A DNA stretch of 64,000 nucleotides from the NCBI RefSeq assembly GCF_014284155.1, contig NZ_JACOFZ010000001.1:558001-622000 (forward strand), read 5' to 3'. Source of the DNA: Affinundibacterium nitidum (lineage in GTDB: Bacteria > Pseudomonadota > Gammaproteobacteria > Burkholderiales > Burkholderiaceae_D). The position numbers and the translations under genes were made by a program. The notes under the pieces are model-generated. The model did no database searches. It was not told the origin of the DNA and saw only the letters and a list, made by a program, of their open reading frames with translations. Shown piece by piece: positions 1-64,000 of this stretch; positions within the stretch are counted from its first letter, which is position 1; every line of letters begins with the position of its first letter.

Positions 1-1
1 T

Positions 2-451
2 CTAGGAATCGCACTAGGCGCACTATTTGCTGCGCGCATCATTCCACTTAAGCGCTCTCTCTCTGTCATGCCTTTAGGCGTATTGATGGGGCTGGTTGTT
101 ACCTCAATGATTTTCGTGAAAAGCGTATGGCTTGCCTACCCTCTGCTCATTTTTATCGGTGGCTTAGCTGGCTTCTTCGTCGTACCTATGAACGCCTTAT
201 TGCAACATCGCGGTCATGTTTTGATGAGTGCAGGACATTCCATTGCTGTACAAAATTTCAATGAGAATCTCTCCATACTGGTAGTATTGGCAATCTATAG
301 TTTTATGGTGTCGCTTGCACTGCACACCAGTGTAATTATTGTCATTTTCGGACTGTTTGTCGCCTCCACCATGTACGCAGTGATCTTAAAGCATCGTGCT
401 AATCAGAGACAATTCGATTCTGTGGCCCTGATTGGCGAAGAAAAACACTAA
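2..451 (+). CDS. lplT: Lysophospholipid transporter LplT, C-terminal part
   Basis: The reading frame is open from the first bases of the window, so the gene starts upstream and only about 149 residues are visible. It is a hydrophobic MFS-type segment with about four membrane helices. The motif NALLQHRG followed by GHSIAVQNFNENLS is typical of the C-terminal half of LplT, the inner-membrane flippase that returns lysophospholipids to the cytoplasm for re-acylation. In many bacteria lplT sits beside an acyltransferase/acyl-ACP synthetase gene, which here would lie outside the window. Its TAA overlaps the stop codon of the convergent DUF1853 gene, leaving no room for a separate terminator. Confidence 0.85.
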   Translation, partial: LGIALGALFAARIIPLKRSLSVMPLGVLMGLVVTSMIFVKSVWLAYPLLIFIGGLAGFFVVPMNALLQHRGHVLMSAGHSIAVQNFNENLSILVVLAIYSFMVSLALHTSVIIVIFGLFVASTMYAVILKHRANQRQFDSVALIGEEKH

Positions 452-1407
452 AGCATCTCGATGGTCCGTTGCAACTGCGATGCTTGCAAGGGCCACTTGT
501 CTGGCACCACAAAGCCTCGACAGAATTCTTGCATCAAATCGCCATTGCGCTTCATGACGGCCACCATTACCGGCCGGTCTTCGATCTGAAAGTGTCGGAT
601 CAAAGAATCCATCGTCAAATCTTTGTCCATGACATCATCTGCACATGCTTGTGCGGGTGCCAACCATTCCAATCGTTGCAAGATCAAGCCAAAAGGTATA
701 GCAAGCTTTTGGAACTCCGACAGTGTCCACCAAAACCCCATACAGTGATCAGCTGAAATACCTTTAACAGCGTTTACATCACGTTCAGTACTACGATAAA
801 AAAGCCATCCTTTCACCAAAGCTTTTGCTGCCAAAATGCCTTGTGGGATTAATCTCTGTGCAGCTTCATGCTGAGAGAGAGCCAACTGCTTACCTAGGAT
901 TTTTTGCATTTTTGCTCCCAAGGTGTCATTTAATCCGGGGCCCAAATAATCATAGAGAGAAGCTTGATGCCGAGTATGTCCGGGCCGATGAAACAAATAG
1001 AACTTTGTCGCCAATTCCAAATGAATCAAGCCACTACCACCGAACAATAAATAATCAAACTCGCCAATTGTGTGGTTAGCTCGATCAAAAACCTGTATGC
1101 CTTTACCGAACAACAAACCTTCATGCTGAAAAAAGAATGCTAATAGATTCTCCGCGTAATGTCCCAAACGTAATGCATCATGCAAATGCAGCGACTCATG
1201 CAGCAATGTGGGATGTGCATCAAGTTCAAACAGCCAACGCTTTAGATTCGATCGATCAGGTAAACTGAGGTGCGTCAGCTGGCGATTCCAAACGCTTGCT
1301 CTCTCATCAAGAACTTCTGGAGATAACAAGAGCCAAGCTAGCGCTCTGACATGTTTATCTCGCAGTTGGAAAAACTCTTGATGAAATTGACTCTGATAAG
1401 TTTGCAT
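448..1407 (-). CDS. DUF1853 family protein
   Basis: The 319-residue product matches the DUF1853 family in length and pattern: an N-terminal HVRALAWLLLSPEVL segment, a central charged block with GEFDYLLF and HLELATKFYL, and a C-terminal domain. The GEFD...HLE...K arrangement resembles the metal-binding core of PD-(D/E)XK nuclease folds; that reading is inference. No signal peptide or membrane segment is seen. It starts at an ATG and ends overlapping the lplT stop. The UDG-like gene lies 39 bp upstream on the same strand, so it may be the last gene of the tsaB-rimI-UDG transcript. The cellular role of DUF1853 is unknown to me. Confidence 0.75.
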   Translation of the reverse strand: MQTYQSQFHQEFFQLRDKHVRALAWLLLSPEVLDERASVWNRQLTHLSLPDRSNLKRWLFELDAHPTLLHESLHLHDALRLGHYAENLLAFFFQHEGLLFGKGIQVFDRANHTIGEFDYLLFGGSGLIHLELATKFYLFHRPGHTRHQASLYDYLGPGLNDTLGAKMQKILGKQLALSQHEAAQRLIPQGILAAKALVKGWLFYRSTERDVNAVKGISADHCMGFWWTLSEFQKLAIPFGLILQRLEWLAPAQACADDVMDKDLTMDSLIRHFQIEDRPVMVAVMKRNGDLMQEFCRGFVVPDKWPLQASQLQRTIEML

Positions 1408-1446
1408 ACTTTCATCTTCAAAGAGGGTACGTTGAATCCAACACTT

Positions 1447-2142
1447 TTAAGAAATTATTGCAGAATGAAACTGGCAGATATCTCTCCACACCACCCTCTT
1501 TAGTGAGGGCTCGGCCAACAAATGATAAGGACTGTAAGTAACAACAACAGGTACTCCTGCGAAATTCAATAGTGAAGAGCGAAGTTGTTCGATGTCCAGA
1601 GTGTTTTCGAGCAAAGCATTTGCAGCCCTTGCCCCCAAAACCAGCATTTTTTTGGCTTTACCAAGTGCAACTGCTCGTCGCAGAAAATCCCCGCAAAAAT
1701 CTGCGGATGAAGCAGAAGGAATAGACAAACTCGACACTGGAAAATTCGCATTCAACAGACTCAAAGATGCGATCCGACCTGGCTCAACCGCCATTGACTT
1801 AAGGATATTCACTAATAATTTCTTGAAGTCTGCACCGAGTTGCACATCAAAATTTTCTTGCTCAGACCAGTCATAAATAACAAGAATCTCGGCATTAAAT
1901 ATTTGATCAGATTGAACGAGCTTACCACTGGAAGAACATAGGGTACATTGATGGCAACTTGAAATTGCCTCACGCAATCCTTCAACTCCATCGCCATTGA
2001 CCATTTTAGCAAGACTGGAACCTGCATTTGAATCCGCCGACAAACCAGAATCAGCAGTCTCAAGAGGCAATTCGCTCTTCCGCAAAATCCATTGCTCTCC
2101 AATCGCCAAATGACGCAAAAAATACTCGCGATGTGAATTCAT
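1447..2142 (-). CDS. Degenerate family-4-type uracil-DNA glycosylase-like protein
   Basis: The 231-residue product sits where Burkholderiales normally carry a family 4 (Fe-S) uracil-DNA glycosylase, directly after rimI, whose stop it overlaps by 4 bp (ATGA). A cysteine cluster CHQCTLC lies near residues 63-69 and a C-terminal TYSPYHLLAEPSLKRVVW segment matches the family's last motif. Key parts are altered: the GExPG loop reads YDWSEQE, the HPxxLL histidine is replaced (SPYHLL), and the usual second cysteine pair (KCRPP...C) is reduced to one cysteine in SSADFCGDF. The fold is probably kept, but glycosylase activity looks doubtful. The N-terminal 60 residues, rich in Ser and acidic residues, resemble the linker seen in long homologues. 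Confidence 0.7.
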   Translation of the reverse strand: MNSHREYFLRHLAIGEQWILRKSELPLETADSGLSADSNAGSSLAKMVNGDGVEGLREAISSCHQCTLCSSSGKLVQSDQIFNAEILVIYDWSEQENFDVQLGADFKKLLVNILKSMAVEPGRIASLSLLNANFPVSSLSIPSASSADFCGDFLRRAVALGKAKKMLVLGARAANALLENTLDIEQLRSSLLNFAGVPVVVTYSPYHLLAEPSLKRVVWRDICQFHSAIIS

Positions 2143-2615
2143 AAGGACTCCTGAGCGACATTAATTCGCATTACGATAGCATCTTCCCGGCTCGTATTGT
2201 CTAGGGGATAATAGCCCTTGCGACGGCCAATTTCAACAAAGCCAAACTTCTGATAAACCTCAATCGCTCTTTTGTTACTAACCCGCACCTCCAACATAAC
2301 GGAGCTAAATGCGTTCTGAGTAGCGTAAGTGATCATCTCCTGCAATAATAATTTCGCGTACCCCAACCCTTGATATTTTTCAGCGACGGCGAAAGTCAAG
2401 AGATGCAATTCATCAACGATAGGCATTAAGAAAAAGTATCCCAGCAATTCTCCCTCGGCATTGCGCAAACCACGAGCGTGATGCCCACCGTAAAACGAAT
2501 CCAAAAAATTACCGCGAGTCCATGGATGTGAATACACCGCCTCCTCAATCTCCAACACTGCCTCGAGATCGGCAACGGCCAACACTGAAATTCGATGATC
2601 GAAACTAGAACTCAT
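2139..2615 (-). CDS. rimI: Ribosomal protein S18-alanine N-acetyltransferase RimI
   Basis: This is a GNAT-fold acetyltransferase of about 158 residues that would acetylate the N-terminal alanine of ribosomal protein S18. Visible marks are EEAVYSHPWTRGNF near the N-terminus, the acetyl-CoA-binding segment EKYQGLGYAKLLL, and the C-terminal RVSNKRAIEVYQKFGFVEIGRRKGYY, all typical of RimI. I chose the ATG at 2615, 13 nt past the tsaB stop. An in-frame ATG at 2645 would give 168 residues and overlap tsaB; neither has a clear Shine-Dalgarno. The gene is the middle member of a tsaB-rimI-UDG-like operon with overlapping ends, so translational coupling is likely. Confidence 0.9.
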   Translation of the reverse strand: MSSSFDHRISVLAVADLEAVLEIEEAVYSHPWTRGNFLDSFYGGHHARGLRNAEGELLGYFFLMPIVDELHLLTFAVAEKYQGLGYAKLLLQEMITYATQNAFSSVMLEVRVSNKRAIEVYQKFGFVEIGRRKGYYPLDNTSREDAIVMRINVAQESL

Positions 2616-2628
2616 AGGCAAGTATCCA

Positions 2629-3303
2629 TTACTCAGACTTCGCATGCAGACGTTCAGCCGTAGTTAAGGCGACCTTGTTCCGTAAATAAACCGGCTGTGC
2701 TTCCTGCGCAATCACGTATTGAGCCGAAGTTGCGCGATCTGCGATATTTAATGAATACTTAGCATGCGGCATTGCTAAGACAGCCGAAGGAGTCCCCTGC
2801 CATTCCAATTGAGTTCCACACACCACAGGAAGCCTAGTCTGATCTACGTATGCCCTCACCTCATCCATGCGAGCAAGACTTTGTGGCACCAGCTCTATCC
2901 ACCCACCGTTTTGGCGCTTTAGATGAGTCCAGTAGACCTCGCCCATACGTGCATCAAGGATGCAAATACATTCGTCTATAACCTGCTGTTCAAATGCGGC
3001 TTCTGCTTGAGAATGCAAACTTCCAATCGCGACAACCGGGATATCAAGCCCGTACGCAATACCTTGAACTACGCCACATGCCGTTCTGACACCGGTAAAT
3101 GCGCCAGGACCGCATCCATAAGCTATAAGTTCTACCTTACTTAAATCGATCTTGAAAGCCTCAAGCAATTCATGAATCGCGGGAATCAAGCCATGAGAAT
3201 GAGTATTCACGCCAGAAAGTTCAACACTTTTCTGTTCGTTATTATGTAACAAGGCGACCGATGCAATTTCGGTCGACGTTTCTAAAGCTAATATTGTCTT
3301 CAT
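2629..3303 (-). CDS. tsaB: tRNA threonylcarbamoyladenosine biosynthesis protein TsaB
   Basis: The 224-residue product is TsaB, the ASKHA-fold partner of TsaD in forming t6A at position 37 of ANN-decoding tRNAs. The N-terminus ILALETSTEIASVALL is the phosphate-1 motif, and GCGPGAFTGVRTACGVVQG near residues 64-82 is the family signature. The length fits the usual 215-235 residues. It is the first gene of the minus-strand operon tsaB-rimI-UDG-like. The start is an ATG about 120 bp from the divergent thioredoxin-like gene, so promoters for both directions should lie in that gap. Confidence 0.92.
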   Translation of the reverse strand: MKTILALETSTEIASVALLHNNEQKSVELSGVNTHSHGLIPAIHELLEAFKIDLSKVELIAYGCGPGAFTGVRTACGVVQGIAYGLDIPVVAIGSLHSQAEAAFEQQVIDECICILDARMGEVYWTHLKRQNGGWIELVPQSLARMDEVRAYVDQTRLPVVCGTQLEWQGTPSAVLAMPHAKYSLNIADRATSAQYVIAQEAQPVYLRNKVALTTAERLHAKSE

Positions 3304-3424
3304 CTCTCTATTTTACCTTGCATCAGAAGTCCCTCGAAAGGAATAAATCGGATGCTGAGCTGCTCGGGATCTGAACATGATGAATGTGGCCACAATTGAT
3401 CCACAGGTTCGGTTAAAATAAGCC

Positions 3425-3865
3425 ATGACTTCCTCATTACCTACTATTGAAGATTTAGCCCTCGTTGCAAGAAAACTTGACCAGAGTCCATGGTTGATCG
3501 CTTGCCTCTGTGCCGCTTGGTGCGACACTTGCCAAACATACCGTAAGAACTTTGAAGCAGTACAACAGGCACACCCAGATAAAATCTTTACCTGGGTTGA
3601 TATTGAAGACCAATCTGCACTCGTTGACGAACTCGATATCGAGAATTTCCCGACCATCCTCATCGAGTACCAAGGAAAGGTCCTATTCTTAGGGACTATG
3701 CTACCTGATGCAAATTTAGTTCACAAATTGATCAATTCTTATGCCGAAAGCATAGAACAAAAACCAATCGATACAATACAGCGGTCGATCCAAGCGTCGA
3801 ACCAAGGCCTACCAAACGAATGGAGTTTAAGGTTGCAACTTAAAAAGCATTTTTGCGCTAAATGA
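3425..3865 (+). CDS. Thioredoxin-like protein with WCDTC active site
   Basis: The 146-residue product has a single thioredoxin fold without a signal peptide. The active-site motif AAWCDTCQTY lies near residues 34-43, and the cis-proline region reads IENFPTILIEYQGK. CDTC differs from the CGPC of housekeeping thioredoxin, so a different redox potential or partner is likely. About 40 residues follow the fold and end in a cysteine (HFCAK). It is divergently placed from tsaB and no partner gene lies beside it. A cytoplasmic thiol-disulfide role is inferred from the fold; the substrate is unknown. Confidence 0.75.
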   Translation: MTSSLPTIEDLALVARKLDQSPWLIACLCAAWCDTCQTYRKNFEAVQQAHPDKIFTWVDIEDQSALVDELDIENFPTILIEYQGKVLFLGTMLPDANLVHKLINSYAESIEQKPIDTIQRSIQASNQGLPNEWSLRLQLKKHFCAK

Positions 3866-3869
3866 AAAA

Positions 3870-3885
3870 CGCACTTTAAAGTGCG
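3870..3885. terminator. Small inverted repeat after the thioredoxin-like gene
   Basis: The 16-bp palindrome CGCACTTTAAAGTGCG starts a few bases after the thioredoxin-like stop codon and is followed by an A/T-rich run. It may help end that transcript together with the larger hairpin just downstream, which faces both ways. Confidence 0.4.
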
Positions 3886-3894
3886 ATGAAAAAC

Positions 3895-3928
3895 AAAAAA
3901 GGCTTAGATTTTCATCTAAGCCTTTTTT
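3895..3928 (-). terminator. Rho-independent terminator of the first tRNA-Arg gene
   Basis: A perfect GGCTTAGAT / ATCTAAGCC stem with a TTTC loop is flanked by A6 on one side and T6 on the other. It works on both strands: on minus it ends the tRNA-Arg at 3941, on plus it ends the thioredoxin-like gene. The stem-loop core (AGAT-TTTC-ATCT) recurs after the second tRNA-Arg copy. Confidence 0.85.
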
Positions 3929-3940
3929 GTTTTCGCAATT

Positions 3941-4017
3941 TGGTGCGGCTGGCAGGAATCGAACCCACGACCCCTTGGTTCGTAGCCAAGTACTCTATCC
4001 AGCTGAGCTACAGCCGC
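3941..4017 (-). tRNA. tRNA-Arg(ACG), copy 1
   Basis: The minus strand folds as a 77-nt tRNA with encoded CCA. The acceptor stem is GCGGCTG/CAGCCGC, the D-arm reads AGCTCAGCTGGATAGAG, the anticodon stem-loop is CTTGG-CTACGAA-CCAAG giving anticodon ACG, and the T-arm contains GGTTCGATTCC. ACG identifies arginine (A34 is normally converted to inosine to read CGU, CGC and CGA). It is identical to the copy at 4145. Confidence 0.97.
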
Positions 4018-4027
4018 GAAGAAAAAG

Positions 4028-4056
4028 ATTATAGCAGATTGAACTCAAAAAATGAA
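4028..4056 (-). promoter_or_regulatory. Promoter of tRNA-Arg copy 1
   Basis: On the minus strand a perfect TATAAT (4028-4033) lies about 11 bp before the tRNA 5' end. A weak -35 (TTCATT, 4051-4056) stands 17 bp upstream. The -10 region and the CTTCG just before the tRNA are shared with copy 2, showing the duplication includes part of the promoter. Confidence 0.6.
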
Positions 4057-4111
4057 GCCCCAGCTGTAAATTATCACAAACACAAATGCGAGATCGACTC
4101 ATAAATGAAAA

Positions 4112-4139
4112 AAGGGACTAGATTTTCATCTAGTCCCTT
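4112..4139 (-). terminator. Rho-independent terminator of the second tRNA-Arg gene
   Basis: A perfect 12-bp stem AAGGGACTAGAT / ATCTAGTCCCTT with a TTTC loop. On the minus strand it is followed by a T-rich run. It lies 5 bp past the tRNA 3' end and resembles the copy 1 terminator around the loop. Confidence 0.85.
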
Positions 4140-4144
4140 AAATC

Positions 4145-4221
4145 TGGTGCGGCTGGCAGGAATCGAACCCACGACCCCTTGGTTCGTAGCCAAGTACTCT
4201 ATCCAGCTGAGCTACAGCCGC
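4145..4221 (-). tRNA. tRNA-Arg(ACG), copy 2
   Basis: This 77-nt sequence is identical to the tRNA-Arg(ACG) at 3941, including encoded CCA, anticodon ACG and the GCGGCTG acceptor. It is the promoter-proximal member of a tandem pair about 204 bp apart. Each copy has its own promoter and terminator, so the pair looks like a direct duplication of a complete unit. Confidence 0.97.
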
Positions 4222-4231
4222 GAAGAACGAA

Positions 4232-4260
4232 ATTATAGCATAGCTATTTCCATTTGATAA
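4232..4260 (-). promoter_or_regulatory. Promoter of tRNA-Arg copy 2
   Basis: On the minus strand the -10 TATAAT (4232-4237) and the -35 TTATCA (4255-4260) are separated by 17 bp. The -10 ends about 10 bp before the tRNA 5' end. The -35 is closer to consensus than that of copy 1. Confidence 0.65.
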
Positions 4261-4331
4261 GGTTTTTTGCTTTGCCAGCAAAAACACTATTCAAAGCATG
4301 TCGATCATTTCCAAACTTGCAGCATGCGCGA

Positions 4332-6209
4332 TCAAATCTCAACTTGAGCACCGACCTCTATCACCCGATTACTTGGAATCTGATAATAGTCCGCCGCATC
4401 ACGAGCATTTCGCGACATAGTCACAAACAGTCCTTCGCGCCAACTCGACATTCCACTACCCGGACTTGAAATAATAGTTTGACGTGAAATGAAATAGGAT
4501 GTTTCTAACGCCTCAAACTCAAGACCAAACGGTTTGCAAAGCTCTAGAGCGTTTGGGATATCAGGTTCATTCTTAAAACCGTAGAACACGTCAACTTGAA
4601 AACAATTATTCTTAAGATCTGTCACGCGTATCCGTTCAGAAAACGGCACCCATGGAATTTCTTTGTTATGCAAAGTAATAAATATGACACGCTCATGCAA
4701 CACTTTGTTATGCGATAAATTATGCAATAAGGCATGCGGCACACCATCAGCCTCGCCACGCAAGAATACCGCGGTACCTGCTACGCGCACCGGAGGCGAA
4801 ACAAATAAAGACTCCAAAAATTCTTCCAGAGGGATCGCATGTTTTTTCAAGTTATCAAACACCAATGAACGGCCGCGCTTCCAAGTCAACATTACAGTAC
4901 AGATCGCTGTACCAAGCGCGATCGGAAACCAACCGCCACTGAAAAATTTCATCGCATTTGACGAGAACAAGGAAATATCAATGAAGAAGAAAAAGCTAGT
5001 CGCACCAATACACAAGGCAAGGTTATATTTCCATCCAAATCGAATGACAAAGAAAGTCAAAATAGAGGTCACCAACATAGTTCCAGTGTTCGCGATACCG
5101 TATGCAGAAGCAAGATTACCAGCCGAACCAAAACCTATGACCGCGCCGACAACGGCTGCCAATTGCATCCAATTGACCACTGGAATATAGATCTGACCAA
5201 TTTCTTTCGAAGAAGTATGAATAATTTTCATACGTGGCAAAAAGCCTAAAGATATCGCCTGCTTAGTCATGGAAAAAGCACCAGAAATTGTCGCTTGAGA
5301 TGCGATTACAGCAGCCATCGTGGACAAGACTACGAGCGGGTAAATGCTCCAATCACCAAGTTGATTAAAAAACGGATTCACCACCGCATCAGGCTCGACC
5401 ATCAATAAAGCGCCTTGACCTAGATAGTTCATCGCTAGTGCAGGAAATACGATAAAGAACCATGCAGCGCGAATAGGCTTAGGACCGAAATGTCCCATGT
5501 CTGCATATAAAGCTTCCGAACCCGTGAAAGCCAATACCACTGCACCAAGCGCGATGAAGGCAGCAAATCGATGCTCAAATAAAAAACTCACTGCATGCAG
5601 GGGATTAAACGCCTCCAATACACCGGGAAACCGCACAATATTATAAATCCCCATTGCTGCGAGTACAGCAAACCACAAGACCATCACGGGCCCAAATAAC
5701 TTGCCAATGGCCGCGGTCCCGTGCGATTGCATTGCATATAAGCCAACCAAGATCACCAAAGTAATTGGCACAACAAAAGGTTTGAGCGCTGGGGTCGCAA
5801 CCTTAATACCTTCAATCGCCGACAAGACCGTCATTGCGGGTGTAACAACGCCATCTCCATAAAATAGAGATGCTCCGATAATGCCCAAAACGACAAGAGG
5901 GAAAAACAGTTTCGATTCTTTCCCAACGGACTCGAGGGTCAACGCCGTAAGCGCCATGATACCGCCCTCCCCCCGATTACTAGCACGTAGTACCAAGGTC
6001 ACGTATTTGAGCGATACAATAAAAATTAAACCCCACAGGATAAGTGAAACGATCCCGAGGATATTTGTTTGATTCAAAACAAGACCATGCTTTGGATCAA
6101 AAACTTCCTGCATAGTATAAAGAGGACTAGTACCGATATCACCATAAACGATACCGATTGCAGCAAGTGTCAATGCTGACAAGCTGCTTTTTGAGTGTTC
6201 GTGAGCCAA
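4332..6209 (-). CDS. kup: Kup-family potassium uptake transporter
   Basis: The roughly 625-residue product is a Kup/HAK/KT K+:H+ symporter. The N-terminal signature GIVYGDIGTSPLYT is followed by about 12 hydrophobic helices up to residue 430, including FYGDGVVTPAMTVLSAIEG and GSEALYADMGHFG, and then by a cytoplasmic C-terminal domain. No ATG is available before the first helix. The best start is the TTG at 6209, 7 nt after an AAGGA Shine-Dalgarno; a TTG at 6215 is too close to it, and an in-frame TAA lies just upstream. The gene stands alone between the tRNA-Arg pair and the island's left end. Before the island arrived it would have been next to tRNA-Ser on the same strand. Confidence 0.93.
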   Translation of the reverse strand: MAHEHSKSSLSALTLAAIGIVYGDIGTSPLYTMQEVFDPKHGLVLNQTNILGIVSLILWGLIFIVSLKYVTLVLRASNRGEGGIMALTALTLESVGKESKLFFPLVVLGIIGASLFYGDGVVTPAMTVLSAIEGIKVATPALKPFVVPITLVILVGLYAMQSHGTAAIGKLFGPVMVLWFAVLAAMGIYNIVRFPGVLEAFNPLHAVSFLFEHRFAAFIALGAVVLAFTGSEALYADMGHFGPKPIRAAWFFIVFPALAMNYLGQGALLMVEPDAVVNPFFNQLGDWSIYPLVVLSTMAAVIASQATISGAFSMTKQAISLGFLPRMKIIHTSSKEIGQIYIPVVNWMQLAAVVGAVIGFGSAGNLASAYGIANTGTMLVTSILTFFVIRFGWKYNLALCIGATSFFFFIDISLFSSNAMKFFSGGWFPIALGTAICTVMLTWKRGRSLVFDNLKKHAIPLEEFLESLFVSPPVRVAGTAVFLRGEADGVPHALLHNLSHNKVLHERVIFITLHNKEIPWVPFSERIRVTDLKNNCFQVDVFYGFKNEPDIPNALELCKPFGLEFEALETSYFISRQTIISSPGSGMSSWREGLFVTMSRNARDAADYYQIPSNRVIEVGAQVEI

Positions 6210-6357
6210 TTGCAATCCTTGTTATTATTGGTGCATTGCACAATAGTCGAAGAAAATGCCAATTTCAAGCAGCATTTCCCAAAAAAAGACAGCGTACGCC
6301 AAAAAATTTCTTTACGTAAGCCCCAGATACGAAACCACGACAACATAAACGAAAAAT

Positions 6358-6383
6358 GCCCGCTTAATTTGCATTAAGCGGGC
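6358..6383 (-). terminator. Rho-independent terminator, probably the original one of tRNA-Ser
   Basis: A perfect 11-bp stem GCCCGCTTAAT / ATTAAGCGGGC with a 4-nt loop, followed on the minus strand by ATTTTTCG. No gene now ends at it: the nearest feature upstream on the minus strand is the 14-bp copy of the tRNA-Ser 3' end at 6395. Its position, 11 bp past that repeat, is where the terminator of an uninterrupted tRNA-Ser would be. Confidence 0.75.
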
Positions 6384-6394
6384 ACCAATTCTTT

Positions 6395-6408
6395 TGGCGG
6401 AGACGGTG
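6395..6408. repeat. Left attachment site (14-bp tRNA-Ser 3' end copy)
   Basis: TGGCGGAGACGGTG is the reverse complement of the tRNA-Ser 3' end including CCA. The same 14 bp recurs at 42584-42597 in the same orientation, and flanking bases differ on both sides. This fits the crossover region of a tRNA-targeting tyrosine integrase. Confidence 0.8.
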
Positions 6409-6527
6409 TCTGCTTGAAATCATTCCAACAGAATCCAATAAATATAAAAAACTTCTTTAACTTCAACAAGTTAAATTAGTTAGAGTCCAAATCATTCCAA
6501 TACAAGCTATCAAAACCCACACAAAAA

Positions 6528-6548
6528 TGGCATACTACCTGGCATACT
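6528..6548. repeat. Paired integrase arm-type sites, left end
   Basis: Two direct copies of TGGCATACT start 12 bp apart, between the left attachment site and the integrase gene. The same pair with the same 12-bp period (TGGCATACC) lies inside the right end. Their place and repetition suggest arm sites for the integrase N-terminal domain or its directionality factor. This is inferred from layout. Confidence 0.6.
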
Positions 6549-6582
6549 GAACGCAACAACACTATATTTGAGTGACATACAA

Positions 6583-7779
6583 ATGGCTATACTCACAGAC
6601 GCCAAAGCGCGCTCTATTACTCTCGAATCAGGAGTTATTGCCCATGGAGGAGTGACTGGATTAACGTTACACCCATCCAACACAAAAGGGTCAGGAAAAT
6701 GGGTCTTGCGATACGTAAGTCCTGTTACTCAGAAACGTCGAAATGCAGGACTGGGGAGCTATCCCGAAGTAAGCATTTCCAGAGCCGCTAAAGCCGCTCT
6801 AGAAATGCGGTCGCAAATCGAGCAAGGAATCGACCCCCTCACTGAAAAAGCAAAGATCACCAAAATACAGAAAACTCCTTCATTTGAAGATGCATCTAGA
6901 GCTCTTCATGCCGAGCTCCTCCCGAGCTGGAAGAATGAGAAACACGGACAACAATGGATTAACACGCTTGAACAATATGTGTTCCCCCAAATTGGAGAAA
7001 TGCTTCTCGATCAAATTCAGCCGAGACATATCGCCGATACACTTCGTCCAATTTGGTTAGAGATTCCTGAGACCGCCGGACGTGTGAAACAGCGCATTCA
7101 TGCCGTCATGGCGTGGGGCTGGGCCCATGAGTACTGTCCATCCAATCCGGTCGATGTGGTACAACACTTACTCCCTCCGCAGCCGAACAAATCTATTCGA
7201 ACGACGCACCAACCCGCGATGCATTGGGAGGAAATTCCTAACTTTATTAGAGAACATCTTAGAGAATTTGAACAGTATGATGTAACACGTCCTATGCTTG
7301 AATTTCTTATTCTGACTGCTGCCCGTTCCGGAGAAGTTAGAGGTATGACATGGTCCGAGGTAGATTTCGTAAAAAAAATCTGGACCGTTCCCGCAGAACG
7401 GATGAAAGCAAAGATACTACATCGAGTTCCACTTTCTGAACGGGGGCTAGAAATCCTAAAGTCGCAAGTTGGACTCCATAAAGAATTGGTATTTCCTTCT
7501 CCTCGAAAACAAGTTGAATTGTCCGATATGGTCCTTACTTCTTTTCTTCGAAGAACGAAAGCCAAGAGTGACACTCCAGGGCGACTCGCCACCGCTCATG
7601 GATTCAGGTCCAGTTTTCGGGATTGGTGTAGTGTGAAGGGATACGCGCGAGATCTAGCTGAACGATCGTTAGCACACACTATTCAGAATAGGGTTGAAGC
7701 CGCTTACCACAGAACAGATTTACTAGATCAAAGGCGCGTCCTAATGGACGCGTGGGAAGCTTTTTGTTGCTCGATTTAA
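6583..7779 (+). CDS. P4-type tyrosine integrase (DUF4102 arm-binding domain)
   Basis: This is a complete site-specific recombinase of about 398 residues. The N-terminal DUF4102 arm-binding domain includes GKWVLRYVSPVTQKRRNAGLGSYP and ISRAAKAALEMR. A SAM-like core-binding domain (about 85-190) follows, then the catalytic domain with Arg248 in TAARSGEVRG, His339 and Arg342 in HGFRSSFRDW, and nucleophile Tyr375 in EAAYHRTD. All key residues are present, so it should be active. The ATG at 6583 is preferred to an in-frame TTG at 6568 because family members begin near this point. It reads inward from the left attachment site. Usually such integrases lie next to the tRNA; here the tRNA is at the other end. 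Confidence 0.92.
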   Translation: MAILTDAKARSITLESGVIAHGGVTGLTLHPSNTKGSGKWVLRYVSPVTQKRRNAGLGSYPEVSISRAAKAALEMRSQIEQGIDPLTEKAKITKIQKTPSFEDASRALHAELLPSWKNEKHGQQWINTLEQYVFPQIGEMLLDQIQPRHIADTLRPIWLEIPETAGRVKQRIHAVMAWGWAHEYCPSNPVDVVQHLLPPQPNKSIRTTHQPAMHWEEIPNFIREHLREFEQYDVTRPMLEFLILTAARSGEVRGMTWSEVDFVKKIWTVPAERMKAKILHRVPLSERGLEILKSQVGLHKELVFPSPRKQVELSDMVLTSFLRRTKAKSDTPGRLATAHGFRSSFRDWCSVKGYARDLAERSLAHTIQNRVEAAYHRTDLLDQRRVLMDAWEAFCCSI

Positions 7780-7995
7780 TTTACGAAAAAAATTTCGAGC
7801 ACGATGAGTTCGATTCCCATCAGAAAAATCACAGGTTCGGACCTAATAGAGTCATGCTACCAGAAGTGTCGGGTTTTTCTATATGAATACCCTTTCACCA
7901 ACTCGATTTGACAATATGACCGCTAGTGTCACTTTGCTTCTTCGCGCGTTCTAAAAGCAACTTATTCAACAACCAGTCTCGGATCACCAAGCAAA

Positions 7996-8015
7996 AATAA
8001 AATCTCGGTTTATTC
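7996..8015. repeat. AATAAA...TTTATTC inverted element after HTH pseudogene
   Basis: A short A/T-rich inverted repeat lies 28 bp beyond the stop of the HTH pseudogene. A closely similar element, sharing the TGAATAAAC-GAG-TTTTATT pattern on the minus strand, follows the intact copy at 19602. It may be a shared weak terminator or part of a duplicated unit. Apart from it, I see no gene in 7780-8043. Confidence 0.4.
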
Positions 8016-8043
8016 ATCTGAGACTGCGCATTTGCCCTTTCAC

Positions 8044-8304
8044 TCAATATCGAGGTCGAAGATTCCCCATTCTTCTTCTCACTTCCGACACTTTCCAGCC
8101 GGTTTCCTCATGGATTCGTACTATCAACGTCGCACCGATCGGAAGGTGCCTGTGTCGAATTCTGCTCATCGTTTACGGTGTAACACCGAGCAAAACGCAA
8201 AGCGCTGCATCACTGGATATATCAAAGTGAGTACGAAGCGAATCTAAAAGTGGCGCCGGATCATACTGAAAATTTGAAGTGTCTGGTAACTGTAATAAAT
8301 TCAT
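8044..8304 (-). pseudogene. Broken copy of the 86-aa HTH-like protein
   Basis: Translating the minus strand from the ATG at 8304 gives an 86-codon frame with one in-frame TAA about halfway, in place of the second proline of the PP(A/V)(M/L)SKIRH motif of its paralogues. Both halves align without gaps to the proteins at 19602 and 26052: FQYDPAPLLDSLRTHF and DAALCVLLGV before the stop, MSRIRHRHLPIGATLIVRIH and EETGWKV after it. It lies 75 bp past the stop of the chemoreceptor at 8380, the same relative place as the other two copies. A single nonsense change suggests recent inactivation. A sequencing error or read-through cannot be excluded. Confidence 0.8.
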
Positions 8305-8379
8305 CTACTTATCCATTTATCAATGAGATATTTCATCTTACTGAGTGGTGCAGGAGACTCCTCAGGACTTGTCGCAAGT

Positions 8380-9975
8380 TTAATTAACCGTGATCATTCT
8401 ATTTATTTTGATTGGCTGCACAGCGCTCTCTTCCAACTTAAAGACAGCGATTGAGCTAACGAGTTGTTTAGCTTCATCAAGCAAAGAAGAAGCGGCCGCT
8501 GCCGCTTCTTCGACTAAGGCAGCGTTTTGTTGCGTCACCCCATCCATGTGAGTGATTGCCTCATTGGCTTGGCCTATACCTTGACTTTGTTCACGGCTCG
8601 CAGAAGAAATGTCAATCATGATTTCAGAAACGCGTTGAACACTATTGACGATCTCTTCCATAGTCACACCAGCTGCGTCCACTAACTTGGTACCAGAATC
8701 GACTTCTTCTACCGAAGCATCAATTAGGACTTTAATTTCTTTTGCAGCCGCTGCGGACCTTTGGGCTAAACTTCGAACTTCAGATGCAACAACAGCAAAT
8801 CCTCTACCTTGTTCTCCAGCTCTAGCGGCTTCAACCGCTGCATTCAATGCCAAAATATTGGTTTGAAAAGCAATCCCATCGATAACGGCAATAATGTCCA
8901 CAATCTTCTTCGACGAGTCGTTTATGGATCGCATGGTCGTCACGACTTCAGCCACCACAGCGCCACCTTTGCTCGCGACTTTCGAGGCTTCTAATACTAG
9001 ATTTTTCGCGGATTCTGCATTCTCTGCGTTTTGCTGCACAGTACCATGTAACTGTTCCATCGCTGCGGCAGTTTCCTCTAAAGAGCTCGCCTGTTCTTCT
9101 GTTCGGGAAGAGAGGTCTAGGTTGCCAGTTGCGATTTGATTCGCCCCCAATGCTATTACATCGCTGCCAGATCTGATTGTCCCGATAATGGAACGTAAAT
9201 TGTTTCGCATTAGCCTCACTGAATAGAGGATGCTATTGTCATCCTTGGGGTGAATGTCAATCCTCGAATTAAGATCGCCCTCCGCTATTCTTCGAGTAAC
9301 CTCATTGACATAGGTTGGCTCCCCCCCGATTTTTCGAATGACTAGTCGAGAGATGAAATGAGCTCCAATCAGACCAACGACTATGCTCAATCCCCCAGCT
9401 ATCCAAAGGAAGTAGATCAGGTTTCTAATCTGCTTCTCAACCTGAAGGTTAGATTCAACAACGATGGAGTCTTGCAGCACCGCCAAATCGTCGAGAGTAC
9501 CCCTCAACCTTAGTAACTTTACGCTTATTTCTTTATTTGCTAATGAATTTGCCTCATCGCGTTGACCACTCGAAACCAAAAGTACAACCTTTGAAAAGGT
9601 CTCTACATACTGCGTTCTCGCCTCGACAAATGAAGCGAGTAAATCGCGCCCTTTTTGTAAGTAAATTAGTTTCCGCAAAATCTCGATTTGATCTGTAATT
9701 AGCGTCTTATTCTTAGAAATATCTGCTTGAATTGCAGAAATTTGCTCCGGACTGTTTGCGATCAACAATTGATAAGTACTTGCGCCATTTGCAATTGTCG
9801 CAGCACGAATCTTTGCGACAGCATTGGCTTTTACCCAATCTTTTTGAATGATTCTCGAGTTCGTTTCCTGCAAGCTATATAGCTCAATTGAAGCGACAAT
9901 GATTGATACGATAAATAAAACTAGGATTGAACAAACACCGAAGAACAGCAAATTTTTTAATTTCATCATTTTCAT
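8380..9975 (-). CDS. Methyl-accepting chemotaxis protein with four-helix-bundle sensor
   Basis: The roughly 531-residue chemoreceptor has a first membrane helix near residues 8-31, a periplasmic helical sensor of about 150 residues (4HB-MCP type, with [10 protein letters not shown]), a second helix near 186-206, a HAMP domain ([19 protein letters not shown]) and a cytoplasmic signalling domain. The hairpin tip reads [20 protein letters not shown]. No CheR-docking pentapeptide ends the protein. I prefer the ATG at 9975, which has GGAAGG about 8 nt upstream; the ATG at 10002 lacks one. It would sense a ligand and control a CheA-CheW array, but no che genes are on the island. The HTH pseudogene follows it. 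Confidence 0.9.
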
Positions 9976-10302
9976 AATCAAGTACCTTCCAATGTTTTTC
10001 ATTCAGATTCAAACAGTTTTGCCTGCGATTCCAAATTGTCGACAGTTATCAATACGTAATGGTAATTTTCAGTATTTTCTTCAATCCATTTTTTTGCCGC
10101 CTTCAATTTCATTGGAGCGCCACATCAAAATCATAAATTAAAAGCACGTCAACCCAAGTCAAAGAACAGGAACCCTTCATTGAAGTCTTGTCGAGCACTT
10201 CGACGGATGCGGCAATTTCGAAGATTCAGGGCCGACGTTTATTCATTTCCACTGAATTCAAAGATACGAGTTTTACTCGAAATACGAAATTTAAGTATCC
10301 TG
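9976..10302. other. Intergenic region upstream of the 8380 chemoreceptor
   Basis: About 330 bp between the hybrid kinase stop and the chemoreceptor start. It holds the GGAAGG Shine-Dalgarno near 9983-9990 and A/T-rich sequence, but I see no convincing sigma-28 promoter, terminator or additional gene. Confidence 0.5.
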
Positions 10303-13300
10303 TCAGTCAACCCTATTAAGAATATTCAATGCATTTCCAAAATTTAGTTCTTCAATAGAACGTTCAAGGACTATAAATTCGTCCACTGGAAATTTAGTCC
10401 TTACAGAATCTTTGATTTGTTCGAAAAGTGTGCACGCCTCCATATTCGAGGACGTAAGCAATACTTTCAGCTTAGGTATCCCATCATTTTGGTCGAGCAG
10501 TGGCTGGTTGTTCGCAACAATCTCATTCTCGGCAATCCATTTTTTAGCCGCAAAGACAGTTAAACTCAAAACTTCGATTGCAGAATCAAAAAGGCCGGGA
10601 ATATGATCGAGCTCTTTTTTTACTATTGCATTTTCGAGGACCAAACTTATGTCTGCAAACTTCTTTGCACCTAAGGTCCCAATCGAACCTCGCATTTTAT
10701 GTAACTGTGCCGCAGCATCAAGAGTTTTCCCATTTTCCCAATCGAATTTTGTTTGTCGAAGTGTGCCTTCGCTTGAATTAGCTATATTGCGAATTAACTG
10801 CACCAAGATCTCTTTACTCTTAGCATTTGTCGCACTCAACGCTATTAATCGACTCACATCGAACACTTGATTTTCCAATGGAACTTCGGGCTGTAAACTT
10901 TGCTCGCGTTGATCAATTACTTGCTCCTTAGACCTTTGATGCATTTCTCTTTTTTTTGCGTCCGATAAATTTCTCGATATAGTCGAGAATAGCTGCTCAA
11001 TTTCAATCGGCTTCGCAACGAAATCGTTCATTCCAACTGAAAAACATGCTGCTTTTTCGGTTTCCATTACCCCAGCAGACATCGCGATAATTGGTAATTC
11101 CAGCTTCAGTTGATTCCGAATGAACTTCGTTGCGGTAAATCCATCCATGATGGGCATCTGTACATCCATCAACACAAGATCGATATGAACATCCTTTTGC
11201 AACTGATCGATGGCTTCCTGTCCGTGATTTGCAATACTTATGCGTGCACCGCTCTTTTCCAAAATCCCCTTTGCGACGATCTGATTGAGCAAGTTATCTT
11301 CGACAAGTAAGATGTTTAAGCCGTGAAGGCTAGGCTGGATATCGTGTCTGTTTAAGTTCGCAGACGCTCTGGAACTTCGACCTTCCTTTTGTAAAAGTAA
11401 AGATTGAACTGTATCGAAAATATCGGATGGAGTAGCGGGCTTTTGCATTACTGACGCAACGGCGTCGATATCTTTTTCTTGCATCAATTTAACTCTGCTG
11501 TAGGCGCCCACTAACAATACAAAATGAGATTCCATGTCGGCAAACTTGGTCTTAAGAGCCTTTGTCATCTCTATGCCGTTCATCAGTGGCATATCCCAGT
11601 CGACTAATATTAAGTTATAGCCAAGCTTCAAATTTTGCATTGACGACAAGCGTGCAACTGCTGCTTCGTAGCTATCAGCATCTTCTACCGACCAATTCCA
11701 GGAGCGTAGAGTTCTGCATAAATAGTCTCTACTTGTATCGTTATCATCGATCACCAAAATGCGAAGTTCTTGCATCGAGGTGTCTGCGAATTGTTGACTT
11801 TCAGGTGCAGCTATCTTTAAAGGAAGCACCACCTCAAATTTCGATCCCGCTCCAAATTGACTTTCAACTGAAAATTCGCCGGACATCATATCTACTAGTT
11901 GCTTTGAAATCGTGAGCCCTAGACCCGAGCCTCCAAAGCGACGTGTCGTCGAGCTGTCAGCTTGTGAAAAAGCATGAAACAAGTTGGATACTTGTTCAGG
12001 CGTCATCCCAATTCCCGTGTCAATCACGGAAAATCGAATTCTTGAAATGTCTTGGTCTCGCCCGATTTCTTCAATCAAAAGAGATACCTCGCCGTCTTCC
12101 GTAAACTTTATCGCGTTCCCGACTAAATTTACGAGAATTTGTTGGATTCTAAGCGAGTCACCAAACAAAAAATGCGGGACACTTGGATCTACACCGATCG
12201 CGAGTTCTAGAGGTTTGTCTCCACCGTATACCGACATGATTGATGCAACTGCGCCAACGACTTCGTTTAATTCAAACTTGATAGGAACTATTTCTAATTT
12301 TCCTGCCTCAATCTTCGAAAAATCGAGAATGTCATTCAAAATTGCGAGTAGAGATTTACCTGATGACTCAATCATCGTGAGATACTTATGTTGCTCATCA
12401 TTCAGTTTTGTTCCAGCCAAGAGATGTGCCATTCCCAACACAGCATTCATCGGCGTTCTTATTTCGTGACTCATATTTGCTACAAATTCACTTTTTGATC
12501 TGCTGGCGGATTCCGCTTTCGTCAATGCATTTTTCAGTGCTTCCGAGCTCTTCTTTTCCTCGCTAATATCTCGGGCGACCCCTAAGAATCCAGAAATTTC
12601 TTTCACTTCGTTATAGATGGCGGTCACAGTTAAATGGACAGGAAATTTTTTATTTGTTTTTGTAACATAAGTCCATTCTGCAGTTTCTGGTTCACCCTTT
12701 TTCGCTCGTCTAACCAATGCGTCTAAGGCATCGATGGTTTCACCAAACTCCCGTGATAAGATTTCTACACGCTCGTTTATTTCGCTTTCCACATGAAATT
12801 TTAGGAATGAGTGACGACTTACAAGCTCACCTGCCCTATAACCAAGTAACTTCTCCGCGCCAGCACTAAAGGAAGCGACCGTTCCTTCTCTGTCGGTAGT
12901 AATGATCGCGAACTCGCTTGCTGCATCGAACGTTTCCTGAAGCTGCTTGAGAGCTTTCTGCTGACCAAATTGTGCTTCTTTTAGAGGAGTAATATCACTA
13001 ACGAAGCCGTAAATACCGACCACTTTTCCATCGTGAATATCGGGGCGGTAAGAAAACAAAGCATGGCGCACATCACCATTCTGATCAACAATCGATCGTT
13101 CAAAGATCTCAATGTTTCCCTCTAAAACAGAGCGCAACGCATCAGAAATAGAAAGATACCTTTCCTCTCCAATAACTTCCCTTATATGTTTCCCATTCAT
13201 GCTCTCTGGGCTTTGCCCGAACCATTTTAGGTAAGCACTGTTCGCGAATTTGTTCTTTAATGAAGAGTCCCAATACGCGACCAGAGCAGGAATGTTATCG

Positions 13301-14634
13301 ATTGTGGTCTGCAAGAGATCTTTTGTAGTAGACAATTGATCTAGCGTTTGGCGCAGCAACAATTCGGATTTTTTTCTATGAGATATATCAGTATGCGTGC
13401 CAACAACTCGCAATGGTCGCCCTTCCACGTCTCGCTTTACGACTAAGCCGCGATCATGAATCCATAGCCAAGTTCCATCTTTGCATTTGAATCTGTGTTC
13501 GTCAGAGAAGTATGGAATCTCATCAGCGAAATGACGATTCACAACGAGCAAGAGTTTTTCTAAATCATCTGGATGAACTCGCGTCGACCACTCTTCAACG
13601 CTATCTCCAATTTCATCTTCGCGATAGCCAAGCATTTGCTTCCATCGCGCTGAATAACTTACGGTGTTCCCCAGAACGTCCCAATCCCAAACACCATCAC
13701 CCGCCCCCTCAATCGCAAATTTCCACTTTTCTTCACTATCAACAAGTGCGGCCATCGTTCTCTCTCGGAGCGTTATGTCCCGAATGATAGCGACATACGA
13801 GCTGCTACTAGAAATTTCTAACTCGCTTACAGTTAGTTCGATAGGGAACTTTTCATCTCTATTTCTCAAACCGATTGATTTCAACTCTAGTTTTACATTC
13901 GAAGGCCCATCGCGTGAAGATTCTAAGTTTTTTACCTTCGCTCTCAGTGTATTTGAAAGCTCTGGTATGAGTCGGTCGATACTAAAGCTAATCAACTCTT
14001 CTCCGTCGCATTTAAACATCTCTAAAGCAGCCGGATTTAAAGATTCGATAAATCCATTCTGATCAAACACGATGATTCCATCGAAAATGTTTTCCCAAAC
14101 CGAATGAAGTTTTGCTTCGTTCTCGTTATTTTTTAGTGTTAGCTGAGCCACTCTTGAATTCCCAAGAGATAGATCGACTAAGCATGCCAGTTCATGTAAT
14201 GTCTCGATATCCGAACTTGACATCGACCTCGGCTTATCATCAATGATGCATAAAGTACCAATCAAAAAACCGTTAAAGCTGTGGATCGGAACGCCGGCAT
14301 AAAATCGAATGTACGGGCTTGATGTCACTAAACGGTTTTCGCGGAACCTGTAATCAAGATGAGTGTCCTCTACGATAAAAATGCGATCTTCTAAAATCGC
14401 GTGCGAACAAAATGAGCTTTCTCTATCAGTTTCGTTCACATCTAGGCCTTGCTTAGATTTGAACCATTGACGGTCTGAGTCAACCAAGGACACAAGTGAA
14501 ATTTGTACCTTGAAGTGATGACGAGCGATTCTGGTAATACGATCGAACCTCTCATCGTGTGGCGTATCTAAAATATGCATACAGTAGAGCTCTTCCAACC
14601 GGAGAAGCTCATTCGAAGGCTTAGGTATTGGCAT
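10303..14634 (-). CDS. Hybrid sensor histidine kinase GAF-PAS(x4)-HisKA-HATPase-REC-REC-Hpt
   Basis: This is a cytoplasmic hybrid kinase of about 1443 residues without membrane helices. The order is an N-terminal GAF domain (20-165, starting after [11 protein letters not shown]), four PAS/PAC units (about 175-690), HisKA with [19 protein letters not shown] (His near 722), HATPase with [10 protein letters not shown] and [12 protein letters not shown], two receivers (about 955-1225; [10 protein letters not shown] and [11 protein letters not shown]) and a C-terminal Hpt with [13 protein letters not shown]. All phosphorelay residues look present. The ATG at 14634 has GGGAG 7 nt upstream. It starts 10 bp after the REC-GGDEF gene stop, so both are likely co-transcribed and the kinase may phosphorylate that receiver. 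Confidence 0.93.
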
Positions 14635-14644
14635 ACGCAACTCC

Positions 14645-15586
14645 CTATTCTACGCACGAGTGATTTACATACATTTTGAAGCGATCTCGCCCTTCTGTTT
14701 TTGCCTCATATAAGGCGCGATCAGCTTGCCTCGTAAACTCAATGGCACCCACATCTTTAGTTGGAATTCCAGAGCACGCGCCGACACTTATGGTGACTCT
14801 TTCTCGGTTGATTAGATTGTCTGAGCCAAACTCTAGCCCTCGCACGACACTACAGACTTGCTGGCAATATTTCTTCAAATCGGTATCAGCAACGTAAGGG
14901 AGAATTGCAATAAATTCCTCTCCGCCATAGCGAGCGAAAATCTCACCTGGCCTTCGGGTTACAGCATCGATCGCACTCACTACATTAATCAAGCATTTAT
15001 CTCCTTCAAGATGGCCGTATTTATCGTTGTAGTCCTTAAAATGATCGATATCCATGATGACCACCGATAAAGGAAGCTTCTGACGAAGATGTCGTCCATA
15101 TTCTTTCTCGAGTTGATGATCGAAGTACCGCCGGTTATACACACAAGTCAAAGGATCTTGATTTACCAATAACTCTAATGAAATCGCATTCTGACGTAAT
15201 GTGAGATGGGTACCAACACGCGCGGCAACTACAGGCGGATTCAAAGGCTTACTGATAAAATCTACAGCCCCGGCTTCTAACGCACGGACTTCCGCGTCCA
15301 TGCTTGTTTCACCTGTAACGAAAATTATTGGGATATCTTTTGTGATGACGTTACTCTTAAGGTTTTTACAGACTTCATAGCCATTCTGACCCGGCATATT
15401 TACATCTAACAGAACAAGCGTTGGCTGTTGCTTATTCGCGAATTCAATTCCACTTTTTCCGTCTAAAGCAAACACTACGTCTGCCATGCCAAGAACGATC
15501 TGCGATAGCATTTTTATCACTTCAGGACTATCATCAACTATCAGTATTAGTGGTCTTGAAGTCCGCGTATTACCATTGATCTTCAT
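14645..15586 (-). CDS. Response regulator diguanylate cyclase (REC-GGDEF)
   Basis: The roughly 313-residue product joins an N-terminal receiver (LILIVDDSPEVIKML, phospho-Asp in LVLLDVNMPGQNGYE, Lys in FISKPLNPP) to a GGDEF domain. The catalytic signature reads ARYGGEEFIAILPY, so synthesis of c-di-GMP from GTP is expected. The inhibitory site five residues before GGEEF reads RPGE where RxxD is usual, which may weaken product inhibition. The ATG at 15586 is preferred to a TTG at 15598. It lies between a single-domain response regulator and a hybrid kinase on the same strand, and the kinase start is only 10 bp away. Phosphorylation probably controls its activity. Confidence 0.92.
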   Translation of the reverse strand: MKINGNTRTSRPLILIVDDSPEVIKMLSQIVLGMADVVFALDGKSGIEFANKQQPTLVLLDVNMPGQNGYEVCKNLKSNVITKDIPIIFVTGETSMDAEVRALEAGAVDFISKPLNPPVVAARVGTHLTLRQNAISLELLVNQDPLTCVYNRRYFDHQLEKEYGRHLRQKLPLSVVIMDIDHFKDYNDKYGHLEGDKCLINVVSAIDAVTRRPGEIFARYGGEEFIAILPYVADTDLKKYCQQVCSVVRGLEFGSDNLINRERVTISVGACSGIPTKDVGAIEFTRQADRALYEAKTEGRDRFKMYVNHSCVE

Positions 15587-15652
15587 ACTTTTATACAAGA
15601 AACCTTATAAATGCGAAATACTAAATTGCTTGGGTTCGCTAGATTCAATTTC

Positions 15653-16018
15653 TCACTCATGTCTGAGAGAGCCAAATAGAATCTGGAGGCATTCGTCAAA
15701 TTGATTACTCTTATCGAAGAAACCTGATATCCCGAAGCTTCTGCACTCACGTTCAATCGCACTATCTGTATTGTTCGTGACAACAAGCACTTTACTTTCA
15801 ACTTTGAAGCATCTTATTCTACGGAGTACATTCAGCCCACTACCCGGTGAAAGCGAAAGATCTAGGATTACAAAATCAGGATTTAGTCGCCGTATCTCTT
15901 TGACCGCAAGATCTTCTTCCTCGCAAAGACAAACAACGCGAATTCTTGGTTCGTTCGATATGGCTCGAAGAATTTGATTTCTGACGAGTTCAGAGTCTTC
16001 AACGATCATCAAATTCAT
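15653..16018 (-). CDS. Single-domain response regulator
   Basis: The 121-residue product is a lone CheY-like receiver. It begins MNLMIVEDSELVRNQIL, carries the phospho-acceptor in FVILDLSLSPGSG, the conserved Thr in VLVVTNN, and ends soon after the fold; the usual Lys of the KP motif is in FFDKSNQ. A GAGGGAAG Shine-Dalgarno precedes the ATG. Without an output domain it would act by protein contact or as a phosphate shuttle. It lies 134 bp after the LuxR-type regulator and 66 bp before the REC-GGDEF gene, so it may relay between the two systems. Its partner is not shown by the sequence. Confidence 0.85.
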   Translation of the reverse strand: MNLMIVEDSELVRNQILRAISNEPRIRVVCLCEEEDLAVKEIRRLNPDFVILDLSLSPGSGLNVLRRIRCFKVESKVLVVTNNTDSAIERECRSFGISGFFDKSNQFDECLQILFGSLRHE

Positions 16019-16151
16019 GACTTCCCTCTGCTTAATGGCACTTAAGTATCGACCATAAGAATAGAGGACTCTAGTGGAGAAACTAGGAGAAATAAGGAAG
16101 GTTAAGCTGAAACAAATGTAGGGTTTCGCCTACAATTGTAAAACGTTTTGT

Positions 16152-16778
16152 TCAGTTCAATTTATGTTCTGTGCAATACTTGGCCAAATCCAAGTTACTT
16201 GTAAGTCCCATTTTTTCAAGAATTCTCATTCGGTAGGTGCTTATGGTTTTTGGCGAAAGACTCATGTCTTTTGCTATCTGAATGATTTTCGTACCGCTTG
16301 CAATTTGAAGCATCACTCGATACTCTTGCACCGCCAAAGTCTCATGCGGCAACTTTGCATTTCTGTCTATTAGAAGGTGCGTCATGTGTTCAGCCAAGGA
16401 TGTTGAGATATAGAGTTTTCCGGATATCACCTTTTGGATCGCGTCAATTAGCTCTTCGGTGGCGTTTTCTTTATTTAAATAACCTTTTGCCCCGATCCTT
16501 AAAATTTGAGTCGCGTAGGCACTCTCAGTATGTAAACTCACGACTAATATTCGAAGGTCTGGAGCCACTCGTTTCAAGCGTGAAACTGACTCAACGCCTT
16601 GTGTATCTTGTAAGTTTAAGTCTACTAAAGCGATATCCCAGTTATCACTTTTGATTTTTGGATACGCCTCGATTAGCGACGATGCCTCTCCAATTTTCGC
16701 ATCGGGCCATTTTTCCAGAATTAGATGTCTTAAACCGAAACGAAAAATAGGGTGATCTTCAAGAATTAATATTTTCAT
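16152..16778 (-). CDS. NarL/LuxR-family response regulator
   Basis: The roughly 208-residue product has a receiver (ILILEDHPIFRFGLRHLI, phospho-Asp in IALVDLNLQDTQG, Lys in GYLNKENATEE) and a C-terminal LuxR-type HTH (QIAKDMSLSPKTISTYRMRILEKM). It should bind DNA as a phosphorylated dimer. It follows the HisKA_3 sensor kinase by 26 bp, which marks the two as a cognate NarX-NarL-type pair. The ATG at 16778 starts at the receiver's first strand; an in-frame TTG at 16808 would overlap the kinase stop. Its targets are unknown. The genes just downstream on the same strand (receiver, REC-GGDEF, hybrid kinase) are candidates. Confidence 0.92.
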   Translation of the reverse strand: MKILILEDHPIFRFGLRHLILEKWPDAKIGEASSLIEAYPKIKSDNWDIALVDLNLQDTQGVESVSRLKRVAPDLRILVVSLHTESAYATQILRIGAKGYLNKENATEELIDAIQKVISGKLYISTSLAEHMTHLLIDRNAKLPHETLAVQEYRVMLQIASGTKIIQIAKDMSLSPKTISTYRMRILEKMGLTSNLDLAKYCTEHKLN

Positions 16779-16804
16779 TGAACACGCTTGTAAAAGTAGC
16801 TGAC

Positions 16805-19096
16805 TCAACGAGGAATCAAGATGGTAATTGTAGTGCCGACATCGAATGTCGAGCGAATAGTAGCACTTCCACCGATTACCTCAGCACGTTCCCTGATCCC
16901 GATTAGTCCAAGTGAACCATGAAATTCTCTTGTCGTATCAAATCCAATGCCATCGTCATGAATTTCCAATTGAAAAAATGACTGTTCGTGACGTCCTCGA
17001 ATAGTAATTACTTTCGCGTTCGCATATCGAACCACATTAGTTGTCGCTTCTTGTACAATTCTAAATAACTGAGTCGCTTCCTCATTTACTAGTCCATGGT
17101 CGTCAGGTATGTCAATGTTAAAGCGAGTACTGCTATTCGACAATTGAATACTCAAGTAGTGATTCAATGCAGGCGCCAATCCTAGATCATCAAGTAGAGG
17201 TGGTCTCAATTCTGCCGCAATCCGGCGCGAAATTTGAATGCCGGATTTAATCGCTTCTGTAAGAGCATCATTCTGATCTTTGGCTAGACTCCCAGGCGCA
17301 AGTGTCTTAATAATCATTTTTATCGCAGTAAAAATTTGACCGATTTGATCGTGAACTTCTCTTGAAATTCTTTTTCGTTCTGACTCTATCGCATTCACTG
17401 AACCAACCGAAAACTGCCTAATTTTATCCTTTGCGACCTGTAAGTCCACGGTACGCACCAATACCCGCTGTTCCAAATTCAAATTACTCTCAAGCAGTTC
17501 ATAATAGAGAGTCTTGCGCCTCCGCCGCTCTTTTAGCCAGAAGAAAACAGAGAAAAAAGTTAATGATCCAGCCGCTAGCGAAGCAAGCCATTCAAGTTGT
17601 ATTGTCCGCTCGCTCTGTAAGTTAAGTTGCTGTCCCAACTTTTCAGTTCGCATTTTCAATAAGTTATCGACGGCCCGAAGTTCAATTCTAATCTTCTCAC
17701 CGGCAAGCTTTCCGGCCGCTAAAAGCTCTTTAAGATCCCTTGTACCGACATCTTTATGGACGTTCACTCTAGAAATTTTATCGACTATTTGTCTAAGTAC
17801 GCTAGTTTGATTTTCAAGTTCAATCAAGTTGAAGGCTTCAATATCTGTCTTTATTAACTCTCCTTTCAACTTATTCAAAGATTGAAAAATTTCTTCTAGT
17901 CTGGTACCTGTTCGTAAGGTCTGCACTCGATCGTTGCCATTCAAACTTACTTGCTGTGAATCATCTAAATGGTCAAATCGGGTCACCAACTCTGCAATAT
18001 GCGCTCTCTCAGCACTCGCTTTAAGTTGATGATCGGCAGTTTGTCTAATTTTTTCAATACTTGAATGCGTTAGCGACGCGACAGATGTCGTTATCAAAAG
18101 CGCGCAAATCAATAGAAACAATGACGGCCAAAGTTCAAAAATATCTCGTCCTAAGATATCGTTTTCTCTCAAATTCGAATTGGAAATTGACAAAGTCTTC
18201 GGTAACCAATAAGTCAGAATTGCACCTAAACTTGCAACTGAAAAACCAAAAAGGAGAAGCAGAAGGTAAGTTCTTTCCTTCGAAACGTTAAGCTGCTCTA
18301 TAGGAGCACCGATCGCAATGTACCAATCCCAATTTGGCACTTTAACGACCAATCCTTTCACCAGAATTCCATCCAAGGTCTTACCATCGAACAGATTTGT
18401 ATTTTGCTTTCTGATCGCTGTCACCAGCTCTGGGGCCGCGAGCTTCCCCACGAAAACATCTGGCAGTCGGGAGCGAGCAACAACACGCCCGTCCTTGAAA
18501 ACAATTCCTATGGTCCAGTCGGGTGGCAAGTTCTGCGCCAAAAGCATTTCGTTTAGTGAGTTTGTAAGAAAAATCAAACGCAAGCAATAAATCACCTTAC
18601 CATCTCTAATTATTGGAAAACCAAGTGAAGTTACACTATTCAAACTCACTGGTGAGATATAAGGGCCAGAAACGGCGGGCTTTCCAGTTTCAAAAACTTC
18701 TGCCAAAACTGTTCTCTCTTCACTAGTCAATCTCTCTCCATCGAAAGACTTTAGTGTTTCAAATACGATTGTTTGATCATGAGAAACTAGTGAAATCGAG
18801 TGAATCTCTGGCGAAGCCGCACTGATTCTCTGGGCGTGTAGATAAAGCTCATGTAAGTCCCCCCTTTGAGCAGCTTCGGAGGTGGCAATTGAAGACAAGT
18901 AAGCCAAATTTGTTTTTAAGTGTTCCGCTATAACTTTGGCCGTTACTTGCGCGCCGTCTACGAGCTGGCTTTCAGTCTTATTTCGCTCGGATTTTGAAAA
19001 TTCATCGGTCGCAAATATAGCGAAAATTAAAAACGGCAAGATTGATAAAATAGATAAAGATATCAACCAAAATCGTGTTCGGGTGGAAGTCAACAC
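16805..19096 (-). CDS. Sensor histidine kinase with two periplasmic sensor regions (HisKA_3)
   Basis: This 763-residue membrane kinase has an N-terminal helix (10-27), an extracytoplasmic Cache-like domain (35-275) and a second helix (about 280-302). A further hydrophobic pair (about 325-345 and 535-555) brackets a second, mostly helical region of roughly 190 residues. The C-terminus is a NarX/UhpB-type kinase: ISREVHDQIGQIFTAIKM holds the phospho-His and the HATPase part has HDDGIGFD and GLIGIRERAE. The start is a GTG with AAGGA just upstream. It is the first gene of a five-gene minus-strand signalling cluster. Two stacked sensors in one kinase suggest it integrates two signals. Confidence 0.9.
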   Translation of the reverse strand: MLTSTRTRFWLISLSILSILPFLIFAIFATDEFSKSERNKTESQLVDGAQVTAKVIAEHLKTNLAYLSSIATSEAAQRGDLHELYLHAQRISAASPEIHSISLVSHDQTIVFETLKSFDGERLTSEERTVLAEVFETGKPAVSGPYISPVSLNSVTSLGFPIIRDGKVIYCLRLIFLTNSLNEMLLAQNLPPDWTIGIVFKDGRVVARSRLPDVFVGKLAAPELVTAIRKQNTNLFDGKTLDGILVKGLVVKVPNWDWYIAIGAPIEQLNVSKERTYLLLLLFGFSVASLGAILTYWLPKTLSISNSNLRENDILGRDIFELWPSLFLLICALLITTSVASLTHSSIEKIRQTADHQLKASAERAHIAELVTRFDHLDDSQQVSLNGNDRVQTLRTGTRLEEIFQSLNKLKGELIKTDIEAFNLIELENQTSVLRQIVDKISRVNVHKDVGTRDLKELLAAGKLAGEKIRIELRAVDNLLKMRTEKLGQQLNLQSERTIQLEWLASLAAGSLTFFSVFFWLKERRRRKTLYYELLESNLNLEQRVLVRTVDLQVAKDKIRQFSVGSVNAIESERKRISREVHDQIGQIFTAIKMIIKTLAPGSLAKDQNDALTEAIKSGIQISRRIAAELRPPLLDDLGLAPALNHYLSIQLSNSSTRFNIDIPDDHGLVNEEATQLFRIVQEATTNVVRYANAKVITIRGRHEQSFFQLEIHDDGIGFDTTREFHGSLGLIGIRERAEVIGGSATIRSTFDVGTTITILIPR

Positions 19097-19177
19097 ATTC
19101 CTTTCTTAGCAGGACACATCAATTTTACAAAACAACAAATTAAAATGATTAACCAATTCTCATTCAGAAACTGTCCC

Positions 19178-19399
19178 TCAATCATTCTTGTGTGAATCAT
19201 GTTGAATGAATTCAGATGCAACACGCCCCAAATAAAACAATAGCGCTCCGATTAAACAACAAGAAATAGTGCCATCGCCATATTTCGTGCTGTCTTTCGA
19301 TATTTTCTCAAGAAGGGCGGTATTTCGGGCCGATTTAGATTCACCCTGAGTTATTTCATCATCAATTCTTACTTGCGACGAATTCTCCGAATTAGACAA
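19178..19399 (-). CDS. Possible small single-helix membrane protein
   Basis: An open frame of 73 codons from a TTG start, with no ATG upstream before an in-frame stop. The product is polar at first (MSNSENSSQVRIDD) and then has a hydrophobic stretch, ISCCLIGALLFYLGRVASEF, that could form one helix. I recognise no family. It lies alone between the sensor kinase and the HTH gene. The helix and polar ends make it look more protein-like than a random frame, but there is no clear ribosome-binding site. Confidence 0.25.
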   Translation of the reverse strand: MSNSENSSQVRIDDEITQGESKSARNTALLEKISKDSTKYGDGTISCCLIGALLFYLGRVASEFIQHDSHKND

Positions 19400-19528
19400 T
19401 TTCTCATACGCGGGTCGACTTTTTTGCTACCTACAAGAGTTCACTAAACGACTAGAAATACTGCGATGGTGTTTCGAATATCAACGAGTAATGCAATGAA
19501 TTGCAACGACGAAGTGTAGGTGCTACTG

Positions 19529-19550
19529 GAATAAAAAACTCCGTTTATTC
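19529..19550. repeat. GAATAAA...TTTATTC inverted element after HTH gene
   Basis: A 7-bp inverted repeat lies 51 bp past the stop of the HTH gene at 19602. It resembles the element at 7996-8015 after the HTH pseudogene, with shared bases through the loop. The similarity suggests the duplicated unit extends beyond the coding region, or that both keep a shared terminator. Confidence 0.4.
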
Positions 19551-19601
19551 ATAAAACGAGAACGCTATTACTCAAGCACATTTCGATATTTTCAATCGAA
19601 G

Positions 19602-19862
19602 TCAATATCTGGGACGGAAATCTCCAATCTTCTTCCGCACTTCTCTTATTGACCAGCCGGTTTCCTCATGTATTCTAACCAATAATGTCGCTCCTATCGA
19701 AAGTTCTTTATGTCGAATTTTGCTCATCGCAGGGGGATTTATCCCTAACATAACGCATAATGCTGAATCGTTTAACAACCCAAAATGAGTCCGTAGTTCA
19801 TCGAGAAGTGCGTTTGGATCATAGTGAAAACATTCGGAGCTTGGCAAATTCAAAAAATTCAT
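19602..19862 (-). CDS. Small HTH-like protein (chemoreceptor-linked paralogue 2)
   Basis: The 86-residue product has a short variable N-terminus, the conserved YDPNALLDELRTHFGL segment and a compact helical region that reads as a minimal XRE/lambda-repressor-like HTH: NDSALCVMLGINPPAMSKIR followed by GATLLVRIHEETGWSIREV. The ATG at 19862 directly follows GGTAAGGAG and gives the same length as the broken copy at 8044; a TTG 15 nt earlier is less likely. It lies 153 bp past the CZB chemoreceptor. I know similar short proteins in Oxalobacteraceae only as hypothetical. DNA binding is inferred from the helix pattern, not shown. Confidence 0.7.
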   Translation of the reverse strand: MNFLNLPSSECFHYDPNALLDELRTHFGLLNDSALCVMLGINPPAMSKIRHKELSIGATLLVRIHEETGWSIREVRKKIGDFRPRY

Positions 19863-20015
19863 CTCCTTACCTTTCAATAATGGTTTCTTCGTGCAGTTTC
19901 AGTTCGATAAATGGCATAGGCCAATTTAGTCAGAATTTAAGACAAATAGAAAAACCGTGTCGCAGTCTCAATTGATACTCAAACTAAACAAATATAGAAG
20001 CATCTTCTCGCATAA

Positions 20016-22346
20016 CTAAGTAAAACCAAGTCGTTTCACACTTGAAAGGACGAGGACCACCTCACTCGTCGCCGTTGAAAAGACAGTTCCATGGGCGAGA
20101 GCCTCTTCTGCTTCTGAGAATTTTTTACTATTAATCAGTTCACCCACCTGCCCAGCAACACGATGAAATCGAGCATGCTTCTCGACTAGACTCGTGAACG
20201 TTTGGCGTCCACGCATACGTTGACCTTCTGAATAGATCCATTTTCCGAGGGCACAGCAGTCATCCCGTGACAGCGTCTGTACATCAACCTTTTCAGATCT
20301 TTCGATCATGTCGCGTAATTTTGCTTTCCATTGGCGATGCCCGTCGATAATAGCGTCAATATCGATACCTTCAACGACGACTGCCGTTGTATTACCAGGC
20401 AGTCTGAACTCATCAACTTGTGCAGCGAGTTGTACCGCAACTCCACACTGTGAATTTGCAGCAGCTGCAGTCTCTTCCACCAAAGCGGCATTTGCTTGCG
20501 TGTTTCGATCCAATTCACTTACCGCTTCACCGATTTGCGCAACACCAGTGCTTTGTTCCCTTGCTCCGTTCGCGACATCATCTAAAAGCGTCTTGATTCG
20601 GTCTGCGTTTTCAACGATTTCAACCATGGTAGCCCCAGCATTCTTAACGACAAGAGTACCGGATGTAATCTTCTCAGAACTCGTGGTAATCAGTCCCTTA
20701 ATCTCTTTCGCGGCTTCTGCACTTCTACCTGCGAGTGCTCTTACCTCCGACGCAACAACCGCAAATCCTCTTCCTTGTTCACCAGCTCGGGCCGCTTCAA
20801 CCGCGGCATTTAAAGCAAGTATATTTGTTTGAAACGCAATGCCATCGATGACACCAATAATGTCACTAATCTTTTTCGAAGACTCTTGGATTGTCTCCAT
20901 CGTTTGAACCACATCTTTCATGACATCACCGCCACGTATCGCAGTGTTTGCATTTTCAATCGCAATCACCGAAGCTTGTTTAACAGATTCAGCAGTCATT
21001 TGTACAGTTGACGTTGTTTGTTCCAACGCGGCAGACGACTCTTCAAGGGCAGATGCAGCTGACTCAGTTCGAGCGGACAAATCTTGAGTACCTTGAGCGA
21101 TTTCCAAACTTGATTTAACCACGTGGTCACTCGCGATTTGAACCGCCGAAACAGTGGCCCGCAATGAAACCTGCATGTGAGATATTTCCCTTAAAATCGA
21201 AGCCATTTCGTCACTGCCATTTCCATCGATGTCGTTTCTCAAATCCCCCATGGAAATTCTAATTAACTCCTTCCGCATTTTTCGAATACCGCCATCCATT
21301 GAGCGATAAAAGCCCAAAAAGAGGTAGAGTGCTAATGTGATTCCAAACGCAGAGATGATTAACGTAGTCCACTTTTCCTCATTCAATTTGGTTTGACGCG
21401 ACTCAAGCATAATATCGAGAACAACGAGATTTTTCTCAATCTGTGTAAATTGTGAGGACAAAGTCCTGTTGGCGAGCTCAACGTACTCTATGCGATTCCC
21501 CTGCACTGCGGTTTGTCCGGCAGGAAAAGTATTTTTGACTACGTTTACAAAATTTGTGGTGGCTTCTACAGCATCAACAGACATTTGCGAAAAATAATTG
21601 GGCGAGGCGTTTTTTACTTTCTCAATGTCGAACTTTGCAAGTTGTAATTCATGTTCAATTACAGCGACCCGCTTCAAAATTCCATCAGACAATTCGGCTG
21701 TCACTGTCTGCGAGAACAGCGCAGTGCCGCCGAGGCCTCTGAGTTCAGCGGTTCTCTGAATCACTTGGGGCCCCCTCATTAGTACAGCACTCATCAAATA
21801 GTAGGAATCTAGATCTGGATCTAATGCAAGCCCAGAGGTATCAGTCACTCGGTCAAGGAGAAGTACAAGCGCGCGAGACAACTGTGTCATCGTTTGATAG
21901 ATATCATCCGGGCTACCCTGCACATTTTTTGCCGCCTCGTATGCAATGCGTACCGCTGAAATCGATGAGGCAGTAGATAATTTGGCACCCAATTCCGCAT
22001 CGACTAATTCAAGCTCACGAAATGCAATATCAAAGTTTTGCTTAGATTGCGACACCAGCGCAGCAGAGTCACCAAAGGCGGCACTTCTAGCGTGATAGCG
22101 CCACACACCTGCTCGTTCAAGCGCAGGAAAAATCTTGGCGGCGTAACGAACTCCAACTCTCTCTTGTGAGGTAAATTCACTCGATTTACTTGCATTAATC
22201 AAAAAATTGGCTATCAGCCATGTAATCGGAATAAAGAAAGCGACCGAAATTACCGTCATTTTCAGTGGAAACCGCAATTTTCTCATTAGTAGTGAGCTTG
22301 GGGAGAACAAAGATGTTGCGAGGAAGCGAGAAAAAACTTTTTTCAT
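20016..22346 (-). CDS. Methyl-accepting chemotaxis protein with C-terminal CZB zinc-binding domain
   Basis: The roughly 776-residue chemoreceptor has a first helix near 28-50, a long helical extracytoplasmic sensor (about 52-325), a second helix (about 327-350), HAMP, a methyl-accepting domain with [20 protein letters not shown], and a C-terminal CZB domain (about 655-770). The CZB zinc ligands of the family are visible: His in IDGHRQWKAKL, Cys in DDCCALGKWIY, and two His in EKHARFHRVAG. CZB domains bind zinc tightly and link zinc or HOCl chemistry to signalling. The ATG at 22346 follows AGGTGG. A free CZB protein gene lies 117 bp upstream and an HTH gene follows. It lacks a CheR pentapeptide. 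Confidence 0.92.
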   Translation of the reverse strand: MKKVFSRFLATSLFSPSSLLMRKLRFPLKMTVISVAFFIPITWLIANFLINASKSSEFTSQERVGVRYAAKIFPALERAGVWRYHARSAAFGDSAALVSQSKQNFDIAFRELELVDAELGAKLSTASSISAVRIAYEAAKNVQGSPDDIYQTMTQLSRALVLLLDRVTDTSGLALDPDLDSYYLMSAVLMRGPQVIQRTAELRGLGGTALFSQTVTAELSDGILKRVAVIEHELQLAKFDIEKVKNASPNYFSQMSVDAVEATTNFVNVVKNTFPAGQTAVQGNRIEYVELANRTLSSQFTQIEKNLVVLDIMLESRQTKLNEEKWTTLIISAFGITLALYLFLGFYRSMDGGIRKMRKELIRISMGDLRNDIDGNGSDEMASILREISHMQVSLRATVSAVQIASDHVVKSSLEIAQGTQDLSARTESAASALEESSAALEQTTSTVQMTAESVKQASVIAIENANTAIRGGDVMKDVVQTMETIQESSKKISDIIGVIDGIAFQTNILALNAAVEAARAGEQGRGFAVVASEVRALAGRSAEAAKEIKGLITTSSEKITSGTLVVKNAGATMVEIVENADRIKTLLDDVANGAREQSTGVAQIGEAVSELDRNTQANAALVEETAAAANSQCGVAVQLAAQVDEFRLPGNTTAVVVEGIDIDAIIDGHRQWKAKLRDMIERSEKVDVQTLSRDDCCALGKWIYSEGQRMRGRQTFTSLVEKHARFHRVAGQVGELINSKKFSEAEEALAHGTVFSTATSEVVLVLSSVKRLGFT

Positions 22347-22463
22347 TATTTCCACCTAAACAATGTTTCCAAAACTAAACATTAACTGATATCACCTCAA
22401 TTAATGGTTGTCATCAGACAACAAATTGCGGGGCGAGAAGTTTAACGATGACCCGGTATGCGG

Positions 22464-22817
22464 TCAGCCCACAATTTCTTTCTTTAGTTTCATAATTGAT
22501 ATGCCGACAGCCGACGATGCCGCCGCATATAGCGTTCCAATATCTAACATTCCCGCCGCCCTCTTAAAGTCTCTCGCGTTGATTGTCGATGCGATTTTGC
22601 CTGCTTCCACATGAAATTTCGCATGATTTGCGATGCACTCGTGATGCGCTGTCATATGCCCGAAATTTAATTTGCCTTCGCCATACAGCCACTTCCCGAG
22701 CTCACAACAATTATCTTTTGCAATGGTGACAGAGTCCATACTTTCTCGCCTTTTGATTACCAAACGGAACTTAGTTTTCCATTCTGCATATTTTTCGATA
22801 GCATTTTTAAGGTCCAT
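22464..22817 (-). CDS. Standalone CZB-domain protein
   Basis: The 117-residue product is essentially only a CZB domain, close in sequence to the tail of the next chemoreceptor. The Cys motif DNCCELGKWLYGEG and the C-terminal pair NHAKFHVEAG are kept. The first zinc-ligand histidine is replaced by tyrosine (AIEKYAEWKTKF against the receptor's DGHRQWKAKL), though HMTAHHEC adds other histidines. An AAGGA lies upstream of the ATG. It is placed between a diguanylate cyclase (72 bp) and the CZB chemoreceptor (117 bp) on one strand. It could sense zinc in trans, compete for or pair with the receptor's CZB, or regulate the cyclase; the sequence does not decide among these. Confidence 0.85.
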   Translation of the reverse strand: MDLKNAIEKYAEWKTKFRLVIKRRESMDSVTIAKDNCCELGKWLYGEGKLNFGHMTAHHECIANHAKFHVEAGKIASTINARDFKRAAGMLDIGTLYAAASSAVGISIMKLKKEIVG

Positions 22818-22889
22818 TCTATTTTCCTTGATTACAATAGAACTGATTAAAAATTAAGCCACAAAAAACAGCAAGCGACAGCTACAAAC

Positions 22890-24599
22890 CTAACCGAGTT
22901 GCTTAGCCATTTGTGCAACTCGTACTTGATTTCTCCCCTCATTTTTTGCCTCGTACAATGCAGCATCTGCCCGAGTCACTATCTCCGTTTCATTTCCATC
23001 CGAAATATCACAACCTGCTACGCCTAAGCTAATTGTGAGGTGTCCATTATGAGGAAACGAGTATCCTTGAACGATTTCCCGAGGTTTCTCGGCCACGTGG
23101 GTCGCGCCAAGAATGTCAGTTCCAGGAAGGCATACAAGAAACTCTTCTCCACCAAACCGAGCAACTGTGTCGACCTCGCGAGCATTCTCCTTCAAGAGTT
23201 TGGATAAAGTTTGCAAAGTCAGATCACCAACATCATGACCGTAAGTGTCATTCACTCGCTTAAAGTAGTCGATATCAAGAATGATCACGCAGTACGGGCT
23301 GGTCTTTCTTCTAAAAAAATTCCACAGCCGTGTCAGTTCTTCGTTCGCTGCGCGACGATTAGGAATATTCGTGAGTTGATCAACTCTAGCCAATACATGT
23401 AGTTCTTCAGCGCGCATTTTGAGCTGTTGATTCGCGGCTTGTAGTTCTGCCGTTCGCTCTTCGACGGTCGCTTCGAGTTTCCCGTTTGCTGCAGCCAAGC
23501 TCTCTTGCGCAGAAAAGAGTCGTTCTGTCATCGCTTGAATTGAGCGAGCTAATAGATTGAGTTCTGGAACATTTGATCGGACTTTCCAAGCACTTCTTTT
23601 CCCTGTTACTCGAATCTCATCAGCGTGTTTTGAAAGTCGTTCCAGTGGAAGACTAATCTGTTTTGCAATCCAATACGAAATGATAAACAATACCAATAGA
23701 CTCGAAGCTGCGATCCGTATGACGATGATGTTAAGTTCAAAAACGGCTCCGTCGATTTGGTTGATTGGTTGCCGCGCGATCACTTTCCAACCCAGTTGTG
23801 TGTTCGTCGTGGAGTCGATAGGCATCGAAGAGAATTGATATTCAATCCCATCTTTCCAGAATGCTCGGTTGAACATGCTTGGTAACGATGGAACGACAGG
23901 AGCTTGAATAGTACCAATCGCCTCAAGTGGAGAAATTACATTATTCGATTTATCAACTATAAGAACGGAAATCTGTTCATCCTTTAGAGACTTTGCGAGA
24001 AATTCATCGATGATATGTTGCATCCACTTCCAGTGGACATGCGCGGCGACAACACCCTTAACACTATGGTTTTCACCAAAGACTGGGGCAGCGATGTCGA
24101 TAAAACGAAGTGGGTTCGAATCATCGCCCTTGCCTAATAATTTAGCTAGGAGCACAGCTTCATGGAGGTCGCCAACATACGGTGCCCGCTTACCATTCGA
24201 ATACCAAGGTCGACTTGAAACATCTTTTCCGACAAGTAAGTCATCAGCAGCATTTTCAACTACGCCGCCATTGTTTGCATATCCAATCCAAGCGTAAAGT
24301 GGATAGCTGTCTTTTAAATTACGGATCTCATTATTGAGTTCTGCATGATTGACGACTTTGGTTGCGAGATGTGATGACTTTGCCACCAGTTGAATTTCTC
24401 GTTCAGGCTCCTCTAAATTACTCGCTACTACTTTTGCAACACCATATGAAATATTGTTTAGGCGCTGGCCATAGTTTTTCAAAATATTCTCGGCTACAAC
24501 ACGCTCAATAATGAGCCCACTGACAATGGTCATGACCAGAAACAGAAGTCCGAAAGCAATAGTCAGTCGTATCCGAAAATTCAATCCTTTAACGTGCAT
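22890..24599 (-). CDS. Membrane diguanylate cyclase with Cache sensor (Cache-HAMP-GGDEF)
   Basis: The 569-residue product has a first helix (about 10-32), an extracytoplasmic double-Cache domain (about 35-280; SRPWYSNGKRAPYVGDLHEA is typical), a second helix (about 290-310), a HAMP-like and coiled-coil linker, and a GGDEF domain. The signature is ARFGGEEFLVCLPG and the inhibitory RxxD site is intact (REVD). It should make c-di-GMP in response to an external small molecule, as dCache domains often bind amino acids or carboxylates. It appears to head a unit continuing with the CZB protein, the CZB chemoreceptor and the HTH gene. Confidence 0.92.
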   Translation of the reverse strand: MHVKGLNFRIRLTIAFGLLFLVMTIVSGLIIERVVAENILKNYGQRLNNISYGVAKVVASNLEEPEREIQLVAKSSHLATKVVNHAELNNEIRNLKDSYPLYAWIGYANNGGVVENAADDLLVGKDVSSRPWYSNGKRAPYVGDLHEAVLLAKLLGKGDDSNPLRFIDIAAPVFGENHSVKGVVAAHVHWKWMQHIIDEFLAKSLKDEQISVLIVDKSNNVISPLEAIGTIQAPVVPSLPSMFNRAFWKDGIEYQFSSMPIDSTTNTQLGWKVIARQPINQIDGAVFELNIIVIRIAASSLLVLFIISYWIAKQISLPLERLSKHADEIRVTGKRSAWKVRSNVPELNLLARSIQAMTERLFSAQESLAAANGKLEATVEERTAELQAANQQLKMRAEELHVLARVDQLTNIPNRRAANEELTRLWNFFRRKTSPYCVIILDIDYFKRVNDTYGHDVGDLTLQTLSKLLKENAREVDTVARFGGEEFLVCLPGTDILGATHVAEKPREIVQGYSFPHNGHLTISLGVAGCDISDGNETEIVTRADAALYEAKNEGRNQVRVAQMAKQLG

Positions 24600-24875
24600 G
24601 ATTAAATACGACTCGCCGATGGTCGAGAACTACTCACTCGATTAGCTTTGTCTTTACTGTTTATGTGCTTAAATAGTATCCCTCGAACACGATTGCGTCT
24701 ATTGCTTTACCTGTGAATGTTGTAGATTTGTGTATTGAGTTATAGAGACAAAAATGCAATAGGCGTTAGCATCATACTTACATGCCAGTTAACAAATATT
24801 TAACCGCTTAGACATCGAATATAGCTAGCAGTGTGAAATAAGACTACTCTCGCCCTGAAAGTTACGCACGACTAT

Positions 24876-25796
24876 ATGTTCACTACTTGGAGTTTTCATT
24901 TGTTACCTAGATTTGTATCACCTTTCGAGCAAGCCGCTATGTCTAGCAATGGCAAACCATTTGTATTTGAAGATGGCGGCGTTCGCACACTTCACTTTTC
25001 AGATCTATCAATCCAAAGTGCTATGTGGGTCGATCGCCCAAACGATTTAATGTTTGGTTACACACAATGTATGCTTGCTTTTTCCGTGGTGAACCCAACC
25101 CCCGAAAACATTCTTATTGTGGGTCTTGGTGGGGGATCACTCGTCAAGTATTGCTATCAACGATTTCCTCGCGCGAAAATAGTAGTTTTAGAAGTCGACG
25201 CTAACGTGATCGCCTTAAGCCCTGCATTTGACGTACCAGAGTGCTGCGATCGATTAACCATTCTTAATGTCGACGCACGAGAATTTGTTCGCCATGATGA
25301 AAAAGCTTTTGATGTAATACTACAAGATGGATTTGATTCTAATGGTATCGTGCCAGAAATGACCTCCGAGAGCTATTTTCGTGATTGTCACCGACTATTA
25401 ACCCCAGATGGCATTTTCGTCTCGAATAATTGGGGATCGTCTCGATCAATTGGCGAGCAATTCGCTCGGTTACTCGCGGTCTTTGGAAATTCGAGCCTCA
25501 CTTGGGGAAGGTGCAAAGACAGTCAAAACATCGTAAGCCTAGCATTCAAATCTAGCTACCAACTTTTTCAATCTAAATGCTCGGATACTCCAGTTTCTTT
25601 CGATTGCAAGGGCCTGCCTCAACTCAAGTTATTCGTTTCGAACTTGGTGTTTTTTCAGCCGAAAAATAAAAATGATTTTCCACTTCGAGACCGCACTCAC
25701 TTGTCTGAAAACATCTCAGAATGGAATGCGAAGGAAATTCGAAAAAGCCTACTTATCGATTTTATACGTAAAGCATTTCAACTGGCGCAAAAATAA
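24876..25796 (+). CDS. Spermidine synthase-like methyltransferase-fold protein
   Basis: The 306-residue product has the Rossmann core of the SpeE family: ILIVGLGGGSLVKYCYQRFP as nucleotide-binding loop, VLEVDANVIAL as acidic strand, NVDAREFV and DVILQDGFDSNG. These resemble the spermidine synthase-like proteins common in proteobacteria. True SpeE has GGGDGG and a YDVIxxDSxD catalytic strand; both are changed here, so polyamine synthesis is uncertain. An alternative ATG at 24939 would trim the N-terminus. It is the only plus-strand gene within the 8-29 kb sensory block and has its own upstream region of 276 bp shared with the diguanylate cyclase. Confidence 0.7.
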   Translation: MFTTWSFHLLPRFVSPFEQAAMSSNGKPFVFEDGGVRTLHFSDLSIQSAMWVDRPNDLMFGYTQCMLAFSVVNPTPENILIVGLGGGSLVKYCYQRFPRAKIVVLEVDANVIALSPAFDVPECCDRLTILNVDAREFVRHDEKAFDVILQDGFDSNGIVPEMTSESYFRDCHRLLTPDGIFVSNNWGSSRSIGEQFARLLAVFGNSSLTWGRCKDSQNIVSLAFKSSYQLFQSKCSDTPVSFDCKGLPQLKLFVSNLVFFQPKNKNDFPLRDRTHLSENISEWNAKEIRKSLLIDFIRKAFQLAQK

Positions 25797-26051
25797 AGTC
25801 GGGACAACGCGTTTCACGATGCAGGAGATCTTGCAAGAAAGAAGGTCTTTAAAATCCAACGCACTTTGCAGAGGGGATTACCGGATCATTCGAACCCACG
25901 ACTACTGCTGAAAGGAAAACGTATCGAAAACAAAAATCCGATTTTTTTTGAACTCGAATTAATGGATTAGATGCGCCCACCTGATGGCTATTTTCTAAAT
26001 AGTAGTTTGACGCGCGGCACAAAACAATCAATACTAAAATCGGAATACCAT

Positions 26052-26315
26052 CTATTTAACTGATGGAAATTGAACTCCCATTCGAGTTCTGAGTTCTCTA
26101 ATAGACCAGTTTGTTTCCTCATGCAACCTTATCAATAATGTTGGTCCGATAGTCAATTTTTTATGACGTATCTTGCTTAAAACGGGAGGTGCCAGATCCA
26201 ACTTTGCACATAAGGCCGCATCACTCTGGACGCCAAGATGGATGCGGACATCATTCAAAAATGCATTTGGATCGTACTGTGTTAACACGGAACAGTTTTG
26301 CTCGTCTTTACTCAT
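26052..26315 (-). CDS. Small HTH-like protein (chemoreceptor-linked paralogue 3)
   Basis: The 87-residue product is a paralogue of the protein at 19602 and of the broken copy at 8044. It keeps YDPNAFLNDVRIHLGV, DAALCAKLDLAPPVLSKIRH and GPTLLIRLHEETNWSIREL. The predicted recognition-helix region (APPVLSKIRHKKL) is nearly the same in all three, whereas the first 12 residues differ. It lies 46 bp past the stop of the chemoreceptor at 26362 and probably shares its transcript. A DNA-binding or regulatory role is inference; no function is known to me. Confidence 0.72.
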   Translation of the reverse strand: MSKDEQNCSVLTQYDPNAFLNDVRIHLGVQSDAALCAKLDLAPPVLSKIRHKKLTIGPTLLIRLHEETNWSIRELRTRMGVQFPSVK

Positions 26316-26361
26316 TTTGACCTCTTAGTTATTTGTATAATTTAGAAAGCGTCGATATTTT

Positions 26362-28728
26362 CTAGCGAAGCTTAAAGTAAGCCATTAATTTCTGTAGCTG
26401 TTCTGATTGATCATGAAGCTCCTCCGCCGTTGCGGCTAACTGCTCGGAGGCTGACGCATTCTGTTGTGTTGTTTGATTCAGCTGTTCCATTGCGGTACTA
26501 ATTTCCAAAATGCCTTGAGCTTGTTCAGACGATGCCGCTGTAATTTCCTGAACTAGATCTGCTGTTTTTCCTATGGTTGGAAGCATTTCAATTAAATGCT
26601 GTCCAGCTAGATCAGAGATTTTAAGTGTGTTCCCAGCGAGGTCGTCGATTTCCCTTGCTGCTGCCTGACTACGTTCCGCAAGTTTCCGCACCTCACTCGC
26701 GACTACCGCAAATCCTTTGCCGTGCTCACCCGCCCGAGCAGCTTCTATAGCAGCATTGAGCGCCAATAAGTTAGTTTGATAAGCGATGTCATCAATGATT
26801 GATATTTTCGCCGTGATCGACTTCATTGCATCGATCGATTCGGTCACCGCTTTACCGCTTTTCTTTGCGGTTTCAGTCGCTTGTTTAGCCATCTCTTCCG
26901 TGCTTTTTGAATTCTCTGAATTCTGACCAACCGAGGCGCTCATTTCTTCAATAGCAGAACTAGTCTTATCAACGCCTGCAGCCTGCTCTGAGGCAGATTG
27001 CGCTAAGCTTTGAGATGTTGCACTTACTTGCTCTGACGCAAGGCCAAGCGCGTCAGCTGCTTCCATGATGTCACTCATAATTTTCGCGAGTCGTGAAGAG
27101 GTGAGGTTCACATCGTCACGTAGCTTTCCAAAAGTACCTCCAAATTGATAATCGATTCGATGTGTTAGATCTCCTTGCGAAATTGTTTCGAGAACTCTCG
27201 CGACCTCAGAAAGACCTGTTTCGCTCGTCGAAATGAGTCTGTTCATACTTTGAGCTAGTTGCAAATAGAAACCGGCTTTCGATGTTTCTTCAACACGCTT
27301 AGAAAAGTCACCTACCGCCGCCGCGTTCACTATTTCACCAATTTCTTCTTCTGCGCGAATTTGATCTGTGACATCGAGCCATTGTCCAATTGTTCCCAGT
27401 TTTTCATCGCTTTTGGAAAGAACAACCGAAGTAATGACATCATAAGTTCTTCCGCCAAGTTCCATGCGGGTTCGGACAGTCCCGTTGAGATTGCGCAAAC
27501 GTTCAAGTGCGGCATTCGGGTCAGCATAGAAGACGCCAATGTTTCCACCTTCAACCTTGGACGCATCAAAATGTGGTATCAACCTTTTGAAAGCAGCCTC
27601 ATCTCTTTTCAACGTGTTACGGAGTTCATTATTGATATAAATGATCGTTCCATCCAACGCTGCAATTCGAACCGGTACGGCGACAGCATCTAATGCCATG
27701 CGGATCCGATGATTTTCCGTGGCGATGTTGGCGGCTTTTTTCAGGTTATCACTCATCGCTTTTAGTGCCCGCAAGAGATCGCTAGTCTCATCCTCTGACA
27801 ATATACGAATTTCTTGAGAAAAATCGCCTTCACCAACGCGTTGCGCAACATCTACCGCTAGCTTTACAACAGCATCGAGTGAGTTCTTTATCCTCTGCGT
27901 GTCTTTCGCGATCTTCTCAGCTTCGACCAAGCTACTATTCATTTCACGTAGCGCCTTTAGCAAATCACCCGTCTCATCATGTGTTTCAATACGAATTTCT
28001 TGCGTGAAATCGCCTTTCGCAACGGTTTTTGCGACGTGAACCGCGTAATTCACAGGCTTGGAGATCTCAACACTAATGACTTGGCAGAACCAAAATAAAA
28101 TAAAAGACATTAATATTGCGCCAAATAATGCCAAACCTGAACGCGTCCAGAACGCAGCATTTACGGTATCGACATAAACGCCAGAGCCAATGAGCCATCC
28201 CCAATCTGAGAAACCTTTGACATACGACACTTTTTCAACTGGTTTGTCTTGTCCTGGCTTGGGCCACATATAAAAGACAAATCCTGCCCCATTTGCTTTG
28301 ACTGTAGTTACAAACTCGACAAACAAGTGTTTTCCATCTGGATCCTTGACGTCTGCTACATCTTTGCCATCGAGCTCGGGTTTAATCGGGTGCATCAACA
28401 TTTTGACATTCATGTCGTTCACCCAAAAATACTCCTGTCCCGAATATCGTAAGCGACTGACAGCTTTGAGTGCTGCTGTTTTTGCTTCCCCTTCAGTCAT
28501 AATCCCTTTATCACTTTGGGAGTGATAAAAATCGATAATTCCATGCGCGGTTTCGACAGCTTGCCTTACGCTAGTTTGCCTCTCTTCCATCAATAAACGT
28601 TTTTCGGAAATCAAAAAAATCACAGTTAGTACAATCACCCCTAATGCGGCAACATAAGCTAACAGGCGTAATTTTCTCTGAATTGAAAGATTGGTGATGC
28701 GGTCAGAAATGATGCTGTTCGACAACAT
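26362..28728 (-). CDS. Methyl-accepting chemotaxis protein, Cache sensor, several HAMP units and PAS-like insert
   Basis: The roughly 788-residue chemoreceptor has a membrane helix (20-40), a single-Cache extracytoplasmic domain (about 48-192; [19 protein letters not shown]), a second helix (about 198-220) and then an unusual linker. Two near-identical HAMP-like units ([19 protein letters not shown] and [19 protein letters not shown]), a PAS-like domain ([18 protein letters not shown]) and further HAMP units lead to the signalling domain with [19 protein letters not shown]. The ATG at 28728 with AGGA upstream is preferred to a TTG at 28752. The sequence ends LMAYFKLR without a CheR pentapeptide. 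Next on the strand is HTH paralogue 3. Confidence 0.92.
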
Positions 28729-29108
28729 ATGTAATCCTAAAAATCGACACAATGTTCAACGGTCGGTGATTCCAATTTAACCCAAAAACTGTCAACAGCA
28801 TTGCGCGGATTTGCTCCATGGTCAAGTTCGGTTTCTGGCCATGTTGTTTCCTCGCAGCAATCGACAAAAGCAAAAAAGATCTTCCTGCAGCGCCCGTAAT
28901 TTCGTAGACAACTCTTAAATTCCAATTTGTAGCTTGCTCTAAGGCTCGCACGAGATATTTTTCAATTAACAAAAAGGAAAATTACTTTTACGTTGAGCCT
29001 ACTCCCCGCAGTGATCAATGATAAAGGTACTGCCCTGCTCTCCTTTTGTTATGAACGGTATTAAATGGGGCAACGGAAAAGTCAATTCTGTCAAAATCAA
29101 TTGCAAAT

Positions 29109-29127
29109 GATAATGATTCTCATTTAC
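29109..29127 (+). promoter_or_regulatory. Fur box upstream of hemP
   Basis: GATAATGATTCTCATTTAC matches 15 of 19 positions of the classical Fur consensus and lies within a palindrome AAATGA...TCATTT (29105-29125). It is 35 bp before the hemP ATG, as expected for iron-repressed promoters. Confidence 0.82.
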
Positions 29128-29161
29128 AATTAAATCGAGTCAACTTCAAATTGCATAAATC

Positions 29162-29347
29162 ATGGACATTCAAGATCATCAATCACCAGAACCAATCTTA
29201 TTGAAAACGAAGCGCAACGACGGGACATCGCTGCGGCATTCGAGTAAAGATATCTTGCAAGGATTCAAAGAAATTGAAATTGAACATCAAGGCTCGATTT
29301 ATCGCTTGCGATGTACATCACTAGGAAAACTCATCCTGACAAAGTAA
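29162..29347 (+). CDS. hemP: Hemin uptake protein HemP
   Basis: The 61-residue product has the full HemP signature: DILQGFKEIEIEHQGSIYRL followed by CTSLGKLILTK at the C-terminus. In Burkholderiales the homologue HmuP is needed for expression of the outer-membrane haemin receptor and acts with Fur. The Fur box just upstream predicts derepression under iron limitation. No haem receptor or ABC transporter is in the window, so its target must be elsewhere. It opens an apparent operon with the small CxxC protein and the DUF2325 gene. Confidence 0.92.
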   Translation: MDIQDHQSPEPILLKTKRNDGTSLRHSSKDILQGFKEIEIEHQGSIYRLRCTSLGKLILTK

Positions 29348-29397
29348 CAGCATGTACACCTCTCCTCGTTTTATCCAAACCACTGATGAGATTAACC

Positions 29398-29634
29398 ATG
29401 AAAAATAAAGCCTGTCACCAAGTAAGCATTGCAAACAGCAAGTTAGGCGAGGTCATAATTTGCCCAGAATGTGGAGTAGTACACCTCAGCCTCCAGTCCA
29501 TTTCTATACGACTCGATGTCGATGCGTTTGCCGAGCTGGCACAAATGGTGACACAGGCGCAAACCATCATCGAGCATGCGAAACAGGTTTCGCAAGATCA
29601 AAGGATTCACGAAACACCACATAACATTCACTAG
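29398..29634 (+). CDS. Small CPEC-motif protein of the hemP operon
   Basis: The ATG at 29398 gives a 78-residue product with one CxxC pair (ICPECGVVHLSLQSISIRLD) followed by a helical segment (FAELAQMVTQAQTIIEHAKQ). A CxxC next to a beta-rich stretch suggests a half zinc-ribbon that could dimerise around a metal. I know this type beside hemP and DUF2325 genes in Burkholderiales but not its function. It starts 50 bp after hemP and ends 25 bp before the DUF2325 ATG, so it should share Fur control. Confidence 0.7.
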   Translation: MKNKACHQVSIANSKLGEVIICPECGVVHLSLQSISIRLDVDAFAELAQMVTQAQTIIEHAKQVSQDQRIHETPHNIH

Positions 29635-29659
29635 GTATCGTCAACACAAGGAAGCCATC

Positions 29660-30910
29660 ATGTGCGGAAAACACGCATCACTTTCAAGCTGCCATACTAC
29701 TTTCACGTCTCATACAACAGGCTCTCGACGTCGACGCTTGTGGGATTTGTCTCGCGATACGCATTGCCCCGTGATTGGTGTTTGCATTCCCTTGACGGTC
29801 TTGCGTAAATTGATGAATAAGGGCTTGGGTGGCAATGTACAAGCAGATGACTATGAAATTCATGTCGGAGCAATTGCTGAATGCAACGAACGCAATCGAA
29901 TCTCAGAAATTTTGCAAGATGACCTAGACCGTCGCTATGCACGGACCATCAAACAATTTCGCACAGCAAAGACGCAAGAGGCCTTAGTCCAAATGTGGAT
30001 TGAAGCGATTTATCAAGGTGATGTTGCAGGTGCATTTTGGGCTGGGCTAACTCATCCGCTGTGCGATATCAGGATTCAAGAAGGCATGTGCCGAGACATG
30101 CATATGCTCCAACATCAAGCTGGGGCCACCATTCGTGCGGACATCGTGCGGTTCAATGCTTTGCTAGAGGAAAACGCAATTTTGAGTCGAGAAATTGGTC
30201 GTTTTCAAGAACGTCATACCCGGCAAATCCAGGAAAAAACGCAGGACATCGAAAACCTGCAGAAAACTATCGTTCTGATGCGCGCCGAGTTGATTGGTAA
30301 AGACAGTACTATCGACTACCTTAATAAAGACTTGCAAGAGATCAGGCTCACCGTTCCTGAACTCGCAAATCGCCAAAAACTTCAACAAAAACTCAAAGAA
30401 GCACATTCCCGTAACGAAGAATTAGACGAGCAAATACGAGAACTCAAGCTACGCCTACAGACGCAACAACGCCGACATACTGCGGAGCCTTGTTCTGAAA
30501 TACCGCGACAAGAACGAGCACAAGAATCGAGTGAGTCAAGAATTCACCGAACGATTCCGATTGCACTTCACCTACAACAAAAAAATGTGCTTTGTGTAGG
30601 CGGCCGCAGCGGAAACGTCGCGAGCTACCGAGATCTAATCGAACGTGTAGGTGGTCATTTTGCGCACCACGATGGTGGCATGGAAGATAGCCCCAGTAAG
30701 CTCGATAGCAGCCTCGCTGCAGCTGATTTAGTCATCTGCCAAACTGGATGTATCAGCCACAATGCATACTGGCGCGTCAAAGAGTTTTGCAAGCGGACCG
30801 GCAAACAATGTGTGTTCGTCGAGAACCCCAGCGTGTCGTCCTTGGCGCGTGGTCTCGAGCAAGCGACTGAAGAGTTGGCGACTGAAACAGAAACCGCACG
30901 TTCCACATAG
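29660..30910 (+). CDS. DUF2325 domain protein with long coiled coil
   Basis: The 416-residue product starts at the ATG at 29660, just after a GAAG ribosome site; longer readings add a poor Arg/His-rich leader. The N-terminal part (1-165) is helical with conserved Cys/His residues. Residues about 165-285 form a long coiled coil (QEKTQDIENLQKTIVLMRAE). The C-terminal DUF2325 domain reads VLCVGGRSGNVASYRDLIER, HDGGMEDSP, QTGCISHNAYWRVK and FVENPSVSSL. It is the third gene after the Fur box. Iron-limited expression is predicted; a regulatory or structural role is possible but not established. Confidence 0.82.
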   Translation: MCGKHASLSSCHTTFTSHTTGSRRRRLWDLSRDTHCPVIGVCIPLTVLRKLMNKGLGGNVQADDYEIHVGAIAECNERNRISEILQDDLDRRYARTIKQFRTAKTQEALVQMWIEAIYQGDVAGAFWAGLTHPLCDIRIQEGMCRDMHMLQHQAGATIRADIVRFNALLEENAILSREIGRFQERHTRQIQEKTQDIENLQKTIVLMRAELIGKDSTIDYLNKDLQEIRLTVPELANRQKLQQKLKEAHSRNEELDEQIRELKLRLQTQQRRHTAEPCSEIPRQERAQESSESRIHRTIPIALHLQQKNVLCVGGRSGNVASYRDLIERVGGHFAHHDGGMEDSPSKLDSSLAAADLVICQTGCISHNAYWRVKEFCKRTGKQCVFVENPSVSSLARGLEQATEELATETETARST

Positions 30911-31084
30911 ACAGCTTTGTTCGAGACAACCAAGTTCGAACATGCCAAGCACAACCTTTAACGACGAATGGCGCCGCTTGCGACCACAGTTTCAAAATCA
31001 AGTGCGATGAAAGGTGAATTGAAGGAACGCTGATATACAGGCGTATCAGTTGAATACTAATCGGCACTTAAAAAAGGAGTATGT

Positions 31085-31372
31085 ATGAGCACACTAGCAA
31101 TCTGTATTTTTATCCTAAGCACCATCATTGCAACTAGTTTGGCTTACCTTTGCCTCCAAAATCAGCGTCTGTTGACAAAACCCCTTACCACGATACCTTG
31201 GATGAGCTGCGCCGCTTTGGTACATCTAAACGCCTTCTTTACTGCGCATACTTACATCGGTCCTTGGAAAGCCCTCGCAGTGATGGGATTAGCAAATGCA
31301 ATCATGTTAGTTCTGATTTCATTCTTCGATAGCTTTCTGAGAAAGCGTCGCTCCACAGCGAATTACGGCTAA
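31085..31372 (+). CDS. Small three-helix membrane protein
   Basis: A strong AAAAAAGGAG lies 7-8 nt before the ATG. The 95-residue product has three hydrophobic segments (about 5-24, 38-56 and 63-83) and a basic C-terminus (RKRRSTANYG), suggesting an inner-membrane protein with a cytoplasmic tail. Its layout loosely resembles the small DUF3325-type membrane proteins found near iron-uptake genes, but I see no firm signature. It lies 174 bp after the DUF2325 gene on the same strand and could belong to the same iron-responsive region. Confidence 0.6.
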   Translation: MSTLAICIFILSTIIATSLAYLCLQNQRLLTKPLTTIPWMSCAALVHLNAFFTAHTYIGPWKALAVMGLANAIMLVLISFFDSFLRKRRSTANYG

Positions 31373-31648
31373 ACGATTCATCTCAAAAAACCATACTATC
31401 GCCGCCACACAAGGTCCGTCGAAATTGAATATGGTACAAGCCAGCGCTATGCGGAAACCACTGCACAGTGGTCGCAAGCGCACGAAATTTGACTCGATGA
31501 GGGCACCTGCACCTACATACTTCGCGGCTTGGCGCCACCAGTTTCCAGAAGCACATATACCTTAGTGCACGAATCATGCTCGTGTAAATCTATATTTCGA
31601 GGAAAGACAAGTCTCGGACGGATACCTTGAACGTAATAAATGTGTTGC

Positions 31649-32806
31649 CTATTGTTGCTGTGTGGCGCAATGTATACCACCGCCACCCGCAGAGATGGGA
31701 TCAATATTCAATGCAATGACTCGTCGGTTTGGAAAGGCTTTCTCTAGAGTTGCCTTGGCTAAGGCGTCTGTTTCCATATCACCAAATTGGGGCATGATAA
31801 CGGCGCCATTGACAACATAGAAATTGATGTAGCCTGCTGCAAATTCCTTACTCTCATAATCGGAACGCACTTTAGATGGTGCATCTAGCACTAGTACATT
31901 GAATGGATTCCCTTTAGCATCTGTTGATTTCTTTAGAATGTCTAAATGTAGGCGAGTGATCGCATAATCATAAGATGCTTGATCATGCTCTAAGCCTGCT
32001 ATCACCACACCGGGGCTCGCAAAACGTGCATAAAAGTCGGTATGCCCATCAGTGATATCCTTACCCGCAATACCTGGCAACCAGATCACTTTTTGTATCC
32101 CCAAAAGTTTTTTTAATTCCGCCTCACAGGCAACTTTGCTCACACCGGGGTTGCGATTTGGGTTCAGTACACCACTTTCCGTGATGATCGCTGTCCCTTG
32201 CCCGTCGACCTCAATCCCACCGCCTTCTAAGACGAGCTTGGTATTCAACATCGTTCGTCCAGACAACTCGCACACCTTCTTCGAAACACCAGCATCGCGT
32301 TGGTAGCTCTGCTTCTTTCCCCATCCATTAAAGTTGAAGTTCACGCCAGCTTGCTCACCTCGATTGTTTTTCACAAATACCGGCCCTGTATCGCGTATCC
32401 ATAAATCATCGATCTCAGCTATATGCAAGGTCACACGCGGATCAAGTTTTTGTTTAGCCAAGGTATAGTCGTTCGCATTGACCAACATATTTACTGGCTC
32501 AAACTGCACAATCGCATTCGCAATGTTGGCTAAGGTATTTTTTACTGGCATAGCCAACTCAGGGCCCCACACATTCGCGTTAGCGACAAAAGCCATCCAG
32601 GTTGCCGTATGCGGTTCAGCTTCGTCGGGCATACGCCAGCCTTTCAGGTTGTTTTCCGGAGTTGATGCCGTTGCCCCAGTAGATGAAGAAGGGGATGATG
32701 TGCTTTCCGCCCGAGCATCTTCACCACCGCAAGCAGCTAACATAGAAGCCAAGCTCATGCTTGCTCCCAATTGCAAGAATCTTCTACGTGTATTCATTTG
32801 ATTCAT
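31649..32806 (-). CDS. Exported agmatine deiminase / peptidyl-arginine deiminase family protein
   Basis: The 385-residue product has the guanidine-modifying fold of the agmatine deiminase family: DLWIRDTGPVFV, LEGGGIEVDGQG, DGHTDFYARF and a C-terminal GGGIHCATQQQ with the nucleophile Cys380. It would hydrolyse agmatine or a related guanidino compound to the N-carbamoyl product and ammonia. Unlike the usual cytoplasmic enzyme it begins with a twin-arginine signal (NTRRRFLQLG) followed by a lipobox LAAC, then a Ser/Thr/Ala-rich spacer, so it is probably a Tat-exported lipoprotein. It is divergent from a LysR regulator across 150 bp. No polyamine pathway genes are adjacent. Confidence 0.85.
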   Translation of the reverse strand: MNQMNTRRRFLQLGASMSLASMLAACGGEDARAESTSSPSSSTGATASTPENNLKGWRMPDEAEPHTATWMAFVANANVWGPELAMPVKNTLANIANAIVQFEPVNMLVNANDYTLAKQKLDPRVTLHIAEIDDLWIRDTGPVFVKNNRGEQAGVNFNFNGWGKKQSYQRDAGVSKKVCELSGRTMLNTKLVLEGGGIEVDGQGTAIITESGVLNPNRNPGVSKVACEAELKKLLGIQKVIWLPGIAGKDITDGHTDFYARFASPGVVIAGLEHDQASYDYAITRLHLDILKKSTDAKGNPFNVLVLDAPSKVRSDYESKEFAAGYINFYVVNGAVIMPQFGDMETDALAKATLEKAFPNRRVIALNIDPISAGGGGIHCATQQQ

Positions 32807-32912
32807 CTTTCATCTATTCAATTAAACGGGTCGACCTATCAGCAGTTTGCCGCAAGAAAAGGCGGGCTGAGATTCAATAAATGAGAGTATAAAACCAAAT
32901 TAAATTGAGATA

Positions 32913-32943
32913 TATTGATCTTTATTGCCACAATTAATCAATA
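32913..32943. promoter_or_regulatory. Inverted repeat in divergent LysR/deiminase promoter region
   Basis: A perfect TATTGAT / ATCAATA pair spaced by 17 bp lies just before the LysR ATG, in the region shared with the agmatine-deiminase-like gene. Its place suits a LysR-type autoregulatory operator. This is inference from position and symmetry only. Confidence 0.45.
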
Positions 32944-32956
32944 AATCTCATACCTT

Positions 32957-33844
32957 ATGAAAAATATACCCTCATTACGCCATCTAGTGGGATTTGAAGC
33001 AGCAGCACGCTTAGGCAACTTCTCAAGAGCGGCGGAAGAATTGCATCTATCGCAGTCAGCGATAAGTCATCAAGTTCAACAATTGGAAGAGCAACTAGGC
33101 CAGCCTATGTTCCATCGCGTTGGGCGCGGCGTTGAATTGACTGTGGCAGGCGAGGTGCTCTTTCAAACCGTACAAAAATCACTCCACACTTTAAATCAAG
33201 GATTAAATCGAATAACGACATATCTTGACCCGGGCTTAATCGTAATTGTCGCTCCCGCCCCTTTTATCCAAGGTTGGTTGCAAGGCAAAATCAATGAGGC
33301 GCAAGAACAGGACCCATCGCTATTGCCCGTCTTATCAACGGATCAAACGGCAAGATTCATTGATGAAGTTGATGTGGATATTCATATCAGTGAATATCCT
33401 TTGAAGCATGCCAATGTGGAGGAGTGTCCACTGTTTCAGGATGAATGGATAGTCGTGGCAAACCCAAAATTGGCGAACAAAATCGATATGAATAATTTGA
33501 AAAACTTACGACTATTTTGTTTGGAGAAAAGCCTAGCTGATGACAGCATTAACAATCAATTACAAGAGCAGCTCAGCCCTTGCAAAAAAGCAGGGTTCTA
33601 CGATGATATCTGTTTACTCGTCAACGTCATTAAGCAGCAACAGGGTATCGCCTGTGTCCCTTATTCCGCCGTCGCACGCGATATTGAATTGGGCGCCCTA
33701 ACCCGCCTCCCCTTCTTCGCTAGTAGCCCAAGTCGCACATGGTGGATTTCGCGCATGGCCGGAGAAACGCGCTCGACGAAAGTCGTTGAACTATTTAACT
33801 ATTTGCTTAGAGATAGGGAGAGACTGGGAAATCTAGACAGATAA
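32957..33844 (+). CDS. LysR-family transcriptional regulator (GcvA-like)
   Basis: The 295-residue product has an N-terminal winged HTH (LRHLVGFEAAARLGNFSRAA, LSQSAISHQVQQLEEQLGQP) and a LysR substrate-binding domain that ends in RTWWISRMAGETRS. The first residues PSLRHLVGFEAAAR resemble the GcvA branch. It is divergently transcribed from the exported agmatine-deiminase-like gene, the usual layout for a LysR regulator and its target. The inducer might be the enzyme's substrate or product; that is inference. Confidence 0.88.
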   Translation: MKNIPSLRHLVGFEAAARLGNFSRAAEELHLSQSAISHQVQQLEEQLGQPMFHRVGRGVELTVAGEVLFQTVQKSLHTLNQGLNRITTYLDPGLIVIVAPAPFIQGWLQGKINEAQEQDPSLLPVLSTDQTARFIDEVDVDIHISEYPLKHANVEECPLFQDEWIVVANPKLANKIDMNNLKNLRLFCLEKSLADDSINNQLQEQLSPCKKAGFYDDICLLVNVIKQQQGIACVPYSAVARDIELGALTRLPFFASSPSRTWWISRMAGETRSTKVVELFNYLLRDRERLGNLDR

Positions 33845-33958
33845 TCCAAATAATTTCACATATATATCCTCTAGGTGAATTGAAGCAATCTCTTTTGCTC
33901 AATGACAGCGTTCATCACTGCTGAACGTCTCAATCACATTCACTGAAAGGAATACTTA

Positions 33959-34330
33959 ATGACTAAGCAATGTCCAAGTTGCGGATCAACGCAAGTCAGC
34001 AGTGCGAATTACGGCAGAAAAATTGGCGGTACAGTTGGCACCGTTGGTGGCGCGGCAGCTGGGGCTGCTGGTGCCCTTAGCGGCGCTGAGGCGGGTACGA
34101 GTATCGGATTTATCTTCGGACCCACTGGCGCTGTATTAGGCGGTCTAGCAGGTGCTCTATTTGGCGCACTAATTGGTGGTTCTACCGGGTGCGTCGCTGG
34201 CGTTAAACTAGGTGAAACCTTTGATGACCACATCTTCACGCATCATCAGTGCTCAAGTTGCGGTCATGAATTTAACTTGAGCACAGAAGCCCCTTCTTCA
34301 CCAAGTTCTAGCAATACCCATTCCACTTAG
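33959..34330 (+). CDS. Glycine-zipper protein flanked by two CxxC zinc-ribbon halves
   Basis: The 123-residue product starts with CPSCGSTQVSS, continues through a 75-residue Gly/Ala-rich region of repeated GxxxG motifs (GGTVGTVGGAAAG, GGLAGALFGALIGG) and ends with HHQCSSCGHEFNL. The two CxxC pairs could close as one zinc ribbon, holding the Gly-zipper hairpin as a membrane-inserting loop. There is no signal peptide. An AAAGGAA lies before the ATG. Nearby genes give no partner: LysR upstream, DUF932 downstream. Its role is unknown. Confidence 0.7.
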   Translation: MTKQCPSCGSTQVSSANYGRKIGGTVGTVGGAAAGAAGALSGAEAGTSIGFIFGPTGAVLGGLAGALFGALIGGSTGCVAGVKLGETFDDHIFTHHQCSSCGHEFNLSTEAPSSPSSSNTHST

Positions 34331-34466
34331 TTCGCAACACTTCTATCGTTCATTTCTTAGACGATCTGTCTTTCTTTGCAGTCCCGCCCCCATTTACGAC
34401 ATTCAATTGCATTTTGCATTTGGATGCCGCTTTACACCTATTCATTACTTTAAAAAAGGAATCATC

Positions 34467-35426
34467 ATGGCACATCATGTTCACTCTATGGCGTACGTCA
34501 ACGAAGTACCTTGGCATGGTCTCGGCAATCAACTTACCAAAAAGCAGTCCATCGAAGTATGGGCACAGCAAGCAGGAATGGCATTTGACATCAAGGAGTC
34601 ACCTGTTCGCTTTATGACCGAGAGCGCTGGAAGCCTCGGCGCGATCATGTCGTTTCCAGAACAAAAAGTTTTATATCGCTCCGATACGAAAGCTGCTTTG
34701 TCTGTCGTCTCGAATCGATATCAAGTTGTGCAACCTCGTGAGATCTTAGAGTTCTATCGCGACTTAACAGAAATTTCTGGCTTTGAACTCGAAACCGCAG
34801 GCGTTCTAAAAGAAGGTCGCAAGGTTTGGGCACTAGCCAAGACCAATCATTCAACAGAATTGAAAGGCAAAGACACGGTAAATGGCTACCTATTGTTAGC
34901 GACCGCATGCGATGGGACACTAGCAACTACAGCGCAATTTACGAGCGTCAGAGTATGTTGCCACAATACGCTCGCTGTTGCGCTAAACGGCAGCAACAAC
35001 GCGATCAAAGTGCCACATAACACGACTTTTGATGCACAAACAGTTAAGCGTCAATTAGGAATTTCGGTAACGTCTTGGGATGAATTTATGTACAGGATGA
35101 AAATGCTTTCAGAGCGAAAACTGAAATCAATTGAAGTCTCTCGATTCCTACTTAACGTCTTCACAGATTCTAATTCAGCGTCAACGGGACTCTCGAATGA
35201 ACGTGCAATTAAGAAGGTAGAAGAGCTTTTCAATGGACAAGGGAAAGGCTCAGAACTAGCTTCGTCGAAAAACTCAAGTTGGGGGATACTCAATGCGGTG
35301 ACCCAATACGTTGATCATGAACGTCGTGCAAAGTCGATAGACCATCGCTTAGACTCGGCTTGGTTCGGAAATGGAGCCTCGATAAAGCAAAAAGCGATGG
35401 ATCAAGCCATATTAACAATTAATTAA
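34467..35426 (+). CDS. DUF932 domain protein (phage/plasmid-related)
   Basis: The ATG at 34467, with AAAAAAGGA upstream, gives 319 residues starting MAHHVHSMAYVNEVPWHG, the typical opening of the phage/plasmid-like DUF932 family. Other marks are YRSDTKAALSVVSNRYQVVQ and GRKVWALAKTN. The family occurs on plasmids, phages and islands next to YqaJ nucleases; its biochemical role is not known. Here it heads a three-gene block (DUF932, YqaJ, Gp3-like factor) separated by hairpins. The block looks like an early recombination or replication module taken from a phage or plasmid. Confidence 0.85.
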   Translation: MAHHVHSMAYVNEVPWHGLGNQLTKKQSIEVWAQQAGMAFDIKESPVRFMTESAGSLGAIMSFPEQKVLYRSDTKAALSVVSNRYQVVQPREILEFYRDLTEISGFELETAGVLKEGRKVWALAKTNHSTELKGKDTVNGYLLLATACDGTLATTAQFTSVRVCCHNTLAVALNGSNNAIKVPHNTTFDAQTVKRQLGISVTSWDEFMYRMKMLSERKLKSIEVSRFLLNVFTDSNSASTGLSNERAIKKVEELFNGQGKGSELASSKNSSWGILNAVTQYVDHERRAKSIDHRLDSAWFGNGASIKQKAMDQAILTIN

Positions 35427-35511
35427 CACCAACATCAATCCCACAATCATTCAACAACAGATCGTGTCTTTCGGCATTATGGGCACAATAAACTGAAAAT
35501 GCTAAATCCCT

Positions 35512-35544
35512 GCCCGGTCGAGTGAATGCTCGCCGGGCTTTTTA
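35512..35544 (+). terminator. Intrinsic terminator between DUF932 and YqaJ genes
   Basis: GCCCGG-t-CGAG pairs with CTCG-CCGGGC around a 6-nt loop, followed by TTTTTTATTTT. It lies 21 bp before the YqaJ ATG, so YqaJ needs read-through or antitermination; no promoter is obvious between them. Confidence 0.8.
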
Positions 35545-35565
35545 TTTTGTCGATGGAGAAATCAC

Positions 35566-36576
35566 ATGATGCACATAGCTAAGAAAACAGAGCCATCAAA
35601 ATCAAAACGTCCAGCACTTCGCCTTGTAAAAACTCAAGACTTAAGTCGTGACGAATGGTTAGAAGTCAGAAAACGTGGAATTGGTAGCAGCGATGCTGGC
35701 ACCGCTGTCGGCCTCAATCCTTATCAATCACCTTTAGAATTATGGATGAACAAAACGGGTCGTGATGGCGATATGTCTAAGAGTGATCCTAATGACGAAA
35801 CAAGCCCGACGTACTGGGGGAGCTTACTAGAACCCATCGTCGCAGCGCACTACACCAAGCGTACAGGCAATCGTGTTCGCAAGATCAACGCTGTCTTACA
35901 GCATCCTAATCCAGACTATGCTTGGATGTTAGCGAACATAGATCGCGAAGTCGTTGGCGCGAATGATGTGCAAATCCTTGAATGCAAGACCGCTGGTGAG
36001 TTTGGTGCACGCCTGTGGAGAGATGGTGTACCGGATTACGTCGTTTGTCAGGTTCAGCATCAACTTGCTGTCACTGGTAAATCTGCTGCTGATGTTTGTG
36101 TGCTTATTTGTGGTCAAGAAATTCGCATTTACCGCATACAGCGGGACGACGAATTGATTGCACGATTAATCGAGTTGGAACGTCAGTTTTGGCGCTACGT
36201 CGAAACCGATACACCACCACCTGCTGATGGTTCTGAATCGGCAGATCGCGCTCTACGCTACCTTTATCCAAAAGACGCTGGCAACACGATCAATTTTTCT
36301 GACGATACTGAAATGTCTGCCACGTTCGCTGACTTGGTCAACTTACGTGCAGACATTTCCAATCGTGAAGAGTTGGAATCACTGTTGAAACAAAAGATTC
36401 AAGAGAAGATGGGGGACGCGAGCGTCGCGATTTTTGAATCGGGAAAAGTAAGTTTCAAGCGATCAAAAGACAGCCATGGCATCGACATGAACGCATTACT
36501 TCAAGACCAGCCCGACCTTGCCGATCGCTATCCATTGGTTAAACCTGGCAGTCGACGATTCTTAGTTTCCACCTAA
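35566..36576 (+). CDS. YqaJ-family viral recombinase / phage-type endonuclease
   Basis: The 336-residue product has the lambda-exonuclease-like PD-(D/E)XK fold. It opens with RDEWLEVRKRGIGSSDAGTA, then has YWGSLLEPIVAAHYTKRTG, MLANIDREV, the catalytic ILECKTAGEFG and QVQHQLAVTGKSAADV. These are the acidic and lysine active-site elements of YqaJ enzymes, which resect DNA for single-strand annealing. The C-terminal 100 residues are helical. Two ATGs in tandem can serve as start. No annealing protein is seen beside it; the downstream Gp3-like gene takes that position. Confidence 0.9.
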   Translation: MMHIAKKTEPSKSKRPALRLVKTQDLSRDEWLEVRKRGIGSSDAGTAVGLNPYQSPLELWMNKTGRDGDMSKSDPNDETSPTYWGSLLEPIVAAHYTKRTGNRVRKINAVLQHPNPDYAWMLANIDREVVGANDVQILECKTAGEFGARLWRDGVPDYVVCQVQHQLAVTGKSAADVCVLICGQEIRIYRIQRDDELIARLIELERQFWRYVETDTPPPADGSESADRALRYLYPKDAGNTINFSDDTEMSATFADLVNLRADISNREELESLLKQKIQEKMGDASVAIFESGKVSFKRSKDSHGIDMNALLQDQPDLADRYPLVKPGSRRFLVST

Positions 36577-36601
36577 TCTCCACGTAATTTTCTTTTACAT
36601 C

Positions 36602-36633
36602 GCCTACGACCACTTGGATGTAGGCATTTTTTT
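36602..36633 (+). terminator. Intrinsic terminator between YqaJ and Gp3-like genes
   Basis: GCCTAC...GTAGGC forms a 6-bp stem followed by A and T8. It ends 12 bp before the next ATG, repeating the layout seen upstream of the YqaJ gene. Confidence 0.7.
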
Positions 36634-36645
36634 TAAGGATTCATC

Positions 36646-37587
36646 ATGATACGAGGACTCGCGATTACCCCTCCAACTTTAGGACGTATTTCCATTGGTA
36701 GCATTGTCGAAAAAAATGGCAAACGCCTGCCTGTCAAAGAAGATTACTTCACCATCACATCCAATGTGCAAAACAAGGACGGTTGGATCAAACATCCATT
36801 GAACGACGAATTAATCAAGTCAGCAGGGCAAGACAAGCTCCGTTCGATTCCGGTTCGCTTACTCTTTAGTGATCCAGATCTCAATCTACGTGCGGAGTAC
36901 AGTATGTTTGATCGACAAACTGGACGACCGCTATGCGTAGGCAATGGCGAGACTTGTCGGCGCTATACAGAGACTGGCATCCAAAGCCTACCTTGTCCCT
37001 CACCGGATCTCTGTGAATTAGCCAAGGGTGGACGCTGCAAACCGTTTGGTCGGCTGAACGTTCAAATTGGAGACGACGATACATTGGGCACTTTCATTTT
37101 TCGGACGACAGGGTTTAACAGCATTCGCACATTGACCGCTCGTCTCAATTATCTTCGAGCGGTGTCAGGCGGCCTTCTGGCTTGTCTCCCGCTGCAATTG
37201 AAACTAAGAGGTAAAAGCACAACGATGAGCCATCGCAGCACGATTTACTTCGTCGATCTCACGACACGTGATGGAATGAGTTTGGAGGCATCTATCGCTG
37301 CAGCCAAGGATCTTGACAAGGCACGAAAGGAAGCTGGCTTTGATCAATTAGCATTGGATCGCGCGGCGCTCGATGGTTTTGCGAATGGGGCGTTTGAAGA
37401 AGATACTGACGAAGTGATGGCGATTACCGAGGAGTTTTATTCTGAAGAAGAGCATAACACTCCACATCAAGCGATGATCGTCAGTAATGCAAAGTCGACG
37501 GCATCGACAAAACCGAGCGTTAAAGAACAGTTGATGACAAAGGCTTCCTTGCTATCCTCAAAAGCGACTCCACTTAGCGCCGCCTAA
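36646..37587 (+). CDS. Gp3-like recombination directionality factor / metal-binding phage-plasmid protein
   Basis: The 313-residue product begins MIRGLAITPPTLGRISIGSI, like the phage and ICE proteins labelled hydrolase or metal-binding protein and the Gp3-like directionality family. A cysteine-rich middle (GETCRRY, LPCPSPDLCELAKGGRCKPFG) could bind a metal. RTTGFNSIRTLTARLNYLRA and the SGGLLACLPLQLKLRGK segment are family-typical. The tail is acidic. In serine-integrase phages Gp3 drives excision; this island has a tyrosine integrase, so here the protein may serve another recombination role with YqaJ. Its stop overlaps the convergent XRE gene by 4 bp. Confidence 0.7.
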   Translation: MIRGLAITPPTLGRISIGSIVEKNGKRLPVKEDYFTITSNVQNKDGWIKHPLNDELIKSAGQDKLRSIPVRLLFSDPDLNLRAEYSMFDRQTGRPLCVGNGETCRRYTETGIQSLPCPSPDLCELAKGGRCKPFGRLNVQIGDDDTLGTFIFRTTGFNSIRTLTARLNYLRAVSGGLLACLPLQLKLRGKSTTMSHRSTIYFVDLTTRDGMSLEASIAAAKDLDKARKEAGFDQLALDRAALDGFANGAFEEDTDEVMAITEEFYSEEEHNTPHQAMIVSNAKSTASTKPSVKEQLMTKASLLSSKATPLSAA

Positions 37588-37829
37588 AGACCACTATCAA
37601 TAAAAAGATCAGATGGTTGGCACTGCAAAGCTTGGGCAACACGAACGATATTGAGGAACGATACATTACGCTCGCCTCGTTCGATTTTTCCCATGTGTGA
37701 CCGATCAATTTCCGCGAGATCAGCTAAGGTCTCTTGGGAAATATTCAAAGCCAATCGGCGCGCACGAACGGCCGCACCGAAAAGAACGAGTCGACCATCT
37801 TTATCAATTTTTACTGAAACTCTTGTCAT
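37584..37829 (-). CDS. XRE-family transcriptional regulator
   Basis: The 81-residue product is almost entirely a Cro/CI-type HTH: RARRLALNISQETLADLAEI, DRSHMGKIERGERNVSFLNI and VRVAQALQCQPSDLF. It lacks a ligand or dimerisation domain. It points toward the recombination block and overlaps its last gene. A repressor of the element's early genes is a reasonable guess, or a small controller like those of restriction systems; no methylase or nuclease pair is present to support the latter. Confidence 0.85.
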   Translation of the reverse strand: MTRVSVKIDKDGRLVLFGAAVRARRLALNISQETLADLAEIDRSHMGKIERGERNVSFLNIVRVAQALQCQPSDLFIDSGL

Positions 37830-37984
37830 GCCTACATAGTCGCGCTATGATGCACTAACGACCACGGTATTTACGACCCATTTATTATTATTTGTAAGCC
37901 GTTTCACTCACATGGTGTTCAGGATTCGTGCAATTGCGCGTCGTTGGAGTCCATCTATTCACATTTAATTCTAAGGATCAGTTT

Positions 37985-38161
37985 ATGAGCAAAGAACAGA
38001 AATGCCCCGAATGCAAAGGTAAAGGCGTTATCCCTTGTCCAGTCGAATACGGCGGCGAGGAGCATGACGAGGGATGTCCCGTTTGTCGCGGCGACCGATC
38101 TACACGCGTCACTTGTCCTGATTGCGAAGGCAAAGGAAAAATGAACCCTGATATGCATTAA
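37985..38161 (+). CDS. Small DnaJ-type zinc-finger protein
   Basis: The ATG at 37985 gives 58 residues that are nearly all zinc-finger: CPECKGKGVIPCP, CPVCRGDRSTR and CPDCEGKGKM, the CxxCxGxG pattern of the DnaJ cysteine-rich domain. There is no J-domain. An AAGGATCAG ribosome site lies upstream. Such free fingers are common on plasmids and phages. It could bind misfolded protein or nucleic acid, but the sequence does not say which. Confidence 0.7.
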   Translation: MSKEQKCPECKGKGVIPCPVEYGGEEHDEGCPVCRGDRSTRVTCPDCEGKGKMNPDMH

Positions 38162-38237
38162 GCATTGAACTTATCAAATCGTAGGAATGAATCCCTACTA
38201 TTGACTTTCACCGTTACCAAATCTGGGAGAAACTTAT

Positions 38238-38456
38238 ATGTCTAAATCTGACGACAAGTATTTCAGCATGAGTAAAGCAGTTGAGGAGTTTAAGCACGAA
38301 TCATTTGGCCCCGGCGAAAACGCGCTGGCTGGTCTCAAATTTATTGGGAAAGGCTTATTCAATACGGTCAAATTTACAGCGGTAGAAATTGTTCCGAGCA
38401 TTGCATCGCATGCTGAAAAGGTTGCCGAACGAAATGCCAAGAATCAAAAGAAGTAA
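38238..38456 (+). CDS. Small hypothetical protein
   Basis: The 72-residue product starts at an ATG with GGGAGAAAC upstream. It is polar at both ends with an amphipathic middle (ENALAGLKFIGKGLFNTVKF) and a Lys-rich tail (ERNAKNQKK). I recognise no family. Its spacing of 76 bp from the DnaJ-type finger gene suggests co-transcription with it. Confidence 0.55.
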   Translation: MSKSDDKYFSMSKAVEEFKHESFGPGENALAGLKFIGKGLFNTVKFTAVEIVPSIASHAEKVAERNAKNQKK

Positions 38457-38523
38457 TTGACCAGTGCTCGATTTGACTGGTTCGACTTTCCAATCATATT
38501 CCCCTCAGCTGCACTTCAGTTTG

Positions 38524-38551
38524 GAAAGGCGTTCTTCAAAAAACGCCTTTC
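38524..38551. terminator. Perfect 10-bp hairpin
   Basis: GAAAGGCGTT pairs exactly with AACGCCTTTC around an 8-nt loop, 67 bp past the small hypothetical gene. No T-run follows, so it may be an RNA-stabilising or weak termination structure. Confidence 0.5.
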
Positions 38552-38640
38552 TGCAACCTAGATTCGGCGTGGTCTCAAACCACAGATCGAATCTGCAATT
38601 CAAACGTAGTCCATCAATCCAACTTTACAAAGGTCATTTC

Positions 38641-38979
38641 ATGAGAAATTCAATCTCTATTGCGTCAATTTTCGCTGCTCTCACTTTAATTGCATCGAAC
38701 GCTATGGCAGGAAACAACGTCGGACAGTGCGTTTACCCGAAAACAAAACCAGCTGGAAAAGGCAGACTCGTATTTGCGAATCCTGTCTACATTCATTCCA
38801 GCCCCAACTCCCCTGACAAAAAGGAACTGAAAGATTTAGACGCATTTACCATTAAGGCTGAATCGAATGGATTCGTCCAACTCGAAACAGTGCCTGGAAT
38901 GAACGATCAACCGACTAAGATAATTGGCTGGGCGAAACTGAACGATTTCCGCTTTCAAGATCTCCGAAATTGCAATTAA
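38641..38979 (+). CDS. Secreted small protein with SH3-like region
   Basis: The ATG at 38641 opens a 112-residue product with a clear Sec signal (ISIASIFAALTLIASNAMAG, cleavage after AMA). The mature part is about 87 residues: GKGRLVFANPVYIHSSP, FTIKAESNGFVQLETVPG and IIGWAKLNDFRF, which looks like a small SH3-type beta barrel. Two cysteines (VGQCVYP and the penultimate residue of the protein) could form a disulfide. A periplasmic or secreted location is expected. The longer frame from 38464 would hide the signal peptide and is unlikely. Confidence 0.7.
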   Translation: MRNSISIASIFAALTLIASNAMAGNNVGQCVYPKTKPAGKGRLVFANPVYIHSSPNSPDKKELKDLDAFTIKAESNGFVQLETVPGMNDQPTKIIGWAKLNDFRFQDLRNCN

Positions 38980-39231
38980 TTTCGCATAGGCCATTTCGGC
39001 ACAACTAACTGATATTACTTCACAAAGAGTCTATCAGTTAGTGGTACTGTTCTTAAAGAATAGGTCAAGAAGTAACAATCGAACAAGCACAGCTACCCTG
39101 CTGCTCGAATCAAACACGCTGCGAGAATAATTTTTTTGAATGCACAAATTAATTTCACACAGTATCTCTATATCGCGTGCATTCCTATTCATCGTCAGCG
39201 CACCGCAAAGAGTACCCGCACCGACATCCCT

Positions 39232-40344
39232 CTAACACAATGAATTAGTCTGCGCCAATCGTGGCCTACCTCGCTTCACACCGAATGTTTCAGGAGCACA
39301 GCTCTTCCGAATCATTTTTCGTGCTGGTGAATCTTTTAGCCGAATTGTCTGCCTTTCTTTGCACACGTAATGAACGACTAATCCAATAAGGTTATTTATC
39401 ATAAGCTCGTCTGAAGCACAGATTAAGCCAATTCCACAAATTCCCTTAGCTTTATATTCATCGATTTTTGCATTAACGTTCCAATAATCCCCTTTGCCCT
39501 GAGTAATGTGCTGCTTCCAATACTCTCCAATCAATTTAGCGTAGTGCACATGATAAAGTCCATTACGAATTGAGCCATTGAAGAAAAAGACCGAATGAAT
39601 ATGCACACCTCGATCCAAACCGTATTCGACTCTGAAGATTGATCCAAGCAAATCATCAAAAATACTGTTGTGACGCATATTGGCCACGAGACGATCTAAA
39701 TCATCCAGCGCGTCAGAGCCATCAACCAGGTCTTTTGTCGCGTTGTTGTAATACAAGTCAACTCGCAAAACAATGATACGGCTATGTACGTAAAATAGAT
39801 CATCGACAAATTTAGTAAACGATTCTCGACGATACTCTTGCAACTTCCAAGCGTTAACCAATTTGCTGCGAAACTTGGGACTGCGACAGATTTCATCAAT
39901 AGCATTTACAAATTGTACAAAGGTATCAAAGCTTTGTACGTCATCTAAGTCTTTAAATTTACCAAGCACCGCATACCGCTTACCATCAGCTCCCTCCTGG
40001 ATTAAACTTTGTTTTAAGCATGCACTAATAAAGATTTCAATCGAAATAGAATAGACATATTTTGTCGGTAATAAACAAGATGCTTTAATCATCGAATGAA
40101 TAGCAAAATAGTACTTAGAGATTTGTGCATTTCCTGTTCTCGTGGTTGAAGATAAATTTAAGGATGCCACCGCTTGTTTCTGACTCCTAACGTAATAAAT
40201 AAAATCTTCGACATCGCGCATAGGCCTTGCATCGCCTTTTTCTTTTGCTAGAAGTGCATCAATTGTTTTCCCTCGGTGATCGTCATTTTGAAATGCCTTA
40301 GTTGCTCGATGACCTAGGAATTTTGAATCTAAAAAGATAGCCAT
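39232..40344 (-). CDS. Inovirus Gp2 / YagK-YfjJ family HUH protein
   Basis: The 370-residue product carries the YagK/YfjJ C-terminal domain (about 200-350): IIVLRVDLYYN, FRVEYGLDRGVHIHSVFFFN with the HxH pair of HUH enzymes, AKLIGEYWKQHITQGKGDYW and GIGLICASDEL. These proteins resemble rolling-circle initiators and are found in inoviruses, satellites and integrative islands. A catalytic Tyr downstream is plausible (NLIGLVVHYVCKER) but not certain. The N-terminal 190 residues are helical. Together with AlpA and the neighbouring integrase-like gene it looks like the replication part of a small integrative element. Confidence 0.82.
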   Translation of the reverse strand: MAIFLDSKFLGHRATKAFQNDDHRGKTIDALLAKEKGDARPMRDVEDFIYYVRSQKQAVASLNLSSTTRTGNAQISKYYFAIHSMIKASCLLPTKYVYSISIEIFISACLKQSLIQEGADGKRYAVLGKFKDLDDVQSFDTFVQFVNAIDEICRSPKFRSKLVNAWKLQEYRRESFTKFVDDLFYVHSRIIVLRVDLYYNNATKDLVDGSDALDDLDRLVANMRHNSIFDDLLGSIFRVEYGLDRGVHIHSVFFFNGSIRNGLYHVHYAKLIGEYWKQHITQGKGDYWNVNAKIDEYKAKGICGIGLICASDELMINNLIGLVVHYVCKERQTIRLKDSPARKMIRKSCAPETFGVKRGRPRLAQTNSLC

Positions 40345-40780
40345 GATTACTATTAATTTGTCACTTTAAATTGAATGGATGTAATGCTGCCGAATGTGTC
40401 TTTGCACATTCAATTACATGATTGATTTGATTGGAATAAAGGTTAATAAAATGACTATGGAGCCATAATCTTTGATCAATGATGTTAGGTTTTAAACATC
40501 AGTACTGGTTTCTTTACATTAATTCATTCGCAGTGTGGATCACTGCTTATTGATAATGTCGCATTCAAATTACATATCTGATGCTCTTCTTGTCTTTGAT
40601 TGTGTGAGATTGATCATTCACATAAAGCAATAGATTAAGTAGTTACTTAATAACATATAAGTGCATAATTCAGGTTAATCTTAATCCTCCGCATACGTAA
40701 CAATTTAAGCAACATTCGCTTGCTGCGACCTAAAAATTCAATCGTCGGTCGTGTACAGAGATATTGTCATCTCATTCAAA
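40345..40780. other. A/T-rich intergenic region upstream of Gp2/YagK gene
   Basis: About 436 bp of A/T-rich sequence with several ATTGAT/ATCAAT words and a TGTGA...TCACA pair with the wrong spacing for CRP. If the Gp2-like protein starts rolling-circle replication, its origin could lie here, but no hairpin with a convincing nick site stands out. No gene is seen. Confidence 0.4.
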
Positions 40781-41011
40781 TTACTGAGCACGGCTCACTT
40801 CGATTTTGTGTTCGATCCAAGCAATGACTTCCGATGCAATCCAAGCAACACTTCCTTTTTCGAACGATGATAAAGAGATCGGCTTCGGGAAATTTGGGTC
40901 ATAGTGTTTTGAATCAGGATTGAGTCGGTTGTAAATACTACTTCTCTTCAAGCCAGTTATTTCTTCGACTTGTGCGCGGCGCAGTAATTTCAGTGGGATA
41001 GATTGGCGCAT
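40781..41011 (-). CDS. AlpA-family regulator/excisionase
   Basis: The 76-residue product has the AlpA/MerR-like winged HTH: LRRAQVEEITGLKRSSIYNR, then FPKPISLSSFEKGSVAWIAS and EVIAWIEHKIE. AlpA proteins activate excision genes of P4-like islands and often serve as directionality factors. It lies between the Gp2/YagK gene and the integrase-like gene, a common order in small integrative elements. Start is an ATG. Confidence 0.88.
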   Translation of the reverse strand: MRQSIPLKLLRRAQVEEITGLKRSSIYNRLNPDSKHYDPNFPKPISLSSFEKGSVAWIASEVIAWIEHKIEVSRAQ

Positions 41012-41407
41012 TTATTCACTCCTTCAGTCAGTAGCAAGATTTCAAAATGACAAATGAAAAATTTGTCCACATCATAGGAGTACTGAGTATTTTTTTACGG
41101 GCACTCGTAGCTCGTAAAGGTTGGAGGGTGCTTATGCTTGTATTCAATTGCCACAAAGAGCACATCAAGACAAAATAATATTACAAATTAAAGAGAGACA
41201 TAATCTCCCAATTTAGGTAAATTAGTTAAAATACTTAAAGTTTTTGTCTATGATGAGCCCCAGAGATATGCAACCATCAATGCAGGGTAATTTGACTATT
41301 TTCTGCGGGTAATTTTATAAATATCTCACGATCTGTTTTGTGTTTTTCTTGGGTATTTTTTGTGTTTTCATCTCAGAAAATATTATCAATTATCAATACT
41401 TAAAATC
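41012..41407. other. Intergenic region between AlpA and integrase-like genes
   Basis: Nearly 400 bp of A/T-rich divergent promoter region. It should hold promoters for both flanking genes. I find no further ORF with a ribosome-binding site, no clear repeats and no terminator. Confidence 0.45.
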
Positions 41408-42388
41408 ATGAATAAAGTATCACTCCAAAGCACACACGCCAAAAAAAATCGTCGGCAAACGATCGTGCCGATAAATTCCGAAGACGAATTCAAAGACGCA
41501 ATTAAGAAAGGAACTGGCAAAATTAATTTGGGAAATTGCCTTTTCATCATCCTAAACTCTAATAGCGCCGGATCTTTTCGGTATCGACTAAGTTTTAACG
41601 GAAAAGACACAACGCATATACTTGGAAAGTTTCCTCAGATGAGTTTTACTGAGGCAAGGAAGAAAGCCGATGAAATGAATAACCAAAAGAGGCTTGCTGC
41701 TGAACAAACAAAAGCAAAGCGTTTTGAGGAGAACCTAAGGACGAGAAAAAGAATAGGAACGCAACGCAGTATCCCAACATTCAACAACTTGGTCGAAATT
41801 GCGATGCTTTACAAGGCGATACGCCATGACTACACATTAGATTATGAGATGCGGATCGTAACCTTTCTGGCCCTAACAACACCAATTTATGCCGACAGAA
41901 TAAGGGAGTTACGAAAAAAGGATTTTATAGAGCCTGGATGCCTTGTATTTTATCCAGACAATCTCTATTTGAATCCAACAGGCACTTTAGAACTAGATCG
42001 CGATCTATGTCACCAAATCCTGTCAATCCAAACCAACCGATCCGAATATCTTTTTGAAAAATCTCAAAGCTTGGGACCTGCAATTTTTATAGAAGAAATT
42101 GAAAAAATCATCAATAACGTTTGGCGAGCCAACACAATCAGACTGACGGATCTCAAGAAATTTTTTTATTTTATCTGCGATGAGAAAACAGGATTCAATG
42201 AATCATTCATTAAAGAATTCAAGGCAAATTATCGAATGCCGAATTGGGCGAGTAAATATGGTCGGCAAGTACATACCGCAATAAATTGGTTCGCGAATGA
42301 ATTGTTGCTCGCTGAAGGCGCCTTTAAAGATCCATACATATCAAAAGCAAATGAATCACTACCAACTTCGCATCGAGAGTACTCTTAA
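41408..42388 (+). CDS. Degenerate integrase-like protein with DUF4102-type arm domain
   Basis: The ATG at 41408 gives about 326 residues. Residues 40-105 match the DUF4102 arm-binding domain (RYRLSFNGKDTTHILGKFPQ, MSFTEARKKADEM). The following part resembles a tyrosine recombinase only in places: LTTPIYADRIRELRKKDF could be box I with its Arg, but the HxxR box and a clear nucleophile Tyr are not evident. Length is short of the usual 390-430. It may be an inactivated integrase, or an accessory protein using the same arm sites as the intact integrase. It lies about 195 bp inside the right attachment site, where the original integrase of an island would sit. Confidence 0.65.
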   Translation: MNKVSLQSTHAKKNRRQTIVPINSEDEFKDAIKKGTGKINLGNCLFIILNSNSAGSFRYRLSFNGKDTTHILGKFPQMSFTEARKKADEMNNQKRLAAEQTKAKRFEENLRTRKRIGTQRSIPTFNNLVEIAMLYKAIRHDYTLDYEMRIVTFLALTTPIYADRIRELRKKDFIEPGCLVFYPDNLYLNPTGTLELDRDLCHQILSIQTNRSEYLFEKSQSLGPAIFIEEIEKIINNVWRANTIRLTDLKKFFYFICDEKTGFNESFIKEFKANYRMPNWASKYGRQVHTAINWFANELLLAEGAFKDPYISKANESLPTSHREYS

Positions 42389-42507
42389 AAATTACAAGAG
42401 CGTAAGAACAACCAGTGATAACTCCAATAATGCAGCTCGACAAGGAAGCACACTTCTTGTAGCAATTCAACACGTTCCAATTGCTTCCAATTCCAGCCAA
42501 GCACAAA

Positions 42508-42528
42508 TGGCATACCAGATGGCATACC
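42508..42528. repeat. Paired integrase arm-type sites, right end
   Basis: Two direct copies of TGGCATACC start 12 bp apart, 55 bp inside the right attachment site. They match the left pair in sequence, period and orientation, and both pairs follow TTCCAA-rich stretches. Confidence 0.6.
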
Positions 42529-42548
42529 GAAGGAAGCAGAAAAAGAAA

Positions 42549-42571
42549 AAGCCCTTTAAAATCAAGGGCTT
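42549..42571 (-). terminator. Terminator serving tRNA-Ser, supplied by the island
   Basis: AAGCCCTT pairs with AAGGGCTT around a 7-nt loop and is followed on the minus strand by TTTTCTTTTT. It lies 12 bp past the tRNA-Ser 3' end but inside the island boundary, so it replaces the host terminator now stranded at 6358. Confidence 0.78.
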
Positions 42572-42583
42572 AATCAGAATTAC

Positions 42584-42597
42584 TGGCGGAGACGGTG
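42584..42597. repeat. Right attachment site within tRNA-Ser 3' end
   Basis: These 14 bp are the CCA-terminal bases of tRNA-Ser(GCT) and repeat exactly at 6395-6408. The tRNA remains complete because the island carries this copy of the 3' end. Confidence 0.8.
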
Positions 42598-42675
42598 AGA
42601 TTCGAACTCACGATCCAGGTTACCCCAGATGCTTCCTTAGCAGGGAAGTGCCTTCGGCCACTCGGCCACGTCTCC
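42584..42675 (-). tRNA. tRNA-Ser(GCT)
   Basis: The minus strand folds as a 92-nt class II tRNA: acceptor GGAGAC/GTCTCC, D-arm GTGGCCGAGTGGCCGAAGGC, anticodon stem-loop TTCCC-TGCTA-AGGAA with anticodon GCT, a long variable arm (CATCTGGGGTAACCTGGATC region), T-arm GAGTTCGAATCTC, and encoded GCCA. GCT reads AGC and AGU serine codons. It follows lysC on the same strand and is the integration target of the island. Confidence 0.97.
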
Positions 42676-42774
42676 ACACTCTCACAAAACGACACAAACG
42701 CATCGTACTGCAAGCGAGAACGAGATCATAGCGGGTAGTTCACATTTGGTCAACTACTCGCTCAGAAAATGTTC

Positions 42775-44025
42775 TTATGCAGCTTCCAAACCAAAGGCTT
42801 TATGCAATGCACGCACCGCCAATTCCATGTATTTCTCATCGATCAATACAGAAATCTTGATTTCTGAAGTAGAGATCATTTGAATATTGATCCCCTCTTC
42901 CGACAATGTACGGAACATTTGCGAAGCGATACCGACATGACTACGCATGCCAACGCCGACCACTGACACTTTAGAGACTTTAGCGTCACCGATAATACTA
43001 CCGGCGCCGATATGTGCCTTAACGCTGGCATTCAATACTTCCATCGCCTTGTTGTAGTCTGCACGGGGCACAGTGAAAGTAAAGTCCGTCTTTCCTTCGA
43101 CCGATTGATTTTGAATAATCATATCCACTTCGATATTCGCATCAGCAACAGGGCCCAAAATTTGGTACGCAATACCTGGCTTGTCAGGTACTCCAAACAC
43201 CGTTAATTTTGCTTCGTCGCGATTAAATGCGATGCCAGTAATTGTGGCTTGTTCCATATTTGTATCTTCCTCAAACGAAATCAGAGTGCCGGAGACGATC
43301 TCTTCGGCTAAAGGCATTAAAGGGTCGGTCAATGATGACAGCACGCGAGTCGGCATACGGTAATTGCCGGCAAATTCAACTGAGCGAATTTGCAGAACTT
43401 TCGAACCTAAAGACGCCATTTCCAGCATTTCTTCGAAAGTTACGGTATTCAAGCGGCGAGCTTCAGACACAACGCGTGGATCGGTCGTATATACGCCGTC
43501 AACATCTGTATAAATTAAACACTCTTGCGCTTTCATCGCTGCCGCAATCGCCACAGCGGACGTATCTGAACCACCACGCCCTAATGTTGTAATATTGCCG
43601 AGATCATCAACGCCTTGAAAACCGGTAATGATCACAATCTTACCTTCAGCTAAGTCAGCTTTGACCTTTACGTCGTCAATCGAAGAAATTCGTGCTTTGG
43701 TGTACGCAGAATCAGTCTTAATTGGGACCTGCCAACCAGCATAAGAAACTGCCTTCTTGCCAATAGCTTGAAGTGCCATGGACAACAAACCGACGGAAAC
43801 TTGTTCTCCCGTAGAGGCTATCATGTCGAGCTCGCGTGGGTCTGGCTCTGCCATAATTTCCTTGGCAAGACCAATAATTCGATTCGTTTCGCCCGACATC
43901 GCGGACGGCACGACGATGATTTGATAACCTGCGTCATGCCATTTGGCGACGCGCTTAGCGACGTTCTTAATGCGTTCCGTGGAACCCATCGACGTACCGC
44001 CATATTTGTGGACGATCAAAGCCAT
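42775..44025 (-). CDS. lysC: Aspartate kinase
   Basis: The 416-residue product is a monofunctional aspartokinase for the first step of lysine, threonine and methionine synthesis. It has the N-terminal VHKYGGTSMGSTERI motif, GRGGSDTSAVAIAAAM in the kinase domain, and two C-terminal ACT domains (FGVPDKPGIAYQILGPVADA and GVGMRSHVGIASQMFRTLSE) for feedback control. Length and architecture are normal for the alpha-type enzyme. tRNA-Ser(GCT) lies 99 bp downstream on the same strand, an order common in Burkholderiales. No lysine riboswitch is visible upstream. Confidence 0.96.
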   Translation of the reverse strand: MALIVHKYGGTSMGSTERIKNVAKRVAKWHDAGYQIIVVPSAMSGETNRIIGLAKEIMAEPDPRELDMIASTGEQVSVGLLSMALQAIGKKAVSYAGWQVPIKTDSAYTKARISSIDDVKVKADLAEGKIVIITGFQGVDDLGNITTLGRGGSDTSAVAIAAAMKAQECLIYTDVDGVYTTDPRVVSEARRLNTVTFEEMLEMASLGSKVLQIRSVEFAGNYRMPTRVLSSLTDPLMPLAEEIVSGTLISFEEDTNMEQATITGIAFNRDEAKLTVFGVPDKPGIAYQILGPVADANIEVDMIIQNQSVEGKTDFTFTVPRADYNKAMEVLNASVKAHIGAGSIIGDAKVSKVSVVGVGMRSHVGIASQMFRTLSEEGINIQMISTSEIKISVLIDEKYMELAVRALHKAFGLEAA

Positions 44026-44613
44026 AAAAATTTCAAATAGAGTGACGAAAGAATGGTGTTAATTGAAAAACGAACCCATGACTCTACATGCTGCTCTGCA
44101 AAATAACAAGAACTTCACGTCCAAATTTTGTATGCTTTTTCCTGATAGCGATATAAGTCTAAATGATCTGCTAGAAAAGCGAGGTGAGTTTGTCATCATT
44201 TCTGAAACCTTATGATAGACATCCACGAACTTAGCATCACCACATTCAATTCAAAAAATGACACAAAAAAACTCAATTTTATATTTGAATTCAAACACTT
44301 ACAGAAGCAGCGCATTCTTTGATTTAACGCTAAAGATATGCTCCGATTTCATTTCATTAAATACATCGAAATAAAAATCACAAATGACAAAAAAGCATAA
44401 GCAAATACGGATTCAATCCAAGCACTAGGACAAGCAAAAATATGGAGTTTTGCAATCGCAGCAAATTTTATTCAAGGCTAAATATCAACGAAAGCCCTTT
44501 CAAGTCTGCCAATTGGGACCCAATAGATTCGAGGATCAAATACTGCGCCGACCAAAAACAAAATGGGGCCGCAGCCCCATTCAATTTATCGCACCATCAC
44601 TGCCCTTCAAGTC
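44026..44613. other. Long intergenic region upstream of lysC
   Basis: About 590 bp without a supported gene. It should hold the lysC promoter and contains the terminator at 44562-44581. The central 350 bp is A/T-rich with many short A and T runs. No tilS or accA gene, often found here in relatives, is present, and I recognise no RNA element. Confidence 0.5.
44562..44581 (-). terminator. Intrinsic terminator after the DUF1415 gene
   Basis: AATGGGGC pairs with GCCCCATT around CGCA; on the minus strand TTTTGTTTTT follows. It lies 32 bp past the DUF1415 stop codon. Confidence 0.82.
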
Positions 44614-45165
44614 TCACACAAGAAACAATTTTTTCCAGCCTTCAAGACCCAGTGCACGTAATGTTGCCATGTTTTTTTCATAAATTTGCTCGGCCTCTGG
44701 AAAGGCTTCTACCGCTTTATCAATACTTTCTTCACGCAACAAATGTAGCGTTGGATAGGGGGAGCGGTTCGTAAAATTCTCGATATCGTCAAGATCGGTA
44801 TCTTCAAACTGATACAAAGGGTGAAAACTTGCCACCTGCAAAATGCCGTCAAGATCTCTATCTTCCAAAGTCGCGTCTGCGACCTCAAGAAAGTCATTAA
44901 AGTCTAGGAAGTCATTCAAGACGAATGGATGAATCAACAAAGTCGTATCGATTTTTTCTGGGTTGGCCTCCGCCAGCGCTTCTAACTCATCAATCAAATC
45001 TTTGAGCAACTCTTCCTCTGTGCGGGCATGACTGACGATGTAGCGGATTTGTTCCTTAATATGCACGCCTTTAGCAAAGGGACATAGGTTCAAGCCTATG
45101 ACGGCTTTCTCTAGCCACTGTTTAGTACTAGCAAGAATTTCTTGATCGGAGAGTGCATCACTCAT
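44614..45165 (-). CDS. DUF1415 family protein
   Basis: The 183-residue product matches DUF1415 over its whole length: STKQWLEKAVIGLNLCPFAK near the start, LLIHPFVLNDFLDFNDFLEV in the middle and RSPYPTLHLLREESIDKAV near the end. The conserved NLCPFAK and HPF motifs suggest an enzyme or metal site, but I know no function. It is soluble and follows rpiA by 48 bp on the same strand, so the two may be co-transcribed. Confidence 0.87.
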   Translation of the reverse strand: MSDALSDQEILASTKQWLEKAVIGLNLCPFAKGVHIKEQIRYIVSHARTEEELLKDLIDELEALAEANPEKIDTTLLIHPFVLNDFLDFNDFLEVADATLEDRDLDGILQVASFHPLYQFEDTDLDDIENFTNRSPYPTLHLLREESIDKAVEAFPEAEQIYEKNMATLRALGLEGWKKLFLV

Positions 45166-45213
45166 ATTTTTTCCTGTTCAAAATTGATGAGATATGAAGC
45201 TGTCAAAACGCTC

Positions 45214-45888
45214 TCAAAATGTCAGAGTTTTGACGCCGTCGGGCGTGCCTAACAGGCATACATTCGCCCCTTGCTGAGCGAATAAACCAACGGTTACGAC
45301 ACCAACGATATTATTGATTTTGCGCTCTAATTCTTGCGGGTCTTCGATTTGCAAGCCATGCACATCAACGATAACATTGCCATTATCGGTAATCAGAGCC
45401 TGTCCATCTTTCATGCGCAACCTTGCATCGCCAGCGATATCATTCAGTGCGCGAATGACAGACTCTCGCGCCATAGGGATAACTTCAACAGGCAAAGGGA
45501 AGCCTCCTAATTTCTCGACCAGTTTCGAACCATCGGCGATACAAATAAATTGTTTTGCGACCGAAGCGACGATCTTTTCACGCGTCAACGCAGCACCACC
45601 GCCTTTGATCATAGCACCACTTGCCGTGATTTCATCAGCGCCGTCGATATACACCGGCATACTGGTAACATCATTAAGGTCAAGCACCTCAATACCATGG
45701 CCTCTCAAGCGTGCGGCAGTGGCTTCTGAAGAGGCAACCGCAGCTTTAATTTTGTGTTTAATTTTTGCCAATTCGTCGATAAAGAAATTAGCTGTTGAAC
45801 CTGTACCCACCCCCACTATTTCCCCTTCAACTACATAGGAAATAGCTGCTTGAGCAACCGCCAGTTTGAGTTCGTCTTGCGTCATCAT
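45214..45888 (-). CDS. rpiA: Ribose-5-phosphate isomerase A
   Basis: The 224-residue product interconverts ribose 5-phosphate and ribulose 5-phosphate in the pentose phosphate pathway. Typical motifs are [25 protein letters not shown] with the active-site acids, [14 protein letters not shown] and FICIADGSK. The length is normal. Two ATG codons in tandem (45888 and 45885) can serve as start. It precedes the DUF1415 gene and lies 90 bp after the stop of the SrkA-like kinase gene. Confidence 0.96.
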
Positions 45889-45978
45889 GATGTCAACTTA
45901 TGGAAAAAAGGGAAGAAAAGCAATGAGGCACGAGAGTACCAACCCGCTATTGTAAACGATGGCACCCATCATTCAAAA

Positions 45979-47013
45979 TCAAACGCGGAGAGGTTCTTCA
46001 TCTAACAAAGCCAACTGCTCACGCATTTCAAGTACACGGTCTTGCCAGTATCTTTGACTGTTAAACCATGGAAATGCTTGCTTGAATGCAGGATCGGACC
46101 AACGTTGCGCTAGCCAAGCCGAATAATGCAAAAGCCGCAAACAACGAAGTGGTTCGATTAAAGCCAACTCCCGTGTATCGAATTCCAAGAAATCTTCATA
46201 ACCCATCAAGATATCGCAGAGCTGTTCTTGCATTTCTCGCCGCGAGCCTGACAGCAGCATCCACAAATCTTGGATTGCAGGCCCCATGCGACTATCATCG
46301 AAATCAACAAAATGCGGCCCTTGCTGAGCCCCCTCGTCGATCCATAAGACATTACCCATGTGACAGTCGCCGTGCAATCGTAATCGCTGAACATCACCAG
46401 CCTTTTCGAAAATTAGTGCGACTTTGTCTAACATCTGCTTTGCTGTGCTCACATAAGCATTCGATAGATCGCTCGGAATCCAGTTGTGTTCCACGAGGTA
46501 GTTTAGCGACGCAGTACCAAAATTCTGGAGGCCAATCATTGGTCGCAAAGTATAATTCGCTGCACGCCCGACTGCATGGATTCTACCCAAATACCTGCCG
46601 AGCCATGTCAATGTATCGGCACGATCCAGCTCAGGGGCCCGTCCACCTTGCCGCGGAAATACAGCAAAACGAAACCCTTGAAACACGGATAAGGTATTTC
46701 CATTTGCATCAGCTAAAGCCGGCACCACCGGAATTTCACTCTCCGCCAAAGAAGCGACAAATGCATGCTCTTCTTGAATTTGTGCCTCACTCCATCGCCC
46801 TGGCCTGTAAAACTTCGCGATCAGAGGTGCTCCCTCCTCCATGCCCAATTGATAGACCCGATTTTCATAGCTATTCAATGCCAGCAAGCGGCCATCGCAA
46901 TCAAAACCGCGCGCATGCATCGCGTCGAGCACCACCTCTGGGCTTAATTCTGAATAGCTATCGCCAGGCTCGAAGCTCAAATTTGAACAAACTTTTGCAT
47001 TTTCATCATTCAT
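45979..47013 (-). CDS. srkA: SrkA/YihE-like serine/threonine protein kinase
   Basis: The roughly 344-residue product has the APH/choline-kinase-like fold of the stress response kinase A family. Motifs are NRVYQLGMEEGAPLIAKFYR (ATP-binding Lys), RLHGDCHMGNVLWID (catalytic loop) and FVDFDDSRMGPAIQDLWMLL (metal-binding DFD). E. coli SrkA protects against stress-induced cell death. The ATG at 47013 is chosen; a TTG at 47055 would add 14 residues not typical of the family. It is divergent from the YecA/SEC-C gene. Confidence 0.9.
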   Translation of the reverse strand: MNDENAKVCSNLSFEPGDSYSELSPEVVLDAMHARGFDCDGRLLALNSYENRVYQLGMEEGAPLIAKFYRPGRWSEAQIQEEHAFVASLAESEIPVVPALADANGNTLSVFQGFRFAVFPRQGGRAPELDRADTLTWLGRYLGRIHAVGRAANYTLRPMIGLQNFGTASLNYLVEHNWIPSDLSNAYVSTAKQMLDKVALIFEKAGDVQRLRLHGDCHMGNVLWIDEGAQQGPHFVDFDDSRMGPAIQDLWMLLSGSRREMQEQLCDILMGYEDFLEFDTRELALIEPLRCLRLLHYSAWLAQRWSDPAFKQAFPWFNSQRYWQDRVLEMREQLALLDEEPLRV

Positions 47014-47141
47014 AGGTGTAATTGTACGTGCATTCTCACCACCAAACCGATACAAAGCGCTACACTTTCGCTATTTAGCGCTTCAAACAATAAAAAGTAG
47101 CGCTTCCCGATCACAACCCATTATTCAAGAAGACTGTCAAT

Positions 47142-47840
47142 ATGCATCTCGACGAACCCCTAAGCGACAAAGAATTCAACGAACTCGATAAATTTCTCAT
47201 GTCCGATAGCGTTGGTGACGATGGCATGACCATGGATGCCTTGCACGGCTATCTGACAGCCATTGCACTTGGCCCTGAGATGATTCCTATGACTGAGTGG
47301 CTTCCAACCGTGTGGGGGTTGCCAGACCAAGCGGAGCCAAAATTTAAATCGCCAAAGGAAATGCAACGCATTACCAACCTTATTGCGCGCTTCATGAACG
47401 AGATTCAAATAACATTTGAAGTAGCTCCGCAAGAATACGAACCCTTATTTTGCGTCATGGAAAAAAATGGCAAAGAGCTCATCGACGGTGAAACATGGGC
47501 TTGGGGATTTTGGGAAGGAATGCAGCTGCGAGCAGAAGCCTGGGAAGCAGCTTGGGAATCGACAATTGCGGATCATTTACGTCCGATTTACTTGCTCGGT
47601 GCAGAAGAGATTGAAGAAGATGAACTGAAACTCGTTGATACGCCAGAAAAATGCCATGAGTTAGCTTTGCAACTTGAAGCCTCCATTCCTGAGATTCGTC
47701 GTTTTTGGGCGCCACTTCGAAAATCGGGCGTCATCACCGTAAAGCGTGACGCACCAAAAGTTGGCCGAAATGATCCTTGCCCTTGCGGTAGCGGTAAAAA
47801 ATACAAAGCCTGCTGCGGTGCTGAGCCGACCTTGCATTAA
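47142..47840 (+). CDS. UPF0149/YecA family protein with C-terminal SEC-C zinc motif
   Basis: The 232-residue product joins a UPF0149 (YecA/YgfB) domain (about 8-195; [18 protein letters not shown] and [12 protein letters not shown]) to a C-terminal SEC-C motif, [19 protein letters not shown], which binds zinc through its C-x-C...CC cysteines as in SecA. Proteins of this kind interact with ribosomes or the SecA/SecB system in E. coli. It stands alone, divergent from the SrkA-like kinase. Confidence 0.9.
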
Positions 47841-48036
47841 TAGCTTCAAGATCTTCCTCATGGTCTTGGTCAGTCCGCAAGACTCAACGAACAAAAAATT
47901 TTGAGTTTTTACTCTACGGAAAAATATCGTTTTGCTGTTAAGCTCAATACCACATTGCACTTCCTAGAAAAGGAAGAGCTTAATCAGGCTTAAACAAGGC
48001 TGAAACAACCGAACGATATCAACATAGGAGAAATCA

Positions 48037-48297
48037 ATGAGCATCCAAGACCAATTCGCGCAAGCACAAGCTGATTCCAAAAATCTGCCAGAGCGTCCAG
48101 ACAATATGACTCTACTCAAGATTTACGCCTTGTTCAAACAAGGAAGTAGCGGCGACGCCAATGGTGAGCGTCCTGGCATGACTGATTTCGTTGCACGCGC
48201 CAAATTTGATGCTTGGGCAGAATTAAAAGGTACTTCACAAGAAGCCGCTATGCAACAATACATCGACTTAATTGAAGATTTGAAAAACGCTGGATAA
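48037..48297 (+). CDS. Acyl-CoA-binding protein
   Basis: The 86-residue product is a complete ACBP fold: FAQAQADSKNLPERPDNMTL, LLKIYALFKQGSSGDANGER, ARAKFDAWAELKGTSQEAAM and a C-terminal YIDLIEDL. The YxLxKQ(A/G)xxGD and KxxAW signatures that cradle the CoA ester are present. It would buffer cytosolic long-chain acyl-CoA. An AGGAGA ribosome site precedes the ATG. It is a single-gene unit ending at a weak hairpin. Confidence 0.93.
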   Translation: MSIQDQFAQAQADSKNLPERPDNMTLLKIYALFKQGSSGDANGERPGMTDFVARAKFDAWAELKGTSQEAAMQQYIDLIEDLKNAG

Positions 48298-48332
48298 GAT
48301 CTTAGCGACTCACCATTTCGTCTTACGAACAA

Positions 48333-48358
48333 AAGCGCCAAATCCCCAAACGGCGCTT
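48333..48358. terminator. Hairpin between ACBP and hydroxyacid dehydrogenase genes
   Basis: AAGCGCC pairs with GGCGCTT around a 12-nt loop, between convergent genes. Only a short T-containing tail follows, so it is a modest terminator that may serve both strands. Confidence 0.5.
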
Positions 48359-48365
48359 CTGTTAT

Positions 48366-49361
48366 TTAATTCCACAACTGAAGACGACTAAGCACATCAG
48401 TATTAAGCAAATTTGGCGGCACACGACGTTCGAGCGCTGCAACTAAATTTTCTGCTGCTTTATGCGCCATTGCCAAACGAGTTCGATGCGAGGCACTGGC
48501 GATATGTGGAGTGAGGACAACGTTATTCAAATCTAAAAATCCTGGATTCAAACGAGGTTCGTTTTCAAAAACATCGAGCCCAGCTGCTGCAATCTTTTTA
48601 TCTCGTAGGGATTGAATTAAGGCAGCGTCATCAACAATTCCGCCCCTCGCGATATTGACCAAGGTCGCTGTCGGCTTCATCAATGCCAATTCATCAGCAC
48701 CGATCAAGTGACGAGCCTCAGCCGAATATGGCACTACGACAATAAGATGGTCCGCCGTTCGTAAAAGCACATCTTTTTCGACATAAGTCGCACCACCGGC
48801 CTCTAGTTCTAAGTTTTTGTCTAGACGACTGCGGTTATGATAAATAACTTGCATGTCGAAGCCACGAGCTCGCCTCGCAATCGCGCGACCGATTCGCCCC
48901 ATACCAAGAATACCAAGCGTAGTCCCGTGAATATCTGCACCTAGAAACGCGTTATAACTCCATTTCTCCCACTTTCCTGCGCGAAGCCAATGTTCGGACT
49001 CCGTTACTCGCCGCGCCGTTGCCATCATCAGTGCCCAGGCAAAGTCGGCAGTGGTTTCATTCAGGACATCAGGTGCATTGGTCGCCAAAACGCCATATTC
49101 GGTACAAGCGTTAAGATCGAAATTGTCATAGCCAACTGCAATGGTTGCTACGACCTTGAGCTCCGGTAGTTGCGACAAAAGCGAACCATCTACTTTTGCA
49201 CTTGAGGTACAGAGCATGCCAAACTTGCCCCGCAAACGTGAGACAAGCTCTGACTCGGAAAAAATAATATCGGCTTGATTTTCCTCAAGCTCAAAGCAAT
49301 TTGACAAGCTTTGCAGCACTTCTGGCGCAATTGCCCGTGCAACTAGTAATTTTGGCTTCAT
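48366..49361 (-). CDS. D-isomer-specific 2-hydroxyacid dehydrogenase
   Basis: The roughly 331-residue product is an NAD(P)-dependent dehydrogenase of the glyoxylate/hydroxypyruvate reductase type. It shows TIAVGYDNFDLNACTEYGVL, the Rossmann motif LGILGMGRIGRAIARRARGF, NIARGGIVDDAALI with the active-site Arg, DVFENEP with the catalytic Glu region and LTPHIASASHRTRLAM with the catalytic His. The likely reaction is reduction of glyoxylate or hydroxypyruvate, but substrate cannot be fixed from sequence. The ATG at 49361 is preferred to a TTG at 49376. Confidence 0.9.
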   Translation of the reverse strand: MKPKLLVARAIAPEVLQSLSNCFELEENQADIIFSESELVSRLRGKFGMLCTSSAKVDGSLLSQLPELKVVATIAVGYDNFDLNACTEYGVLATNAPDVLNETTADFAWALMMATARRVTESEHWLRAGKWEKWSYNAFLGADIHGTTLGILGMGRIGRAIARRARGFDMQVIYHNRSRLDKNLELEAGGATYVEKDVLLRTADHLIVVVPYSAEARHLIGADELALMKPTATLVNIARGGIVDDAALIQSLRDKKIAAAGLDVFENEPRLNPGFLDLNNVVLTPHIASASHRTRLAMAHKAAENLVAALERRVPPNLLNTDVLSRLQLWN

Positions 49362-49633
49362 TCGATATACCACCAAGTTCAGTTAAAAGTCGTCTAATTT
49401 CAAAATATCAGGCCTATTCAATGCCAAAATCACCTAAACCTAAATTTTAGAGGTTATTTTTCATGCAGAATAACAGCCTATGGCTGTATCAGCCAGACAC
49501 ATTTGCTTATGCATATTTTATCTAAGTCACAATTGTGAGATATGTCGATTTGCCTTAAAATACAAGGCTTTGCAGCTGTCGCGAATTTTTCGCGTCGCGC
49601 TTCACCCAAATTTTTATCCTAGATAGGCCTGTT

Positions 49634-49957
49634 ATGACCCATGTTGTGACCGAATCCTGCATCCGTTGCCGTTATACCGACTGCGTTGATGTTTGCCCAG
49701 TAGACTGCTTCCGTGCAGGTCCAAACTTTTTGGTAATCGACCCTGATGAGTGTATCGACTGCGCAGTGTGCGTGGCAGAATGCCCGGTCAATGCGATCTA
49801 TGCGGAAGAAGATGTGCCTGCAGACCAACAGCAATTTATCAAGATCAATGCAGATTTGATTCGCAGCTGGCCTTCGATTACTAAGACAACGTCACCACTC
49901 GCAGATGCAGACGATTGGAAAGATGTTAAAGACAAGTTGCAATATTTGGAGCGCTAA
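49634..49957 (+). CDS. fdxA: Seven-iron ferredoxin FdxA
   Basis: The 107-residue product is a 7Fe ferredoxin. ESCIRCRYTDCVDVCPVDCF near the N-terminus and DECIDCAVCVAECPVNAIY next to it supply cysteines for one [3Fe-4S] and one [4Fe-4S] cluster. The C-terminal half lacks cysteines, as usual for the FdxA group. It carries low-potential electrons. A ferredoxin-NADP reductase gene follows 123 bp downstream and is its likely partner. Confidence 0.95.
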   Translation: MTHVVTESCIRCRYTDCVDVCPVDCFRAGPNFLVIDPDECIDCAVCVAECPVNAIYAEEDVPADQQQFIKINADLIRSWPSITKTTSPLADADDWKDVKDKLQYLER

Positions 49958-50080
49958 GAGCGAGCCAGTGCAGCTTTGCTGAAGATCATAAGGCTGCAGA
50001 AGATCGATTCACCCTGAACAAATTCACGATTGTGAATTGCGCATTAAGTATGCGCCTCATTATTGGAAACCCACAGTCTC

Positions 50081-51142
50081 ATGGACAACAAACAAAATAC
50101 ACAAGTGATCGAAGCTGATGCCGTCATCGTTGGTGCTGGCCCGGTCGGTCTATTCCAAGTTTTTGAACTCGGCTTACTCGAGATTAAGGCACATGTCATT
50201 GACTCTTTGCCCGTTGTTGGCGGTCAGTGCGTCGAACTCTACCCAGACAAACCGATTTACGACATTCCAGCTGTGCCTGTGTGCACCGGTCAAGAATTGA
50301 CTGACAACTTACTCAAACAAATCGAACCGTTCGAACCAACCTTCCACTTGAATCAAGAAGTGACTGTCGTTCAACGTCGTGCTGACGGTCGCTTTGACTT
50401 GGAAACATCCTTGGGCACCAAATTCATCACGAAAACTATCTTCATCGCTGCCGGCGTCGGTTCATTCCAACCTCGCACTTTGAAAGTCGAAGGCATCGAA
50501 GAGTTTGAAGGTAAACAAGTGTTCTACCGCGTGAAAGATCCAAGCCGTTTCGAGGGTCGTAATTTAGTTATTTGCGGCGGCGGTGACTCCGCTCTCGATT
50601 GGGCTTTGAATTTAGCTGGAAAAGCAGAATCTGTTATCTTGCTACATCGTCGCGATGATTTCCGTGCTGCACCTGCCTCAGTCGCAAAAATGAAAGAAAT
50701 GTGTGACAACTACGAGATGCAACTGATCATCGGACAAGTGACAGGTATTGAAACTAAGGACGATAAATTGGCAGAAATCAAAGTGACAGGCGCAGATGGC
50801 GTCACACGTCGCTTGCCTTTAGACGATCTCTTGGTATTTTTTGGTCTGTCTCCAAAACTAGGTCCAATTGCTGAATGGGGTCTTGAAATCGAACGCAAAC
50901 AGTTGAAAGTCATGGATACGGAAAAGTTCGAAACAAACGTTCCTGGCATCTTCGCTGTAGGCGATATCAACACTTATCCAGGTAAGAAAAAGCTGATTTT
51001 GTCTGGCTTCCATGAAGCGGCTTTAGCAGCTTTCGGCGCTGCACCATATATTTTTCCTGAAAAGAAAATTCATATGCAGTACACGACAACATCACCAAAA
51101 TTGCACAAAATTTTGGGGGTAGAAACCCCAGTCTTCGATTAA
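50081..51142 (+). CDS. Ferredoxin/flavodoxin-NADP reductase, thioredoxin-reductase-like type
   Basis: The 353-residue product is a two-domain flavoprotein of the FNR type that resembles thioredoxin reductase but lacks its CxxC. FAD binding is shown by [20 protein letters not shown] and by [24 protein letters not shown] binding by [37 protein letters not shown] is a family hallmark. The ATG at 50081 fits family starts better than an upstream TTG. It would exchange electrons between NADPH and a ferredoxin, probably the FdxA encoded just upstream. Confidence 0.92.
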
Positions 51143-51160
51143 TTTCGAAAGATAATCAAG

Positions 51161-51190
51161 AAAAAAGCGCGATTTACATCGCGCTTTTTT
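51161..51190. terminator. Bidirectional intrinsic terminator
   Basis: A 13-bp perfect stem AAAAAAGCGCGAT / ATCGCGCTTTTTT with a TTAC loop lies between the convergent reductase and REC/HD-GYP genes and can serve both. Confidence 0.9.
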
Positions 51191-51215
51191 GTTTTCAAAC
51201 GAGAGAAATGCGAGC

Positions 51216-52343
51216 TCAATAAATTTCAGAGTCTCCGCTCTCGCTTTCGCGGTATCGCAGTGCGATTTCTCTGAACTCATCAGTAATCTTCAAGAATACA
51301 TCTAAGATATCAGGATCAAAATGAGAGCCCCTTCCTTTGCGCATAATATCGATCGCCTCTTCATGACTGAAAGCAGGTTTATAGACGCGCTTAGAAATCA
51401 ATGCATCATAGACGTCAGCCACTGCCATTAAGCGCGCAGAAATCGGAATCGCATCGCCAGACAAATTTTCTGGATAACCCGAGCCATCCCACTTCTCTTG
51501 ATGCGAATAAGTGATCTCGCGAGCGAAACGCAAAAATTCATTACTTTCACCCAAGTAGCGTTCCACCGACAAGATCGTCTCACGACCATAAGTAGTGTGC
51601 ATTTTCATTATTTCGAACTCATCTGAATCGAGCTTACCTGGCTTGAGCAGAATATTATCGGGGATACCAACTTTCCCAATGTCATGCAATGGTGCCGATT
51701 TGTACAAAAGTTCGATATTCTCTTCCGTAAGCTCAGACGAGAAGCGTGGTAAGTGCTTGAGTTGGCGAGCAAGGGCCGCCACATAGTTCTGTGTACGACG
51801 AATGTGATTACCCGTCTCGTTATCGCGTGTTTCAGCCAAAGAAGCCATCGCCATAATGATCGCATCCTGCATTTTGGCCAATTTACGAGTACGGTCTTGT
51901 ACTAGCTTCTCCAAATGCTTATTTTGATCTTGCAATAGATTTCTTGCTTTCACCAAATTCAATTGCGTTGCCACCCGCGCCAAGACGATTGGCGGGCTAA
52001 CAGGTTTACTGATGTAATCGACCGCACCGAGCTTGAGCCCCATCTCTTCGTCGGAGACTTGGCTCTTTGCTGTCAAAAAGATGACTGGAATTTCCGCTGT
52101 TGCAGGATTGGACTTTAGGCGTTTACAAGTCTCATAACCATCCATCTCTGGCATCATCACGTCCAACAGAATCAAATCAGGACTTGGTAAGGTTGAAGCG
52201 ATGTGTAAAGCTTTTACGCCATTTGTGGCAATTTTAATCTTGTAGTTATCTTTCAATAAGGCCGAAAGAAGCGTGATGTTATCTGGAGTATCATCAACAA
52301 TCAGAACAACTTGTTTTGAATCGAAATCATTACCATCATTCAT
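51216..52343 (-). CDS. RpfG-like response regulator with HD-GYP phosphodiesterase domain
   Basis: The 375-residue product has an N-terminal receiver (VLIVDDTPDNITLLSALLKD, phospho-Asp in LILLDVMMPEMDGYE, YISKP) and an HD-GYP domain (about 175-360): SAPLHDIGKVGIPDNILLKP with the HD pair and YSHQEKWDGSGYPENLSGD with the GYP element. It should hydrolyse c-di-GMP when phosphorylated. It starts 64 bp after the stop of the giant hybrid kinase on the same strand, which is its likely phosphodonor, and so opposes the island's diguanylate cyclases. Confidence 0.93.
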   Translation of the reverse strand: MNDGNDFDSKQVVLIVDDTPDNITLLSALLKDNYKIKIATNGVKALHIASTLPSPDLILLDVMMPEMDGYETCKRLKSNPATAEIPVIFLTAKSQVSDEEMGLKLGAVDYISKPVSPPIVLARVATQLNLVKARNLLQDQNKHLEKLVQDRTRKLAKMQDAIIMAMASLAETRDNETGNHIRRTQNYVAALARQLKHLPRFSSELTEENIELLYKSAPLHDIGKVGIPDNILLKPGKLDSDEFEIMKMHTTYGRETILSVERYLGESNEFLRFAREITYSHQEKWDGSGYPENLSGDAIPISARLMAVADVYDALISKRVYKPAFSHEEAIDIMRKGRGSHFDPDILDVFLKITDEFREIALRYRESESGDSEIY

Positions 52344-52407
52344 GGCTCACCTTTTGAATAAATTGGATGCTTAATTGATTCAGCGTGCTCACATAGAACA
52401 TCGCACA

Positions 52408-55400
52408 TCAATCAAGTTCAAGTCCAGCTAACTCTGCATTTCCCTTCATTATGGAAAGAATCACATCAAAGTCATACTGACTTGCCGCTCGCATAATTTG
52501 CTTTTGCACATCCGAACCGAAAGCGATACACAACTCATCTGAAGACTCATTCAACGCCTCCAACGCTTCCCCGTCATAGTTCCCTACTAGCTTGTAACAT
52601 CGCTTTAATTTATTCAGTACTTCTTCACTCGAGATATTGACACCATCGTGAGTGATCCCCTCCAGATCGCTTAATGCATTTTCACGCAATAAGCAATTCT
52701 CAATGTTTCCTATGGTTAATGCAAGCTGTGTTTCACAAGCAACTAAAATTGGTGTCATCATTTCCACAGTCTGACCACTCTGAATTAATAATTCGATACG
52801 AGCGGCCATGGCATGGACCTCGGCACCTATCAAACTTGCAACACCTTTCAAGGTATGAGCGATCCTCTCTGCTAAACCATTTTCGCCCTTTAAGAGAGCA
52901 TCACGTAATGCAGCAATTACGTTTTTTTGATCTTGCACGAATAAACGCAGCAACTTGAAATACAACTGCTTGTCACCCATTGTTCGTGACAAGCCTTGCC
53001 GCGTATCAACTCCATCAATCTTTAACATCTGCACTTCTTCTTCAACATAAGCTTTAACATTTACTTCTGCAACTTGACTCACTTTACTCAAACACCATTC
53101 AGAAATAGTTGCATATAGCTCAGACGGGTTAATCGGCTTCGCAATATGCGCATTCATACCTGACGTAAAACAGCGTTCCCGCTCAATCAGTAAAGCGTGC
53201 GCAGTCATTGCGATAATTGGCAACCCCCTAAATCGAGAATCTGCACGAATCAGCCGTGTCGCTTCATGGCCATCCATTTCTGGCATTTGTACATCCATGA
53301 AGACGATATCGTAATAATGCGGGTCCTTTAAGAATAACTTATCGACTGCAATCCGACCATTCGATGCAATATCAACGACGATATCTGCAGACTCCAAGAG
53401 TTCCATTGCAATCTGCTGATTAATTAAATTATCCTCCACCAAGAGCGCACGCACGCCGACGCATTTCATTTGTGTATGCGCCTGATTAGTCACACTAGAA
53501 TGGGTATGATACGAAAACAGATTAACCAAACAATCAAATACGTTTGAAGTATTAAATGGTTTATCTAAGTAAGCATCTGAAACCGTAGACTCCTCGCGAT
53601 AATTTAAACTTTCACGAGCCGTTGCTCCAACCAATGCAATTTTAGGAACCGAACGCAAGTTAGCACTACGAATGCATGAGATAAGTTCAACCCCATCCAT
53701 AGTGGGCATATGGAGATCGACAAATACCGCATCATATCTACGCTCTTGATCACATGCGATTACCATAGCTAATGCATGATCGCCGGCGTTCGCTGTGTCA
53801 CACGCGATACCATATACCTTCAATTTCTCTGCAAGTAATCTTGCAGCTAAAGGATGATCATCAACGACCAAAATACGAAGGTGCTCGAACAACTCTCGAT
53901 TGAATTTAGGTTGTTCACTCTCGGTGAAGTCAAATGGAATCGTACATACAACGGAGGTCCCATGCCCCTCTCTACTTGAGAGTGAAATCTCGCCCCCCAT
54001 TAGGTCGATCATGCCTTTTGAAATAGATAACCCTAAGCCTGTTCCGCCATACTTGCGTGTAGTCGACTCATCGCCTTGACTAAAGGGCATAAACAATTTT
54101 GATGACTGTGCCTCGCTCATCCCCAAACCGGTATCGCGAACTTCAAATCGTAAAACCTTTTGATTTCCTTCTTGACGGATCACCGAGCAATGCAAGCAAA
54201 CTTCACCTTGATTGGTGAACTTGATTGAGTTATTGACCAGATTAATCAAGACTTGTCCTAAGCGAAGCGGATCCCCCTTCAATCGTCTCGGAACATCAGC
54301 ACCTATGTCGAACAGGTACTCTAGTCCTTTTTCCTCAGCTTTCTCACTGGTGACCACAGCAACACTATTAAAGACCTCATCAAGATCAAAATCAACGACT
54401 TCGATATCAAGCTTTCCTGCTTCAATTTTGGAGAAATCTAAGATGTCGTTGATAATTCCCATCAATGACATTCCAGCTTTATGGATTTTTTCAACGTAAT
54501 CTTTTTGTTTTACGGTCAATTCCGTCTTCAGCGCTAAATGGGCCATGCCGATAATCGCATTCATTGGCGTTCGAATTTCATGACTCATATTTGCTAGGAA
54601 CAAAGATTTTGCCTCGGTCGTTTCCTCAGCGTGTCTACGTGCTAGCTCTGAAACTTTTAGCTCATTCTGCATCTGCAATGTTTGCAAACGCATTTGTTCA
54701 TCCATACTCTCTTTCAGCTGGATCTCAAGTAGCTTTCGTTGAGTGAGGTCTGAAACAAAGGTTAAGGTCGCAGGATGCCCTTCCCACTGAATAAGTACAG
54801 AGGAAATCTCAACCCATATCAATTCATTCGTAAAGCGACGATTGAGCCTAATTTGATAGTATTGTTCCACCACTTCGCCACGTAAGCGGCGAGAATGGCG
54901 ATCGACAACTAGAGGAATGTCCTCTGCATAAATCGAAGAAGTAAAAGGTAAGCCGATTAATTCAGGCTGATCGTAACCCGTTAGAGATTCAATGAGGCGG
55001 TTTGCAAACGCAATTTTTCCATTTTGAACAACAATGATTCCTTCGGTCACATTGTCGATCAACAAGCGATAGTTATATTCGGATTTATGAAGATCATCTT
55101 CGAGTTGTCTGCGAGCAGAAATATCCATCACCACCCATACAGTGCCATAGGACAGATCATTCTTATTGACTGCTCGACCAGAAAATTGAACCCAAAACAA
55201 GCTGCCGTCACTGCGACGCATTTTCAATTCTGAAACATAAGCCTCTCCGCGCAGCACCGCTTGGCTAACGGCAGCTCCACTTTCCAAATATGCTTCACGT
55301 GACTCATAAAATGGTTCAAGAGAGACCCCGAGAACATTCTGTCGTTCCACACCAAAAATCTGGCAAAGTGGAGTATTCACCCACTGCACACGACCTTGGC

Positions 55401-56691
55401 TATTCAAGAAAATCATCCCGACAATCGAATTTTCTAGGATAGTCTCGCGCTCCGTCAGCATTCGCTGCAATTCGTCATCTAGGGTCTTACGTTCGATCAC
55501 CATTCTTTCGGTCAACTGGCGATCATGTTCCGCCTCGCGGAATTCATGGCGAATTTTCAAGGTTTCAAGCTGTATCTTACTGGCTCTTTCTTGAGCTCGC
55601 AAAAACAACTTTTGATGACGCTTTTGCTCTAGGTAGGCCTGTTCCCACTGACCGAGGTCTGCATAAATTTCAGATAGCTCGTTAATTGCCTTTAAAGGCA
55701 AATGAATATAACCACTCTCCCCTACCTGATCAATTGCTTTTCGTAAATCGATGATCGCGCTGTCGATAGAGCCAAGCCGTCGATTAATAAAACCACTTAC
55801 CCACCATACATAGGGTTTTAAATGTGGATCTTCAATCAGGTCAATTAGAACTAACGCGTCCGAATTAAAGCGCGATGCTTGCTCAAAATCACCACGCATC
55901 GCCAAAGTATATGCAGCAACGGCTAAATAAAACGAACGGTAAGAATTTGTATGTGAGGAAGCGCCATTTTCCACCTCGACATAATGTGAGATGGCGCCAT
56001 ACGCCTCGTCAAACTTACCTAATGAAATTTTGCACAGTGCCAGCATGGTCGAGCTAAACGGGGTCAGCCATTTTTCTGCGGAAGCCGGCGCCAAATCCCT
56101 TGCTTCTTGCAATAACTCTTCTGCAGCCTCGATATTTCCCGTAACGTATAAAACTTCACCTAAGTTAGCAGTGATTTGCGCAATTCGGCTATTCGAGCTT
56201 ATTTTTTTCGACTCATCGAGCGCGCGGTAAAAGAAACGAATCGATTTTTCGGTCTCACCGCATTCCTGGAGCAAAATTGCGTAGATATTCAAAGCGAGAA
56301 TTAACAGACGCGGTTGCATACCACCGCAGCGCGGTATCAGTTCATTTTCACAAAGCGCTCTAGCCTTAACAACCTGGCCAAGTTTCCTCAAAACAACGAC
56401 CAAACCAGTTTTTGCGAAGAACACACCATGCTGGTCTTGCATCTTTACAAAACTATGTATCAGTTTTTCGAATGCGAGAACGGACTCCTCGAGTTTATTT
56501 TCAAAGTAAAAAGAGAACGCACTAACAATATCCGCATACGCTAGGATTTGTTGATCTGCGCGTGAATCGCCAAGCTCGCGCATCGAGACTGCGATCTCCA
56601 TCCCTTTCTCAATTGAGTCACGAAGTGCATCGAGACCATCCAAAGAACGCTCGATCAGTTCATCTTTAACTGTTATGGAAATTCCTGCCAT
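52408..56691 (-). CDS. Hybrid histidine kinase TPR-PAS-PAS-HisKA-HATPase-REC-REC-Hpt
   Basis: The 1427-residue cytoplasmic product starts with a TPR superhelix (about 1-380; repeated ALxxYAxxL-type helices) and a coiled coil, then two PAS/PAC domains (about 410-665), HisKA with [20 protein letters not shown] (His near 703), HATPase with DTGLGMSEAQ and [12 protein letters not shown], receivers with FVDLHMPTMDG and FMDVQMPEMDG, and an Hpt domain with ERIAHTLKGVASLIGAE (near 1295). A helical tail follows. It carries all relay residues and probably feeds the REC/HD-GYP protein next door. Its N-terminus mirrors that of the divergently encoded kinase at 57034. Confidence 0.93.
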   Translation of the reverse strand: MAGISITVKDELIERSLDGLDALRDSIEKGMEIAVSMRELGDSRADQQILAYADIVSAFSFYFENKLEESVLAFEKLIHSFVKMQDQHGVFFAKTGLVVVLRKLGQVVKARALCENELIPRCGGMQPRLLILALNIYAILLQECGETEKSIRFFYRALDESKKISSNSRIAQITANLGEVLYVTGNIEAAEELLQEARDLAPASAEKWLTPFSSTMLALCKISLGKFDEAYGAISHYVEVENGASSHTNSYRSFYLAVAAYTLAMRGDFEQASRFNSDALVLIDLIEDPHLKPYVWWVSGFINRRLGSIDSAIIDLRKAIDQVGESGYIHLPLKAINELSEIYADLGQWEQAYLEQKRHQKLFLRAQERASKIQLETLKIRHEFREAEHDRQLTERMVIERKTLDDELQRMLTERETILENSIVGMIFLNSQGRVQWVNTPLCQIFGVERQNVLGVSLEPFYESREAYLESGAAVSQAVLRGEAYVSELKMRRSDGSLFWVQFSGRAVNKNDLSYGTVWVVMDISARRQLEDDLHKSEYNYRLLIDNVTEGIIVVQNGKIAFANRLIESLTGYDQPELIGLPFTSSIYAEDIPLVVDRHSRRLRGEVVEQYYQIRLNRRFTNELIWVEISSVLIQWEGHPATLTFVSDLTQRKLLEIQLKESMDEQMRLQTLQMQNELKVSELARRHAEETTEAKSLFLANMSHEIRTPMNAIIGMAHLALKTELTVKQKDYVEKIHKAGMSLMGIINDILDFSKIEAGKLDIEVVDFDLDEVFNSVAVVTSEKAEEKGLEYLFDIGADVPRRLKGDPLRLGQVLINLVNNSIKFTNQGEVCLHCSVIRQEGNQKVLRFEVRDTGLGMSEAQSSKLFMPFSQGDESTTRKYGGTGLGLSISKGMIDLMGGEISLSSREGHGTSVVCTIPFDFTESEQPKFNRELFEHLRILVVDDHPLAARLLAEKLKVYGIACDTANAGDHALAMVIACDQERRYDAVFVDLHMPTMDGVELISCIRSANLRSVPKIALVGATARESLNYREESTVSDAYLDKPFNTSNVFDCLVNLFSYHTHSSVTNQAHTQMKCVGVRALLVEDNLINQQIAMELLESADIVVDIASNGRIAVDKLFLKDPHYYDIVFMDVQMPEMDGHEATRLIRADSRFRGLPIIAMTAHALLIERERCFTSGMNAHIAKPINPSELYATISEWCLSKVSQVAEVNVKAYVEEEVQMLKIDGVDTRQGLSRTMGDKQLYFKLLRLFVQDQKNVIAALRDALLKGENGLAERIAHTLKGVASLIGAEVHAMAARIELLIQSGQTVEMMTPILVACETQLALTIGNIENCLLRENALSDLEGITHDGVNISSEEVLNKLKRCYKLVGNYDGEALEALNESSDELCIAFGSDVQKQIMRAASQYDFDVILSIMKGNAELAGLELD

Positions 56692-57033
56692 ATCTCAAAT
56701 TTACCCAACCCGAAAAATTTGGTGGTGCAAAACAGACTGAAACTGATGTAACAAAACTCAACAATTCTAACGCGAAGAGGTAGCAAAAGGCGCAAGACTT
56801 CGATACCAAATCTAAAAATCTTCGCCCCAATTGGCAAATTTAGATGAATTGACGACACTTTTCGAAGACTTCGCATGAATCAAATGCCTGCAAACCGACA
56901 ACGTGATAAATTTACAGAACTCAAATATGAAAATGCTTGCTAATTTACATATGCGAAGAACCATCGAATTAATATGGGCTTACTTGTTTTGACCAACCGA
57001 TTGAGTTTTCATTTCTTGTGAAAGTGATTACCT
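56692..57033. other. Divergent promoter region of the two giant kinases
   Basis: About 340 bp between the two hybrid-kinase start codons. It must hold both promoters. I see A/T-rich stretches but no confident boxes, repeats or small gene. Confidence 0.5.
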
Positions 57034-60000
57034 ATGGAACTTTATGCATCTAGCGAAGAGTTGTTTCGTTTAGAAAGCATCTATCCATCGTTAAGGGATC
57101 AAGAGAAACTCCACACCTTACTTGCAGTTACTTGGCATTTGCGGCAGCGCGATAGTCAACGTGCCTTATTTCAAGTTGATGAAATAGAACAGATATTAGC
57201 GTCAAATGACGAATCCAAAATAGAGCGCATCAGCCAAGAACACGAAATAAGAACACGCCTAAATTTGATTCGCGCTGAGATCTATGCACTGCTGGGGGAC
57301 ATCCCGTACGCTGAACTATTGCTCAAGCAAAGTAAATTTGAACTTTCCTCGCAAAACGATATTCGCGGTCTAGGTGATGCGTCAATAGTTGAGGCCACGA
57401 TTGCAATCAGTGTTGGCAATACTCACCGAGAAGCGGAAGCCTGCAAACAAGCACTTGATCTTTATACACGCTGTGGCGACATCGAACGCTCTGAATTTGC
57501 TGAATCATGGCTCATCTACGCGCAAGCGTTTATAGAACCAGAAGAAGCCAAACTAGAAATCGCTCGTTTTTTAGGCAGCTCTCGATACGCCAACAAACCC
57601 GCTATCGCAGCGCATTTGAACGCGGCCGAGGGCGTCATTCATGGTCGTCGGGAACCGGCAAAAGGTGCTCGTTCTTATCTTCGAGCCAGCGGCTTAGCAA
57701 AACAAGCAGGACTTACTCGTCTCGCCATCATTTCTTCTGGAAATGCATGTGAAGTATTTCAGAATATTGGTGACCTGGAAAGCGCAACCCAAGCGATTGA
57801 GTTTGCTCTGGGCCTCTCAAAACAAGCAGGTTGGCCTGCGCTCATGGGCTTTTGTTACGCTCACCTTGGGCGAGCACAACGCCTCTTAGGCAGAATCGTT
57901 CAGAGTCGTCAAACACTACAAGAATCGTTGAATTTTTTTCCTGCGAACTATGCTGGAATCAATAAAGCCATTGCTTTTCGCGAGCTGGGTGAAACACTAC
58001 TCATTGATAGTGATATCAACGCGGCATTAGCGGCATTCCAAGACTCGATCACCTTATTTCGTGCTGCGGAATCGATGGACGATTTACCACATACGTTAAT
58101 CCGATATGCGAGAGCACTATCTGCGGCGAATCAAATAGAACCAGCGCTCAATGCAATTGACGAGGCGAGTCGCCTGTGCCACAAGTTCAATTTTGCTGCA
58201 ATTAGTGTGTCTCTTCATCAAGTGTTAGCAGAAATTTACAGCCGTCACCAACTGCCGCCCCCCGAAAATATTAAAGAGCCGAACGCCGTAATTCATTTTC
58301 TGGAAAAGGCGTTAAGTGCAGGCGATGCCATTGAAGGATGGCAGGCGCCACCCGATTTTTTCATCATGCTTAGCGATGCCTGGGCCGACGCACAAAATTT
58401 AACAAAAGCATTAACTTATGCCAAGCAGGCGTTAGCCGCAGAGCGCAACGAAAATCGTCTGCGTGTCGCATATAAAACTGCGAACATTCAAGATCATCAT
58501 CAAACTGAAAAAGCTCAAGCCGAGGCGCAATATCACCACCTAATTGCGGTGGCTGAGTCAAATCGAGCACGCGCCTTACAAGACACCAAAGATACTTTAG
58601 TTAAGCTCAGCAAAATCGGACAAGAGATTACCGCCAAGTTAGAGAGCGCGGCCGCCTTCGTGGCTATCCACAAGCATTTACAGAGCCTACTGGATGCCAC
58701 AAGCTTTTGTACTTATTTAGTCGACCCCGACCAACAGCAATTGGTGCTTGTTTACGGCATTAAGAATCAGCAATATATCAGCACCCACCGCATCCCAATT
58801 AATCATCCCGATTGCATGATTGCTTTATGCGCTCGCGAGAGAAGAGAAATTAGAACTAACCATGCGGTAGAGCACCGAGCACCGGATGACAGAAACGACG
58901 AACTTGATAATCAGAGCCAGCTGATGGCTCCACTATTTGCAGGCGAACGCTTACTTGGTGTGATGATTATAGGTTCGGCAAAAGAGAATGCGTACTCCGA
59001 TCGCGAACAACTCATATTTACAACAATCAGCGCATATGCCGCAATTGCACTTGATAACGCAAGCGTATATCAAGAATTACAAGCAACTCAAAGCGAACTT
59101 CTACTCGCAATCAAAAAATTGGAAGTGGCGCGTGAAAAAGAACGTTTAGATCGTGAGAAAGCAGAAGAGGCAACGAAACTAAAGTCTGAATTCCTCGCGA
59201 ATATGAGTCACGAAATTCGTACTCCGATGAATGCTGTGATTGGTATGGCGTATTTAGCTCTGTTAACAGAGCTAAACCCCAAGCAACGAGAGTACATCAA
59301 AAAGATACAACTCGCAGCTAGCTCATTGTTGGGGATCATCAATGACATCCTTGATTTTTCAAAGATTGAAGCTGGAAAATTAGAAGTCGAAGTAACACCA
59401 TTTGCGATTGAAGAAGTCGTTTCCCAACTTCTAGACATTACCGCACAAAAGGCAGCCGATAAAGGACTTGTACTTAATATTGAAATCGAGCAAGGACTAC
59501 CTTCTCACTACATTGGAGATCCTCTTCGCATCGGACAAGTGCTGATGAACTTGGTCAATAACGCGATCAAATTTACATCAGCAGGAGAAATTAAAGTTCG
59601 TTGCGAATCGATATCTGGCATGCCAGACGGCTCTGACCAAATACACATACGATTCTCAGTTCAGGATACTGGGATTGGTATGACTCCAGAACAAAAACGC
59701 AGACTTTTTCAGCCATTTACTCAAGGCGACGGATCCACCACCCGCAACTATGGCGGGACTGGCTTAGGTCTCTCGATTTCAAAACAGTTGATCGAGCTAA
59801 TGGGTGGTTCGATTCAAATGGAAAGTGAATACGGCAAAGGATCGACATTCAGTTTCGACATTCCGCTTCCGCTCTTTGCCTCTAGCCTTGAAAAACAAAA
59901 AGTAAATAGCGATCGTCTAAGTGTTTTTCTCGCGACGGAAGACATTGACCTTATCAAGCGCATCAATCAGATCATCGTCGCCTCAAACTTGACGACGGAC

Positions 60001-61428
60001 ATCCAACTTCAACAGGTGAAGGATAGTGCTGAGCTCATTGGCTTTCTGAACGAGGAGCTCCAAAAATTTCGAATTCATTATCTTTGCATCGATAGTGCCC
60101 TCGAAACAAATCAACAAATCGAAATTTGCGATCATATTTTTGGCGACGGCCCTTCGCTCACATTGGAAAACATCGCTTTTTTCGAAAATACAGACAAAGA
60201 TGACGCAAGCATAGCTCAATCGATCGCTCAGAAAAACAGGGTTGAATTTTTATCGCGCGCACCAAGCCAAGAAGATTTTTTCCAATTTCTCGATACTGAA
60301 AAATTAAAGAAGAAAGTATCCTCGCCTAACACTTTAAGCGGAAATAATAGTCATTCTACGAACCAAAATTTGTCCTTCGCCAAACAGGTGGGAATGGGTA
60401 ATCAAGCGCGGATCCTATTAGCTGAAGATAACGAATTTAACCAAGAGATTGCTGTCGAGTTACTCAATAAATTTGGTTTTGAAGTTGTTGTTGCACAGAA
60501 CGGGCAAGATGCGATCAACCTGCTTTCGCGCCACCCTGAGCATCATTTCGATCTTATTCTGATGGATCTCGAAATGCCCATTTTAGATGGTCATGACGCA
60601 ACAATTCAAATTCGCTCCATGAATCATTTTGACCACCTCCCTATCATCGCTTTAACTGCACACGCCATGAAGGGAACAAAGGATAAGTGCGTCGCAGAGG
60701 GCATGCAAGACTACCTGACAAAGCCGTTTAATCCAGATGAGTTATTTAAAACGATTCAGCATTGGTTGCAACGGGCAAGCGCCAAACCAACTGAATCAAA
60801 TGAACACTCTAAGATTTCAGTCGATCATATGGCACTTCCCTCGTTTGTCACTATCGATACGAAACGAGGGCTTAGCTCGGTTGCCAACAACCAAGCTCTC
60901 TACATCAAACTACTTGAAAAGTTCAGACTAGGCCACCAGGAGCCAGCAGCAGGCAAAGGATTCTTATCTGTGGAGGAAATAGGCACCAAGGAATTCCAAC
61001 GCGAAGTGCATACGCTTAAAGGTCAATGCGCGACGCTCGGGATGAGCGCGCTAGCCAGCACGTGCATGGAACTCGAGAAAATTCTTGGAACTCAGCTCAA
61101 TGACTTTCAATCGCTGCAGCAGGCTGCAAAAATCTGTGCTGAGATCAACCAAGCACTTCAAGAAACACTAAGAGAATTAGATAAATTTCATTTGTCGACG
61201 TCGAGTTCCACTCCAATCGAAAAGCGAACTGTTGAAGCTCAAAAATTCGATGACTTACTCACAAAAATTAAGCTGTTACTGGAGTCAGCCAACATAGACG
61301 CAGTCGAATACTTTCAACAATACCAACAACAATTTGAACGTGAGTTAAGCCATACGAACTTTTTGCAATTAAATCACGCACTTGAACACTATGACTTCGA
61401 TCGTGCTTTGCAAATATTAAATACTTAA
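57034..61428 (+). CDS. Hybrid histidine kinase TPR-GAF-HisKA-HATPase-degenerate REC-REC-Hpt
   Basis: The 1464-residue cytoplasmic product has a long TPR array (about 1-480; [15 protein letters not shown] closes it), a GAF domain (about 525-690; [18 protein letters not shown]), a short coiled coil, HisKA with [20 protein letters not shown] (His near 726) and HATPase with [10 protein letters not shown] and [12 protein letters not shown]. Residues about 950-1085 look like a receiver without the MPxMDG loop and with RAP in place of the KP motif, so it is probably not phosphorylated. A normal receiver ([36 protein letters not shown]) and an Hpt ([15 protein letters not shown]) follow. It is divergent from the related kinase at 52408. 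Confidence 0.93.
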
Positions 61429-61622
61429 ACACATCACACTTCACTAAACGGCCTTCGTTCTACCTTTGTTCACACAATTTCATATAAATGCATTGATATT
61501 CAAAGCGTTTTATGTCGCAGTGCAATAATTTCGCGCTATACTAAGAGCAAACGCCCATCCATATAAACCACAAGAATGTGTGGATGAAATTGCAATTCCT
61601 TTAACCACCTGGAAGATGCGAA

Positions 61623-62864
61623 ATGCTTTATCAAATACACGAATTAAACCGGTCTTTTTTGACACCACTCACCAACTGGGCTGAGGCAACGTCGAAGTTA
61701 TTCGCAAATCCAGTCTCGCCGCTTGCATACACCCCTTACTCACAGCGAATCGCCGCTGGGTATGAGTTGCTGTATCGATTAGGCAAAGATTACGAAAAGC
61801 CTCAATTCGATATTAAATTTGTCAAGGTCAAAGATAAAACTGTCGAAATCGCTGAAGAAGTCTCTCTGGCAAAACCTTTTTGCAATTTGATTCACTTCAA
61901 GAAGCTTGGTGTGGAATCAAGCAAAAAAACCAAGTCTGAGTCCGAAAAGAAAATTCTGATCGTTGCTCCTCTATCTGGACACCATGCCACATTGCTGCGG
62001 GATACCGTCAAAAGCCTGCTACCAACGCACGACGTGTATATTACAGACTGGCGTGATGCGCGGATGGTGCCTCTATCAGAAGGTCCTTTTCACCTTCATG
62101 ACTACATTTATTATGTGCAAGATTTCATCCGTCATCTTGCACCAGATCTTCACGTTATCTCCGTTTGCCAACCGACAGTTCCGGTGCTGGCGGCGATATC
62201 CTTGATGGCGACAGATAACGATCCTGCTCTACCAAAGAGCATGACAATGATGGGTGGTCCAATCGACCCACGTAAATCACCAACTCAAGTAAACGCGCTT
62301 GCCACAGAAAAGAAATTTTCTTGGTTCGAGAATTCAGTTATCTATAACGTACCAGCAAACTACCCGGGTTTCGGTCGCAAAGTTTATCCAGGATTCTTGC
62401 AACATGCGGGCTTTGTGGCAATGAACCCCGATCGTCACGCACAGAGTCATTGGGATTTCTACCAACACTTAATTCAAGGTGATGATGAATCAGCTGAGCA
62501 GCATAGAAAGTTCTATGATGAATACAATGCGGTATTAGACCTACCCGCTGAGTACTACCTTGAGACTATTAAAACCGTATTCCAAGAGTTCCGACTGCCG
62601 AAAGGCACTTGGGAAGTCGAAGGAAAATTAGTGCGTCCACAGGATATCAAGACAGTCGCGTTATTTACTGTTGAAGGTGAGTTAGATGACATATCTGGAC
62701 CAGGACAAACACAAGCTGCTCATGATCTTTGCTGCAATATTCCTGCAAAGATGAAACAAGACTATGTCGCTCCAGGTGCTGGTCACTATGGCATTTTCTC
62801 GGGCCGCCGCTGGCGTGAAATTATCTGTCCAAAAGTGGTCAGCTTCATTGAGGCGAATTCTTGA
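61623..62864 (+). CDS. phaZ: Intracellular polyhydroxyalkanoate depolymerase
   Basis: The 413-residue product is an intracellular PHB depolymerase of the PhaZ1 type. It begins MLYQIHELNRSFLTPLTNWA and has APLSGHHATLLRDTVKSLLP, the nucleophile elbow VISVCQPTVPVLAA with Cys182 in place of the lipase Ser, and a C-terminal APGAGHYGIFSGRRWR with the catalytic His. These match the alpha/beta-hydrolase depolymerases that degrade native PHB granules. It has no signal peptide. It forms a single-gene unit ending at a strong hairpin, and implies that the host stores PHB. Confidence 0.95.
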   Translation: MLYQIHELNRSFLTPLTNWAEATSKLFANPVSPLAYTPYSQRIAAGYELLYRLGKDYEKPQFDIKFVKVKDKTVEIAEEVSLAKPFCNLIHFKKLGVESSKKTKSESEKKILIVAPLSGHHATLLRDTVKSLLPTHDVYITDWRDARMVPLSEGPFHLHDYIYYVQDFIRHLAPDLHVISVCQPTVPVLAAISLMATDNDPALPKSMTMMGGPIDPRKSPTQVNALATEKKFSWFENSVIYNVPANYPGFGRKVYPGFLQHAGFVAMNPDRHAQSHWDFYQHLIQGDDESAEQHRKFYDEYNAVLDLPAEYYLETIKTVFQEFRLPKGTWEVEGKLVRPQDIKTVALFTVEGELDDISGPGQTQAAHDLCCNIPAKMKQDYVAPGAGHYGIFSGRRWREIICPKVVSFIEANS

Positions 62865-62887
62865 TCACACAGGTGATTGTTAATTCG

Positions 62888-62911
62888 AAGGGTGGCACTG
62901 CCACCCTTTTT
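62888..62911 (+). terminator. Intrinsic terminator of phaZ
   Basis: AAGGGTGGC pairs exactly with GCCACCCTT around a 3-nt loop, followed by TTT. It begins 24 bp past the phaZ stop codon. Confidence 0.87.
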
Positions 62912-63037
62912 CATTTGAAGAAATTAGAGTTGGTATTTAACCAATCTTCTTTTTTCCAAAAATACGCTATACTCGAGAATACTATACGCAATATCCAATG
63001 CTGTTTTAACAACAACATACAAAAGACCGTTTAGCGC

Positions 63038-63580
63038 ATGCAGATAAAACTCTCGACCAAATTCAGCAAGATGATAGTGATTGGCGCCCTTCTCGGCACA
63101 GTCCAAATGATGTCGTCTCAAGCTATGGCCGCAGATGAATCACCCACCGAAACGTCAAAAGCAATCAACGCCTTAAGAGATCTGCGAGATAAAACCTCTG
63201 ACCTCACTATGAATGCAATGAGCCTACTTGGGATCAAGTATAAACGGGGTGGAAATACGCCTGAAAATGGTCTTGATTGCAGTGGTTTTGTACGACTCGT
63301 TTTTAAGAACACGGGCGAAACTGAACTGCCGAGGACTGCAAAAGAGATTAGTAATCAAGGTACGACCGTTGATGAGAAAGACCTTAAACCAGGTGATTTA
63401 GTCTTCTATAACACGCTCAAGAAGAGTTTTTCGCATGTTGGCATTTATCTCGGCGACAATAAATTCATCCATGCGCCTTCAGCAGGTGGGCGCGTCCGTA
63501 TCGAAAGTATGAACTTAGATTACTGGCGCAAACGTTTCAACGGAGCCCGTCGGATCAATGAAGAGCCTCCCGCGAAATAA
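63038..63580 (+). CDS. NlpC/P60 family cell-wall endopeptidase
   Basis: The 180-residue product has an N-terminal signal (MIVIGALLGTVQMMSSQAMA, cleavage after AMA), a short linker and an NlpC/P60 (C40) peptidase domain (about 60-170). The catalytic Cys lies in GLDCSGFVRLVFK, the His in FSHVGIYLGD, and the third residue in FIHAPSAGG. It would cut peptide cross-links of peptidoglycan in the periplasm. It lies 173 bp after phaZ and ends one base before the convergent patatin gene. Confidence 0.92.
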   Translation: MQIKLSTKFSKMIVIGALLGTVQMMSSQAMAADESPTETSKAINALRDLRDKTSDLTMNAMSLLGIKYKRGGNTPENGLDCSGFVRLVFKNTGETELPRTAKEISNQGTTVDEKDLKPGDLVFYNTLKKSFSHVGIYLGDNKFIHAPSAGGRVRIESMNLDYWRKRFNGARRINEEPPAK

Positions 63581-64000
63581 CTAGCGTTCTTGAAATGCTT
63601 TAATCTTTTCTTTCAACTCGGGAATGACTGCGTTAGCAGCACGTTCGCCGGCCAAAATCGCCAGATTACGACCATTAAAGTCGCTCCCCTTCATTCCTGG
63701 CAAATCTGGTTTTATGACTACATCTGCGCTTTTCAATTCAAAGTGATTGAGACTCTGCCCCATAATCGTGAAAGTTTGCATGAGGACTTCAAGAGAACTC
63801 GAAGCGGCTTGCGAATCTGGGGTCGATGAAATGTTGACAGCAATTACAATATCGGCGCCCATTTCACGAGCAAATCTAACTGGCACTGGCGATACCAAAC
63901 CGCCATCGACATATTGACGCTCATTGATGCGTACGGGCTGAAAAACACCTGGTACCGAGGAAGAGGCTCGCACTGCCAATCCTGTATTGCCACGTTGAAA
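63581..64000 (-). CDS. Patatin-like phospholipase, C-terminal part
   Basis: The frame runs off the right edge of the window, so about 139 C-terminal residues are visible. VRASSSVPGVFQPVRIN followed by YVDGGLVSPVPV holds the catalytic Asp of the patatin Ser-Asp dyad (DGG). The GxSxG serine lies beyond the window. Similar proteins belong to the RssA/patatin esterases, inner-membrane-associated or cytoplasmic lipid acyl hydrolases. Its stop codon directly adjoins that of the NlpC/P60 gene. Confidence 0.9.
   Translation of the reverse strand, partial: FQRGNTGLAVRASSSVPGVFQPVRINERQYVDGGLVSPVPVRFAREMGADIVIAVNISSTPDSQAASSSLEVLMQTFTIMGQSLNHFELKSADVVIKPDLPGMKGSDFNGRNLAILAGERAANAVIPELKEKIKAFQER

Follow-up and report, generated by a model that had tools for sequence, protein, structure and literature searches.

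A probable integrative island of the tRNA-Ser(GCT) gene in Undibacterium with a mainly sensory cargo

Cryptic elements of the CP4-57/CP4-6 type combine an Arm-DNA-bind_3 tyrosine integrase, AlpA and a YagK/YfjJ-type protein, and use the 3' end of a tRNA gene as their target. In Vibrio alginolyticus, the island VPII lies in trmA and carries three diguanylate cyclases, and its loss is reported to lower biofilm formation and raise motility (PMC10672970). VPI-1 of Vibrio cholerae carries the MCP homologue TcpI together with AcfB (PMC7574455), and NahY is a chemoreceptor encoded on a plasmid (cited in PMC6600141). In GInts, three integrases and a small protein, each of them essential, are described as forming a single operon (PMC5385486).

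In this study we analyse a 64,000-bp stretch of contig NZ_JACOFZ010000001.1, here called the window, in which such an element adjoins tRNA-Ser(GCT). We favour, with a probability a little below 0.8, a site-specifically integrated island of a tRNA-Ser(GCT) family, with an exchanged middle that is here mainly a sensory plug-in for host networks. The element is of a known kind; what is unusual is its cargo.

Integration at tRNA-Ser(GCT)

Exact 14-bp copies of TGGCGGAGACGGTG bound the island, 36,189 bp apart from start to start (Table 1). Among 58 genomes matching lysC, 30 lysC loci were examined, and in nine of these tRNA-Ser stands beside kup (within the 1.5-kb flank) with one copy of the repeat and no island; the copy is the identical 14-mer in six of the nine and TGGAGGAGATGGTG in three. 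The other 21 loci are the window's own, the island of U. flavidum (G024), and 19 with neither kup nor island in the 1.5-kb flank, from which G031 and G013 were followed further. The nearest relative, G017, has an identical LysC and lacks the island. In a blastn comparison of its locus (L002) with the window, window positions 5089-6408 correspond to 1-1320 and 42584-45523 to 1307-4248, and the two flank alignments overlap by 14 bp identical to the repeat. The hairpin found on the kup side of the island directly follows the tRNA in close relatives. Because the empty sites hold a single repeat copy, 36,189 bp have been inserted at the 3' end of tRNA-Ser(GCT) in Undibacterium. An earlier note on this DNA had proposed that a direct repeat of the tRNA 3' end brackets 36.2 kb and that island-free relatives would have tRNA-Ser followed by the hairpin and kup; both were found, with the repeat as the exact boundary in G017. 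Composition lends the island no support, because GC content is 43.3% in the island and 44.6% in the flanks; the part from 40 to 42 kb is more AT-rich.

Pairs of TGGCATAC sites, spaced 12 bp apart and probably of arm type, lie at both ends of the island, and the paired sites and the repeat are also present at both island ends in three other species, making four with that of the window. Judged from sequence, the empty sites and conserved ends show recombination at the tRNA 3' end that left the repeat behind. A circular form would have entered the 3' end of tRNA-Ser(GCT) by recombination, which would have restored the end of the tRNA and left a 14-bp repeat.

Table 1. Features of the island and its borders (positions in the window)
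Feature	Position	Strand	Basis
Native terminator-like hairpin, adjoins tRNA in empty sites	6357..6384	.	
Left 14-bp repeat, kup side	6395..6408	.	
Left TGGCATAC pair, 12 bp apart (probable arm-type sites)	6528..6547	+	
Integrase, catalytic residues present	6568..7779	+	Pfam, residue check
Chemoreceptor 1 (4HB), main host tip class	8380..10002	-	
Hybrid histidine kinase, GAF/PAS sensors	10303..14640	-	
Response regulator-GGDEF, GGEEF motif	14645..15598	-	
Single-domain response regulator	15653..16018	-	
LuxR-type response regulator	16152..16808	-	
dCache/HisKA_3 histidine kinase	16805..19096	-	
Chemoreceptor 2 with CZB domain, main host tip class	20016..22355	-	
Stand-alone CZB protein	22464..22817	-	
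dCache-GGDEF, GGEEF and RxxD	22890..24599	-	
Spermidine synthase-like protein	24876..25796	+	
Chemoreceptor 3 (sCache), second tip class	26362..28752	-	
DUF2325 protein	29576..30910	+	
Agmatine deiminase-like protein (PAD_porph)	31649..32806	-	
LysR regulator	32957..33844	+	
DUF932/TIGR03299 phage/plasmid-like protein	34407..35426	+	
YqaJ/RecE-like exonuclease	35566..36576	+	
Gp3-like (recombination directionality factor-like) protein	36646..37587	+	
Gp2/YagK-like protein, weak match	39232..40344	-	
AlpA-like regulator	40781..41011	-	PHROG
Degenerate integrase: arm domain kept, Arg-I and His-II lost	41360..42388	+	
Right TGGCATAC pair, 12 bp apart	42508..42527	+	
Right 14-bp repeat, tRNA-Ser(GCT) 3' end	42584..42597	.	
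tRNA-Ser(GCT), target gene	42584..42675	-	

Backbone and sensory cargo

The intact integrase lies at the kup end, and AlpA, Gp2 and a degenerate integrase gene lie at the tRNA end. The integrase is uninterrupted, with three Pfam domains and all its catalytic residues (R253, K280, H344, R347, H370 and Y380), which agrees with the complete P4-type integrase of the earlier note, and the AlpA named there matches a PHROG excisionase/regulator family at E 1.5e-8. The Gp2/YagK assignment is tentative: all five aligned relatives match PF11726, weakly (best 1.2e-4), but the window protein does so at E 0.0029, below the curated cut-off. No Pfam match to a relaxase or type IV secretion gene, which would mark an ICE, was obtained among the 23 island ORFs scanned. 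A PHROGs search of 10 proteins gave no capsid-hijacking or packaging genes of P4-like satellites; its head, tail and lysis matches, in parts of ORF 33959 and YqaJ, were weak (E at least 1.3e-4). A defence island was also considered and rejected: PADLOC on 10 window proteins gave mad2 as the best match (1.1e-10), confined to a part of the spermidine synthase-like protein, and otherwise matches of 2.9e-6 or weaker; all are taken as shared domains.

The same backbone recurs at this tRNA in G061 and G024, with different cargo. In the three linked islands the recurring parts are the integrase, DUF932-YqaJ-Gp3 and Gp2-AlpA-degenerate integrase, and the middle is exchanged. On this comparison of sequences, the window island belongs to a family whose members occur in several Undibacterium species. 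It does not represent a sensory class of island, because its sisters share the backbone but not the cargo. The earlier view that an island devoted mainly to sensing is unusual thus holds for the cargo, which is mainly sensory, but not for the family, whose other members differ; receptors and cyclases also have precedents on islands and plasmids.

Sensory genes occupy 47% of the island bases and encode three MCPs, two GGDEF proteins, both with the GGEEF motif, two histidine kinases and three response regulators, one of which is the response regulator-GGDEF protein; the large cargo of chemoreceptors, c-di-GMP enzymes and kinases described before was thus recovered. The island makes up 0.83% of the genome and holds three of 25 MCP matches (P 0.0011) and two of 42 GGDEF matches (P 0.047), both values referring to an island chosen beforehand for its sensory genes. 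As had been stated, it has no core che genes among the 23 ORFs scanned; with no conjugation gene among them either, the island would therefore need the host for its output and a helper or other route for transfer.

Chemoreceptors 1 and 2 have the same tip as 14 of 22 host receptors, and chemoreceptor 3 the same tip as two of the 22, one of them near a second CheA gene; the host genome has four CheA matches. These tip and CheA matches back the proposal that the island would retune host chemotaxis and c-di-GMP networks, and the receptors are likely plug-ins for host chemotaxis arrays, a shared tip being by itself no proof of membership. The three receptors would enter two existing arrays. The operon of kinase, LuxR-type regulator, response regulator-GGDEF and hybrid kinase would feed host transcription and the c-di-GMP pool, as would that of dCache-GGDEF, CZB protein and CZB receptor.

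Origin of the cargo and alternative readings

The best surviving alternative, which we nevertheless regard as improbable, is a composite locus: a sensory cluster of older chromosomal origin that an integrative element at this tRNA either captured or came to flank. G031 offers a parallel, with a type I secretion/RTX operon between tRNA-Ser and kup that is enclosed by two copies of the terminator hairpin and has no relative of the island integrase and no second repeat. Its ABC protein shares 92% identity, and its HlyD protein 90%, with the counterparts in the G061 island, and the same cargo can therefore occur here in island and non-island states. The insertion in the window, however, is exact between the repeats, and a DNA search of 44 Undibacterium genomes (best six candidates per genome scored) with the sensory block, 9001-28900, found no syntenic copy, whether outside an island or as the 8-29 kb block kept at this place that the earlier note had asked about; it returned only single-gene matches of about 67-71% nucleotide identity and short conserved-domain matches. 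For the dCache kinase, likewise, 393 family genomes gave no further match at E<=1e-80 and 274 class genomes none at 1e-60 (best two to three candidates per genome), and plasmids gave none at 1e-30. The cyclase sensor has matches at 1e-20 in 174 of the 393 family genomes, its own included, the best non-self match being about 35% identical (best few candidates per genome scored). The cargo may have come from more than one source, since single-gene relatives of chemoreceptors 2 and 3 occur in other genomes of the genus.

Less probable again is an immobile relic whose sensory genes are drifting. A degenerate second integrase gene, the lack of a conjugation gene among the 23 ORFs scanned and an internal stop in the G007 integrase homologue would suit it, but the integrase of the window reads through without interruption and keeps its catalytic residues, the repeats and arm pairs are intact at both ends, and G017 lacks the island at identical LysC. 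That the repeat is chance and the region ordinary chromosome can be dismissed, although a 14-mer overlapping the repeat has three window matches at <=2 mismatches (0.35 expected; the third at 46737, outside the island) and such matches alone are therefore weak evidence, since empty sites have the repeat as exact boundary and the same ends recur in three other species.

A degenerate integrase relative and comparison with known systems

The degenerate integrase is unexpected, being a fast-diverging integrase relative and an odd backbone gene of the island family. The ORF lacks the full set of Arg-I, His-II, Arg-II and Tyr of an active tyrosine recombinase; in three alignments Arg-I and His-II are missing from all five homologues and Arg-II from two of the five, and the presence of Tyr varies with the alignment. 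The homologues are open and full-length in five species (G000, G061, G024, G012 and G062), form one group, and lie near the tRNA in all four of these genomes with visible linkage. Between islands they are 22-24% identical, against 69-82% for the working integrases there. Matches were found at 1e-3 in 10 of 44 genus genomes, those in G031, G020, G030, G028 and G017 being partial and in frames of 407-510 aa, and at 1e-6 in 105 of 399 genomes of the order, where the matches listed from other genomes are confined to the arm region, at about model positions 22-160. The predicted structure (mean pLDDT 47.5) is good for the arm domain only, and hhalign aligned the arm domain alone with real integrases. 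Two other accounts of this gene were considered: the five open full-length homologues in five species speak against a random decaying relic, and two tandem elements are rejected, being contradicted by the absence of an inner repeat copy and by the two-ended layout shared by G061 and G024.

We tentatively suggest, as a possibility we hold to be unlikely, that the family pairs a working integrase with an arm-binding, catalysis-lost regulator derived from an integrase. With middles that are freely exchanged, one of them a complete sensory set, the family would then be a platform for cargo exchange that has a built-in integrase brake. The protein could sit on the arm sites beside the tRNA, the paired sites being constant despite its divergence, and its variable remainder could hold the island in place, permit excision in concert with AlpA, or keep rival family members away from the shared tRNA. 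Conserved yet fast-changing, it raises the question of how islands sharing one tRNA control or exclude each other. In open-licence PMC literature we found neither this Undibacterium island family nor an integrase relative of this sort described.

If the reading of a family island with an exchanged, here sensory, middle is right, receptors and c-di-GMP enzymes travel as island cargo in whole sets, beyond single genes, and conserved receptor tips let moved receptors work in a new host; a single step could therefore bring new behaviour. The four species whose island ends match, with differing cargo and known empty sites, form a directly testable system.

The window island resembles CP4-57/CP4-6 and other P4-integrase tRNA islands in its integrase type, AlpA-like regulator, putative YagK/YfjJ-type protein and tRNA 3' target, and differs from the CP4 type in its tRNA-distal integrase, DUF932-YqaJ-Gp3 genes, degenerate integrase at the tRNA end and sensory cargo. 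Like VPII, it has cargo predicted to act on c-di-GMP, but the insertion site is another and the available part of the VPII report mentions no chemoreceptor set (PMC10672970). A receptor homologue is likewise carried by VPI-1, which, unlike the window island, is described as carrying genes for pili, colonisation and regulation (PMC7574455). NahY is similarly a mobile receptor for the host chemotaxis response, but it is described as a single receptor on a catabolic plasmid, in contrast to the receptor set found here (PMC6600141). With GInts, as described, the window island shares more than one integrase-like gene, diverse cargo and flanking repeats, but its working integrase and the degenerate relative lie at opposite ends (PMC5385486).

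Island borders and empty sites

The island in Affinundibacterium nitidum, an Undibacterium, is real and its borders are correct; the element is of a kind already known, while its cargo is unusual and an accessory relative of its integrase is odd. As the earlier note had claimed, two exact copies of a 14-bp repeat, TGGCGGAGACGGTG, bracket the island at tRNA-Ser(GCT), 36,189 bp apart from start to start. The integrase at the kup end is complete, as had also been proposed. The GC content is 43.3% in the island versus 44.6% in the flanks. The integrase has Pfam arm, central and catalytic domains and the residues R253, K280, H344, R347, H370 and Y380.

Positions of the island's features in the window
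Feature	Position	Strand
Terminator hairpin	6357-6384	
14-bp repeat, left	6395-6408	
Integrase	6568-7779	
Sensory block searched	9001-28900	
Stand-alone CZB protein	22464-22817	
Spermidine synthase-like gene	24876-25796	
Agmatine deiminase-like gene	31649-32806	
Gp3-like gene	36646-37587	
Degenerate integrase	41360-42388	
14-bp repeat, right	42584-42597	
tRNA-Ser(GCT)	42584-42675	minus

With lysC as locus probe, a match was obtained in 58 of 60 genomes searched, and 30 loci were examined. Nine of these are plain empty sites, in which kup follows tRNA-Ser inside the 1.5-kb flank and a single repeat copy is present (the identical 14-mer in six, a two-base variant in three); in close relatives the hairpin comes directly after the tRNA, the junction predicted for island-free genomes. 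In the nearest relative, G017 (LysC 100% and Kup 95% identical to the host's), blastn aligned window segments 5089-6408 and 42584-45523, which overlap in G017 by exactly the 14-bp repeat. The remaining 21 loci comprise the window's own, one with an island (U. flavidum) and 19 whose short flank contains no kup and no copy of this island. Among the 19, genomes G031 and G013 were followed further: kup lies 17 kb off in G031, beyond another insert, and 14.5 kb of G013 sequence showed no kup. The G031 insert (L165 1-17430; G031:C1 from 435800) is a 17-kb type I secretion/RTX operon between tRNA-Ser and kup, bounded by two copies of the terminator hairpin, and its ABC protein shares 92% identity, its HlyD protein 90%, with the counterpart in the G061 island; neither a relative of the window integrase nor a second repeat was found in this region.

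The island family and its degenerate integrase

An integrase of at least 69% identity is present in 8 of 44 Undibacterium genomes, the host's own counted, and the named genomes matched are the congeneric U. flavidum and U. griseum. A Gp2-like gene was likewise found in 8 of 44 at 1e-15, a partly different set. Entire islands lie on single contigs at the same tRNA-Ser in G061 (35,090 bp start to start) and U. flavidum (41,352 bp); in G012 the island ends are split over separate contigs. At both ends of all four islands there is a pair of TGGCATAC, probable arm-type sites spaced by 12 bp, located 133-135 bp inward of the repeat on the left and 76 and 64 bp ahead of it on the right. G061 and U. 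flavidum have in common DUF932, YqaJ and Gp3-like genes, a block whose orientation in G061 is opposite to that in the window, and, at the tRNA end, Gp2, AlpA and the integrase relative. Identities of the window to G061, U. flavidum and G012, respectively, are 82, 78 and 69% for the integrase, 68, 63 and 61% for AlpA, 41, 35 and 38% for Gp2, and 24, 23 and 22% for the degenerate integrase.

Two Gp2-like genes are adjacent in the islands of G061 (L063 14747-16946) and U. flavidum (L065 6031-8284), and only the AlpA-proximal copy has an HxH motif. In U. flavidum, approximately 7 kb of other genes (L113 2866-9814) separate kup from the repeat and terminator. Homologues of the Gp3-like gene appear in 39 plasmid records, one of them that of a 133-kb plasmid from Pseudomonas putida DOT-T1E, and an integrase homologue on contig C116 of the G007 MAG (L114) has one internal stop.

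The arm domain is the only Pfam match of the degenerate integrase, and a single-sequence structure model is confident for that domain only. Its homologues are located at the tRNA end in G061 and U. flavidum, adjoin AlpA and Gp2 in G012, and also occur in G062. These five proteins, the window's included, match one another pairwise at E 1.8e-8 or better, some in the arm region only. Arg-I and His-II are absent from all five across three alignments, Arg-II is retained in two, and the tyrosine call varies with the alignment; the core-binding region is covered by only 29-35 residues in two alignments and by 66-97 in the third. Among the matches listed outside its own genome in an order-wide search (399 genomes), only the arm region was covered. 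We propose that this putative protein would compete for the arm sites. The G062 homologue (L184 3540-7074) lies near another tRNA, tRNA-Ser(TGA), at a distance of approximately 2.4 kb; a TGGCATAC pair with 12 bp spacing follows this tRNA, and the island family may therefore use another serine tRNA.

Exchangeable cargo and the sensory genes

Among the window's cargo genes are those for three chemoreceptors and a CZB protein, for two histidine kinases and three response regulators, one of which carries GGDEF, and for a second GGDEF protein; a LysR gene and genes resembling those for spermidine synthase and agmatine deiminase are also there. Matches among 12 proteins scanned in G061 include an RTX-repeat protein, ABC and HlyD secretion proteins, two ORC-CDC6-like proteins, PRTase-CE and an N6-methylase; those among 21 scanned in U. 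flavidum include T2SS G, E and F proteins, a secretin, N-methylation motifs and RHS repeats. Because the cargo differs among the three, these elements are a family of islands with exchangeable middles and not a sensory class of element. The earlier description of a mainly sensory cargo holds for the island in the window, where sensory genes make up 17,021 of 36,189 bp, but not for the sister islands. Polyamines may be a further theme of the cargo, to judge from the spermidine synthase-like and agmatine deiminase-like genes that accompany the sensory ones. By eye, the stand-alone CZB protein has Tyr in place of the His of the neighbouring receptor's CZB at what we take to be the first zinc ligand.

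A DNA search of 44 genus genomes (best six candidates per genome) found no syntenic copy of the sensory block, nor any relative keeping the whole block without the integrase or repeats. Among the matches listed, the best outside the host were to single genes, chemoreceptor 3 (67%, G061) and chemoreceptor 2 (68-71%, seven genomes), and the others were short. For the cyclase sensor the best non-self match among 393 family genomes was approximately 35% identical; the dCache kinase had no other match in those genomes at 1e-80, in 274 class genomes at 1e-60 or in a plasmid collection at 1e-30.

Gene spacing suggests two operons, one of kinase, LuxR regulator, response regulator, RR-GGDEF and hybrid kinase (gaps of -4, 133, 54 and 4 bp) and one of dCache-GGDEF, CZB and CZB-receptor (72 and 108 bp). 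Both cyclases have GGEEF, with an RxxD site in the dCache protein and RPGE in the other. Across the host genome there are 25 MCPsignal matches (three in the island), 42 GGDEF matches (two in the island) and four matches to the CheA dimerisation domain; an island-length stretch would hold 0.21 MCPsignal and 0.35 GGDEF by chance (P 0.0011 and 0.047), values that describe rather than prove enrichment, because sensory content was the reason for choosing this island.

The receptor tip is the contact surface for CheA and CheW. The 31-residue tip of receptors 1 and 2 is exact in 14 of 22 other host receptor loci, and that of receptor 3 belongs to a second class found in two of the 22, one of which (C54:90152-90577) is approximately 3.5 kb from a CheA match at C54:94069. 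On the simplest reading of these shared tips, receptors from the island would therefore join two arrays of the host. We infer that they would enter these arrays and that the sensory genes, whose content, motifs and tip classes are directly visible, would respond to ligands and have a c-di-GMP output.

Literature searches limited to open-licence PMC papers listed no island that combines three receptors with two cyclases and two kinases but lacks che genes. Published cases of related cargo include an island that carries diguanylate cyclases (PMC10672970), VPI-1 with its MCP homologue (PMC7574455), a receptor gene amid the mixed cargo of PBGI-2 (PMC9298801) and the plasmid receptor NahY (cited in PMC6600141).
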